Positions 1 to 64,000 of a stretch of DNA of 64,000 bases are shown piece after piece. Location of the stretch: assembly GCA_039881145.1 (NCBI GenBank), contig JAYKKI010000062.1, positions 1,743,501 to 1,807,500 of the forward strand, given 5' to 3'. Position 1 is the first letter of the stretch. Each line of letters starts with the position of its first letter. The notes under the pieces are model-generated. The model was not told the DNA's origin, searched no databases, and was given only the letters and a program-made list of their open reading frames with translations. A program made the translations under genes and the position numbers. Source of the DNA: Druceiella hillmani (Eukaryota; Arthropoda; Insecta; Lepidoptera; Hepialidae).

Positions 1-2330
1 AAAACAATTTACAAACATTGTTTATGTAAACGCATGTAAGTTTATTTTGTATATTTTAGACTTTTCTACATCAAATTTATTTGTTGTTATCGAAAAGCGA
101 TGTAGTGGATAATTAATTTCCTTTAGGAGGTTTCACATTATTTTCAATATGTTTTTCTCATTTTCCTTCTTCGTAAAGGTTTTCTGCCATGGAAAAATTT
201 CTTGTCAAGCTTTAATAAATTTTCTTACAGTTACAAGCAAATACGGATTGGGCACTTGACTACAGTTATCGAGAGGACTTCGTTCTGCAATCGACTTCGG
301 TTTTCGTTCTGCAATCGATTTCAGAAATGTTAGAAAGAAAATGTTTGTTTACTTCAAAGTACTTTTTTGCGAAACAACAATTAACCTGCTTTTATATATT
401 TATTTGAAATGAAAATCCATTTATTTGAGGTTAAGATGCAAATGAACTATTCAAAACCCCACATTTCATAATTTAACTCTTAGCTCTCTGTAACCTGTGA
501 CTTCTCTTAGAATATCGGTCTAACGTATTACATTATATTGCCTATTTTTGTATGTCTGACATCATCACTTCCCGTATCTGTCTCATGCTGTGTGTGTGCC
601 GAACCAAAAGCAAACGGAATCAAGTTAATGTGAAAATGATCATTCATGAAGACGATAATTTTCTTAGTAATTCTTAAGGAAAGTTATCATGTAAAATGGC
701 ATTGGTGTCTAAAGCGAAGGAATTGGCAACGTGCATTTGATATTTGAACTGTACAATTCTTGCTTAAAGTAGAAATTTGGAACAAAAAACAATACCAACC
801 TCAGAAATAGTTCAACACATATCATATAATTATTAATATATTTAATGTACACAAAAGTGGCGTACGTAAATGGTGATATAAGAGCTAGAGAGGAAGAATG
901 ATGGTATAAAAACTGAAACGATTGAAAATTTAGTTATACGACAAGTTATAAAGATATGGTATAAATAAATAAATATATGCAATTAACGAGAAAAACGTCT
1001 GCAGAAAATCTGACCAAAAATTGTGTAATGGGAAAATAAACAAAATTCTTATGCTCGCATATTGCAATCAGTGAAGAGGTTTAGTTTTTATCTATGTAAA
1101 ATATGAAAAAAATTATTTCTAAAGGTAAATTTATTTTAACCACATAAATTACCTTGACACGGATTCGATTCTGTCAGCGATCTCACTGTACAAATAAGAA
1201 TGTCTGAATTGATGGGGCAACAGAGATCAAGAGGTTGTGAAGTAAAAATAAAGAAGACAGGAAGACATTTGATGTATAAGAGGCTAGTAGCGTGGATGAC
1301 GTCATGATGTCATATGCACCGGATACGGGAAAACGAAAAGATTCGGTTCTCTCGGCGAAACGTTTTTCGTTTCACCTCGCGAATGTTTTATTCTTCAAGT
1401 AACCAAGACACGGGAGGAGAAAAATTTCTGAAACATTTATCGTGGATGAAAACACAGAGTTAGAATAAGATAGTCCGAAAATTTCGTGGTTAGTACAGTA
1501 AATGAAGTTTTATACAAGAATTACTCTAAAAAGAGCCAAAACCCTCTTTAAGAAGGTAGCTTTAAAAGCCAGTGAAATAATTTCTAGCAAAACTTTGCTA
1601 GTGAAATGTACATAGATGATGGCGGTGAACAATTTTTACATTTTGATACTTTTAACGACAAATTTATGCAAATAGAAAATTCTAATTGTTTACACGTTTT
1701 GTTACACGGTAAAAGTATAAAGAATTAATTTGGGCCAAGTTCAAGATGGTGGTAGACATAATATTCAACAAAGGAAGATGTAAAACACTAACTCATCTAC
1801 ATTTCTATTTAATGAATATGTAATCCGGACAGCCCATATAAATTAGTGCGTTTACCATCACATGTCTTTTATCTATATGTATTACATCAATTTCAAGGTG
1901 CAGAGAAGTTCTTTCATATATGATGCATTCAATACAACTTCGAATAACTTAGAATTACCGATACTAATGACTTTAGAATTAACCTATTTAATTTACTATA
2001 ATGTTTCTGTAATTTACCAATACCTGGATTCAAATTAAACATTATGTAATAGATACAATAAGAATAGAGACTCGAATCCCATAAAGTGCATAATTCAGTA
2101 ACAGGAAGAAATCATTTAGAAAAAATGGATGTCGTTTTGACAAAAGAGTTCGTAGAGGAAGTTAGAAAATCAAAAGGCGTAGACAAATTGAAGAAAATAG
2201 TCTACTAAAGAAATAAGAACTATTAATTTTTGAGAACAAATTAATTAAAAAGGAACAATACCAGTACCAACGGTATACCATCATCCTAATACGTACGATA
2301 ACTTGAAAGTTTTTAAAATATAAAAAATTA
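1..2330. other. Left flank, no gene seen
   Basis: AT-rich sequence with no convincing coding region, RNA gene or recognisable element, apart from one short tandem duplication near position 300. It lies outside the large palindrome, and I found no mirror copy of it in the right part of the window. Confidence 0.6.
280..325. repeat. Short tandem duplication
   Basis: Two adjacent, nearly identical copies of a unit of about 23 bp sharing the core CGTTCTGCAATCGA. No function is suggested. Confidence 0.7.
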
Positions 2331-2349
2331 AAACAGCTAGCAAGTTTAT

Positions 2350-3240
2350 AACTTATTTATTGTTTTTTTTTCAAAATATTCTCCAGGGCACTTCTCCATT
2401 GCATTATTTTCTCCACACTCCTGGACATTATTTCATTTGAACCACAAACGATAGTAGTCGGCCCTTTCTTATATGGATGTCTCTTCTATGGTTTTTTCGA
2501 AGGCAGTTACGATTTCTTCGGTATCCGGAAATCGTATTTCTCTCATTTTGTTTTATATTTCTGGAAATAAATAGAAATTGTATGGTCGGAACCAGTGAAA
2601 GTTTCGGTCGTTCATCTGGCTAAGTGTCCAGAAATGTTGCCATGATAAGAAAGGTTCTATGCAAGGATGTTACTTGTAAATTTTTTCCCAAATAATAGGA
2701 AACAGATAGCCGGTATATCAGTCTGTGGTAACTATTCTTATATTTTCCAGAGCAACCTTCGCATAATAACTCGTGCGTTTGAAGAAGAGTTTTTTTCCAG
2801 CACTTTGTCCTTTCTTCATCTTTGTAAGTAAATATTTGGGAAGAAACGCCCACTGCACAGAGAGTCTTTTTCTTTCAGGTATATAAGTATCCTTTTGGGT
2901 GCTTTGAGCTGAGGTCAAATTATGGTTTATTCACCCAGTACAAAGCTCCTTGATGTCTAAATGTTTATATAGAATTTTCTGTCCTTGACTCATTCTAATG
3001 TCCAAATTTGACCGAATCTGTTGATCCTCTCTCGTCAGTTTGTATCACGAACTGCACAGCATTGATGTTATTTTCATTTGGTGATATTGGGAGACGACTT
3101 TCAAGCATGTTTCACTGGGATTGGACTGGATCTACTATAATATCGTCAGTAAAAGCTTGTCGTCAATTTTTTTTCGTTTACGAGTACAGGACAAATATTT
3201 TTGGTGCAGGTTATGAAGCTCATGTCTATTATCTCTTCAT
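2350..3240 (-). pseudogene. Decayed mariner-family transposase
   Basis: Remnant of a Tc1/mariner DNA transposase, read on the minus strand across several frames. Near 2,880-2,970 the translation reads ILYKHLDIKELCTG, a stop, then INHNLTSAQ. This matches the mariner helix-turn-helix/linker region, usually of the form IL..HL..KK.C.RW.PH.LT.AQ. Near 2,560-2,610 it reads WFRPYNFYLFPEI, corresponding to the PYSPDLAP.D(F/Y)(F/Y)LFPKL block that holds the last catalytic aspartate, here replaced by N. Near 2,360-2,400 it ends PGEYFEKK, like the usual mariner C-terminus. Several stops and frameshifts make it non-functional. The middle part with the first two catalytic aspartates is not clearly readable, and I could not define the terminal inverted repeats. 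Family assignment is fairly secure; the subfamily is not. Confidence 0.7.
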
Positions 3241-3634
3241 CCTGTTTTGAGCTACATTATTTATCGAATTGGTAGGTTTGAAAAAGTATGTTCTAGTCAA
3301 AACAATTTATATGATGTTTTGACACATTTTACTAGATAATGGGACGATAAAATTATATTAACAAGGTACTGCGGTCATTTACAACATCTTATTTATTTTC
3401 TTCTGTGACAATTATGTCTAATTGAAGCTGTAATCCCAGAACATAACTCGTACTTAGATAGCATTTAAGAAATTAAGCAAAAATTGGTTAAGAACGTTCC
3501 CTTTGCGATCTTTGTAATCATAGGAGTGCACATTTTTAGAATAAAATTATTTCTATATACTACGCCATGCCAATTCAATATGCTAAATTTTCTAAGCTAC
3601 CACAGTAAAAAAATTCCATCGAAAGAATATATAT

Positions 3635-3702
<68 letters not shown>

Positions 3703-3726
3703 GTATATATATATATATATAGATAG

Positions 3727-3772
<46 letters not shown>

Positions 3773-4328
3773 TTGTGTACTTTTCACAATTTTCAATGTA
3801 ATTCCTTTAGCTTTCGTAATTTATTTTGTTAACAAACTTGGCTTATACATTTTATACAACTGTATACATCCAGTTTTCCGGCTAGTCTCAATCACAATGT
3901 ATAAGATTAGTGGTACTCGACTATTTCAGCGGACATAAAATAAAATATTTTGTACAGGTAACCAGTTCTTCTATTTTAAAGTTTAGAATGTTAATAAAAG
4001 CAAAAATACGGTGGTCCAATTGTTTTGTGTAATATAACCACATAAATCCTAAAATATTTAAATGGAAATATTACAGAGGTGAAGCTAAATTTCAAAAAAA
4101 ATTTTAAATTTTATAAATGTGATGGGGTGATTGAAGGATTCCAAAATGTATTTATCCAGAATCATATGTCAGATATTTTCCGAGTGATGGCTGAAAATAT
4201 TCACAAAACATATGCCTTCACCCATATTAAATACGGCACAAGTCACAATTACGGCCAAATGGCGTAATCAAAAATGTACCATGACATTTTAGCCATGATT
4301 TCAAAATCTTATAATTTTTGAGAAATTC
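3241..4328. other. Intergenic flank with microsatellite
   Basis: Apart from the (TA)n tract at 3,627-3,768, I see no gene or recognisable element here. Short ORFs around 4,080-4,267 have no mirror copy, no recognisable motif and biased AT composition. Confidence 0.5.
3627..3768. repeat. (TA)n microsatellite
   Basis: About 140 bp of almost pure alternating TA with a few ACATA and AGATAGA interruptions. Open reading frames rich in I and Y through it are artefacts. Confidence 0.95.
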
Positions 4329-4364
4329 ACGGCAGTGCCAATGAGTTTACATTGGCACTACCGT
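4329..4364. repeat. Hairpin abutting palindrome edge
   Basis: A 15-bp stem with one mismatch (core AGTGCCAATG / CATTGGCACT) around the 6-base loop AGTTTA. It ends one or two bases before the outermost base pair of the giant palindrome (4,366 pairing with 61,926). No equivalent hairpin is present outside the right arm's end. Confidence 0.8.
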
Positions 4365-5744
4365 ATTTAGAGTTTTATAGCTCAAAATAGAAAAAAACAG
4401 CAAAGCCCCACTGGATCACTCATGTATCTCTACGTACGTCCATCTATCAGGGCAATTTTTTGTATGATAACTTTGGAGAGGACAAGTTTGGTTTGAAAAA
4501 GATATTTCTTACTATCCATAGTGTGAGGTGTCAAAAGTTATAAAGATTGCAAACCAATTTTTTTCATAATTTTATCATCTTCACGGTCCTAGAAATATAA
4601 CTGGTAGTATCCATAGAAAACATATTATCTTTGCTACCTCCAAAACTGTTAAAGCTAAAATAATGAGAAACATAGTAAGTACAAAATTACCTAAAATTCA
4701 CCGTATTTAAGAAAATTATAGGAACGATTTTGATTTCACTGTTTTTATGATCTTCATCATTTTTTGCGTCTCAGAACGATATTCTACAAAATCGTACATT
4801 TTACCGAAGATTAAATAAATTTTTAATATTTAATTAGATTATTGTCACATCTAATAAATATTTTAAAAAATGTTATGATCCTTTTTACATATATTAAGTT
4901 TGCCCTTTATACTTGCAAAAATATTTGAAGTTATTAAATTATATTGCTATTTGATACTTTAACTTGTACTTTTATGTATGAACTCCATTTTTATTTACCG
5001 ATATTTTACGAATATTTTATACTTTTAGAGATTTTCGTTTCATTTTTGTAATTTTCACGTCGTAATTTAATGTTATTTAGTTATTTCTTTATACCAAGTG
5101 TTTTTAAATTACTTGTTAATTTGTGTATCGTTTAAAAATGCCAAGTTGACACATTTTAAAAAGTTCGAAAATTGTACCAAAATTAATTACGAATAATAGT
5201 TGGCCTAAGCAAAATATCGAACCTTTGTCTTCAATAACATTTAGAACCGCTACAATTCAGTTTTTCCTTGATTGTAAATTAACATGTATCTTTTCCATTT
5301 TTCACTGCCATTCACACATTCAGGGTTGCTATCCTTTTTATTTGAGACTGTCTAGATAATATCGAGATATTTTCCGCATGTATTGAAACAACCCAACGAG
5401 ATGCTCGTTGAGAGTAAAATATAATTTCCACAACGGAAATAAAACACCCGTCCGAGCTTCCACCGGATAGAGCTTGGCTCTGTCGAGTACATCCGCCGTC
5501 CAGTTGAAAAATTTAAAAGCTTGAAAGGCATCAGGCTACGGAATCGTAAGTTTTTATATATTATATCTCTTTACGGCAGCTTATTTTTGTTCGAAACGTT
5601 TTTAATAAAGGCATTATTTTATCACTAATATTATATTCTTCATAAGAATGTACAAAATTGCTAAAAGTTTCTACACGTAAAGTAAAATCTAAATGAAACC
5701 TTATTTACTAGAAGAACACTTTAAAAGAGACACCGTAGTCATTA

Positions 5745-6385
5745 AGTTTACTAAAATTAAAATGTTTATAGATTAGTTCTCAAAATGATTTGATTACTTA
5801 TGAACACAAATTTACAGAATTCAAACGTCCAACCATAGTAACTTTGCTAGTAATTAATTATATTTTTTCATAGCTAGTGTGTACTAATGTTAATGTATTA
5901 TGAGAAACATTTGTAGTTTCTTTTCAATTTGTGATTTAAGGAACAGGGTTACCAAACTATCAAAACAAAAAAATAACGGAGGCAAACTTCCTGTCAAATT
6001 TTATGCAGGAAAATATTAGCATCGTCAGATGCATCCGACCTCATTAGTCTGGTCGCGTGATATGAGCCCGCGCGACCGGCATTTGGAATTCAAATTGCAA
6101 ACCCCACTCTCACTACACAGCACCCCGAACTGCGCACGCATGTCGCACATGCATATCGCAATTTATTCGGTTGCGAGTTCTTTTATATATATTCCACTGG
6201 TTAAGCTCCTAAATTCCTATTAAAATGTATGTGCTCCAAAATTTATTTATTTGTTTAAGGGAAAATAAAGAGCAAATTATATTTTTTTAATATTGTACTA
6301 TAACAATCCTTTATAATCTGTGACATTTGCATTAATATACGTTTAAGCATCGTGAAATCTATTCAGAATAAAATAAGGGATAGCG
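5745..6385. other. Left-arm-only block of about 640 bp
   Basis: The mirror sequence runs straight from the partner of 6,386 to the partner of 5,745 near 60,708, so this block is an insertion here or a deletion in the right arm. It holds a relatively GC-rich patch around 6,025-6,145. A 64-codon ORF through that patch has no recognisable motif. Confidence 0.75.
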
Positions 6386-7120
6386 AAACGTTTTTAAAAT
6401 AGTAGTTCATGTTTATATTGTTTTATTAACGTAATCACCTCAAGTGTTATTTTTTTCAGGTAAATATTTAAAATCATTCACAGAGACTAAACTGATATAC
6501 AGTTGATCAGTATTATTCATTTTATATTCTTTTGTGTCACTAAATTTCGACACTTGATATAATTGAAACTAAAAAACACTCGCCCTATTTTTATTTCCTT
6601 GCAAGGTCAACTTAACTTTTTTTCGGAGAAGACCAAATTTTTCCATTTTGCCAAAACATTTCCCTTTAGTTCGCTGAACTTAAATCAATGTAGTTGGATT
6701 AATATACTTTACTGACATTGTACTTTGATCAAAGGAATACAAATGGATTTAGCTTAGATTTAACGAAACTGCATATTTCGTCTACATGGTAGCAACTTTA
6801 TCTCCATGATGTTTCTTTCCTTCGGTGTTATCTGCAGAACCGCGTGTCATTTGTGAATTCTGAACTTAATTTTATACTTGGAAATGAATTCCCGGCACTC
6901 TCATGCTCTTAATAATTTAATTAAATATAAATTATTTGCAAAGTAGTTCTTAGATACTACTATTAACTAATATGATAACGAATCGCAAATTAAATGATCT
7001 AGCTGTAAAAAATTCCTGGTACATTTAAAACCACATTTGTGGATCCATTATATGGGTGGAGAAGTACATTAAGGAAAATAGTACACCCATGTCAGTCACC
7101 ACGGCGTAAATTGTTCAATT

Positions 7121-7275
7121 TATGATTTATTTACGTACTTTAATGTTTACAGTTGATACATATGGCAGACTTATTGTTACGAGAGCAATATCTTACAGCC
7201 AACCAGAATACCAGTCCAGCTCAGCTCCCACGGTGCGCCGTACCGTCAAAGACCGTATGCCGTGTGATCAACCGA
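7121..7275 (-). mobile_element. tRNA-derived SINE, diverged copy
   Basis: Reads on the minus strand from a head with GTTGATCACA, through the conserved GGCGCACCG segment, to the body GCTCTCGTAACAATAAGT..GCCATATG and a tail like AAAGTACGTAAATAAATC. It aligns with the copies at 13,571, 27,888 and 39,571. The B-box region seen in the other copies is deleted here, so it is an old inactive copy. Confidence 0.8.
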
Positions 7276-9309
7276 ATACGCCAAAATGACCATTATTTAT
7301 ATATTTAGTCTTACGATCTAGGACTTACTATTAATGATAGATGTCATAATACTTCATTTTTTTCTACTTTGGATGTCATAATATTTAATTTTTTTCTATT
7401 ACTTTTTAGTTAGTGTATAAAGAAATAATATTTATAATTAATAATATTATTTTTAATAATATAAGTTTTAATATTTTAGTTATTCCCAAAAATGTTATAA
7501 TTAAAAATTTTCTCAAACAAATTCCGAATATTTATTTCTACCAGAAAAATAATTTTATCAGACTGTAAATTCTATACTATTACAGCTGCTTAATAAGCAG
7601 TATATTGAAAAACGTAATAATTTCTGATACAACACTTCTAGAGAAACAAGATTAATACAATCTGGCTTATCTGCACATTAATGTGAACCTTTGAATGTCC
7701 TTCCCCAGTGTCATAGAGAATGTGTTAATAAGTGAAAGAAGTTTAGCACATATTAATTATTAAAGAAGTGTAGGATTTCATTGTTGATTTGCCTCTTAAC
7801 ACACGTGAATTAATTATTATTAATTTTTAAGTAAATTATAGTATCACTAATTAATCTTGAAATGTAATAAAAATAAACACGCAATAAATACACGCCTTAT
7901 GTTAATAAACAAGCAAGCAGTTTAGAAATACAGTTTTATTGATCTCTTGATAAATTCGTCAAATAAACTATTAAATTAATGTTACTCAAAGAGCAATATT
8001 TATAGTCCCATTAGGCTTCCAAGCAAACATTAAATGGTACGTCTAAAACAAAGAACATCTGTAAAATATCAATAATACATTAAAACACTATAAGAGCAAA
8101 GAGACAGCAAGGAACCAACTTGGATCTCCTTTCCTTCTCGCGCCTCTGGCTGAGTGCGACATAACCTTGAAACAAATAGCCGGAAATCCACACCTCTTAT
8201 TGTCCGGATCGTATTTATATTCGGAAAGTTGCTATTTGCTTTGCAATTTAACAAAGAGGGACGAGTCATGAATTCGCGTACCCAAGTTTCATGAGTCCAT
8301 ATTGAGCGAAGAGCTGGAGAGAAAGTTCATACTTAAGTGTACGTCAGCGAAGCTTGTATAAGATTACGAAAGCTTTCTGTATACAGAGAGCTTTCAGCTT
8401 ATTAATTGCAGATCAGTTGCGGTGAAGTAAAACTGGAGTAAGAAAAACATCAGTTAGGATAAATTTACTGCTAATAAATATTTTACAGACTAATAATTAC
8501 ATTTCGTAGTAATGACCAGGTTTCAAAATTACGACAATGACATGAAGCTAGTATTATAATTTCTTTCTTATCTTTAATACAACTGATCGTTTTTATTCAT
8601 AATTCATTATGTTTTAAAATTGTCTCAATGATATTTTTGTAATATAAGTTTTCCAGAAACGTTTTTGAGCGTGAGCGATTTAATAAAACTAATACGGAAA
8701 TAGATTCATTTTAACATTATCGAAATATCAAAAATGTTATAGTAAAGGACGAGAGTAAACTGTAGGAGAATTCGGGCAAATACAAGTTAAATATGACTAA
8801 AATTTATGAAAAGAAAACAAACATAAGACGTCATGAGGACTGCCAACAGAAGTGAAAACTTAAAACTATGAAATAACAATGGTTTTATAATATTTTATAA
8901 CATGTTCGATTTCAAAATCTGCGATAAAAATATTATCAAAAACCAGATATCTATTTTACCACACTTGCGAGATAACTCCTAAGCTACTATGAAATATTCA
9001 TGCATGATCCATTGCAGAGTTCGAATGTTAAAAAACTAATTATATCAAATTTTTAAACCCAAATATTTATATGTATATTGCAAATATTTGAAAATAAATG
9101 TAATAATTGCTATTCGTGTCTCTATATAAAAATACTACCATATTTAATACTCGCTGCTATAATGTACATGGATCCTACAATTAAACAATTAAAATGATAA
9201 TCAAATTAAAGCTATGTACAGTATACACATATTGAATTTTCCACGTAGCTAATTTAACTTAGTTAGATAGATATACACAGCTCTAATGTTGCACTAAACG
9301 TTACCCTTA

Positions 9310-9430
9310 TAGCTGCAGATATACTGCTATTACAGCATGTCCGTGACGCGAACTCACAATATTTTACCCATCCAAAAAGCGTTCAACGCGCACATCATAC
9401 ATTCGGGTATATATAATGTGTTGGTGTGTA

Positions 9431-9478
<48 letters not shown>

Positions 9479-9605
9479 TGTATATATGTGCTGGCCAAGC
9501 GCAACATGTCCTACTCATAACCACATTTATACTGTTAATATTGGCATGTCGGTGAACCGAACTCATAAGATTTTCCCCTAACAATAATCGCTCAAGACAC
9601 CCGAA
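9310..9605. repeat. Tandem duplication with (TA)n inside
   Basis: A segment starting near 9,330 (GCATGTCCGTGACGCGAACTCA) recurs diverged near 9,545 (GCATGTCGGTGAACCGAACTCA), giving a direct repeat with a period of about 210 bp. A pure (TA)n tract at about 9,437-9,474 lies between the copies. It is located in the left-arm-only block. Confidence 0.75.
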
Positions 9606-11060
9606 GAAATATTCACTTCAAAAAATTAACCGAAAATTTTGAAACCAGCCACGCATATATCAGTTGTAATTATTTATTTATGGTGGTGTCTTCCTTAGTT
9701 ATTATTTTAAATTTGAATCTGTCAAGTACGAGTAGAAGTCGCACTATGAATGTTCGGTACACATTTAGGAGTCTCTAAAATAATAGATGGAAACATCGTT
9801 TTTTCATATTTTTCAGTATATCTCTGAAAATATATTTAAAATTATGAAAAGAGCCCTCGTAACTAGCCCTTTCAAATGATACACCACACTATGTGAGAAA
9901 CTGACATTTCCTGAAATATATAATTTTCCCCCTAAAATATTCATTGCTGTTATGTATGCCGATTGATACGCTTTATTGCTACGAAAAAATTAATGTTCCG
10001 AGAAAAACACAAGGGTTTTATTTTTCCTTTTGAGTTACAGAATCTTAGAAACTATAAACAATAAAATAATGCTCCAATTTGGCTATCATATATACGCATA
10101 CTTCTTCAACTTTTTTCATTATATAGTTAAGAAACGAACGAAATAGATAAGTACAAGTTCATATACTATTTTTGCTCCATAAATAAACTTATAAAATGGA
10201 ATCATTTAGAGTCACTAGTATTATACCGTGTTTAGATTTTAAAAAACGATTACATCTTAATTTCCATGAACCTAAGACCAAATTTTGAAACTTGTGTCCC
10301 AATAATAAACAAACCAATAAATGGATTAATCTGTAATTTTGTTTAACAAGTGTTCCATTTTTCAAGACTTATCTATAATTAAACAAAATAACGAGAATGT
10401 AATGATTCCGAGAATATCTTTTAATGGCAAGGAGGTTCCGCAATAAAAAACGTATCGAATCTAATTATTATATTTTTGCCCAATTCCAAATCTAATATAT
10501 TTTATAAAATCCTAACAATTATAAACTTACCAAACATGAATTTGTATAAAGCTCTTTATCTTGTTACCTAATTTCTTTCGTGAAGCTCGAGGAAAAATTA
10601 TAACAAAAGCTTATATTAAAGTGATAAATAATTTAAGAAGCAGTCAAAAATAAATTTTTCTTCGTCCGAACAGGAACAATTTATTAAACTATCTCCCACA
10701 GACAAATTCCTTCATCGATTTTGTTAACAAATATTTGTTTTTTGCAGTTTTTTTTTCAATTTTTTCATCTAGCTTTCCTCGTACAAATACTTCTTAGTGA
10801 AAGCTTAGGTGGAATGTTTGAAAATAGACGGGTTAAATAAATTGGAGAAAAGTTTTGGTATTAAATTTAAATTGGCAAATGATTTAACCACTTTTCACAG
10901 GTTAGTTTATGGATTAATTATAACTGTTAAACGTTACCTTTCTCGAAGGAACTAACATAAAGAAGCAAGTTACATATAAAAGAGGAAGATTAATAATAAG
11001 AAACTCTCTTATTTTTTAGGTTTAACGGTTTTTTTCTATTATGAGATTATTTTATCACTT

Positions 11061-11190
11061 AATTTTTTTCCAAAACTAAATGAAACTACATGACGTAGTA
11101 TTATTTCTACTTTTTATAAATTCTTTACTACGACCTAGGTTTCGTTGCATGACATCTTTAGGTGAGCAATTTGTAAAGAATCTTTGTAAA
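11061..11190 (+). repeat. Dispersed repeat, GACCTAGGTTTCGTTG family
   Basis: This sequence resembles 23,631-23,755 (shared backbone CTTTAC.A.GACCTA.GTTTCGTTG followed by CAGGTG/TAGGTG). The two copies are direct repeats within left-arm-only blocks. The family is unrecognised; both copies probably derive from one mobile element. Confidence 0.55.
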
Positions 11191-11434
11191 TTTACCACCT
11201 GCAAATGTTGCCATACAACAAAGTTTAGATCGCGATAAAGAATTTAAATAAAGTGGACATAATACTACATCACCTAATTTTATTTAGGGTGGAACTAATT
11301 AAGTGGTTATAAATTTCTACAAAATTAACGTGAAATGTATTCAATAGATGTTTATTTAAACACAAGTCTAGTTTTTAATTTTTTGAAATGATATACTTGT
11401 TCAAGTTTACATGGAATAATGCATCGTAGCGAGA

Positions 11435-11463
11435 AGGATTGTTCTCAGTTAGTGAACAATCCT
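11435..11463. repeat. Short hairpin
   Basis: A perfect 10-bp stem (AGGATTGTTC / GAACAATCCT) with a 9-base loop. It is not followed by anything that would suggest a known RNA gene. Confidence 0.6.
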
Positions 11464-13309
11464 CCTCATATTTTTTTTACATTTGGTAATTTGTTCTTAC
11501 AGCCCTATTTTCCAACGTGTATTTTTAAAATATCGTAGGCAGATGTGATTTTCATGCACATACAAGAACCAATAGATGAAAAACCAATCGTTTTATGTTG
11601 AGGCACATCCTCTTTTGGTGCATAAGTAGTAAAATAAAATTAGCCCCATTTAAATATATAACAAAAGCATTTACCGTACCTTAAGATGAATGTTAAACAA
11701 AATTCATTACTTTCCGCATATCTTGACATTAAGTGTTTCGGGTAAGAGTACAATAATCGACCATTTGTGATTTTGGATAATTAATTTGCATATTAATTTT
11801 ATTATTTGCATATCCCTCGAAAAAAGAAGAAGCGACAAACGTAATGATGTAACGTCATGTCAACTCAAAAAGCAGATGTCATTGTACTCTCCGGGTCGTT
11901 CGTCTACGAGCCAATAACCTCTCAACTGATGTGTATGTTTATTTTTCTTGCGATTAGGTATTTCTGACTAGATATTTATTCCCTTACTAAAGAAATAATA
12001 TGACATAATGAAAAAATTATTTTCATCAATATTTTTGCAGTAAATACGTTCAGTTGATGTAAATAAACTACAAAAGAGACATATAATTTTTTTTATTTTT
12101 GTATGTTATCCGTCTATGTACCTTTTGACGTTTATTCGTATTAACATACAATTAACAAAAATTTTAAAAAAATCATGGTAAGACGAAAAAACTACTAAAT
12201 GGATTTTGATAGCATTTCCATGTAATAATTTAAGAAGTCCATATGGATACGTCTTTAAATATGAGTATATGATGTGGGAAGTTATGAAACACCAAAAACT
12301 GCGGTCCTGTAATTATCACTTTCACAAAAAAATATATTTTGATACGGGATAGAATTTAAAACAAAGTAACATCGACAAAAAAATCCTTAGGCCAATTAAA
12401 ATGATTTTTATTCCTCCACCACTCTTAAATAATCAGAAAAATATATGAAAAGATCTATATTCAACGGAAATTAATACATATTTAATTAATGTAAATATGA
12501 TTTGAAACACACATCTTGTGAATTCCACGCACACTTGAAGGTTTTTTTTTATCAAATTTGTCTTTTTCTTTATATATCCTATGACCAGGTTGCACTACGG
12601 CTTGTTTAGTAACACCCATAATTTTTTTCTGCTTTTAAATGATTTTATGAATGTGTAAATAATTATTTTTCAGTTATTACAGACTATCTGTGTGTAATCA
12701 ATATGTATGAAGTGTAAAACCTTTTATGGTTTCTTTATGTATATACGCGTATTAGATAAAATAATTCCAACTAATTTTGATTTACATGTACAAAAGACTT
12801 GCAACTTCATTCAAAAATAAATCTGAATACTTTTCAAAGCTAGTCATTTATAGAACTGAATATTACAAAGAGTATAAATTTCGATTTGAGTCCCCAATGG
12901 GATACGAGAAAAGAGGGTTGCCCGATAGGACAAAATTGGGACAATTAGATACACAGGGTTGATTGTTGAGATAGTCCCAATGAATCTGCTGTCTTTTTAA
13001 TATATAAACTCTGTAAAATTTTCTTTTCAATACTAATGTCGCATGAAATATCTGTCCTTTGCACTAATAAACGAGTGAGTATTCATTTGTGAGAATCAAT
13101 AATTGGTTTGAAATTACAAATTTTCAGACAATTTTGGAACTGTGAAGAAATACAACACAATATCCAGCTGTTTGAAATTTACAAATTAAGTCCAACAGGT
13201 ATACATTATATAAGCAATCCTTTTTAATGCGTACGGAAAATACATCACAAGAACAAAACTCGCATGTTAGAATGGGGTAACACCCATGGGTGTCATCATA
13301 ATAATAAAC

Positions 13310-13400
13310 TCAAGCTACTCTGATGATGCAACCCTTCTAGCAGTGAACGAGTCAAAAATGGTATCTCTCCTGGAAAGAATGTAAGCTATCAGTGACGACT
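13310..13400 (+). pseudogene. Possible reverse-transcriptase scrap
   Basis: The translation reads YSDDATLLAVNESKMVSLLE, a stop, then AISDDLNE. This resembles the YADD catalytic box of non-LTR reverse transcriptases and the residues that normally follow it (YADDTTLLA.....L..LL). Only about 30 codons are recognisable and no flanking RT motifs are intact, so a chance match is possible. The element would be an old LINE fragment. Confidence 0.4.
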
Positions 13401-13570
13401 TGAATGAAAAAATCTCTGATCGTTTTTGCTGTACAATGGGAAAAATTTGAAACAGTCAGGTAGTCTTAGGAAAATTTGAGGTATAACGGAATTTGCTCTT
13501 AATATTTGATCATTTGTAAAAAATATACACTTGTCTTCAGAAGAGATGCACTTTAAAAAGATGTGGGTCT

Positions 13571-13752
13571 TCTTTATTTATCTACTTTAATGTATCTAAT
13601 TAATAAATTTGGCGGAATTATTGCTACGAGAGCAATCTCTTACAGCCAACAATAGCACCAGTCCAGCCCCGCCCGACGAACGGCCGGGAATCGCACCCGC
13701 GTCTCCGCGGTGCGCCGCATCGTCACAGGCCGTACGGCTTGTGATCAACCCA
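13571..13752 (-). mobile_element. tRNA-derived SINE, longest copy
   Basis: The most complete of four copies. On the minus strand it reads GTTGATCACAAGCCG, then GCGGCGCACCGCGG, then a B-box-like GGGTGCGATTCCCGG, then a GC-rich GGGCGGGGCTGG segment, a body with GAGATTGCTCTCG, and an A-rich tail resembling AAAGTAGATAAATAAAGA. A pol III promoter-driven SINE mobilised by a partner LINE is expected from this layout. ORFs across it are artefacts of its GC-rich head. Confidence 0.88.
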
Positions 13753-16700
13753 ACATACCACGGGGACGATAGTCTTAGTGTGTGTTTGATATTTACATCA
13801 AAGCTGGCTTAAGCACATAGCCATAGCTCGTACGAAAATTAAAAAAGTGTAGTGTAATATAAAATAATGTTCTTATGGAAAACTCTAGGATGAATAGTTT
13901 TCATTTTCAAGAAACAGGCTCATTAAATAGTTAAAAGTTAGGCTTGAAAGCGACAATGGTAAAAAACTTACTTTTGCATTTATACTAATATTGTTAGGAT
14001 TAGGACTAGATAGAGTTTTGCGCTCGTGAAGCGAGTGTGCCCGCTTGGCTATCCATATTCTAGAGCAATAATACCTCAAGTCAAAAAATCGTCGTCCTTC
14101 AAAAAGGGATCTCAGTTCTCACTTTATAATTGGAGTGCCTCTAATTTCTTACCGTGTTTTTTGGTACCCTTTACGGTGTATATATGTTATAATTCTCGAC
14201 GATTAAATTTCATAAGAAGATTGCGAAGGTTCACCATAACATTGGATTCTTTGTTCTAACTGTGCGAAAATTTCTTGATATGTTTTGAATTTGGTTTGAA
14301 TTGGAAAATGATTTGAATTTGGTGGTCTGAATAGTATTTTTGTACAGTAAGGACTTAATTACTATTATTTATTTTAGTCGAACACTTTTGAAGGAGTACT
14401 TGTGGTAGTAAAATGCTACGATCATAATCTCCTCAGCTGTTGCTATTTTACATCACCAATCTCCGATTGTGCTATCGCGAGTACACTATTTGATGTAATG
14501 TTTTGCAATAATGAGACCTGTATATTTAACTGTTGACCAATCACTTCACCGCTTATCTTTACTCCTTTTTGAACTACCAGACCACTTCAATGAGTTGTGA
14601 TTGTGGGTAACGTGATAAAATGGCTGTAGGATTTCTAGATGATAGTGACAACTAATGTAGAATGATCGATGAACTCGTGTGTTTTATTCGCAGTTTTCTA
14701 ATCAACAACAGTTCAACAACACACTAGATCATAATACACACTAGATTATTGTGTGGTGTTACATTAATAAATCAATAACTTAAAATAGCCACCAAAATAT
14801 ATTTATCAGAAAGCAAGATTAACCAATAATACTTTTTCAATTCATTTTAGCCCCCTGTGACCTGTATACTAACTTCATTCTTATGTTTTCTAATTAATTA
14901 CATTTTATTTATATTAACTTTTTTTTATAACTTTTAGTTTTATTCTAATATTAAAGCTTAATACCTAATTATAAAATCTGCCATATATATTATTATAGCT
15001 AGCTTACTATTGATACAGGGATGTATAATTTCCTATTCGACGTCATCCCAAAGGCGGGCAAAGCTCTCTACTCCATTATTTTACACCATGATTTCTTTTG
15101 TAGACCTCTCTTCTAAATTTAACAAGTTTTTTATAAAAAAACTATAATTTCTTCATTTAGAGCCATTTCTGGATGTATATAAATATATAGAATCATATAA
15201 TAGAATTACATTTAAATTTTCTTTGCCTGAGACTTTAAATATGAGTATGGCTAATCTTCCTAAGATACCTCTAATTTGCATGACATTATCTTCCCACTTG
15301 TTTAAACACGTATTCCATTTCCATGAACACCTTAAGGTAGATAAGTACGGCACAATATGTGGTCTTCATGTTCAATTAAGTTCTCACCGTATTTTTTAAT
15401 CCATCCTATAATAATATCTGAATATACCCCACTCGTATATATTGTATATATATAGCTTGTCTTACATCCGATAATCTTTCTGTTTATTGTAGAATTGTTA
15501 TATTTATTGCTAGCTAGGTAATAATCCGCGAAAATTAAAAAAAAGTCCGCGAAATTCGCAAACAAATCTTTGAGTAATTTCCTACTAACGTTATATATAC
15601 TTACTTACAGTACTTACATTATATAAGTAGTGCCAATAATTGTATCGGGTTATCAGTATAATAATAATGTTTTAATATTATTAACTGTGAAATGGAATCT
15701 TCTAGGAAGATAATAAATAGATAATACCAATTTCTTGCGATATAGAGGTCATTTAATGAGAAATTCTTTTTTGAAACACGACTAATTAAATACCAAAAAG
15801 TTTTTCTTATTGAATACCAATTTTTAACCGATTTCTCATATAAAACAACGCTAATTTTACTGTTGCCAGGAATAAACTTATGATTTACCATAATCCCAGA
15901 GAGAAAATCCAATGATTTTAGGTCATATCCTCTTAAGAGCTAATCAACATAATTAAAATGAAACTTTACCTGATCGCAAAATTTATCTTTCGAGAAATTT
16001 ATATGTTTAATGGGTTTTTATCGGCTTCGTGATATGTTGCAATTACCTGGTTGAATCTACATGTATTTCCAATCAAAATGAACTATTAGTGCCACAAAAT
16101 CCGTATTAAATTTTCTGCAACGTTCAACACTCACAGTAATAGCGTTCTCAGCGGTATTTAAAAAAAACGGGCATGACAACACACCATGTGATGGAGTATT
16201 TTTTTGTAAATATATAGGTATTGCAAGTGTGGCCTGAGGATTATCATGGACCCAAAAGTACCAATTTTCTATATCTACCAAGGAATTTTAAAGAAAAATT
16301 AATTTCGTCATCAGACATTATTTTTTATTAAACAATGAATAACTTTCAATCCACTCTAATTAGTCGAATCAACAAAATTTCTATTCAATTGTTTTAAGAT
16401 CTTGAGGTGTTTAAATTTTTTGCGTCTCTTAAGGCAAATCTTCATACAGAATATTACCTACAAGGCTCCTGTAGATTATAGTTACACGAGAAAGTTCAAG
16501 TTCTTGGGAATTGTGTACAATCGATTGATTTTAATTTTTACTCAAACTTGGATTCAAAGCGTTGATATTATCAGAAATATGTACACTTTTTTGCCGCGTT
16601 AAATTCTTTGCATCATAAGTCCTATCAGTTGACTCAAATTTAATGTTTAGGTTATGAATAACAGGCCCTATAGTTCGATTCGGGTGCCTAAAATAATCAA

Positions 16701-17829
16701 ATCGTTTACCATATATAGAATTAATACTCATTATTATTTAAGAAATTTTAAAAATTTCTGTATGTTGTATAAAGTTACATATTTCCATAATGATTTGCCA
16801 CACTGATATAAATGTAAATTTTTATGAAAATTTCAAACTTAAAACATGGGGACTATTACATTTAAAAAAATACTATTTTCAAGACCCTTTATGGTGAATA
16901 GGAATCTTATCACGTATTTCTTTAATTTCACAGAGATTTTCTTTCTTACGGTTACTTTAAAAGAAAATGAATTATCCAAGGATCTTCAAGGATTATGCAA
17001 GGATTTTAAATTTTTGTATATAATTAAATGTTATATTTCCATATTTATTTAGCTTTCACTTGATGTCACCTTTAACGGGTATAAAAAATATATACATAAA
17101 TATATACAATCCACCTGAATGAACAATTTTGCTTTACGTTTTAATAATATTATTTCATATTTTAATGTCTAAAAATTTAAACTATATTTAAAACGTTATT
17201 ATAACCACGAAAATTTGGCATGTTCATATTTGATAACACACTAATTTTAAAATTTACCACATTTTAAACTTAATTGCGAAGAGCTCTTACACTTGGAATT
17301 GCTTGGATTTCAATAACTTTGTTAGCTCAATAATTGATTATTCCTCAATGAAAACTTTTTCTAAACATTCATAGTGTCGTTTGTCTGTCTAGATATTTGT
17401 AATTAATGTCTGTGAAAATAGTTTGTAAAGTATGATTAAACACGGAATTTATTACATTGTACTGTATGTTTTGGTATGGAATTATTAAAAAAACGTGAGT
17501 TGGACTCATGCACGAAACGTTTTATAGCTCTAAACTAATTGTTAAACTTATAAAGTTGCGTTATTCAAAGAGACTATGAAAAAAAGTTATTGTAGTCGGT
17601 ACCGAAAATATCCTATATCTCAAAAAACTGAACAAAATATCTTAGTGAAACCAATTTTCGTTAAAAGTGTATTATATATTTTTGTATATATATTTATAAA
17701 CCTCTCTTACCATAATTCACACACCTATTTGCACTAGATTTTATGCCTCGGTTACATGTATGGAATGTCATACCTGATATTATTCTTTTCATAATTCAAC
17801 TAATTTTTTGTATAGCGATTCATAGAAAG

Positions 17830-17960
17830 CACACACAATTCCAATAGTCTCTGATTAAAATGGCTGTGAGACATCCACAGACAGATGGACAGGACAACAT
17901 TTTAAGAGTTCCGTTTTTACCTTTTGGCTACGGAAACCTGGAAATATTTTTTATCTATTT
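17830..17960 (-). repeat. GGTTCCGTAGCC-type repeat, left-arm copy
   Basis: On the minus strand it reads close to GTTTCCGTAGCCAAAAGG, then AAAACGGAACTC and CTGTCCATCTGTCTGT. This layout resembles a dispersed repeat that I associate with insect genomes (from memory, not searched). It has a mirror partner at 60,000-60,125, so it was present before the inverted duplication. Confidence 0.65.
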
Positions 17961-18060
17961 ACTTTACCATATATTAAAAATAACTGGAAGTTTTAATAAA
18001 TATTCTATTTATTGATATAGCAAACCGGTAGTTCAACAAACCGGCGCTCACATTTATCGC

Positions 18061-18425
18061 AATTGCCCTCCGGTAATCAAAATCAAGTGGCGACCGCTAT
18101 TAATGTTTCCATGTCGACATTAGCATATCGCGTGCTGTCCTACGGAATTTGAATTTCGTAACGTAAAAACGATGAAGTGCAAAGTAACGATTATCCAATT
18201 TGGTATCAGATCGAAAGGTCAACGCACTTGTCCTTGGCGATATTCGAACTCTTATTCGCTGATCCCGTATGATCCTGAATAGCTTGAAGATTAATGGCAA
18301 TTTAACGACATTTTGCAAGTTTAGCGCGTTAATCTCACATTACTCAGCGATATTTTTGCGCTTTCATAGCTCTATGAGTCCCGAGCAGGGTAAACTTTAA
18401 TCGACGTTCTTGCTGAAACGGATAC
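18061..18425. other. Highly conserved block, left copy
   Basis: Its mirror copy is 59,525-59,900. Within it about 146 bp (partner 59,698-59,843) are identical between the arms, and a second stretch of about 50 bp is also identical, whereas neighbouring arm sequence usually differs at 5-12% of sites. It is less AT-rich than its surroundings. An open frame of about 72 codons on the minus strand is preserved in both arms, but it starts with TTG and has no recognisable domain. The block could be a constrained non-coding element, a recent gene-conversion tract, or chance. Confidence 0.6.
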
Positions 18426-18534
18426 ATATTTCTTGGGTTGTATTAAAATGTATAAAATTAATTTTAATAGTACTTTTTGAACTTGGCAGAAATTTATAAA
18501 TAGTTAGAAAGGCAATATATTGTATAGAAACATT

Positions 18535-19125
18535 TAGCAGCAATTGAAAAGAATGAAAAGAAAACGAGAAAAACATGTTTCACGTGCGAGCATTTACCTT
18601 TTGAGTCTTGTGTATATATACATGTGAACATATATACATTTATATATATATATATATTTACACATAAAACATTATTTTAGATGTTAAAGTTAAGGTGTTT
18701 AGTGTATACTTATGAGGCTGCGTTTCATTCTATCAATACAATTCAACATCACAATGTCAACGCCAGCTGAGCTACGGGTTGAAGCTAGTTATCATCTATG
18801 ACCTAATTATCTCTTTTTGTATGAGTACTGGCACCTTAAATCATTCAGGTTTTGTGTTTTTTTTTAAATTAATAAAATAATGAACGCTACAGTCATTTCG
18901 TGTAAATAAAAAAAAAGTTTAATAAATTTATCTAGTCGTGTCTTGAAATATCAGGAAATATAATTATGTATGTATAATTGATATAAGTGTACAAGGGTTT
19001 ATGGAATAATTAAAGACCTTAATTTTTATTTTACCACTGTCTATAAGTATTAAATTATACCAGATTAATCCTAAGAATGATGCCATGGCTGTTGTAGTGT
19101 TAATGTTTGAAACGGAAAATGCAAA
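18535..19125. other. Left-arm-only block of about 600 bp
   Basis: The right arm passes directly from the partner of 19,130 to the partner of 18,530 near 59,440. The block contains a short (TA)n-rich stretch at about 18,605-18,662 and nothing else recognisable. Confidence 0.6.
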
Positions 19126-19202
19126 ATGCAAACCTAGCGCAATTGCTTTGTGAACTAAATCAAAGGTGACTTTTAATATAAAACATGAAATAAAATTACA
19201 GG

Positions 19203-19790
19203 TTGATGTAAAACATATATAATTCGATCTGTGTAAAATAAAGGTACAAACGAATAACTTACGGGGGACTTTGTAATGCTTGCGTAGTAATGAAACACCT
19301 GGTTGTTTTTCTCTCTGGAACTGTTTATATAAAACATATTTTATTGGATAAGTCTGAAAGAAATGTACACATTAATAATTTATGGGAGATGTCGATTGTA
19401 TTACTCGCATAGTTGTGTATAGTGATATTGACTTATGATATCATTTCTATACCTCGTGGCCTTTCTGTTTGGGAATTGTTTACAGAAAACATATTTTGTT
19501 AGATACATACAAAACAACTATACTCATTAATAATTTACGGAAGATATCGATTTTGACTCTTGCATGCCGCATAATAACTTATAATATCATTTCTATTCCT
19601 CGTGGCTTTTCTGTCCGGATATTGTTTATATAAAACATAGTTGATCTATAAATATAAAAAGAAGGTAAAAATTAATAATATACAAGGGACATCAATAATG
19701 ACATATGCGTAGTGATGCTTAGTATTCTTGATTTTTGATACAGTTTGTGTCCATCCTGGCTCTCCTGACTTGAAATTTAAAGATACTTAT
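19203..19790. repeat. Minisatellite, about 145-bp unit, about 4 copies
   Basis: Diverged tandem units begin near 19,203, 19,329, 19,485 and 19,630. Each carries AAAACATA near its start, ATTAATAATTTA(C/T)GG in the middle and CCTCGTGGC.TTTCTGT near its end. The same array is mirrored in the right arm, where it has been duplicated (57,262 and 58,762). Confidence 0.8.
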
Positions 19791-20104
19791 TTGCATATAA
19801 TATTGGGGGTGTCATGACTCGTTCCGCGTAACCCGAAGGTGTCAAGTCGCGATTCTTCTTTACCACTAATGTTTTTAAATTATTTAATATTTACCAAATA
19901 ATTTGTTAACGTTATCTTCAGTTAATTGTAAGTGTAAAATTATATCACCGACTGTTGATTACAATTATTAAAAATACGGTGACTAATGCTTAAAAGATTT
20001 GCTGTACGTTAAAGCCTTAAATTATCTTCAAGATCGATTATCAGTCTGAAGTGACTGTTGTAATTTATTTGAAAATTTAATAAATAATTTTATATAATAT
20101 ATTC

Positions 20105-20275
20105 AAAACTTGGCCTCTAAATTGGATATGACTTAAAATAAACCTCTGTTTTATACAAATTGGGTGTGACTAAAAATGAACTTCCATTTTATGTAAATTG
20201 AATCTTATTAAAAGTGAGCCTCTATTTTATGCAAATTAGATGTAACTAAAAATGAGCCTCTTTTTTATGCAAATT
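20105..20275. repeat. Minisatellite, about 42-bp unit, 4 copies
   Basis: Tandem units of the type GACTTAAAATAAACCTC plus TTTTATACAAATTGG. The mirror array at 56,715-56,960 has about six units, so copy number has changed since the arms separated. Confidence 0.8.
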
Positions 20276-22979
20276 AAATTAACACTATTTGTTGGATACA
20301 TCAGGATAAAATATTTATATCACGGGCATATCGTATCCAACGGTATACGAAATATTCCACAATTAGGATTCTGTGTATGAAAAAGAAAAACGGAATCTTT
20401 ATAAGATTACCACGGGTCAGTCTGTCATAGCGTTTTTCCTCAAGAACTGTTTGACATGCAAACCCTAATTTTATATAGCGATTAAAAATATTAACCCATA
20501 TATAGTTAAATAATTAACAAAAGAATCCTGTGGAAATTTTAGAGTTGATAAAAAAGAAGATAATTTTTTTTTAATTCGTGTATCATTTGGAGTTACGAGA
20601 ATATTAAAATTCTGCGTCCAAAATTGTTATGTCACATAATTATAGTCACAAAATATTTAAATTAATATATTTTTCAATTTATATCAAGAATTCAAAATTA
20701 CGCATACGCCGCTTCATATAAAAGTTTAAATATTTAAAAGTACAAGTGTAGGTAAAAGTACAAAAGTGCACCGTATTGACATATTGCCTAATGTATCATG
20801 CACAGGCGTGCAATCTCGTGTTTTGCACAAAAACTGTAAGACTTAGGATAATCACTGTAGTTTTTCGATAATCAAATTACCAACTCTATTTTTTGTTACT
20901 TTTCTTTCGGAAATAAAATTTTAGCATGTACTTTATCAATTACTATTTAAAATATTGGTTTTTGAGATAATCGCAGTGACACACATACAATTAACGACGA
21001 GTGCGGAACGCTAACAACATAGTTCTGACTAATAGCATCGAATTTTTTATTTACAACAATCTCATGCGACATTTTTCTAACAAATATTATATAAATAAAT
21101 AAACATTGAACTCAAATTACAATTAAAAAGAATCATATTTATTATATTCAACATTATATAACTTTAAATAATGTAGTGATCGGGTCACATTCGCATTTGA
21201 CAAGTTTTTATTTTTAACGTCCTGTTTTTTGTTATCAATATCAAACTGGTGCCACGGATTCATCACAATCAATATTCATTTAATGCTTAATTTGAAAACT
21301 AATTGCACACGCCCTTCTGGACATTTCAAAATGAATATCGATTAAGTTCAGTGGAACTCGCATCACGCAGGTTTCCTACACACAGCAATAACACATTAGA
21401 AAATTTAACCTAGGTTTTTCGCGTTGTCATTCTGTTTTTTACTTATATTTACACATGCTTTTTAATATTTCACACACGTCCTTCAAATTTCCCACAAATT
21501 GATTCAACGTATTTTGTGCCCCGATTTGTTTTCTTTTGTTTTCTGCATGTAAATTTTGATGTCAATATTTCTACATTCATGTAAGTTGTTAAATTATTTT
21601 CGAATTAAAATTTCACTTTTCCATCTCACTTTTTGCCTAATATATTCATTGTTCGCTCTCAAATGCGGTCACGATAGCCAGACGCGCGAACGCGAACATG
21701 CTAAGAAGTTTTGTTTAGTTCTACTTTTGCCATGATTGGAAAAATAAAAATCGTTTTTTAACAATTTCTTACGTAAAAAATGAAACTATAAAATTTTAGT
21801 CTGATGTTTTCGTTGAACTCATTAAACTGAACATTATATTTTGCTGTATTCAGTATGACTTTGTGACGACTTTCGAAATTTTTTTTTTTGTTATTAATTT
21901 ATTATTACTAATTTAATACTTTTTTATTTTAATTTTTTTTCAAAAATCAACGGAGTTGTATTGGTATAGGACCGCTAGTTTGAAGATGTAGAATATGTCA
22001 CATGTCGAATAACACTTATAACCTTGGCGGCGTAAAGCATATACTTAGAGCCCTCCAATGGAGTCCGTTGTTGTTCAGTATCGAAAGTTAACGTTTTCTT
22101 TGGTTCCTCCTATCTCGATATTTCTTTGTTAACGTTTTCTATTATTTTTAATGCACATAGTATCAACAATTTAAATTTGATTTAAAGCCTATTTGATGAA
22201 ACGCGAAAAGACGAAATATATGATTCCTTAAATATCGTGCTTGCGTAAAAACAGTTGGAGCTGGAATAAGTTCAGGTGCGTCGCTGCGCACATTTTTGTG
22301 CTCAATTTTGTCTTGTCGATTGTATGAGCCAATTGCAAGACATCTGTTTGATGGCCATGAGCATTTATAACATGTTTTGTTTAACACTTTTCAACACTAA
22401 ACAAAATGCTGTATCATTATTAAATGCAATTTTGTGTTACTTAATAACTTGACAATTATGCATTTTAATCTATGATGCTTGTGCATCATTTTCAAGTTAT
22501 TACATTTTCGTGATCAACGCTTTTTTCTGATACTCAGAAATTAAATGGAGTTCCCCGGTTCTGAAACGAAACGTCTATTTCACATGTGGAATTTTGAGTT
22601 CAGATTAAAAATATTTGTTGAAAAAATATTAAATGAATTCAAATTTCATTAAAGTATGCCATTAAAAATGCCCAAAAAGTAAATTTAATATTTACTTTAT
22701 TCAAGTATTACCAGAATTAATTTAAGATGCCTTTTGTTATGCGATTGTCCAAAAATTAATTTGCGATTGTTCAAAAGTTAATTTTACTTTGTCTGGGTTG
22801 ATTTGGTTATAACGCTAATAGAAATTGTACTCATTGGTTTAATAAATGAATTCACAGCGATGGCAGGACTATTAAAATAGGTATTTAAATACATAAGAAA
22901 GAGTAATTGTATTTTTCCTTTAAAATTAAAATTTTTACGATCGTCAATGGTACATCCTTTAATGGTACCTCATTTTAAA

Positions 22980-23280
22980 GTTCCTATACCATGAGATTTC
23001 TAACAAATTATTATGGAACCGTCCTCCATCTGTTCCTTTGTCCATCCGTCCCTCTATCCGTCTGTCTGTCAGATGCTTCTAACTGCTAAACAAAATAAGA
23101 GAGGTTTGAAATTTATATGCAACATATATCTTGGTCCAAAACTAGAAATTATATTTGCAACGACTTAAAATGATATTACGGAACGCTTTTGTAATACAAA
23201 GATTTTTTCCTCCTTGGGCATTTGGAACATCTTCGAGAACATCTCTTTGAGTAGAATAATTTTTTTTTCACTGAAAAAAA
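22980..23280 (+). repeat. CCGTCTGTCTGTCAGA-type repeat, copy 1
   Basis: It contains CCATCCGTCCCTCTATCCG, CTGTCTGTCAGATGCTTC, then AACATATATCTTGGTCCAAA. The mirror copy is 52,790-53,060, and a further diverged copy in the same orientation is at 55,500-55,760. No coding capacity is seen. Confidence 0.7.
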
Positions 23281-23334
23281 ACTATTTTGTGAATTATCAA
23301 ATCTACTTTTAAAAATGATAAAAGTTGGTAAATA

Positions 23335-23870
23335 TAAAAACAGTAATAATGCAATAAGAAATGAAACAGTAGTGCTATGAAGATATTCATGGTATTTTTA
23401 AGCCTGCCGAAGCAATATGTTTATATAGCGAAAAAATTGTTTATTGTAATGTTAAATGTTTATTGTTAGTGCTATATACGCTTACATATTTCAACTTTTA
23501 CATGAACCTCGGGTCTGAAAGGATCCCTTATGGGGCGATTTCTACCGGTGATATATATATTGGCATAGTGTAAGATTCACTTATTCAAAAATTTATTTTT
23601 TTATTTAATATATTTTGTCGAAATTCATTATTCACAATTAAACAAAACTACGTGTTTTAGTATTATTTTTAAAGTCTTTAAGTTCTTTACCATGACCTAC
23701 GTTTCGTTGTATTATAACCTCCTCAGGTGGGCTATTAGCAAAGATCAAATAACAAAGTTATTGCTGTTAGCAAAGATCAATTATCAAAATCATTGCAAAT
23801 ATAATTTCTAGTTTTGGGCCAAGATATATATGTTATGTATGAATTTAAAAACTCACTTCTAATTTGTAAA
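23335..23870. other. Left-arm-only block of about 535 bp
   Basis: In the right arm the partner region near 52,605-52,740 carries a (TA)n tract instead. This block holds the second copy of the GACCTA.GTTTCGTTG repeat (23,631-23,755) and so is probably an old transposon fragment. Confidence 0.6.
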
Positions 23871-23874
23871 AATG

Positions 23875-24295
23875 AGTGTATAAATGATCCATTCATTAAA
23901 ATGGATCAATTCAAATAACAAATTTCATCGAAATACGCGAAATGAACAACGCATAGACTGAAGTTTTCTCATCTATACAACTTTCCAGCTTCCTGTAGAT
24001 GTATTTCATAACGCTTTATTTGAATCAATCATCAAAATGGATCAACGCAAATAACAAATTTCATCCAAATACATGAAATGAACAACGTATAGATTGAACA
24101 ATTCTCATCTACGCAACTTTCCTGAGTTGATGTATTTCATCACCTTGAAGGCAAGTTTTTCAATAGTATGTCTACTTACTTTGGTAGGTAAACATACATA
24201 TAAATTTTCTTGAGTTGATGCATTTCATCACACTTTACTTGAAGGCCAGTTTTTCAGTAGTGTAAGTCAACTCTGGTAGGTAAACATACATTTCT
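23875..24295. repeat. Minisatellite, 2 units plus tandem pair
   Basis: Two diverged units of about 136 bp (marker ATGAAATGAACAACG) are followed by two units of about 75 bp sharing GGTAGGTAAACATACAT. The mirror locus at 51,680-52,567 has expanded to at least six 136-bp units. Confidence 0.7.
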
Positions 24296-25384
24296 GTAGA
24301 ATTCTACGACGTGAACAATTTTGCCTTATTTTTGTTCACTTATTTTCAACGGCTTACCCGGCGCACGCCAAGAAATCTTTCCTGGGATTGTTTTCTTCGC
24401 GATTTTATCGTCATAGTTCAGCTAATTTACAAAACGTTTGTCAATTATACATCTAAACTTCTCTTGATTAGTGAAAATTGAGATTAGCCCTTAGTTTCAG
24501 ACTAGAAATAGACTTTGTTTCAGAATGTACAGTAATACACAAACATTAATTTAGATAATGTATTTTTAAAACATGAATAATTCTTTGTCTATTCTTTCGC
24601 ATTAATAAAAGAAAAAAAAATGGTGAAATACTAATTGAGCCTAACGCGTTAATATTAAGTTTAATGCAACGAATATTAGTTATGTTTATAAACAAATATC
24701 GATACTTATTAAATTTAATGAAAGGAATTAAATTTTTATATGCAGCTTTACGCTCTTATATTATTATGTGAAATGAGTTAAAGTGGTTGGAATTGTTTAA
24801 TTTAAACAAAAAATTACAAATACTTGGAATATCACAGTGACTTTTAATAGTATACGGATGACAAGCCGCATTCGTAGAAACATTTTTATAACCCTAAAAT
24901 GATATATAGTGCATGATTTCCAAAATGGTTATGTTTGCTGATTTGAAAGTAATTTAAAGGACAGGTTATGGGATGCAAATAGATGGGTAGAAATAAAAAA
25001 AAATTACGTAGTAAATATACAGGTACATAGGCAAAAAGAGGTAGCATTTATGAAATAGTTATCAAATGAAAGCTATTTATTTCATGGCATATTCTTAAAA
25101 TATATTTTGGTCCTTATTTTAGTGAAACGCTATAAAATATATTTAAAAATTAAATTATTTAATTAACGAAAGGAAATATGATTTGAATTAGAAAGCGTTT
25201 TTCCTTTTAGAGAATTGAAAAATTGCTGCATAAATAAACGGAATCAGGAATAGATATGACACTCAAATTTAGGTAAGATTACGTCCCATTAAATATAATT
25301 CAAATTATAATTATTTATATCATCAAAATAATATAACGATAATATTTCCTGGATAATATTTCCATACACTACGTGCCTGCATCC

Positions 25385-25700
25385 CAAAGCGTCTGTGTTA
25401 GCTACAAATATAGATCAATAGCATGGAGACAGCGAGCGAATTACGTACAGTCGTTATAAGTAAGCAGCTAACAAAGTTGCCGGTGAGACTCACGATCGCG
25501 CCCAATTATGACTCAAGTCGATTATTACCTCGTTAGTGAGGTCTAAGCGCAGGTGGCTCGAACACGTAGGTTATGATGATTAAATATTAACACTGCTACG
25601 GCTGACTGATTTATAATTACGCGTAATTAAACAAGGCTAATTATAAAGAGTAAACAGGTGTGAAAATTTTAGTCTAGTGGCGCGTTTGAACATTCTGATG
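25385..25700. other. Conserved less AT-rich block, left copy
   Basis: Mirrored at 50,225-50,525 with about 90% identity, including the unbroken stretch AACAAAGTTGCCGGTGAGAC and the palindromic TAATTACGCGTAATTA. No coding frame is preserved in both arms. Confidence 0.5.
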
Positions 25701-27887
25701 CCAAGTAGCGTCCTGCCAATCTACCAGAAAAACATATAGATATTTCACATCTGTCGGCTCGATTTTACTTTTAGGTTTTTTATCCGAATGGAAAGGAATT
25801 GGAAAGCAAATATTGTCATATGCAAGACATATTTTGACTCGTACTACTGTAAAACTATGTTATGTAAAATAAAACAAGTTTACTCTGCGTATTCGCACGG
25901 AAAATCTAATTTTTTTTGTCAATGTATGCATCGATAACAATATCTTAATACTTCATAATAATTAATTCCTTTATTAGTTATTCTTCTAGGAATATTAAAC
26001 TTTGTTTTTAAAAATAAATTGGGCTTACTTTTAATAATATTTCAGATATCCGTGTAACCATATATACTACAAATTAAATAAATATATATAGATTTTGTAC
26101 CCGCTACTTTAAATAGGAAGCTTTAGATGGAGCTTTAATCACTTTTTAAATTTTACCCAACATAATATTTAATATATCCACAAATTCCTTGGAATTATAA
26201 CTCGCGTGTAACTCAAACTTTACCCTTGGCATTTTTTTAAGAATACCATATTTTCTAAATTGTCTAATAGATTTATTTCATTATAAACATTTTTATGTGC
26301 AAATATACATATATAATTATCTTGGAGTGGCTAATAAGCTAATTCAAAAAACAAGTGAGAGCAAACTTTAACAGAATTTGACTTAGTCTCTACTTTTCGT
26401 TTAATCTATTTAATTTATTTCCCATCTTAACTTTCATTGACAAGCGGTTAGTTATTTTAAGTTATATAAATTCATAGGAAATTAAATGTAAAATCACAAA
26501 AATCTATAGTCGTCAAATAAATCAGAGAATTTTTTCCATAATACCAAAAAAAATTATAAACAACTTGTAGATAAAGGTATATTATAGATCAAACTTAATG
26601 GACATTTATGTTTTATAGAATACATGTAGGATTATACATGTAGAAGATAAATTATATGACATAAATCGTTTGATGCAAAAAATATGAAAACTGTTGAAGA
26701 AAACAGTTTCAATTGGGATTATAAAAGAGTGTGTGTGTGAAGATATAAAGTTACCAAGATATCTGTGGAATATCCAAACTGGCTGGTTCGGTTAGTGAAT
26801 AAAAAAAAACAGGAGTCGATGGACATAAAACCTAAAATTATAGCTTATGTAACATTTATTTGTCCCCGTTATCAACTTTGCAAAGCAAAAATTTGCATTG
26901 AAATTAAATTTCGAAGAGAACCCTTTCGTTGTGTCACAAATAATAGAGATACGTGTCAATCTTCCATTCATGCCTCCGTCATGCACAGAAATTAATATAA
27001 GTTGTTTGAAAGAAAAAAACGAAAACCTAGTATTCTTCGATCACGTACATTCATGAACACCACATATTGAAATACTAAAAAAAATATTTAGGTACTTCAG
27101 TAGTTTTATGTGGCATTGATATGAGTAGATTGGATTCTATGACTTAACAGGGCAGCTCACCAAGCAATAATTTACTAAAGAGTTTTTGAACACGGGATAA
27201 TTCATTTGAAGGGATCACGATAAAAATATTTATTTGTACACACATATTTAACAACACATTACAGGTAGTGACTTATTCGTAACAAAAGGAAATTAAAGGT
27301 TAAACAAAGTTTATATTTTGAGATTAAATATAAATACAAATGTATACAAGAACCACAAAAGATACCGATTACACATTTTGTCAAATTTACTTTCACTCAT
27401 CATAAAGAAATCACGCTCTGGTGCGAGCGCGATTAGGCTCTACTATTTCTAAATGTCCATTAATTTAGATAGTGCTGCGGAATTGCACCTATAATTGTCT
27501 ATTTAATAGACCGAAGTAATCATTAAATTACATCGTTTTATCTAAAATCAGGAATGCTTCGTGAAAACTCTGTCAGCAGGTGGGTGAACATTTTTAGAAA
27601 TTTCCTATAAAATTCTCCGAAAATAAAATTTCACGAAATAAAAACAATTATCTATTTTATTAATTTTTAAATTATATCCAAAAAAATATACTAATCTATA
27701 AATGCATACGAATTATTAACTGTTTGTACCGTATACGTACATCGATATTTGTAAACTCAATCATTATACTAAGGTAGTTTTTTTTATAAAACCATAGATT
27801 TTAAACAGGCTATTATATTTATGTCATTTGAAAGCAATGTCCACAGAAAAATATTTGAATAATTGTCTTAGAGTTTCCTAAGATTCC

Positions 27888-28030
27888 CGCGGCGCACCGC
27901 GGGGACCCGGGTTCGATTCCCAGCCGCTCGTCAAGCGGGGCTGGACTGGTGAAGATATTGCTCTCGCAAGAATAAATTCGCCATATGTATCAATTGGTTA
28001 CATTAAAGTAAATAAATAAATAAACAAATA
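27888..28030 (+). mobile_element. tRNA-derived SINE, 5'-truncated, left arm
   Basis: Begins at GCGGCGCACCGCGGGG, has a perfect pol III B box (GGGTTCGATTCCC), the GGCTGGACTGG segment and the tail AAAGTAAATAAATAAATAAA. About 16 bp are missing from the body compared with its mirror copy at 39,571-39,722. Both mirror copies start at exactly the same truncated base, so this is one insertion that predates the inverted duplication. Confidence 0.9.
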
Positions 28031-29432
28031 ACTTAGAGAAAAAAAAACAATAAGAAATTTAAAATGGAATTTGATTTAGTCATTACCTCCGATTTTGTAT
28101 ATGTAGGTTTAATAAATTCCTCATCTCAGCTTGTACCGATAAACGGTTAGTTTTTTCGGAATTTGTGTTTATTTATGTTTTCGTAATCATTTTTTTTTAT
28201 ATTTATGTGAAAGTCTACTGTTAGTTTATAAGCCTTTTTCATAAAAAAATACCAAAAACCATTAAAAAAATGTTATATTACATAAATAAAAACACTTAAT
28301 TTTAAAATGTCTGAGATCATCATGTCGTATATTACGTTGAGTTACGAAATTCTAACACGTAGCAGAGTATCGCGAACATGCCTCGTCGATGACCACCAAT
28401 TTCTTTTAAAATTTTGATATATTCTTATAGGATAATATAGTGGACAATCGTATTTTTTTAAATTCATGTTTATGAAATAAATTTAACATATTTTGAAACT
28501 TTCCTTGCCAACTTTGACGATCACTATATTTTTGATATACTTAATGTAATTTTTATTTTAAATTAGCATAATATTTGGGATGAGTTATCCTAAAATTCGC
28601 CTATTTCACAATTCTTTTCAATTTAGATTATTCATAAATATAGTAATAGGCGTTTTTTTCTTAAATCCCTTTCCCAATCTTATATTTTCTAACGGCATAT
28701 AATTTATCAAAACGTGTTGCGTATTTCTGTATATTTATCATCTATAATGAAACCAATAACGCCATAATATACGTGACGTCCCTTAATGTTGAGTGCAGTG
28801 TCTAATATTAATTATTATTGTTTATTTTACTCATAAATAAAATATTCTAATGATACACATCATATGTATTTGTTTTTATTTATCATATTAATATTCCACA
28901 CATCTATGAGAATAATCCTGACGGCGGCTAATCTCGAATGGAATAAACGTACCAGAGTACCATGTGTACATCGATATTTTGAAAGCATTATATTTATCAT
29001 TTAATGAGGTTTTCGCATGTTATTTGAAAGCATATTAAAGAAATGGCGATCGATCTTGCTCAGCTGCTATAGTCAATATTTCGTAATCCAGAAATTTTAA
29101 ACTAGAAACTTTTTTATTTTAATGTATTGATGAAATATAATAAAATAAAGTAACTTTCATTGAGGTAAAATTGCTTTTGACACGGTACTGTATTCCATCA
29201 TATTATGGATATTCCCTTTTATAATCTCAATGTACGTATCGTACTTAGATGCTGGATATCATTACTTAATATATTGTTTACCAATACATCGCATATAACT
29301 TAACTTTTTTCCCGTAATAAAAAGTGACAATGCGTTATAGGTTTCTGCAAACATTTTGGGGGTAGGTATGTCATGAAATCTTTTTGGATACAGGAAACCG
29401 TTTATGAAATATTAATAACATTCACGGTAGCA

Positions 29433-29504
<72 letters not shown>

Positions 29505-29505
29505 A
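29433..29505. repeat. (TA)n microsatellite, left arm only
   Basis: About 70 bp of pure TA. The mirror site near 38,390 has only TTATACATACTGC, so the tract expanded after the arms separated or was lost on the other side. Confidence 0.9.
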
Positions 29506-29844
29506 ATACATAACGAAATTAAAAAGAAATAATTATCACAGCCAAACGAGTAATAGTAAACCAATTTACGACATAGGTCTGTAAGGATCCATAGAAATTT
29601 TATACAATTGTCTTAAATCTAGTAATTTATAGAAACTTCATACAAATAATTCAAATGTTACTGAATTTAATGGAAATGCTATGTACTGTTAAATGTTTAT
29701 AGGTGTTAAAACGTGTACGAAACCCCATAGTTCGAGTTATACTTTTAATTTATAGGTTTTTAATATATCTGGCAAACTTGTTTGACCGACATCCTATTGT
29801 GATTCTCACAAAACTTTGACACCAGACTTAAAATAACGCAAGTT

Positions 29845-30060
29845 AAATATGGCTGCCCTCGAAATATGAAACCCACGTGACTTGTAGTAACACGTGCGCA
29901 TTTCGAGATCCTGTCTGTCGCTGGCATCCGAGGCGGGCGAATAACGTAATCAGGGGTTGCAGGGGTGCAGAAATGAAGTTGGTACGCACCACAAATAGAC
30001 GGCCCGCGCGTCGCGATTATGGGTTTTCCGTAACAATAAGTCGAGCATATTTAGTTAGAT
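29845..30060. other. GC-rich, CpG-containing block, left copy
   Basis: A locally GC-rich stretch in otherwise AT-rich DNA, mirrored at 37,780-38,040 with about 90% identity. The left copy lacks about 42 bp present on the right. An open frame (shared CRWHPRRA and RRPARRDYGFS) survives in both arms because the length difference is a multiple of three. It matches no family I know, so I do not call it a gene. It may be a remnant promoter/CpG-like element or a repeat. Confidence 0.45.
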
Positions 30061-30097
30061 AATTATTTTTGTTCCTTATTATTAACCGCGAAAGTAT

Positions 30098-30155
30098 GTT
30101 TTTTTGACACGGATAAATACATTTTGGGAAATGTATTTATCCGTGGAAAAAAAAC
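30098..30155. repeat. Hairpin present only in left arm
   Basis: Perfect 17-bp stem CACGGATAAATACATTT / AAATGTATTTATCCGTG with loop TGGG, extended by imperfect T-run/A-run pairing. The right arm near 37,690-37,720 has only one half, so the second half arose here by a fold-back duplication or was lost there. Confidence 0.85.
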
Positions 30156-31000
30156 TATTTACACCTATATAATACGTCAGACTGTAATGAATACTGATCG
30201 TTTTACAATTATTCGATAATTGCATCGGAAGATGTCAGCCAAGTTTCTTTTTACTCATCTAATTAATATTTTTTATTAATTTGTGTATATGACTGATACA
30301 GTAGTATAAACCTATCAGTTATCATAGGTTAATTGGAGTAGCAAGATTACTTTTGAATTGTTTCCAACAACGTAATGGGAAAATATTTTGGAACATTTTT
30401 CGATTTGTTTCCTATTACGGAGAAAAAATTGATTTTCTAACAATTATAATTACACGGAAACATTTTATGGTAATATACGGAACTGCTATATAAAAATTTA
30501 GGAAAAAAACAGAATCACCTCTTTAATCGCATCCCTCAATATTCGAAGCCAAATAAGGGATTTGTCTCCTCGCGTCTTGTCGCTTTGAGAACGTCACGCG
30601 GCGCCTAGTATTTGAACGCTGTAGGACACTTAGCCCTTACACTAACATCGAATTAAGTGTATCTTGAGAAGGGAATGCGTTACGAAATAATTTATAGCTT
30701 GGAATTGACTTACTTTGTACCGAGGAATTCATAGAATTCAGATTGTTGTATAAACTTAACAACATCTGCGCATATTTGACATTAAGTGGTTATTTGTAAA
30801 TTTTTTTATAAAGATATAGTTTTATTTATATTATAAAATGTCTTTAATGTGCAATTTTGTATTTTGATTCATTCTACAATATGAAATATAATTTTCCATT
30901 TGTTTGTTACCCAATTATTCAACAACTACTTCACAACATCACAAGTTTTATACATGTGTACGCTTTATTACGAATTATAAAAAGAAACGAGAAGTTCTTT

Positions 31001-31063
31001 AGGTATAGCCATAAATATACAGGTATAGCCATAAATCTTTAGGTATAGCCATAATACAGCCAT
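31001..31063. repeat. Short tandem repeat AGGTATAGCCATAAAT
   Basis: Three copies plus a partial one. The mirror site near 36,860-36,875 has one copy, so this is a left-arm expansion. Confidence 0.85.
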
Positions 31064-33373
31064 AATTTTTTTCTGTCAATTTAAGCTTCCTATTTTGCAA
31101 AAATTAATAATGAAATTAAAAGAAATCAGGGTTTAGTTTGTGTATGAGTGATGTAAACATTCTATAAAAGGCTTAAGCTGAGTGATGATCACTATAATTC
31201 AAGCTTGTGGACGCAAATTGAAGTATTAAAAACAGCGAATATAAAGAGTCGCAAAGATTCTCCATGTTCGAAATCGATAAATTTGTGTAATTAAAAAATA
31301 AGTGCTTTTAAATTTGGTATAATTTAAAAAATAAAAAATAAAAAATTAATATATTGCATTTTTTTTCTATTAATATTATTTACTAGCTTCTTATAGCGAA
31401 ATGTATTTAAATATTGTATTTACGTTATTGATATTAAATTTTACTGAAAAGTGAATTTATGGAGAAAGAACGCGTAAAACCAGCAGATTTTAAAATACAT
31501 TGCGATATACGTAGAAAATCACTTATGCTTTTCAGGAAAATTATTTTGCTTTACGTATTCAGTTTTGTTTATTTCAGTTTAATAAGGTATTTTAGTGTAA
31601 ACATCAATAACTATACAATGTCATCAAAATGTATGCTCGCTGCTAAACTCATAAAGATTCATTGACTAAAACAACAAGTTACAGGTTAAATATTCGTGTA
31701 GTCCTAAGTCTCCACTACTAACATTACATAATTTGAAGCTGAAGATATTTGTTTTTGATATTTTCAGTTTTTGCATAATTAATTTCTTTCACTATTCTAT
31801 CAAAACAAAAACTCATATGCCCAATCTTTAAAATTTAATGTAATTTAAATTTGTTATTTCTAGAGATTTTTCTTACATTCGCATCGTATAGGTTCTGTGA
31901 ATAATATTTTTCGAAAAATATATAATTTATTCCAGCCTTTTGAAAAATTATTCTAAATTTCGAGTTCAAAATATTAATTTCAAAACACTCAAATCTTTTG
32001 ATTTCGAACACGTAGAATATCAGTTGCATTTTGTATTTTCTGCTTCTCATTAAATGCAAAATACACTTAAACCATGCTCGAACACTTGAATTCTTCACCA
32101 CGTTGATAAAATACTCGTATGGGTAAAAAAACTGTTTAGAAAGTATAGTTTCAAGTAAGACCCCGTACTCTTATTTTGAATATTTTTGCTCTCTCTAGTG
32201 ACTCGACTAGCAAGTAATCGTAATCGATGACCAGCAAGACAAAAAATATTGAAAATTATATTAAAAAATATTTTTTTTAGTTTTTGTTTAAAGACTGAGA
32301 TGATTTAAAAATGTGACTTTATCTGTTGTTGCAACCAATGCTTGGTTAAATGTTTATATAAACTTCATTATAAAGTCGTACAGTTTTAAATCTAAATATT
32401 AAATCTTTACATAAATCTATATATCAATAAATAAAATCTATTAATTCAACAATGAATGTTTTGATGGTATTGGAAAAAATATTTTCTTTCCATTCATGCC
32501 CAACTGTTTTTATATTCCTATAATTAAAGCGAGTTTGTACTCATACAACATAAATTTACAAAAATATTCCTTACACATATACCTCTATTAACTTAAGCTT
32601 ATCGCTGATACCATTAAATAATCTCCAACATGCAAATAGACGTATATGCTTTCAATCACAAAATTCTATGTTGAAATTAGCATAATGATCCCTCAAGGCT
32701 ATTGAGACCTCCCCTCGGTTGGTATTTAAACATTTTGTTATTGGGCAAATGGCTACTTTCAACTGCGTCCTTCATACGTCAATGACTGTATAGCGCATTT
32801 AAATCTTGAAGCAGCTTACTTTCTGGAAAGGTCTTTTATTATACGGCAATGAAAAATACGAGCAATGAAACAGATTTATAATATACATGGTACCGGAAAA
32901 TAAATATCCAGTAAAAACTAAGGTAATGGAAATTTGCATGTAGATACCAACTGACGTGTTAAGGCTTAATTGCACTTTCGCAATTAAGTCGTAAAAATTA
33001 TAATAAAAATAATTGCAATATGTGCGAGCACTATTTTTTAAATAAATTTTTTAAAGTCAAGTAATTATGATCGGAAATTATTTTCGTTAAATACGTCGCT
33101 TTTAAAACATATTTTTAATTTAATAATCAATTAACAGCGCAATTTTTATTGGTATTTAACTACATTTTTTTCAAAGCTTTATAAATTATATTTTTGCATT
33201 AATGGCATTTAATTGTTTCTGCTCAGCTTCCAATAGGTAATGGATAAATCTGTGAAAAACATCTGAAGAAAAGTTACACGGCGCAAGTCTTGAAATAACA
33301 AACTACAATATCCACATGAAAACGAAAATAATACGGCATCCATAATTTACTGCACGCGTTTGGCTTATGTATC

Positions 33374-33530
33374 TTCTGCGGTTTTTTTTTGCGAGATATG
33401 AGTCACTAAATATCTTATAGTGCCTCCTACCCGTTTTTTTTAATTTTTCAGTCAAAAAAATTAATAACTATCAAAATCGAATAATATTTTGATAAACTAT
33501 TTGATGAATGGAAAACATACAATCAATCAA
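33374..33530 (+). repeat. Spacer direct repeat, copy A
   Basis: Shares CTGCGGTTT, GAGTCACTAAA and TTTTGATAAACTATTTGATG with 35,051-35,189 in the same orientation, about 80% identical. The copies are 1.7 kb apart, both inside the spacer. Confidence 0.8.
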
Positions 33531-34759
33531 TAATATCGATCAATATAGCAACAAACATTTGTTGACTTCTATAACATCCGACGTACTTGTATTAATATTT
33601 ATTACCTATATTTAAAATCATTAAAATGGCTTTCTTTTATCGCAATCACCTAAAATAAACCAAATTTATATTTTGCTAACTTTTTCTAAGTATTAATATT
33701 TTATCTGACTATATTAATATTTTATTGTTATATATTTCACGGGGGTAAGATAAACTTGATTACCTACGTCTCTTTAGTTTATTAATAATTGAAGAAACGT
33801 AAAAATGTAAGATAAAAAGCAAATAATTTAAGATCAATTTTCTGTAAAATATACGTTGAATAGTCATAGAAACTAATACCACATTCCAGTTTTAAAATTG
33901 TTTTTTAAATGGAAAAAAATGCGTAAATAAACCTCGTAAGTTCGATGCACGGAGAAGTAGGTCAACAAATATTGTAAAAATATTATAGAGATCCATTTAG
34001 ACGTATTGCATTTGAAAGACTATAAAAGAAAAAAAAAAGGAAATTGAAAAAAGCTTAGTTTATTTCAAAACGATTCTAATATGTCGATTTAAGTGATCTT
34101 ATATGACTTCCATTAGACTCAGTTCAATTGTAACTTGCTATTATCTGATCTACGTATTATTGACTTCTATTTACACATTTACGTATGTTAAATTAAATTT
34201 AATTACAAAAATAATAGAAAAGATATTCCGACACAGTATTAAAGGGAAGCTTGTAGCTATAGGGTAAGTATTTCCGCTACTACTTATTGATTTACGATTA
34301 GCAAATATTTGATCAATTTGTCAAATAAAAGAGTATACACGTTTTTGTTTGTTATCGTAATAAAGAACATATCCCATCACTTTATTCATTTCGTAAAATA
34401 AAAATTTGAAATTGTATTAATAAAAATCATTAAAATTCTTATTCCTTCTTCCTTATGCTTTGTGTGCACAAAGATTTTGCCAAACATTTGCATTTAAGTT
34501 AATATTTCTGGCCAGTTCACTTCACCTTGAGCCTCAGATGATAATCTGCGAGTGGCATATCAAACTGTCGTCCCGCTTTAGCTTATTATCGAATTTTATA
34601 AATATTCCGATATTTTAAACAAACATGTCTTATATAATATTTTTTTTAGTTATTGATTTCTTTACTGTTCATTTTTCTGATATGCGATTTAAAATTCCTT
34701 ATTTTGTCATTAAAGATCATACTGGTCATAGTGATTTGTTAAAATTATAGTATCTCTTC

Positions 34760-34930
34760 ATCGGCTTTTATGGTTCCTTAACCTTATAGCGAAAACAGAA
34801 TTCATCCGTCCGTCTGTTCGTATGTCAGATCGTCATTAGTTTGAAGCTTTAATTTAAGATTGATTGTGATAAAATTTTAAATGAAATGTCGTTGAATTAC
34901 GTGAACGTATACACATAGAAAGAGTGGTTC
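34760..34930 (+). repeat. GGTTCC / CCGTCCGTCTG-type repeat in spacer
   Basis: Reads TTTATGGTTCCTTAACC then CATCCGTCCGTCTGTTCG and TGTCAGATCGTC. Likely a further diverged member of the family at 17,830, 22,980, 55,500 and 60,000. Confidence 0.55.
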
Positions 34931-35050
34931 TTAATTTTTTTCACGTCGAAATTGGAGACGAATATTTTTATCTTATCGACGATCCCATTTAAGTGGGTTT
35001 CATTGAAGTGGTTTTTTTTTAAATGCCCGAAATTATCTGGTTTTTAATTT

Positions 35051-35189
35051 CTCTGCGGTTTCTTTTTCCTGAGATTTGAGTCACTAAAAGTCTTGCAGTG
35101 CATTTTCTCAGTCCCAAAAAATTAATAACTATTGACATCTAACAATATTTTGATAAACTATTTGATGAATTAAAAATATACAATCAATA
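35051..35189 (+). repeat. Spacer direct repeat, copy B
   Basis: Second copy of the repeat at 33,374-33,530. It ends near the same AATATACAATCAAT motif and carries a short deletion in the middle. Confidence 0.8.
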
Positions 35190-37779
35190 GATATTCACCT
35201 ACACTTACAAAATGCATACTAGCACTATATTTACATTATGAAACATGTCATTGAAACATTAATCTTTAGTTATGCGTGATTATTTTTAGTTTTATTAGAT
35301 CAATCTTTAATTTTAATTGCAATGTGTATTACATCCCACTAATCTTTTAAACCTTGAATTTCAGAAATTTTAAAATTCAAGTTACTAGTAAATTTTTAAC
35401 ACTTTTCAAATAAAATTATTTCATTTTACTCGGTTCGCTTATTTTTTAAAGGGTAAGGTAACTTTAAAATATTACTTTATGTACGTTCTGACATGAACTT
35501 TAGTTTTTTGAGACAAATTTGACAAAAAATATATGAATTATACGACTTTAGGACGACGTTTATGTAAAAATTTAACCCAGCATTTGTTGCAGCAAGTCAC
35601 AATTTTTTCATCTCACTCTTTAAACAGAAACTAAAAAAAATTATTTGTTTATATAATTTTCAGTATTTTTTGTCTTGTTGGTCATCGATTACGTTTACTT
35701 GCTAGCCCAGTCACTAGAGAGAGCAAAAATAGTCAAAATAAGAGTACGAGATCTTACTTCACACTATGCTTTCCAAACAGTTTTTAATCAAAGTGATAAA
35801 TAATTCAAGTTTTCGTGTATGGTTTAAGTGTCTTTTGTATTTAATAAGAAACACGAAATACAAAATGCAACAGATGTTCTACGTGTCCATCAATAAATTT
35901 GAGTGTTTTGAAATTAATATTTTGAACTCGAAATTTGGAATAATTTTCCAAAAGACTGGAATAAGTTATATTTTTTTTCGAAAAATGTTATTCACAGGAC
36001 CTGCAGATACGATGAGAATGTAAGAAAAAGGTGAAGAAATAAACATTTTAAATTACATTAAATTTAAAAGATTGAACGTATGAGTTTATACAATTTGTTT
36101 TGATAGAATAGTGAAAGAAATTAATTATGAAAAAACCGACAATATCAATAACAAATATCTTCAGTTTCAAATTACGTAATATCAGTAGTGGTTAGGACTA
36201 CACGAACATATGAACATTTAACCTGTAACTTGTTATTTTAGTCGATGAATCTTTATTAGCAGCGAGCGTACGTTTTGATAACATTGTATGGTGTAAACTA
36301 AAATACCTTATTAAACTGAAATAAAAAAAACTGAATACGTAAAGCAAAATAACTTTCCTGAAAATCATAAATAATTTTCCATGTATGATACCGCAATGTA
36401 TTTTAAAATCTGCTGGTCTTTTGCATTGGGTCTTTCTCCATAAATTCACTTAAGTAAAATTTAATTTTAATAACGTAATACTTTTAATAAAATTTAATAT
36501 CAATAACGTAAATACGATATCTTACATTTAATATACATTTCGCTTTATAAAGTTAGTAAATAATATTAATTAAAAAAAAATACAATATATTAAGTTTTTT
36601 TTAATACACCAAATTTAAAAAGACTTATTTTTTTATTACACAAATTTATTGATTTCGAGCATAGAGAATCTTTGTTACTCTTTATGTTCGCTATTTTTAA
36701 TACTTCAACTTGCGCCCACAAGCTTGAATTGTAGTAATCATCATTCGGCTTAAGCCTTTTATAGAATGCTTCATACACAAACTAAACCTGCTTTCTTTTA
36801 ATTTCATTATTATTTTTTGCAGAGTATAAAGCTTAAATCAACAGAAAAAAAACATTTATGGTTATACCTAAAGAAATTCTCATTTTTTTCTATAATTCGT
36901 AATAAAACGTACACATGTATAAAACTTGTGATGTGGTCAAGTAGTTGTTGAATAATTGGGTAACAAACGGATGGAAAATTAAATATCATATTTTAGAATT
37001 AATTAAAATACAAAATTGCACATTAAAGAAATTTTATAATATAAATAAAACTATATCCTTATAAACATCTTTATAAACAACCTCTTAATTTCAAATTTGC
37101 GCAGATGTTTTTAAGTTTATCTTCGTGCAATCTGAATTCTATGGATTCCTCGGTACAAATTAGGTCAATTTCAAGCTATAAATTATTTCGTAACGTATTC
37201 CTTTCTCAAGATACACTTATTTCAATATTAATGTGAGGGCTAAGCGTCCTACAAGGTTTAAATATTAGGCGCCGCGTGACGTTCTCAAAGCGAAAAGACG
37301 CGAGGAGACAAATCCCTTATTTGACTTCGAATATTGAGGGATGCGATTAAATAGGTGTTTCTGGTTTTTCCTTAAGTTTTTATAAAGCAATTCCGTATAT
37401 TATAATAAAATATTTCAGTGTAATTTTATTGTTGGAAAATCAATTTTTTCTTCGTAATACCGTTGTTGGAAAAAATTAAAGAAATTTTGCTACTCCGATT
37501 AACCTAAGATAACTGATGCAGTAACATTTATACTACTGTATCGGTCATAAACACGAATTAATATAAAATATTAATTAGATGGGTAAAAAGAAAATTGTCT
37601 GTCATCTTCAGATACAATTATCAAATCATTGTAAAACGATCAGTATTCATTACAATCTGAAGTATTATAAATAAAATAGCATTCCCCAAAATCTATTTAT
37701 CCGTGGCAAAAAAACCTACTTCCACGGTTAATAAAAAGGAACAAAAATAGAAGTGTCTAACGCCACTATCATGAAAATA

Positions 37780-38040
37780 TTACCGAAAATATACGCGACT
37801 TATTGTTAAGGAAAACCCATAATCGCGACGCGCAGGCCGTCTATTTGTACTGCGTACCAACTCCATTACTGCAGGTTCTTCTTGCGCAATCGATGCACCC
37901 CGCAGCCGTGTGATGGAACGCGAATATCTGGTTACGTTGTCCGCCCGCCTTGGATGCCAGCGACAGACAGGATCGCGAATTGCGCACGTGTTGCAATGAG
38001 TCACGTGGGTTTAATATATCGAGGGCAGCCATGTTTAACT
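37780..38040. other. GC-rich, CpG-containing block, right copy
   Basis: Mirror of 29,845-30,060, about 42 bp longer, with the extra bases around 37,880-37,925. CpG dinucleotides are frequent. The open frame through it (minus strand) keeps CRWHPRRA and RRPARRDYGFS but has no recognised family. Confidence 0.45.
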
Positions 38041-39570
38041 AGCGTTATTTTAAGTTAGATGTCAAAGTTCCGTGAGAATCAGAATATAATATTGGTCACA
38101 CATGTTTGCCATATTTATTAAAAGTCTATCAATTAAAAGTATAACTCGCACTATGGGGTTTCGTACACATTTTGGCACTTAAAAAATTGAATACATAGCA
38201 TTTCCATTAAATTCAGTAACATTTGAGTTATTTGTATGAAGTTTCTATGAATTACTTGATTTAAGACAATTGTACAAAATTTCTATAAACACTCACAGAC
38301 CTATGTCATAAATTGGTTTACAATTACTCGTAAATTAGTAGAGCCTGTTCAGCTGTGATAACTTTCCTTTTCATTTCGTTATACATACTGCTATCGTGAA
38401 TATTTTCAGATACTCAAACATAGCGTGTGCTTAACACGTAACTGTAACAAAATTAACCACTTCAAAGCTTAATATTTCATAAACTGTTTCCTGTATCAAA
38501 AAAGATTTCATGACAAACTCCCCAAAATATTTGGAAAAATCTATAACGGACCAGAAAATGACATACGTCACTTTTTATTACAGAAAAAAAATTAAGTTAT
38601 GTGCAATGTATTGGTGAACAATATATTAAGTAATGATATCCGGCATCTAAGTATGATACGTATGTTGAGATCATAAAAGGGAATATCTATACCACGATGG
38701 AATACAGTACCGTGTCAAAGATAGTTTTACCTCAGTGAAACTTACTTTATTTTATTATATTTCATCAATATATTAAAATAAAAAAGTTTCTAGTTTAAAT
38801 TTTCTGGATTACGAAATATTGACAACAGCAGCTGGGCAATATCATATGATGATCGATCACCTTTTTGTTTAATATGCTTTCAAATAACATGCGAAAATCT
38901 CATCAAGTGATAAATGTAATGCTTTCAAAATATCGAGGTACTCATAGTACTCTAGTATGTTTATTCCATTCGGGACAAGCCGCCGTCAAGATTATTGTCA
39001 TAGATGTGTGGAATATTAATATGATAAATAAAAACAAATTCATATAATGTGTACCATTACAATATTTTACATATAAGTAAAATAAACAATAATAATTATT
39101 ATTAGACATTACACTCAACATTAAGGGACGTCACGTATATTATGGCGTTACTGGTCTCATTATAGATGATAAATATACAGAAATACGCAACACGTTTTGA
39201 TAAATTATACATGCGTACATGATCTCAAACATTTTAAAGTTAAGTGTTTTTGTTTACGTAATGCAACATTTTTTAAATGGTTGTTGATATTTTTTATGGC
39301 AAAGACCTGCAATCTTACAGTAGACTTTCATTTATGTGTAAAACAAATTAATTACGAAAATATAAAGAAACACAAATTCGTATAAATTATCTATAAAACA
39401 TAAATATACATAAACTGCTTTGTTCATTATTTTTGGTATTATTAGGAATTTATACATAACTCAATACAATTTTTTCAACAAATGGTTATTAAATCTACAT
39501 AAACAAAATCGGAGGTAATGAGTTAATCAAATTACATTTTAAATTTCTTATTGTTTCTTTTTCTCTAACT

Positions 39571-39722
39571 TATTTGTTTATTTATTCATTTCAATGTAGC
39601 CAATTGATACATATGGCGGACTTATTGTTGCGAGAGCAATATCTTACAGCCAAACATAACACCAGGCCAGCCCCGCTTGACTAGCGGCTGGGAATCGAAC
39701 CCGGGTCCCCGCGGTGCGCCGC
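39571..39722 (-). mobile_element. tRNA-derived SINE, 5'-truncated, right arm
   Basis: Mirror partner of 27,888-28,030. On the minus strand it has GCGGCGCACCGCGGGG, the B box GGGTTCGATTCCC, GGCTGGCCTGG and the tail AAATGAATAAATAAACAAAT. It retains about 16 bp of body lost in the left copy. The same flanking sequence (CCTAAGATTCC on the 5' side) shows that it is the same insertion event. Confidence 0.9.
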
Positions 39723-40324
39723 GGGAATCTTAGGAAACTCTAAGACAATTATTTAAATATTTTTCTATGTACATTGCTTTCAAATGGCATAAATATAATA
39801 GAATGTTTAAAGTCTATGGTGTAATAAAAAAACTACCTTAGTAAAATGATTGAGTTTACAAATACTGATGTACGTATACGATACAAACAGTTAATAATTC
39901 GTATTCATTTATTTTTGGATATAATTTAAAAATTAATAAAATAGATGTTTGTTTTTATTCCGTGAAATTTTATTTTCGGAAAATATTATAGGAAATTTCC
40001 AAAAATTGTCACCCATCTGCTGACAGAGTTTTCACGGGGTATTCCTGATTTTAAATATAACAATGTACTTTAATGATTACTTTGGTCTATTGAATATAAA
40101 ATTATAGCTGCAATTCCGCATCACTATCTAAATTAATGGACATTTAGAAATAATAGAGCCTAATCGCGCTCGCACCAGAGCGTGATTTCTTTATAATGAA
40201 TGAAAGTAAATTTGACAAAATGTGTAATCGTTATCTTTTGTGGGTCTTGTATACATTTGTATTTATATTTAATATCAAAACATGAATTTAAATCACTAAT
40301 TTCTTTTTGTTGTTATCACTATAT

Positions 40325-40380
40325 ACTACCTGTAATGCGTGCACAAATGTGCGCACATTTGTGCACGCATTATAGGTAGT
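40325..40380. repeat. 56-bp near-perfect palindrome, right arm only
   Basis: Each half of 28 bp is the reverse complement of the other with a single mismatch and no loop; the centre is GTGCGCAC. The left-arm partner near 27,245-27,275 has only the outer ACAGGTAGT part. A 14-bp palindrome GCACACATGTGTGC follows at about 40,392. Confidence 0.92.
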
Positions 40381-40693
40381 GACCTATTCGAGCACACATG
40401 TGTGCATAAATAAATAAATATTTTTATCTTGATCCATTCAAATGAATTTTCCCGTGATCAAGAATGCTCCAGTAAATTATTCCTCGGTGAGTCATAGAAT
40501 GCAATCGACTCCCATCAATGTCATAATAAAAATACTGAAGTACCTAAATATTTATTTTAATATTTCTAGATGTGGTGTACATGAATGTACATGATGGAAG
40601 AATACTAAATTTTTCATTTTTTTGCAAACAACTTAAATTAATTTCTATATATGACGGAGGCATGAACGGAAGATTGACACGTATCTCTATTAT

Positions 40694-41162
40694 AATAATA
40701 ATAATAATATAGTTTATTTGTGGATATAAAATACAACAGGTAAAGTAATAGACATGTACAGAAATTTTCTTAGGGCTAATGACAAAATTAGAGTTAAAAA
40801 TTAAGTTACACGCCTTAACCTAAATTTTATTCAATATTTTATCCACAAAAAGGTTACTAGCTCGGCTTGTGCAGTTATGCTATAAGCAAAACCGACACGG
40901 CCGGTTTACAGCTAGCACCTGTTGATATACATACATACACAAACAAATACTCATATATACATATACACACATAAACGTATACAGTTTACACGCATACAAG
41001 CACAGATACACAATATATAATATTATTAATAATTATTTTTAATACAGGTATTATATACAGACATATAACTACATACACATTATTACCCAAAGAGAAAATA
41101 TAGCACAAAGAAAATATAATTTAGATGAAATGATTTCGAAGATAGAAGCCGATATTTTCCGT
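40694..41162 (-). other. LINE 3' UTR and ATT-repeat tail
   Basis: Follows the ORF2 stop on the minus strand. It contains ACATA/TATAC-type microsatellite sequence (40,925-41,070) similar in composition to the inter-ORF region, and ends in a trinucleotide ATT tail. A repeat tail instead of poly(A) fits CR1-like and I-like elements. Confidence 0.75.
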
Positions 41163-44015
41163 TTATTCCGTTTGCATTTGTTGGGTCAAAAGCCACTTAC
41201 GGATTGACCTTTTCAAAGTAGTCATGGATACAGCAGTTTTCAGGGGCAGAGGGAGGTCATTCCAAATTTTAGTTGCGGCAAATTTGAAACTACCCCGATA
41301 ACCGGTTGTGCGATGTTCCGGGACTAAGAGAAGTCGGTCTCTGGCGCGCGTCATGTGGCTATGAGCACTGCCGGACCAGTTTAATATGTCGTAGAGATAT
41401 TTCGGCTCTTTTGCTGTGAAAAGTCTACGCAAAAAACAAAGAGTGTGATAACTGCGACGATTGTGCATTCGGAGCATTCCATGCTCATTTAAATACGGTG
41501 ATACACGGGATCGCCGCGGGATGCCGAAACAAAAACGCGCGCATGCATTTTGTATTCTTTGGATTGACTTGGCTGTTTTTGAAAGTAAACGCGGGCCGTA
41601 TACGATATCACCATAATCGAGTACAGGAAGAATGAGGCTTTCAACTAGAATTTTCCTAATGGGAACAGAGAGATAAGGACGGTATCTGTATAGCGTTTTG
41701 AGACGCATAAAGCAACATTTAATTTTTGTGGTTATGTGTTCATGAAATCTCAGCTGTGAGTCCATTATAATGCCTAGATTTTTGGCGTGTTCCAACATAG
41801 GAATGGACTGTCCGTTTATGGCGAGCTTCAGTCTTCCTGATCTTGCTACCTGAGCCCTACTTCCCGTAATTAGAAAACAGGATTTGGAAGGGTTTAACAA
41901 TAAGGCATGTTTACACGACCAATTCCAGATTTTCATAAGATCTTCATTAACTTTTTCACACACTCTGTCTTCATCTCCCACACGAAAAGATTTGTACTGC
42001 TGTGTATCATCAGCATAAAAATGAGTTTTTACATGCTTTAAATTGCTCGAAATATCTGATGTGTATAAAGTGAAAAGTAGCGGCCCTAGGATTGACCCCT
42101 GCGGTACACCTCTAGAAATGGCATGAACTTTCGAGGTAAGAGTTTTACTACCATCGAATACTTTGACATACTGACACCGTCGCTTAAAATAGTTTTTAAA
42201 CCATTCACAAGCGCATTCCGATAAGCCGTAATATTGTAATTTAGCCATTAAAATTGGCAAACTTAGGCAATCAAAAGCACGTGAATAATCCAAAAGAACG
42301 ACAGCAGTAGCCTCCCCTTTATCAGCTGAGGATAGGATATCATTAGTAATGGATAGAAGTGCTGTGGATGTACTGTGTTGACCACGGAAACCTGATTGAG
42401 TAAGGGGGAGCGCTTTGATTGATTCTAAAAATCTTTTAAGCTGATTGCAGACAATTTTTTCTATGATTTTAGACATTGCTGGTAGAATACTTATGGGGCG
42501 AAGATCGCTTAATGATTGAACGCTACTTTTCTTGCCTATTGGGATAACAACAGCTTTTCTCCATATCTCCGGATAGGTAGAAGAAGTGAGCGACAGATTC
42601 ACAATTTTGGTAATTACGGTAAGGGTGTACGGTAGTGTCAGTTTCAGCATCCGTGCAGAGATACCATCCACACCGATAGCTTCGGACTTTAAAGAATACA
42701 CAATCTTCGCCACAATATCTTCACTCACCTTCTGAAAACGCATTTTTGTCTCAGCAAAACAATGGGTATCATAAAAAGAAATAAGATCAGCGTCCGCACT
42801 TTAGGCGCAAGGTAACGTTGCAAAGTGATCGATAATCTGATCTGGATCGCAGAGATGGCGTGGCAGGATATTTTCTCTACTTTTACCGATGGGATATATT
42901 GTTTGCAAGCCTTTCCACAGCTGTTTCCTATCTCCACGATGTGCGTTTACATAAAAAGTAAAATATGCTTTTCTCTCCCGTCTCAAAGCTGTGATGACTA
43001 GATTTCTCAGCGATTTATAATAATCTAAATGTGTATCTTTCTTTGATTTAATAGCTTTAGAGCGGGCTCGATCACGCAGACGCATCATGAGACGGATCGT
43101 GTCCGTTATCCACGGTTTGTATGAATGGATGCGCGTTGTTCGCTCCCTTACTGGTGCATATGCGTCGAAAATCGACAACACGCTAGTATTAAAATTATTA
43201 ACAATTTTTTCGATATCGTCGCCGACTGCCACATTGTCCCACCGAAATTTTGATACCGCTGAAACGAACAACTCCATATCCATTTTATTAAGACAACGGG
43301 AATGGAATTTACGATCAGGTATTGGAGGTTTTATGATATTGAGTCTACCGACCAAGAGAGCGTGGTCACTTAAATCTTGATTGTGATGAATCAGTATATT
43401 AAAATTAATATCACACGGACTGCAACAAAATAAATTAATTAACGTTTCTGAGTGTTCAGTTATCCTGGTCGCCTTAGATACGAGTTGTTTGAAACCAAAC
43501 ATCTCCAGCCAGTTAATGGTCTTGGCGGTGCTTGAATCGGCCTGTTTCAGTAAATCTGTATTAAGGTCACCGGTGAAGAAAAAGTATTCAGCGGTGCAGT
43601 TAAGGCTGGTCATCGCCTCGCTCAGGCAATCGAGCGCTAAATCTAGAGACATAGTTGGCGGTCGGTATGCAGTACCCACAATCACGCTTACGCGACCCAT
43701 CTCCAAGCGAATCCAAAGTTGCTCAAGCTCTGTGTTCGGGATGGTTATCTCGCGGTACCGTATGCCTTGGCGTACATAAAAAGCTACACCTCCTCCGCGG
43801 CCGACAGTGCGATCGCGGTGCGCAAACGAGTAGCCAGGCACGGCGAGGGTGCACGTGTTCGAACCGCGTGCAATCCACGTTTCATTTATAGCCAGTATGT
43901 CTAGATCATGCTCTATTATCGCTGCGTATAACTCATCGTGACCCGTCCACAAAGACCGAGCATTTAAATGACCCAGGGTAAGACACCTTTTTCTAAAACA
44001 GACTACTGTAGCCAT
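41163..44015 (-). pseudogene. LINE ORF2: endonuclease-reverse transcriptase, one in-frame stop
   Basis: About 950 codons in one frame, interrupted by a single TAA at 42,801-42,803; 19 codons later the frame reaches the methionine at 42,743. The first part (404 residues) is an APE-type endonuclease: LNARSL (17-22), NETW with catalytic E45, YRPP (117-120), GDLNTDL with D150 and N152, and SDH (216-218). The position usually reading TL(I/L)DL is TLINLF (N194), a possible loss of an acidic active-site residue. The second part (526 residues) is the reverse transcriptase: LRPISILPAMSKIIEKI (81-97), GFRGQHSTS (118-126), LDYSRAFD with D152, RGVPQGSILGP (211-221) and the YADD box at 243-246 (genomic 42,006-42,017). 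A C-terminal region with LWNDLP-like IWNDLPLPL follows. It nicks the target and copies the element RNA at the nick. The stop separates the two enzymes. Confidence 0.95.
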
Positions 44016-44514
44016 TGGTCCAACAGATGTGTAGGTTTTATTATTACCACCACAGGAGATATTTCATTTATCATAAGATGAGTGGAAAATCCGTTATAAT
44101 TAATGGGGAATATTTTTCCGAAGTATTCCAATTTAAAAAGCAACAATTTAGAGAAAAGAAATAAATATAAAATGTACATAGACATATATACAGGATACAA
44201 ATACATATACATACACATACAAATATATACACATATACGCACATATATACATATATGTACACACATACAAACATATATACATACACATACCAATATACAC
44301 ACATACACACACACACACATATACACATATATGATGAATACCTCCCTAACAAGAAGTGTATGTAAAATCCAACTAAATATAATGGTTGAAATAAATATAT
44401 ACATATATACATACATATATATGCACAATAAAAGATACATAAAGCTATAACAGAATAAATAGGTATAAAGGTCAAAAAAATGGCACGAATGGAAATAATT
44501 GAGAACATTAAATA
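44016..44514 (-). other. LINE inter-ORF region, ACATA-rich
   Basis: About 500 bp between the ORF1 stop and the ORF2 start, unusually long and filled (44,170-44,340 and 44,390-44,425) with CATACATATA-type simple sequence. Long open frames on both strands here are artefacts of the repeat. The spacing implies that ORF2 is not translated by simple stop-start overlap. Confidence 0.7.
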
Positions 44515-45303
44515 TTAAACAATAAGATCTAGGTCGGCGATCGTTTTTATTTTTATATACGGCTGTCCATGTTCTTTTCGTACACGCACTTGTGCATTGC
44601 GTGTCCACACAAAGGCGTACGAGTTTTGTCGGGCTTTCTCCTTGGCTCGACGCAGGAGGTCCTTGTAGAAAGGAGAGAGGTGTTCTACGAGGAACAATCG
44701 ACTCGACGGTGCAGGGAATCCGAGTTCGATGGTGTTCACTCCCCGGCGCTTGCGAACGGCTTCAAGTAAGCTATCGCGCATGGATTGTGACCGCAGTCGC
44801 AGCAGTAGTGGGTGCGGACGATCCTCGCGCGGTGCTCCCACTCGACGCGCAGACTCGATGTCGTGCGGCGGCAGCGCAACAGCCGCTGTGCGCGCGATGC
44901 CCAGCGCCAGCTCACCGCAGTCTTCATCCGGTCGTTCGGGGATACGGAAGATTTCGATATTATAGCGGCGCTCGTGCTGCTCCAGTTCTCGATTTTGCGT
45001 CTGCAAAGCTGCAACAGTTTCACGAAGCCTAGTTACTTCTGTCTCGATCGCCTCAACTTTATTTAATTTTGTTTTTAATTTATTTAGACGTTTTTCGAAG
45101 TCGTCAAATTTTGCAGCAAGGAAGTTTAATGAAACTTGTAAATCGGTCCGCATAGCCGACATTTCGGTACGCATAGCCGGCAGTCCAGACATGATGGTTG
45201 ATATGTCACCTGTAGACATCGTGACAGTGGTTGATGCGGGTGTTGCGATGCGCGGCGCTGCTTCGTCTACCTTTGTAGCACGAGTCGTTTTTTTTGAAGC
45301 CAT
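44515..45303 (-). CDS. LINE ORF1 nucleic-acid chaperone-like protein
   Basis: Intact 262-residue ORF, the first ORF of the LINE. Residues 1-40 are Ser/Thr/Ala-rich. Residues about 45-112 form a coiled coil with regular Leu/Met/Ile heptads and many E/K/R. This is followed by an RRM-like start (RRYNIEIFRIPE, 112-123) and a basic C-terminal domain with ESARRVGA (150-157), LFLVEHLSP (203-211) and YAFVWTRNAQVRVRK (229-243). The layout is that of L1-type ORF1 proteins, which trimerise and bind element RNA in a ribonucleoprotein. No CCHC zinc knuckle is visible. The start is the ATG at 45,301-45,303, upstream of the whole coiled coil. The frame has no stop or frameshift, unlike ORF2. It is more GC-rich than the host DNA around it. 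Confidence 0.92.
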   Translation of the reverse strand: MASKKTTRATKVDEAAPRIATPASTTVTMSTGDISTIMSGLPAMRTEMSAMRTDLQVSLNFLAAKFDDFEKRLNKLKTKLNKVEAIETEVTRLRETVAALQTQNRELEQHERRYNIEIFRIPERPDEDCGELALGIARTAAVALPPHDIESARRVGAPREDRPHPLLLRLRSQSMRDSLLEAVRKRRGVNTIELGFPAPSSRLFLVEHLSPFYKDLLRRAKEKARQNSYAFVWTRNAQVRVRKEHGQPYIKIKTIADLDLIV

Positions 45304-45808
45304 TATAAAATATCTTTATATTTTAATTTTATTCGAGATTAAAAAAGAATACAAAAATAAAAAAAATTACAAGGGTTTGCCAAGGATCGAAACCGCGCTA
45401 CTAGAGTAGCGTAACAAATTCAAACTTTTCGCACTACAACTCGTATTTACTTTTACGACGAAACAAGACGATGCGGTCCTTCAATGGCGGCAATAAAGTA
45501 AATAAATTGACCCTTGTTAAAATGCGAAGAACAAAGGATTCACTTCACTCAATACCAAAGTCGCATTCACTATTTGTTCAATACCCGCAGTTTTTTTCTA
45601 ATTAAAGTCACAGTCACTACACTATTATGCCAAAATTAAGGATTTTGTATGCCGTATTAAGAGTTTTTGTTATAAGTGAAATGTTTATAATTTTGTTTGA
45701 CTATTATTAATGCAAATTCTACTGTTGTACTGTTATTTTTAGTTGTAAAAATATTTTTTTTTCGTGCAGCTAAAGTAACACGTCCGTATAGCGTACTTGT
45801 CAAAATAT
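45304..45808 (-). promoter_or_regulatory. LINE 5' UTR, presumed internal promoter region
   Basis: Inserted sequence upstream of ORF1, with no partner in the left arm. LINE promoters lie inside the transcribed 5' UTR, so a promoter is inferred here, but no initiator motif is evident. At about 45,378-45,410 (minus strand) there is a tRNA-like stretch, GCGCGGTTTCGATCC, resembling a pol III B box. Confidence 0.45.
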
Positions 45809-46666
45809 ATATGTGTGAAACAACGAAAGGTTTCTCTTCGAAATTTAATCTAAATGCAAATTTTTGCTTTAATAAGTTCATATGATAGCGAGGAAAAGAT
45901 AAATGTTATTCAAGCTGTAATTTCACCTTTTATGTCTGTGGGCTCCTTTTTTTTATTCAGTAACCGTATGAGCCAGTTTGGATATTCCAAAAATATCTTG
46001 GCAACGTTATATCTTTACAATCACACTCATTCATAATCAAAATTGAAGGTGTTTTTTTGAACAGTTTTCATATTTTTTGTATCAAAAGGTTTACGTCATA
46101 TAATTTATCTTCTACGTGTGCAGGTCATTTGAGAAAAATAAAATTACGATTAGGCGTATAAAATCCTGCAGGTAGTCTGTAAAATATAAATGTCCATTAA
46201 GTTTGATCTATAATATACTTTTATCTATAAGTTGTTTATCATTACTTTTGATACTATGGAAAAAATTCTCCGATTTATTTGAAGACTATAGATTTTTATG
46301 ATTTTACATATAATTTCCTATAAATTTATAATTATTAACTTAAAAAAACTAACCGCTTTTCAATGAAAGTTACGATGCAAAATAAATTAAATAGACTAAA
46401 CGAAAAGTAGGGACTAAGTCAAATTCTGTTTTAAGTTTCCTCTCACTTTTTTCTAAATTAGCTGATTAGCTACTACATGGCAATTATATATGTATTTTTT
46501 CACATAAACATTTTTGGAATGAAATAAATCTTAAATGGTATTCTTAAAAAAATACCAAGGGCATAGTTTGAGTTACGAAACATGGACGTGAAGCACACGC
46601 GAGTTATAATTCCAAGGAATTTGTAGATATATTAAATATTATGTTGGGTAAAATTTAAAAAGTGAC

Positions 46667-48068
46667 TAAAATAGATAATTATTTTTATTTATTGAAAATA
46701 ATCTTTTAAAAAATTATTGAATATTAGGATACTTGTTAGCATATTGGTTCACGTAAAGTCATTAAATTTAAATATTAATTATTGAGAACGGTATTTAATT
46801 TCTTGGTTCTTCCTTGGAATCAAGAAATGTTAAATTTAGACTAAAAAAATAAATATTCATCAGAAGAAATCCTAAATGGTCCTTATCATGTATTTAACAA
46901 CCACACAAGTTGTAACCAATATTTTTATTAACCAGATATTTGAGAAACCCAGAATAATAAAAATGTCTTTCCCGAATTGGGCACATCATTTATATTTATC
47001 AAACTATTAAGTCCAAGACGTATATACATTTTTAAAGTTTCATTTCCGACATAACGAGCGGGAAGTGACGCAGCTTTGTTATATTTGCTTAGCACGCCCG
47101 TTTCCTTCTCTCAAAAACCTTAATTTCACTTAAACTGCTGTACTAAATTATGAATAATGACATTTAATTTATTAATATTTGATAAATCGAACCAAAACTT
47201 CACCATTTTTATTGTTGAAGTCACTGTTTTTAACTTAAAACAGTTGTTTTATCTTATCTATAATAATTACTTTTGTATATATGCTATCCAGACTTTTTTA
47301 TCGATGTTTTTAATATTTACAATTTCCTCATGTTAATGTGTCTAGTATTATGTAGCTTTCCCAGCATTCGTTACAAAAACACCTAGATCTGTGACTTTTC
47401 TCCAACTGCGCTGATATTATTATGTCTAAATAATTATAGTACATATATACACACTTTATAGCTTTTGGAAATCTCTAAAATATAAGCTATCATACAAAGG
47501 TTATATATCAATTCAATTGGTAGACGTGACGTTAATCTCTAAAAAAACAAAGATACGAACAAAAAACAAAACTTTTTAATGATCTTTGTGGGACCATACC
47601 GCGAATACGATATTGTAAAAAGTTGCAACTTTTATCAAGTATCGTATTGGTTACAGTTTAAAAATAAACGCTATGTTAACAATCATGAATTTTTACCGAT
47701 TTTTCAGCCTTATGTTTTTATGTGATTCTGACAATGACTTTTTACCGAATGATATTGGTTATGGAGTAGAAACGTGAAAAGGAATTATTTCTTTTTTTTA
47801 TTTCGGAATGTTTTTGAACTAAGTTACTTTTTAAATTGATTTATATGGAGAAAAAAAAACATTTCCTCACTATAAAGTTGTTATCATTTCGTAAAACGTT
47901 TGAATCTTATTGTAAAAAAATTAGCGTATTAACTAAATTTAAATTTGCTTGCAAAAATAAACCCCTTAAATTAGTTCATCTCTATAACATGTAACCCCTT
48001 AAATTAATCTATTTGTTATGTGAAACAGTGGCGGACCTTTGAATCAAAATCACATTCATCTATATGAT
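46667..48068. other. Right-arm-only block of about 1.4 kb
   Basis: The left arm runs directly between the partners of 46,666 and 48,069 (near 26,145 and 26,125). The block is AT-rich with no coding frame or terminal repeats that I can see. It holds a direct repeat of ACCCCTTAAATTA (about 47,961 and 47,995). Probably an old non-autonomous transposon or filler. Confidence 0.65.
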
Positions 48069-48315
48069 ATCCATCTAAAACTCCGTATTTAAAGTAGCGG
48101 GTACAAAATCGATATTCATTTATTTAATTTGCAGTATATACCGCAATATATGGTTACACGGATATCCGAAATATTAGTAATAATAAACCCAATTTATTTT
48201 TAAACACAAAGTTAAATCTTCCTAATGAAATAATAAAGGAATTAATTGCCATGAAGGATTAAGATATCGTTATCGACGCGTACGTCGACATAAAGATTTA
48301 GTTTGTCCGTGCGAC

Positions 48316-50004
48316 GTTAAGAACCTTCAAATTTTTGTACCATCTATAACTGGCAATTTTTACGCCGAACAGATGACGGGACTTAAACGTTATATTTTGT
48401 GGATTTGGTTTTGATGACGTTCTCGATTGTGCTTATTCTTCAGACTATATTGTTAAATGAGTCATATCGGGTTCTTACAATCATTAATATACCTTTTAAT
48501 AATGATTAACCTTTTTAAGAGCTTCGAAAACACTTTGTAGGCCGTCCACCAATCTTAATTTGGCTCTTCCTCTTCCTCTTGAGCCAGTTGGTTTGGCCAG
48601 AAAAATTAGTTTTGTTGTTTTATCTTCCTTCATTCTAATTATATGGCCGGCCCACTTCATACGTTGAATTATTATAAATAGTATTATATCTGGTTTTTTA
48701 AATAAGCGATAAATTTCGGAATTACTTCTACTTCTCCAAAACCCAGTTAGAGAATCCACCAAATATTGATCTGAGGGTTTTTCATTTGAAAATTTTAAGG
48801 GTTTTGTATCATAATCAGATGCATATGTAAGTGCTGAACTGAGTAAGCGTCTTAGTCGTTAAGATCTAATTAAGTGTCTCTTCTGATATTCTTGGAATTC
48901 AGAAATATTCTTAGTCCAGGAAAGCATCTATTGGCTGCAGTTGTTCGTCTCCTCCAATAATATTTATTTGCTTGAAATGCTGCAGAGATTTTTCTATCTA
49001 CATTTTTTGTTTAGCGGTTAGACCAATTCAGCAGTTTTTGAGAAAATGACAGACATACATGTACAAAGTTCAAAATTTTACTTTATTTCTTTAATTTTTC
49101 TGAAAATCGATAACCATTTATGAAATAATAGCTATAACCTGAATTTATCGAACACAGTAAATAAGTAAAAATTTGCCTAGTTTATAGGTTTAATTGAGGT
49201 ACGTAGTCATTTAAAATTTTAAATATTTGTAAAATTTAAAGAAATATAGATGGATTATCGGAAATGTATACATTATTAATGTTAGTAAAAACTACTTAAT
49301 TTTATTTTTGTACTTACGTAGATTTTATTCTAACATGAGATTTAAATTAAATTGTTTATTTACATTTTTTGATGTGTTCTAGAAAGTAATCGATTTACTT
49401 TATAAAGATAACAATTTAAATATAACTTTGATTTATCAAAGTAAGGTTAAAGCACTTATTTGGTAAGGTTAACACTAATATTTTATTAAGAGTATTTTTT
49501 TATATGTTTGTAAAGAGTGTAGAACTATTTTGCCGACAAATTAAAGAATTAGTCTATTGGAAAGGTCACACACAACATGCGATTTGCAATTATTATGTAA
49601 TGAGAAATTCATGAGACATGTTTCCACTGCAATACATTAGGATTTGGCCCAACAAAAGGTATGTTTGATAACACATGCACATATTTTTTGTACGTTAAAA
49701 CACACTCTTTTAATCAAAACTGTTTTAATTAAACAGTATAAAAAATAACAACAAATAATTAATATGATTTAAATAATAACTTTTATAAAAAAATATTCCA
49801 AACTATTGTTTCTTGTGTACAGTGTTGAAAAATTAGTAAACATTTCTTTTGTCATCTTTTTGAGTAGTAGTCAGTAAAACATGTAATCGGCGAAAACTAC
49901 CTTGTACTTGGATGTAATAAGGGGTTACATTTTATTATATTGGTGTTCAGGTTAAAGCTGTTATAACACTTTAGCTTCCTAATATTTTCCAGGTAAGATT
50001 ACTG
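48316..50004. other. Right-arm-only block of about 1.7 kb with LINE scrap
   Basis: The flanks pair with contiguous left-arm sequence near 25,880-25,890. Its first third contains the RTE-like reverse-transcriptase end on the minus strand; the rest is AT-rich without recognisable features. No clear target-site duplication is seen. Confidence 0.7.
48496..48990 (-). pseudogene. C-terminal fragment of an RTE-like LINE polyprotein
   Basis: Minus-strand translation in two frames shows, in order, TTAANRCFPGLRIFLNSKNI (near 48,885-48,945), LTYASDYDTKPLK (near 48,800-48,840), then IIQRMKWAGHIIRMKEDKT and GSRGRGRAKLRLVDGL (within 48,496-48,762). These correspond to conserved blocks after the RT domain in many arthropod LINEs: AANRC..GL....S, LTYASE.W, R..W.GH..RM and G.R.RGRP..RW.D. 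A stop at the end of the first block and frame changes show that it is dead. It is 5'-truncated, as is usual for LINEs. A different family from the LINE at 40.7-45.8 kb. Confidence 0.85.
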
Positions 50005-50224
50005 AAAATGCGCAGTGTAAACTTGTTTTATTATACATAACAGGTAGTACTCGTACGAGTCAAAATATCTCTTACATGTGACAATATTTTGTTTCCAATT
50101 CCTTTCCATTCGGATACAAAACCTAAAAAAATCAAGACAGACGTGAAACATCTATTTTTTTTCTGGTCGATTGGCAGGACACTACGTGGCATCAAAACGT
50201 TTTAAATTCCATTCAAACGCGTCA

Positions 50225-50525
50225 TTACACTAACATTATCAAACCTGTTTACTCGTTAAAATTAGCCTTATTTAATTACGCGTAATTATAAATCAGTCAG
50301 CTGTAGCAGTGTTAATATTTAATCATCATTACCTACGTGTATGAGCCATCTGCGCTTAGATCTCACTAACGAGGTAACAGTCTACTTAACGAGTCGTAAT
50401 TGGGCGCGATCGTGAGTCTCACCGGCAACTTTGTTAGCTGCTTACTCATAGCGACTGTACGTAGAAATTTGCTCGCTGCCTCTATGTAATTAATCTATAT
50501 TTGTAGCTAATACAGACGCTTTGGG
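50225..50525. other. Conserved less AT-rich block, right copy
   Basis: Mirror of 25,385-25,700, about 90% identical, sharing AACAAAGTTGCCGGTGAGAC (reverse complement) and TAATTACGCGTAATTA. No gene recognised. Confidence 0.5.
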
Positions 50526-51679
50526 ATTCAGATACGTAGTGTATATATGTCCGAAAATAATTTTTATGACAAAAATAATGATAGTTTCAATTATATTTAA
50601 TGTCACGTAATCTTACCTAAATTTGAGTGTCATAATTATTCCTGATTCCAATTATTTATGCAGTAATTTTTCAATTCTCTAAACGGAAAAACGTTTTCTG
50701 ATAAAGATCAAATTTCCTTTCATAAATTAAATAATTCAATTGTTTAAGTATTTTTTTGCCTTTCACTGAAATAGGGAGACTGAAATATATTTTAAGAATA
50801 TGCGATGAAATAAATAGCTGTCATATGATAATTATTTTACAAAGTCTAACTCTTTTTGCTTATGTACTTGTTTATTTAGGATATAATTTTTTTTCGATTT
50901 CTACCTATCTATTAACATCCCTTAACCTGCCCTTTAAAGTACTTTCAAGTCAACAAACAATCCTTTCGGAAATTACGCACTATCCATCAGTGTTATATAA
51001 ATGTTTCTACGACTGTGTGTTGCCATCCGTATACTCATAAAAGTACTACAATATTCCGAACATTTACAATTTTTGATTTAAATAAGACAGTTCTAACCAC
51101 TTTAACTCATTTCACATAAGAATATGAGAGCGTAAAACTGCACATAAAAATATAATTCTTTACATTAAACTTAATAAGTATCGATATTTGTTTATAAAAA
51201 TAACTAATATTCGTTGCATTAAACTTAATATTAACCCGTTAGGCTCAATTAGTATTTCACCATTTTTTATTTCTTTAATTGATGCCAACAAATGCAAAGA
51301 ATTATTCATGTTTTAAAAATACATTATCTAAATGAATGTTTGTGTATTACTGTACAGTCTGAAACAAAGTCAAATTCTAGTCCGAAACTAAGGGCTAATC
51401 TTTGTAATTATTGAAACTAAACTTCCAATTTTCATTCATCAAGAAAAGTTTATATGTATAATTGACAACCGTTTTGTAAATTAGCCGAACTATGACGATA
51501 AAATCCCAAAAAAAAACAACCCAGGGAAGATTTCTTAGCATGCGCCGGATAAACTGTTGAAGATAAGTGAAAAAAATAAGGCATAATTGTTCACGTCGTA
51601 GAATTCTACAGAAATGTATGTTTACCTAACAAAGTTGACTTATACTATTGAAAAACTAGCCTTCAAGTAAAGTGTGATG

Positions 51680-52567
51680 AAATGCATCAACGTTGTTCAT
51701 TTCATGTACTCGTATTTGAATGAAATTTGTTATTTGCATTGATCCGATTTGATGAATGATTCAAATAAAGCGTGATGAAATACATTTACAGAAAGCAGGA
51801 AATTTGTAAAGATGAGAAATGTTCAATCTATGCGTTGTTCATTTCGCGTATTTCGATGAAATTTTTTATTTTCATTGATTCGTTTTGATGAATGATTCAA
51901 ATAAAACGTGATGAAATACATCTACAGGAAGCAGGAAAGTTGTATAGATGAGAAATGTTCAGTCTATACCTTGTTCGTTTCATGTATTTGGATGAAATTT
52001 GTTATTTGCATTGATCCGTTTTGACGAAAGATTCAAATAAAGCGTGATGAAATACATCTACAGGAAGCAGGAAAGTTGTATATATGAGAAACGTTCAGTC
52101 TATACGTCGTTCATTTCATGTATTTGGATGAAATTTGTTATTATCCGTGTTGATGAATGATTCAAATAAAGCGTGATGAAATACATCTATAGGAAGCAGG
52201 AAAGTTGTATAGATGAGAAATATTCAGTATGTGCGTTGTTCATTATGCTTATTTCGATGAAATTTGTTATTTGAATTGATCCATTTTGATGAATGATTCA
52301 AATAAAACGTGATGAAATACATCTAGAGGAAGCAGGAAAGTTGTATAGATGAGAAATGTTGTCTATACCTTGTTCGTTTTATGTATTAGGATGAAATTTG
52401 TTATTTGCATTGATACGTTTTAATGAATGATTCAAATAAAGCGTGATGAAATACATCTACAGGAAGCAGGAAAGTAGTATAGGTGAGAAATGTTCAGAAT
52501 ATGCGTTGTCATTTCGCGTATTTCGATGAAATTTTTTATTTAAATTGATCCATTTTATTGAATGGAT
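51680..52567. repeat. Minisatellite, about 136-bp unit, at least 6 copies
   Basis: Units start with TTCAAATAAAGCGTGATGAA at about 51,760, 51,896, 52,032, 52,161, 52,297 and 52,431, giving periods of 136, 136, 129, 136 and 134 bp. Each carries CAGGAAGCAGGAAAGTTGTA and GATGAAATTTGTTATTTG. Units alternate between two variants (CGCGTATTTCG and CATGTATTTGG). The left-arm partner at 23,875 has about two units. Confidence 0.92.
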
Positions 52568-52612
52568 CATTTACACCATCGTTTTTATAAATAGAAGTAA
52601 GGTTTGCAATTC

Positions 52613-52682
<70 letters not shown>

Positions 52683-52708
52683 TATACATATATATATATA
52701 TATACATG
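52613..52708. repeat. (TA)n microsatellite
   Basis: Nearly pure TA with two TACATA interruptions. It lies directly after the 136-bp minisatellite. The left-arm partner region has no such tract. Confidence 0.93.
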
Positions 52709-52789
52709 AATGTTGCAATATTACTATTTTTATATTTAACTACTTTTATCATTTTAAATTGTAAATTTGATAATTTACAAAAAAAGTTG

Positions 52790-53060
52790 TTTTTGAGAGA
52801 CAAAAAAACTAATTTTTTTATTCTACTTATAGAGATATTCTCGAAGATGCTCCAAATACCCAAGGAGGAAAAAATCTTTAAATTTCGAAAGCATTCCGTA
52901 ATATCATTTAAATCATTGCAAATATCACTTCTGGTTTTGGACCAAGATATATATTACATATTAATTTGAAACCTCTCTTATTTTATTTAAAAGTTAGAAA
53001 CATCTGACAGATAGACGGATAAACGGACGGATGGACAAACGAACAGATGGAGGATGTTCC
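52790..53060 (-). repeat. CCGTCTGTCTGTCAGA-type repeat, mirror copy
   Basis: Reverse complement of 22,980-23,280 (shared TTGGACCAAGATATATATTA and ATCTGACAGATAGACGG). It belongs to the arm backbone and is not a new insertion. Confidence 0.7.
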
Positions 53061-54973
53061 TACAACAATTCTGTTCGAAACCTCAGGGTACAGGAACTTC
53101 AAATTGAGGTACAATTAAAGATGTATCATTGACGATCGTCTTTGCTAAGATTTCAATTTTAAAGGATAAATACAATTACTATTTCTTATGTATTTAATTA
53201 TCTGTTTTATTAGTCCTGCCATCTCTGTAAATTCATTTAATAAACCGCTGAGGTGTCATAACAAAATCAAACCTCAGACAAGACGCATAAACGAGGATTT
53301 CAATTAAAGGTTGCAAACTCTAAGCCAGCGAATCAAAACACACGTAACATAAAACAGATATTATGTTAAAATTCTAGGTGTCTAAGAATAGCGTGTCATT
53401 ATTCCTGGCTTTAGGCAGTATATTGTAATTAAATAAAAATTTTATATTCAATTTAGTGGTATTCAGTTCTAATTATTTTTTATAAAAATGAAAATCGCCT
53501 ACATACTCTTGTAATTGTAACTGAATTATATGCTTTAATGTGTAAATGAACATTCAAAAAATTGCATAACAAGAGACATTCTAAATAAATTCTGGTAATA
53601 CTTGAATATTTACTTTTTAGGGAAAGTTTTTAAAAGGCATACTTTTTGTGACATTTTCAATACTATATTATTATTAGTTTCAATTATTATTTTTAATCCG
53701 AACTCAAAATTCGAGATGTGGTATACGCATTTCGTTTCGAAACCGGGGAACCCCAATAAATACTGAGTATAAGAAAAAAACATTGATCACGAAAATATAA
53801 TATCTTGAAAACTATGCATTATAGACTATAGTGCATAATTTTCAAGTCATTAGAACGAAATTACATTTAATAATGTTAAACTAAGCATTCTGTGAAGTTT
53901 CAAACGTATTAAACCAAAGATGTTACAAGTACTCGTGGACATCACGCAGATATAATTGACACATGCAATCAGAAGAAAAAGTTGAGTACGAATATATGCG
54001 CAGCGACGCACATTAATTTATTCTATCTCTAGCTTTTTTCACCCAAACACGATATTTAAGGAGTCACGTTTTTCGTCGTTCTACGATTCATCAAATAGAT
54101 TATAAATATAATTTAAATTGTTGATAATTAGTGCATTAAAAAATGATAGAAAACGTTAAAAAAACATCGAGATAGGTGGCACCAAAGAAAAACTGAAGAT
54201 TCGAATTAAGCGACGGACTTTACGGAGCGCACCAATTTGATGCGACACGCCGCCAAAGTTATAATTGTTATTCGACTTGTAACATATTAAACGTCATCAA
54301 ACTAGCCGTCCTGCTCCAATACCACTACCTATGATTTTTGAAAGAAAATTAAATTAAAAATAATTATTATATCAGTGATTATAACATTAAAAAAATGTCG
54401 AAAGTCGTCACAAAGTCATACTGAATTTACAAAATAAAATGGAGGGAAAATCAATTGTTTTCAGTTTAATGAGTTCAATGTAAAACTTCAGACAAAAATT
54501 TTATAGTTTAATTTTTTACATAAGAAATTGCTTGTAAAAGATTTTTACTTTTCCAATCACGGCAAAAGTAGAACGAAACAAAACTTCGTAGCATGTTCCC
54601 CTTCGCGCATCTAGCTATTGTGATAGCATTTGAGAATGAATAATGAATATATTAGACAAAAAATGAGATGAAAAAGTAAAAATTTAATCCGAAAACAATT
54701 TAACAACTTATAGAATGACGAAGGATCGACATCAAAATTTCCATGCAGAAAACAAAAGAAAACGAATCAAGGCACAAAATACATTGAATCAATTTGTGGA
54801 AAATTTGCAGGACGTGTGTGAAATATTAAAAGCATATGTAAATTTAAATAAAAAACCAAATGATACAACGTGGTAGGCCCAGATTAAATTTTCTAACGTG
54901 TTATTGCTCCCTAGATAAGAAATAATATTATCTTTAGCTCAATATTTGTAGACACCTGTTAATATTTGTAGAC

Positions 54974-55024
54974 TCCGTTTAGAAACTTTAGCCTTGTCAC
55001 CAAAGGCAAAAGTTTCTAAACGGA
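54974..55024. repeat. 51-bp imperfect hairpin
   Basis: Arms TCCGTTTAGAAACTTT and AAAGTTTCTAAACGGA plus inner GCCTT/AAGGC pairing around a short loop. It is directly preceded by a 20-bp tandem pair with AATATTTGTAGAC (54,940-54,975). It sits 60 bp inside one end of the right-arm-only block and may be that element's terminal structure. Confidence 0.85.
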
Positions 55025-55239
55025 ACTTTTGTCTTTGTTAGGTTATAAATGTTTATTAATATAACACTTTTTTAACAAAGTGTAGTAAAAATTCTTTCAC
55101 AAATATAAATGGTGAATATTTTGGAAAACATGTAACATTTTACATTCACTCGTTATAACTAAAAAAACAAATGATATTGCACATCATATATTCAATAATT
55201 ACTTAATCAGTTGGTACTACGTTTTATGCATTTACATAA

Positions 55240-55372
<133 letters not shown>

Positions 55373-55499
55373 TAAATGAATAATATAAATAACAATCCTG
55401 TTTGCGTAAAATTGAACCGTTCTTTATAGAAAAACCAAGAGATAAGTTTTTCCCTCGTTAAGTAAATAACGAATACTCATTTTTATCATTATGTATGTG

Positions 55500-55760
55500 A
55501 AAGGTATGAATGGAATCCTATTGTGTTTGTTATGATGTTTGTCCGCTCGCTCGTCCATCCGTCTGTTTCTCTGTCAGATACTTCTAATTATTAAAGTAAA
55601 TAAAAACAGAAATTGCAATTCATAATATGTAATACCCAGACCTAAAACTAGAAATAGTTTTGAGAATGACTTAGCATTTTATTTGGAAACCCTCACGTTT
55701 ATGTAAAGAGAGATCTTTAGTTAGAGTAGAAATCGGCTTTTTCACTGAAGAATAATTAAT
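55500..55760 (+). repeat. CCGTCTGTCTGTCAGA-type repeat, copy 3
   Basis: Contains TCGTCCATCCGTCTGTTTC, CTGTCAGATACTTCTAATTA and CCTAAAACTAGAAATAG, matching 23,015-23,230 in the same order. It is diverged and located in the right-arm-only block beside a (TA)n tract, as the copy at 52,790 also is. Confidence 0.65.
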
Positions 55761-56714
55761 TGATCAACCATCCAATTTAATATTTCTGGATCTATTTTGT
55801 TACCAAGTCTATTTAGTATTGTTACATAATTCAGATGTAATATTTTTAATTTCCCGTATTTAAATAGCAAACAGTAAAAAGAGCTAAATATAAAATTGTA
55901 AAAAATATATAAACACAAATTTCTGAGTGTTTTTGAGAAATTGCCTATATTTTTACGCGCATGAGAGACACACTAAACACTTTATTTTCATAGTAAAAAT
56001 AATATTTATATTTGCAAATATTGTAATAGAAAAACTATATGCCTTGAATGGTTTTAATTTTTATACGAGCCTAAGTGTGTATGAAACCTGCGTGATTCGA
56101 GTTCCACTGAATTTAACCGACATTAATTTTGAAATGTCCAGAGGGGTGTGTGCATTTAATTTTCAAATTAAGAATTTAATGAATATTGGTTGTAAAAAAT
56201 CCGTGGTACCAGTTTGATATTGAGAACAAACAGGACGTTAAAAACAAAAACTTGTCAAATACTAGAATGACTCGATAACTACATTATTTAACGGCATATA
56301 TAATTGTAATTTGAGTATAATATTTATTTATTTTTTTAATATTTTTTAGAAATGTCGCATAAGATTTTTATATATAAAAAAAATTAATGTTATTATTCAG
56401 AACTATGTTGATAGCGTTCTGCACTTGTCTTTAATTGTCTGTGTGTCACTGCGATTTTCCCAGAAACCATTTGTTATAAATATTTGAAATAGTAATAGAT
56501 CATATTCGCACGCATATTTTGCAATAGTTAATATCTTTAAATAATTATGTAACAATTTTATAACAGACGAGTTATATAATTTTGCTTTAGTTTTATATTT
56601 AGTGTCCTGGTTTAAGACAATTATTTAAAATTTAAAATGGCTTGCTCCCAGAAATCTTCCAGAATTTATCCTTATCCCTTCAGAATTTATCCTCTTATAA
56701 CCAACAAAGTGTTG

Positions 56715-56960
56715 CCAGATTTAATTTGCATAAATAGGAGCTAATTTTAGTTACATCCAATTTACATAAAATAGAGACTCATTTTTAGTTAGATCCAATT
56801 AGAAGAAAATAAAGGCTTATTTTTATTTACATCCAAGCTGCATAAAATAGAGGCTCATTTTAAGTCATATCCAATTTGCAGAAAATAGACGCCCATTTTT
56901 AGTCAGATTAAATTTGTAGAAAATAAATCATTATTTTAGTCAGATTCAATTTGGAGAAAA
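56715..56960. repeat. Minisatellite, about 41-bp unit, about 6 copies
   Basis: Units of the type GCATAAAATAGAGGCTCATT followed by TTTAGTCAGATCCAATTT. Mirror of the four-unit array at 20,105-20,275. Confidence 0.85.
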
Positions 56961-57261
56961 CAGGGATCAAGTTTTAAATCGTTTAACGGAACTATTTATT
57001 TATGTTTTACAAGCAAATTACAATAATCCTCAACAGTCACTTTAGACTGGTAAATGATCTTGAAGATAATTTAACGCTTCAACGTACAACAAATTGTTTA
57101 AACGACAGTCACCATACTTTAGTAATTGTAATGAACAGTCAGTGATAAAATTGTATACACACAATAAACTGGGGAAACGTTAACAAATTATTTGGTAAAT
57201 ATTATAGAATTTTAAAATAATAGTAGTAAAGAAGAATCTTGACTTGACGCACATGGGTTAC

Positions 57262-57825
57262 CCGGGACGAGTTATGATACTCCAATTAATATATGCAAAC
57301 AGGCCTTTTTAAATTTCAAGTCAGGGGAGCCACGAGGGACAGAAAATGTAAAAAATCAAGAATACTTAGCAGCAATACGCATATGTCACTATTGATGTCA
57401 CCCGTATATTATTAATTTGTGCCTTCCTTTTATATTTATAGAATCAAATATGTTTTATATAAAAAATACCAGGGCAAAAAAGATACTAGGAATAGAAATG
57501 ATAGCATAAGCCACTATGCGAGTGTCACTATCAAAATATATATAATAAAATATGTTTTATATAAACAATTCCTAGACAGAAAGGCCACGAGGAATAGAAA
57601 TGATTTCATAAGTCAATATAACTATGAACCACTATACGAATATCACAATCCATATCCCCAATAAGTTATTAACGTGAACATTTCTTTCAGACGTATCCAA
57701 TAAAATATGTTTTATGTAAACAGTTCCTGACAATAAAACCACGAGGATTAGAAAAGACATCATAAGTTAAGAACACAACTCATCACTACGCGAGCATCAC
57801 AATCAATGTCCCCAGTTCATTCTAA
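57262..57825. repeat. Direct duplication, copy A
   Basis: About 98% identical to 58,762-59,325 (about nine differences seen). Its left flank continues the palindrome arm (matching 19,820-19,850), its right flank does not. It contains the 145-bp minisatellite units. Confidence 0.93.
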
Positions 57826-58755
57826 TCTACTCTTCTAATGTCTGCAGACTAAAGAACGGTTTATTATGAACGAAGTTTTTAATAAACTTAGTATCACCGA
57901 GTACATGGTTAACTGCACATATCTAAAGAAGCTATTTGCACATTTTCTATACGGACTGGCGAGAGCACAAAAATGACGGTAGAAATTATTGAAACGGACG
58001 ATGATTTTTGGAAGAAAAACATTGAAAGGAATTTAACTAATTTGTATAAAGGTTGTTTACTTTCAGAGTTGGTCGATCGACGGCATTCAAGGTCAATAGT
58101 ATTAATAATTCGACAATATATTTTGGATTCCATAAAAAGGAAGAATGAAGTTGGGATCTAAAATAAGATTTTGGAGAGGATTCTTTAGGTAAAACCTGGA
58201 GAATAATAATAAAATTATTTCCAAATATTTTAAACTTTTGACGAATACAAAATCATAGTTTTTTCTGAAATTTATGTATAAAACCGTTTATTTGATATTT
58301 ACCTTCCACGTGCTGACAGATTTATTATGTCAGATTGAATTAATTTTTCCAAATTTATGTTAAGTTTTAAAAAATCTAGAATTCCTGAAAAAATCGATAA
58401 TATTCAACGGTCTAGCATATACACAGAACGCACCATGGACGAGAGAGCCATGAAGAACTAATAAACCAGACAGGATAACCCTCGACAGGGTGCTTCACTG
58501 GGGAAAAAGAATAAGCTTAGTTTTGCTCCATAAAAGTGCGGGGTTGTTCTCTCCGAGGGTACCTCATTTACTTGTAAAGGTGAGATTAGTACTCACCTGA
58601 TACTTTTGAACGGATTGAAATTTTGAAAACTCAATCCTGTCTATTATTTGTTGCAATTTCATAGGAGACATGGTGTTTTAAGCGCAAATTTAAAAAGGAT
58701 CGCATTACATAATTGTCCGGTCCGTACCTGTGGTTGCAAAATGTGTAATATGGAG
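57826..58755. other. 930-bp insert between duplicated copies
   Basis: This sequence has no partner in the left arm and sits between the two direct copies. It is less AT-rich in places (58,430-58,580). An open frame of 62 codons (57,973-58,161, plus strand, TVEIIETDDDFWKKNIE near its start and a charged middle) looks more protein-like than most frames in this window. I recognise no family and there is no paralogue here to test it. It may be an exon or TE fragment brought in from elsewhere. Confidence 0.6.
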
Positions 58756-58761
58756 CGTAAT

Positions 58762-59325
58762 GCGGAACGAGTTATGATACTCCTATTAATATATGCAAAC
58801 AGGCCTTTATAAATTTCAAGTCAGGGGAGCCACGAGGGACAGAAAATGTAAAAAATCAAGAATACTTAGCAGCAGTACGCATATGTCACTATTAATGTCA
58901 CCCGTATATTATTAATTTGTGCCTTCCTTTTATATTTATAGAATCAAATATGTTTTATATAAAAAATACCAGGACAAAAAAGATACTAGGAATAGAAATG
59001 ATAGCATAAACCACTATGCGAGTGTCACTATCAAAATATATATAATAAAATATGTTTTATATAAACAATTCCTAGACAGAAAGGCCACGAGGAATAGAAA
59101 TAATTTCATAAGTCAATATAACTATGAACCACTATACGAATATCACAATCCATATCCCCAATAAGTTATTAACGTGAACATTTCTTTCAGACGTATCCAA
59201 TAAAATATGTTTTATGTAAACAGTTCCTGACAGAAAAACCACGAGGATTAGAAAAGACATCATAAGTTAAGAACACAATTCATCACTACGCGAGCATCAC
59301 AATCAATGTCCCCCGTAAGTTATTC
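58762..59325. repeat. Direct duplication, copy B
   Basis: Second copy of 57,262-57,825. Its right flank (CCCCGTAAGTTATTCGTTTG) continues the palindrome arm, matching about 19,245-19,268. Together the copies have the form arm, A, insert, B, arm. Confidence 0.93.
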
Positions 59326-59524
59326 GTTTGTACTTTCATTTTACACACGTCGAATTATATATGTTTCACATCAACCTGTAATTTTATTTCATGTTTTATA
59401 TTATAAATTAACTTTGCATATAATTTGCATGAATATACTGCCTTTATAATTAATTATAAATTGCTTCCCAGATTTTCAGTTCAAAATGTACTATTAAAAT
59501 TAATTTTATACATTTTAATAACAC

Positions 59525-59900
59525 AACCCAAGAAATATGTATCCCTTTCAGCAAGAACGTCGATTAAAGTTTGCCCGGCTCGGGACTCATAGAGCTATGA
59601 AAGCGCAAAAATATCGCTGAGTAATGTGAGAATAACGCGCTAAACTTGCAAGATGTCGTTAAATTGCCATTAACCTTCAATCCATTCAGGATCATATGGG
59701 ATCAGCGAATAAGAGTTCGAATATCGCCAAGGACAAGTGCGTTGACCTTTCGATCTGATACCAAATTGGATAATCGTTACTTTGCACTTCATCGTTTTTA
59801 CGTTACGAAATTCAAATTCCGTAGGACAGCACGCGATATGCTAGTGTCGACATGGAAACATTAATGGCGGTCGCCACTTGATTTCGATTACCGGAGGGAA
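59525..59900. other. Highly conserved block, right copy
   Basis: Mirror of 18,061-18,425. Bases 59,698-59,843 are identical to the left copy. The 72-codon frame on the plus strand (59,646-59,864) differs at five residues. The frame begins with TTG and no domain is recognised, so coding is not claimed. Confidence 0.6.
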
Positions 59901-59999
59901 ATAGCAATAAATATGAGCGCGGCTTGTTGAACACCAATTTGATATATCAATAAATAGAATATTTATTAAAACTTCCAGTCATTTTTAATATATGGCAAA

Positions 60000-60125
60000 G
60001 TAAATAGATAAAAAATGTTTCTAGGTTTCCGTACTCAAAAGGCAAAACGGAACTCCTAAAATTATGTCCTGCCCATCTGTCTGTACGTATCTTACAGTCA
60101 TTTTAATCAGAGACCGTTATACAAT
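60000..60125 (+). repeat. GGTTCCGTAGCC-type repeat, right-arm copy
   Basis: Reads GTTTCCGTACTCAAAAGG, AAAACGGAACTCC and CTGCCCATCTGTCTGTACG. Mirror of 17,830-17,960. Confidence 0.65.
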
Positions 60126-61804
60126 GAAATACTAGAATTATGAAAAGAATAATATCAGGTGGGACACTCCATACATGTAACCGAGGATAGAAAAAATCCA
60201 GTGCAAGTAAGTGTGTGAAATATGGATAAAGAGGTTTATAAATATATATACAAAAAATATATAATACACTTTTAACGAAAATTGGTTTTCCTAAGATATT
60301 TTGTTCAGTTTTTGAGATATAGGATATTTTCGGTACCGACTACAATAACTTTTTTTTTCATAGTCTCTTTTAATAACGCACCTTTATAAGTTTAACAATG
60401 TTTGGCGCTATAAAACGTTTCGTGCATGAGTCTGTAACTGAGTAATGTTTTGGCAAAATGGAAAAATTGGTCTTCTCCGAAAAAAAGTCAAGTTCACCTT
60501 ACAAGGAAATGAAAATAGGGCGAGTGTTTTTTAGTTTCAATTGTATCAAGTGTCGAAATTTAGTGATACAAAAGAATATAAAATGAATAATACTGCTCAA
60601 CTGCATATCAATTTAGTCTCTGTGCCTGATTTTAAATATTTACCTGAAAAAATAACACTTGAAGTGATTACGTTAATAAAACAATATAAACATGAACTAC
60701 TATTTTAAAAACTATTACTACGGTGTCTCTTTTAAAGTGTTCTTCTAGTAAATAAATTTCATTCAGATTTTCCTTTACGTGTAGAAACTTTTAGCAATTT
60801 TGTACATTCTTATGAAGAATATAAAATTAATGATAAAATAATGCCTTTATTAAAAACGTTTCGAACAAAAATAAGCTGCCGTAAAGAGAGTTAATATATA
60901 AAAACTTCCGCTTGAGCAGCCTAACACCTTACGAGCTTTTATATTTTCCAACCGGACGGCGGATGCACTCGACAGAGTCAAGCTCTATCCGGTGGAAGCT
61001 CGGATGGGTGTTGTATTTCCGTTGCGGAAATTATTTTTACTCTCAACGGGCAGTTCGGTTGTCTCCCGTTGGGTTGTTTCAATACATTCGGAAAATATCT
61101 CGATATTATTTGGACAGTCTCAAATAAAAAGGATAGCAACCCTGAATGTGTGAATGGCAGTGAAAAATGGAAAAGATGCATGTTAATTTACAATCGATGA
61201 AAAACTGAATTGTAGTGGTTCTAAATGTGTTTGAAGACAAAGGTTCGATATTTTGTTTAGGCCAACTAATATTCATAATTAATTTTGGTACAATTTTCAA
61301 ACTTTTTAAAATGTGTCAACCTGGCATTGTTAAACGATAGACAAATTAACAAGTAATTTAGAAACACTTGGTATGACGAAATAATTAAATAACCATAAAT
61401 TACGAAGTGAAAATTATAAAAATGAAACGAAAATCTCTAAAAGTATAAAATATTCATAAAATATCAGTTACTAAATATGGAGTTCATACATAAAAGTACA
61501 AGTTAAAATATTAAATAACAATAGAATTTAACGACTTCAAATATTTTTGCAAGTATAAAAGGGCAAACTTAATATATGCAAAAAGGATCATAACATTTTT
61601 TAAAAATATTTATTAGATGTGTCAATAATCTAATTAAATATTAAAAATTTGTTTAACCTTCGCATAAACGTACAAGTTTTTAGAATATCGTTCAGAGACG
61701 CAAAATACGATGAAGTTCATAAAAACAGTGAAATCAAAATCGTTGCTATAATTTTCTTAAATACAGTGAATTTTTGATAATTTTGTACTTACTATGTTTC
61801 TCTT

Positions 61805-61826
61805 AATATATATATATATATATATA
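61805..61826. repeat. Short (TA)n tract
   Basis: Eleven TA units close to the outer end of the right arm. The left partner near 4,455-4,470 lacks it. Confidence 0.85.
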
Positions 61827-61926
61827 CATACAAAAAATTGCCCTGATAGATGGACGTACGTAGAGAAACGCGAGTGATCCAGTGGGGTTTTGTTGTTTTT
61901 TCTATTTTGAGCTATGAAACTCTAAA

Positions 61927-64000
61927 AAGGAACACTTGTTGTTTTTAATAAATCAAAAGCAAATTTGCCAAAAATACTGTAGACAATACTGGCCATTGCG
62001 TAGGATTATACAAACATTAATCGATGATAACCTGAATATTATAATCTATTATTATTAAATTCGTGATTGGGAATCACCTTGAGAAACTATTCATAATTAC
62101 TTCAATTTGTTGATAGCACCGAGTACATAGTTCTGCTTCATAATGTATACAAAGGGTAATACATTCGTAGTATATGTATAAGTTAAAATAACTTTTTAAT
62201 TAATTAGGGTAAAACAATTGAATAATTTAATCGAGATTAAGTCATTCGCAAGTATTAGCTTGATGGGATCCTTAATCATATTAATGTTATAAAAAGGTTT
62301 AGTTTTAGGGTTTTAGGGCACAAAAATGCCTTATTAGATTAATATGAAATTTATAAGGTGTTTGATATTTTTTTAACTTATAATATTTATAATATTTTTT
62401 GAAAACTTATGAGTTTTAATCACGACGATTTTAATTGGAGAAGTCGAAATGTGCGGGATGTATTTTTGTGTTAACTTTTAAAACATTACAATTGTAGCGT
62501 GTAGCAAATGAAGTATAGCCGTCTCACCCGTGCAAGGCATATTAGCGATGCCATCGATAAAATGAAATTTCGGGTATTTCTAGTTCCTCCTAAAGTCCGT
62601 TTCTCGCAACTCGCAACAAAAATAAGTTGTGCTATGTAATCGTACGACCTTGCGCCATATTAATTAAATAATTATAACATATATTACAGGGGGCAAATTG
62701 TGCGAAAAGTTCTCAAGTACGTATCACCACAGACACGAAATATTTGTTCGTTCTGAATATTTGTTTGTTCCTTTAGCTCAGTTGCTATTTAATTTCAATA
62801 AGTTAAAAATTGCATCTTTTAAATTTTATTTGGAATAATTTGTATGCTAGCAGTTACCTAAAATCAAATGCGATCTAAAAAAACTAGCTGAGCAAATCTA
62901 AAAATAGCCAAATGCGACTGCACCAAATGCAGTGCTTGCGCAATTAGTGTGTGCAAGAGCAGTTGTTTTTAAAACATGTTAGAAGCAATGAAAACCTCAT
63001 ATTCTTTGCTCGATCTACTCATACATCTTATTTCCAAGGTTCTAGAATATTTTTCGATTTTTTTGGTGTAACTTTCGAACAAAGACTGGGATACGACAAT
63101 TTGAGCAATTTTTTTCGTTAATATGTTAAAAAATATTACTGGAAAAAATTAATATGTTTTGAATATGTACTTTAAGAAACACTAAAAATTGTATTAAAAA
63201 AATTAAATGATTTTTTTACAACAAAATTACACCCATTCTGATGCAACGCTATAATATTTATAAAATCCACAACTTCATAATCTTATATGAAGTTTATATA
63301 AATTTATTCTCCTATCATCATCGAGATATCCTTACCATTGTGAGCGCCAAGCATGTTTTACGGAGTCCAAATCACTCAGTTCATTTTGCAGTCATTAACG
63401 CTCAACTTATCCAAAAGATAAAACTAAAACACTAAAAGCTTCATCCATGTGCACTTATTCGCAAAGTTACATCCAACTCGTTGCTAAATGAACTCGTCCT
63501 TGGAAATTTGCCATGTAACATTAAAATGTTCTACTCTCCGTTCGATTGTGGACGGGCGACAAGTTTTTTGGACCATCAAAGGGTTGTTCGTAAGTTTATG
63601 TATGTACGTAGCAATATAAATATATAAACACGAACACACACACTCTTATATACATAATATATATTACTATCTTAATCATGTTCCAGGACAGCCAGATCCC
63701 AAGATTCAAATGTTTAGCCCAACTAGAAGTCCTAAAATGACATGATGGATAACCGTACGAAATGTGGATATAAAACTTTCCAACTTTAAAAAACAGGGAG
63801 TCTTTGTTTGACGCCTCTCTTAAGGAAAAATTATTTATATTTGAAAAAGCGTGGAAATACATATCTGATATATAATCAAAAAAATAGCAGCACACGCAAA
63901 CATCTAATTATTTTAAGTTACAATATCGAAAACTTATAGCCGTTATTCTAGATTTTGTCGGCGTAAAAATTTATTTTTTACCAAATTTGAGTGACTATAA
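61927..64000. other. Right flank, no gene seen
   Basis: AT-rich sequence outside the palindrome. Short ORFs (for example 63,241-63,435 and 63,596-63,895) have no recognisable motif. No SINE, LINE or RNA gene is visible. Confidence 0.55.

Follow-up and report, generated by a model that had tools for sequence, protein, structure and literature searches.

Among described systems, the nearest object that we found to the inverted repeat reported here is the low-copy repeat at the breakpoints of the 2Rj inversion of Anopheles gambiae, for which the available part of the source gives 5.3-kb arms, a 4-kb spacer and degraded repeat remnants (PMC1952172). Like our locus, that module is a non-coding inverted repeat of an insect genome and has a spacer of comparable length, yet, according to the same part of the text, its arms are more than 99% identical and it occurs as two copies at inversion breakpoints, whereas the arms at our locus measure 28 and 26 kb and are about 87% identical. 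Palindromes lying within single scaffolds are also described from other invertebrates, namely Folsomia candida and Adineta vaga; in the accessible portion of that article, however, their definition rests on collinear genes and they are treated in connection with parthenogenesis (PMC5490193), while no host gene was found here. The palindromes of the human Y chromosome are similarly large inverted repeats, but the portion of the source available attributes an arm similarity above 99.9% to gene conversion (PMC3723533), compared with about 87% at our locus, where conversion would have acted at most in the outer part.

The locus lies in a 64,000-bp stretch of the genome of Druceiella hillmani, hereafter the window, which has a G+C content of 30.2%. 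One contig carries two long, collinear arms that face in opposite directions and resemble each other beyond chance, and on this basis we take the structure to be a probable inverted segmental duplication.

Anatomy of the palindrome

Comparison of the window with its own opposite strand, followed by chaining, recovered 14 collinear inverted blocks, strictly mirrored in their order between 4366/61926 at the outermost and 32380/35541 at the innermost, the longest of which extends over 3,872 alignment columns. The initial annotation had proposed a giant imperfect palindrome at 4366..61926 around a spacer at 32381-35540, marked by at least a dozen ordered landmark pairs, and our self-comparison returns the same coordinates. 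The left arm interval, on the forward strand, occupies 4366..32380 (28,015 bp), of which 13,870 bp (49.5%) falls in the 14 homologous blocks, and the right arm interval, on the reverse strand, occupies 35541..61926 (26,386 bp), of which 13,902 bp (52.7%) falls in homologous blocks. The palindrome had also been said to fill almost the whole window, but the homologous blocks cover only about half of each arm interval. The mirror arrangement is directly observed, and when the window was re-sampled 20 times with a first-order Markov model, no opposite-strand self-match at E<=1e-5 appeared, so the palindrome is far beyond what chance would yield.

The spacer (32381..35540, 3,160 bp) is without an inverted partner, and contains a diverged pair of direct repeats at 33375-33527 and 35052-35188 (75%). 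Beyond the arms, 4,365 bp on the left and 2,074 bp on the right of the window are unmatched. Because one internal gap is as long as 10.8 kb, while the visible flanks reach only 4.4 and 2.1 kb, homology could restart outside the window, and the length of 57.6 kb is a lower bound. No target-site duplication common to the outer edges at 4366 and 61926 was seen by eye, at positions that may differ from the true ends. At the outer edge of the palindrome lies sequence that may resemble a common lepidopteran interspersed repeat.

Sequence private to one arm

Each arm carries insertions of its own, as the initial annotation had recognised. The largest difference is a 10.8-kb stretch on the forward strand at 6661..17502, present only in the left arm, at which we found no flanking repeat, and which is replaced in the right arm by 11 bp of filler. 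Since such filler fits a deletion, or sequence that was not copied, better than an insertion, it is more likely that the right arm lost this stretch, or never received a copy of it, than that the left arm gained it by insertion. Also confined to the left arm, on the forward strand, are a 632-bp insert at 5758..6389 with a possible 7-bp flanking repeat, and a 639-bp stretch at 18522..19160 (discussed below); two further pieces, at 4467-4664 (198 bp) and 28321-28697 (377 bp), are left-only or nearly so. At left positions 20276-20934, 22747-22829, 23355-23891 and 28116-28158 both arms contain unequal and largely unmatched sequence.

Three inserts confined to the right arm lie at 46671..48069 (1.4 kb, with no Pfam match and a possible 6-bp flanking repeat), 48315..50006 (1.7 kb, with no Pfam match above cutoff) and 54909..56074 (1.2 kb, with no Pfam match). 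For a fragment of the second, 48499-48858, none of nine candidates was significant. The right arm further contains a direct duplication of about 1.5 kb at 57263..59316, whose two copies (57263-57816 and 58763-59316) are 97.8% identical over 554 bp, and a tandem array of a 136-bp unit in 6.4 copies at 51711..52564, the left counterpart of which, near 23890-24143, spans about two units. A search of the literature on lepidopteran microsatellite-associated elements found nothing. When ten gap intervals were scanned for flanking direct repeats, possible repeats of 6-7 bp were found at two (the 632-bp left and 1.4-kb right inserts mentioned above), the scan at the 1.5-kb duplication found the tandem copy itself, and nothing was found at the other seven of the ten, the LINE described next among them.

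This LINE, a 5.1-kb insertion at 40694..45809 on the reverse strand of the right arm only, ends 3' in ATT repeats and contains ORFs at 44518-45315, 42804-44063 and 41163-42800, the latter two being parts of ORF2 separated by one stop codon. Pfam matches identify an endonuclease, a reverse transcriptase and a Baculo_FP-type ORF1. Its reverse transcriptase gave 3,875 significant matches among the 7,983 candidates scored, with a best identity of 70% among the matches listed; among the 120 listed, an organism is named for 17, every one of them a moth or butterfly (including Euphydryas, Plutella, Melitaea, Loxostege and Amyelois), at 42-49% identity. By themselves these matches point to a lepidopteran, or a close relative such as a caddisfly, as the probable host, although LINEs are capable of misleading and give no proof. 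Further matches of the LINE ORFs below cutoff (Exo_endo_phos_2 0.014, BLOC1_2 7.2e-6 and others) were set aside as chance or compositional.

Search for genes

We find no host gene within the window. The mismatches between the arms carry no signal of codon phase (lowest p 0.0037 over 383 windows, where about 1.4 values that low are expected by chance), in a test that omitted windows with fewer than 6 mismatches and would therefore miss a short exon of very high conservation. Six-frame pseudo-translations, in which stops were read as X before the Pfam scan, were made for 42,415 of the 64,000 bases and, with ten ORFs added, matched nothing above the curated Pfam cutoff except within the LINE, in a search that by design detects known Pfam families and could miss genes belonging to none. 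These results agree with the view of the initial annotation that no gene lies behind the structure. The pseudo-translations covered 1-4365, 6661-16658, 18000-32380, 32381-35540 (the spacer, which was empty of Pfam matches in all six frames), 46671-48069, 48315-50006, 54909-56074, 57747-59431, 59432-61926 and 61927-64000. On the left, 4366-6660 and 16659-17999 fell outside the scan, and within these 4467-4664, 5758-6389 and 16659-17502 are without a scanned mirror copy either; on the right, the remainder outside the scan mirrors left sequence that was scanned, except for the LINE (covered through its ORFs) and some short right-only pieces.

Matches below the Pfam cutoff to Peptidase_Mx1 (0.005), Pox_A11 (0.0088), RyR (0.098), DUF6014 (0.089) and Herpes_UL16 (0.046) were rejected as chance or compositional. 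A candidate conserved exon at 18103-18339 was likewise rejected, having no Pfam match and no protein with three words in common with its right-arm copy. ARAGORN, run with the bacterial code, found no tRNA, and no Rfam family reached its gathering score.

Divergence between the arms

Over 13,389 aligned columns the arms differ by a mean of 0.127 (12.7%; 916 transitions and 782 transversions), with 10.5 gap events per kb overall. Measured without gaps, identity per block is 81.5-95.5%, a wider range than the 85-96% similarity estimated earlier, and the palindrome is thus faint in places. An analogy with the palindromes of sex chromosomes and amplified loci, also raised in the initial annotation, is not supported, with arms that are far from the near-identity of that class and no amplified or repeated gene found in the arm stretches scanned.

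A feature absent from the initial annotation is that the arms are divided into two strata of divergence. The outer stratum, whose left copy spans 4366..18521 on the forward strand (blocks 4366-4466, 4665-5757, 6390-6660 and 17503-18521) and whose right copy of about 2.5 kb spans 59432..61926 on the reverse strand, is 7.1% diverged, with a K2P distance of 0.0747 over 2,441 columns. The inner stratum, at 19161..32380 on the forward strand and 35541..59416 on the reverse, is 13.9% diverged, and its two copies are separated by a K2P distance of 0.1550 over 10,948 columns, computed from left position 19298 on. The best single change-point falls at left position 18480, with rates of 0.069 outside and 0.139 inside, and its likelihood ratio of 98.7 was reached in none of 300 shuffles of 100-column blocks, the shuffle maximum being 66.3. 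This step, near 18.5/59.4 kb, falls at the 639-bp left-only stretch, which is faced by about 15 bp in the right arm.

In bins of 400 columns, divergence is 0.03-0.11 in the six outer bins and 0.082-0.205 in the inner ones, ranges that overlap slightly. Gap events number 8.2 per kb in the outer stratum and 11.1 in the inner, a smaller contrast than that in substitutions, and one not expected if the outer part were simply younger. Within the inner stratum there is an indication of a gradient, from 0.170 outside of position 24215 to 0.124 towards the centre, which is not firm, as 15 of 300 shuffles reached it. The longest identical run in the palindrome, 146 bp at 18121..18266 on the forward strand and matching the right arm, was not reached once when the outer columns were shuffled 2000 times; the longest shuffled run was 142 bp, and the statistical weight of the observation is moderate. 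It points to constraint acting locally or to a conversion tract of recent date, and consequently the arms are not proven to be free of constraint throughout.

Origin and age of the palindrome

We consider it probable that an inverted segmental duplication took place here long ago and has since been decaying without function, a judgement that is separate from the cause of the outer stratum. Under this reading, a stretch of at least ~13 kb with no detectable genes would have been copied beside itself in opposite orientation, leaving the 3.2-kb spacer, through fold-back or template-switch repair or through a staggered-break inversion. Staggered-break inversion is a general route to inverted duplications and is compatible with the anatomy of this locus. 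The same can be said of origin-dependent inverted-repeat amplification, as far as the available part of its description goes (PMC10766186). The arms would then have drifted, with little sign of constraint, through substitutions and small indels, through the insertion of a transposon and tandem duplication, and probably through deletion as well; the differences between them are plain, and the direction in which some of them arose is in part our interpretation. The likeliest cause of the outer stratum would be a later gene-conversion tract, in which the sequence of one outer arm replaced that of the other and which halted at a large heterology. The simplest account may be phrased more broadly, as a decayed inverted duplication with a later outer event, either gene conversion or an outward second copy step.

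A mutation rate of 2.9e-9 per site and generation is given for Heliconius in the available part of its source (PMC4271535). With this borrowed rate, an age of ~27 million generations would follow for the inner stratum (14-60 across the confidence interval of the rate) and, with the same rate from Heliconius, one of ~13 million generations for the outer stratum (7-29 across that interval). Missed-adapter and recent fold-back artefacts yield near-identical arms, and the 13.9% divergence and ~11 gap events per kb of the inner stratum rule out an origin of this kind.

The second of these outer events, a two-step growth in which the inner inverted duplication arose first and the outer stretch was later copied from the flank of one arm to that of the other, is compatible with an old duplication, and we regard it as possible if somewhat doubtful. 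Besides accounting for the divergence step, it would explain why 639 bp on the left face about 15 bp on the right at that very point, as a non-contiguous junction would leave, and the 10.8-kb left-only stretch, lacking a flanking repeat, may on this account never have been copied. However, a conversion tract halted at a large indel would look alike, and the outer gap rate exceeds half of the inner rate.

It is also conceivable, but rather unlikely, that the outer stratum is less diverged through constraint and not through youth. The 146-bp identical run, unmatched in any shuffle, is the observation that speaks for constraint; yet low divergence is a property of all six outer bins, the right outer copy has no Pfam match in six frames, and gap events, which constraint should suppress, are just one quarter or so rarer than in the inner stratum.

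For the structure as a whole, the initial annotation had offered as its alternative a head-to-head join, made by the assembler, of two diverged haplotypes. These would belong to one locus and might be allelic, gametologous, asexual or part of a supergene. Noncoding arms that are collinear and carry insertions of their own do have the look of two old haplotypes, and palindromes of collinear blocks are described in the parthenogens F. candida and A. vaga, in the accessible portion of the article (PMC5490193). Nevertheless, such a join would need an unmatched centre of 3.2 kb and two unmatched outer flanks, and would have to accommodate two divergence strata. Moreover, nucleotide diversity in Heliconius melpomene is reported, in the part of the source available, as 1.9-2.0% both genome-wide and in intergenic sequence (PMC4858797). 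Against this value of about 2%, from the sole species compared, the inner divergence of 13.9% with 11.1 gap events per kb would lie well beyond the ordinary allelic range, as known from that one other species. We disfavour a haplotype join and judge it improbable, though less firmly so for gametologous, supergene or asexual haplotypes. Finally, the repeat-rich sequence and the inverted arms flanking a spacer might bring to mind a transposable element of giant size whose terminal inverted repeats are very long. This is highly improbable: the spacer (in six frames) had no Pfam match, the scanned arm stretches gave none above cutoff apart from the right-only LINE, and no transposase or integrase was matched; each arm is a patchwork that carries its own insertions; and by eye the outer edges show no common duplication, at positions that may differ from the true ends.

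Implications

We propose no function for the palindrome: as a probable old inverted duplication it would be a decaying scar, of an ordinary kind for a genome, and its odd feature is that the outer part looks younger. On a tentative reading, this would be a gene-free and possibly autosomal palindrome whose outer ends exchanged or gained sequence millions of generations after its origin, leaving the youngest sequence outside and the oldest inside. With similar reserve, two routes to a palindrome that is young on its outside may be suggested: the arms may have grown outward as templates were switched repeatedly, or gene conversion between them may have been directed to their ends without a gene to be selected for. 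A practical caution is that assemblers and haplotype purging may take such arms for alleles. Related genomes could use the order of old inside and young outside to separate outward growth of the arms from their partial rewriting, and old inverted duplications with datable strata would more generally offer a record of how palindromes are born and decay beyond the well-studied sex chromosomes.

A tandem array with a 136-bp unit is expanded in the right arm of the palindrome (6.4 copies, 51711-52564), whereas its left-arm counterpart is only about 2 units long (23890-24143). A right-only insertion contains a nearly intact LINE (41163-45315, minus strand), in which the ORF1 frame comprises 266 codons with a Baculo_FP-type C-terminal domain, and ORF2 has a single stop codon that separates its endonuclease part from its reverse transcriptase part. 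Within the 10.8 kb found only in the left arm, a 250 bp stretch (11056-11305) is self-complementary at 71%, and may represent a foldback or miniature element.

The arms are identical over a 146-bp run (18121-18266 on the left, with its mirror inside 59432-60432). This run, which could be either a conserved element or a conversion tract of small extent, is enclosed by a 79-codon frame, open in both arms (18103-18339, minus strand; 59625-59861, plus strand).

We find four copies of a short interspersed repeat (7126-7226, 13570-13718, 27889-28023 and 39574-39722), with 77-83% likeness in the listed pairs. Of these copies, two are palindromic partners of one another, and consequently the insertion from which they derive is probably older than the duplication.
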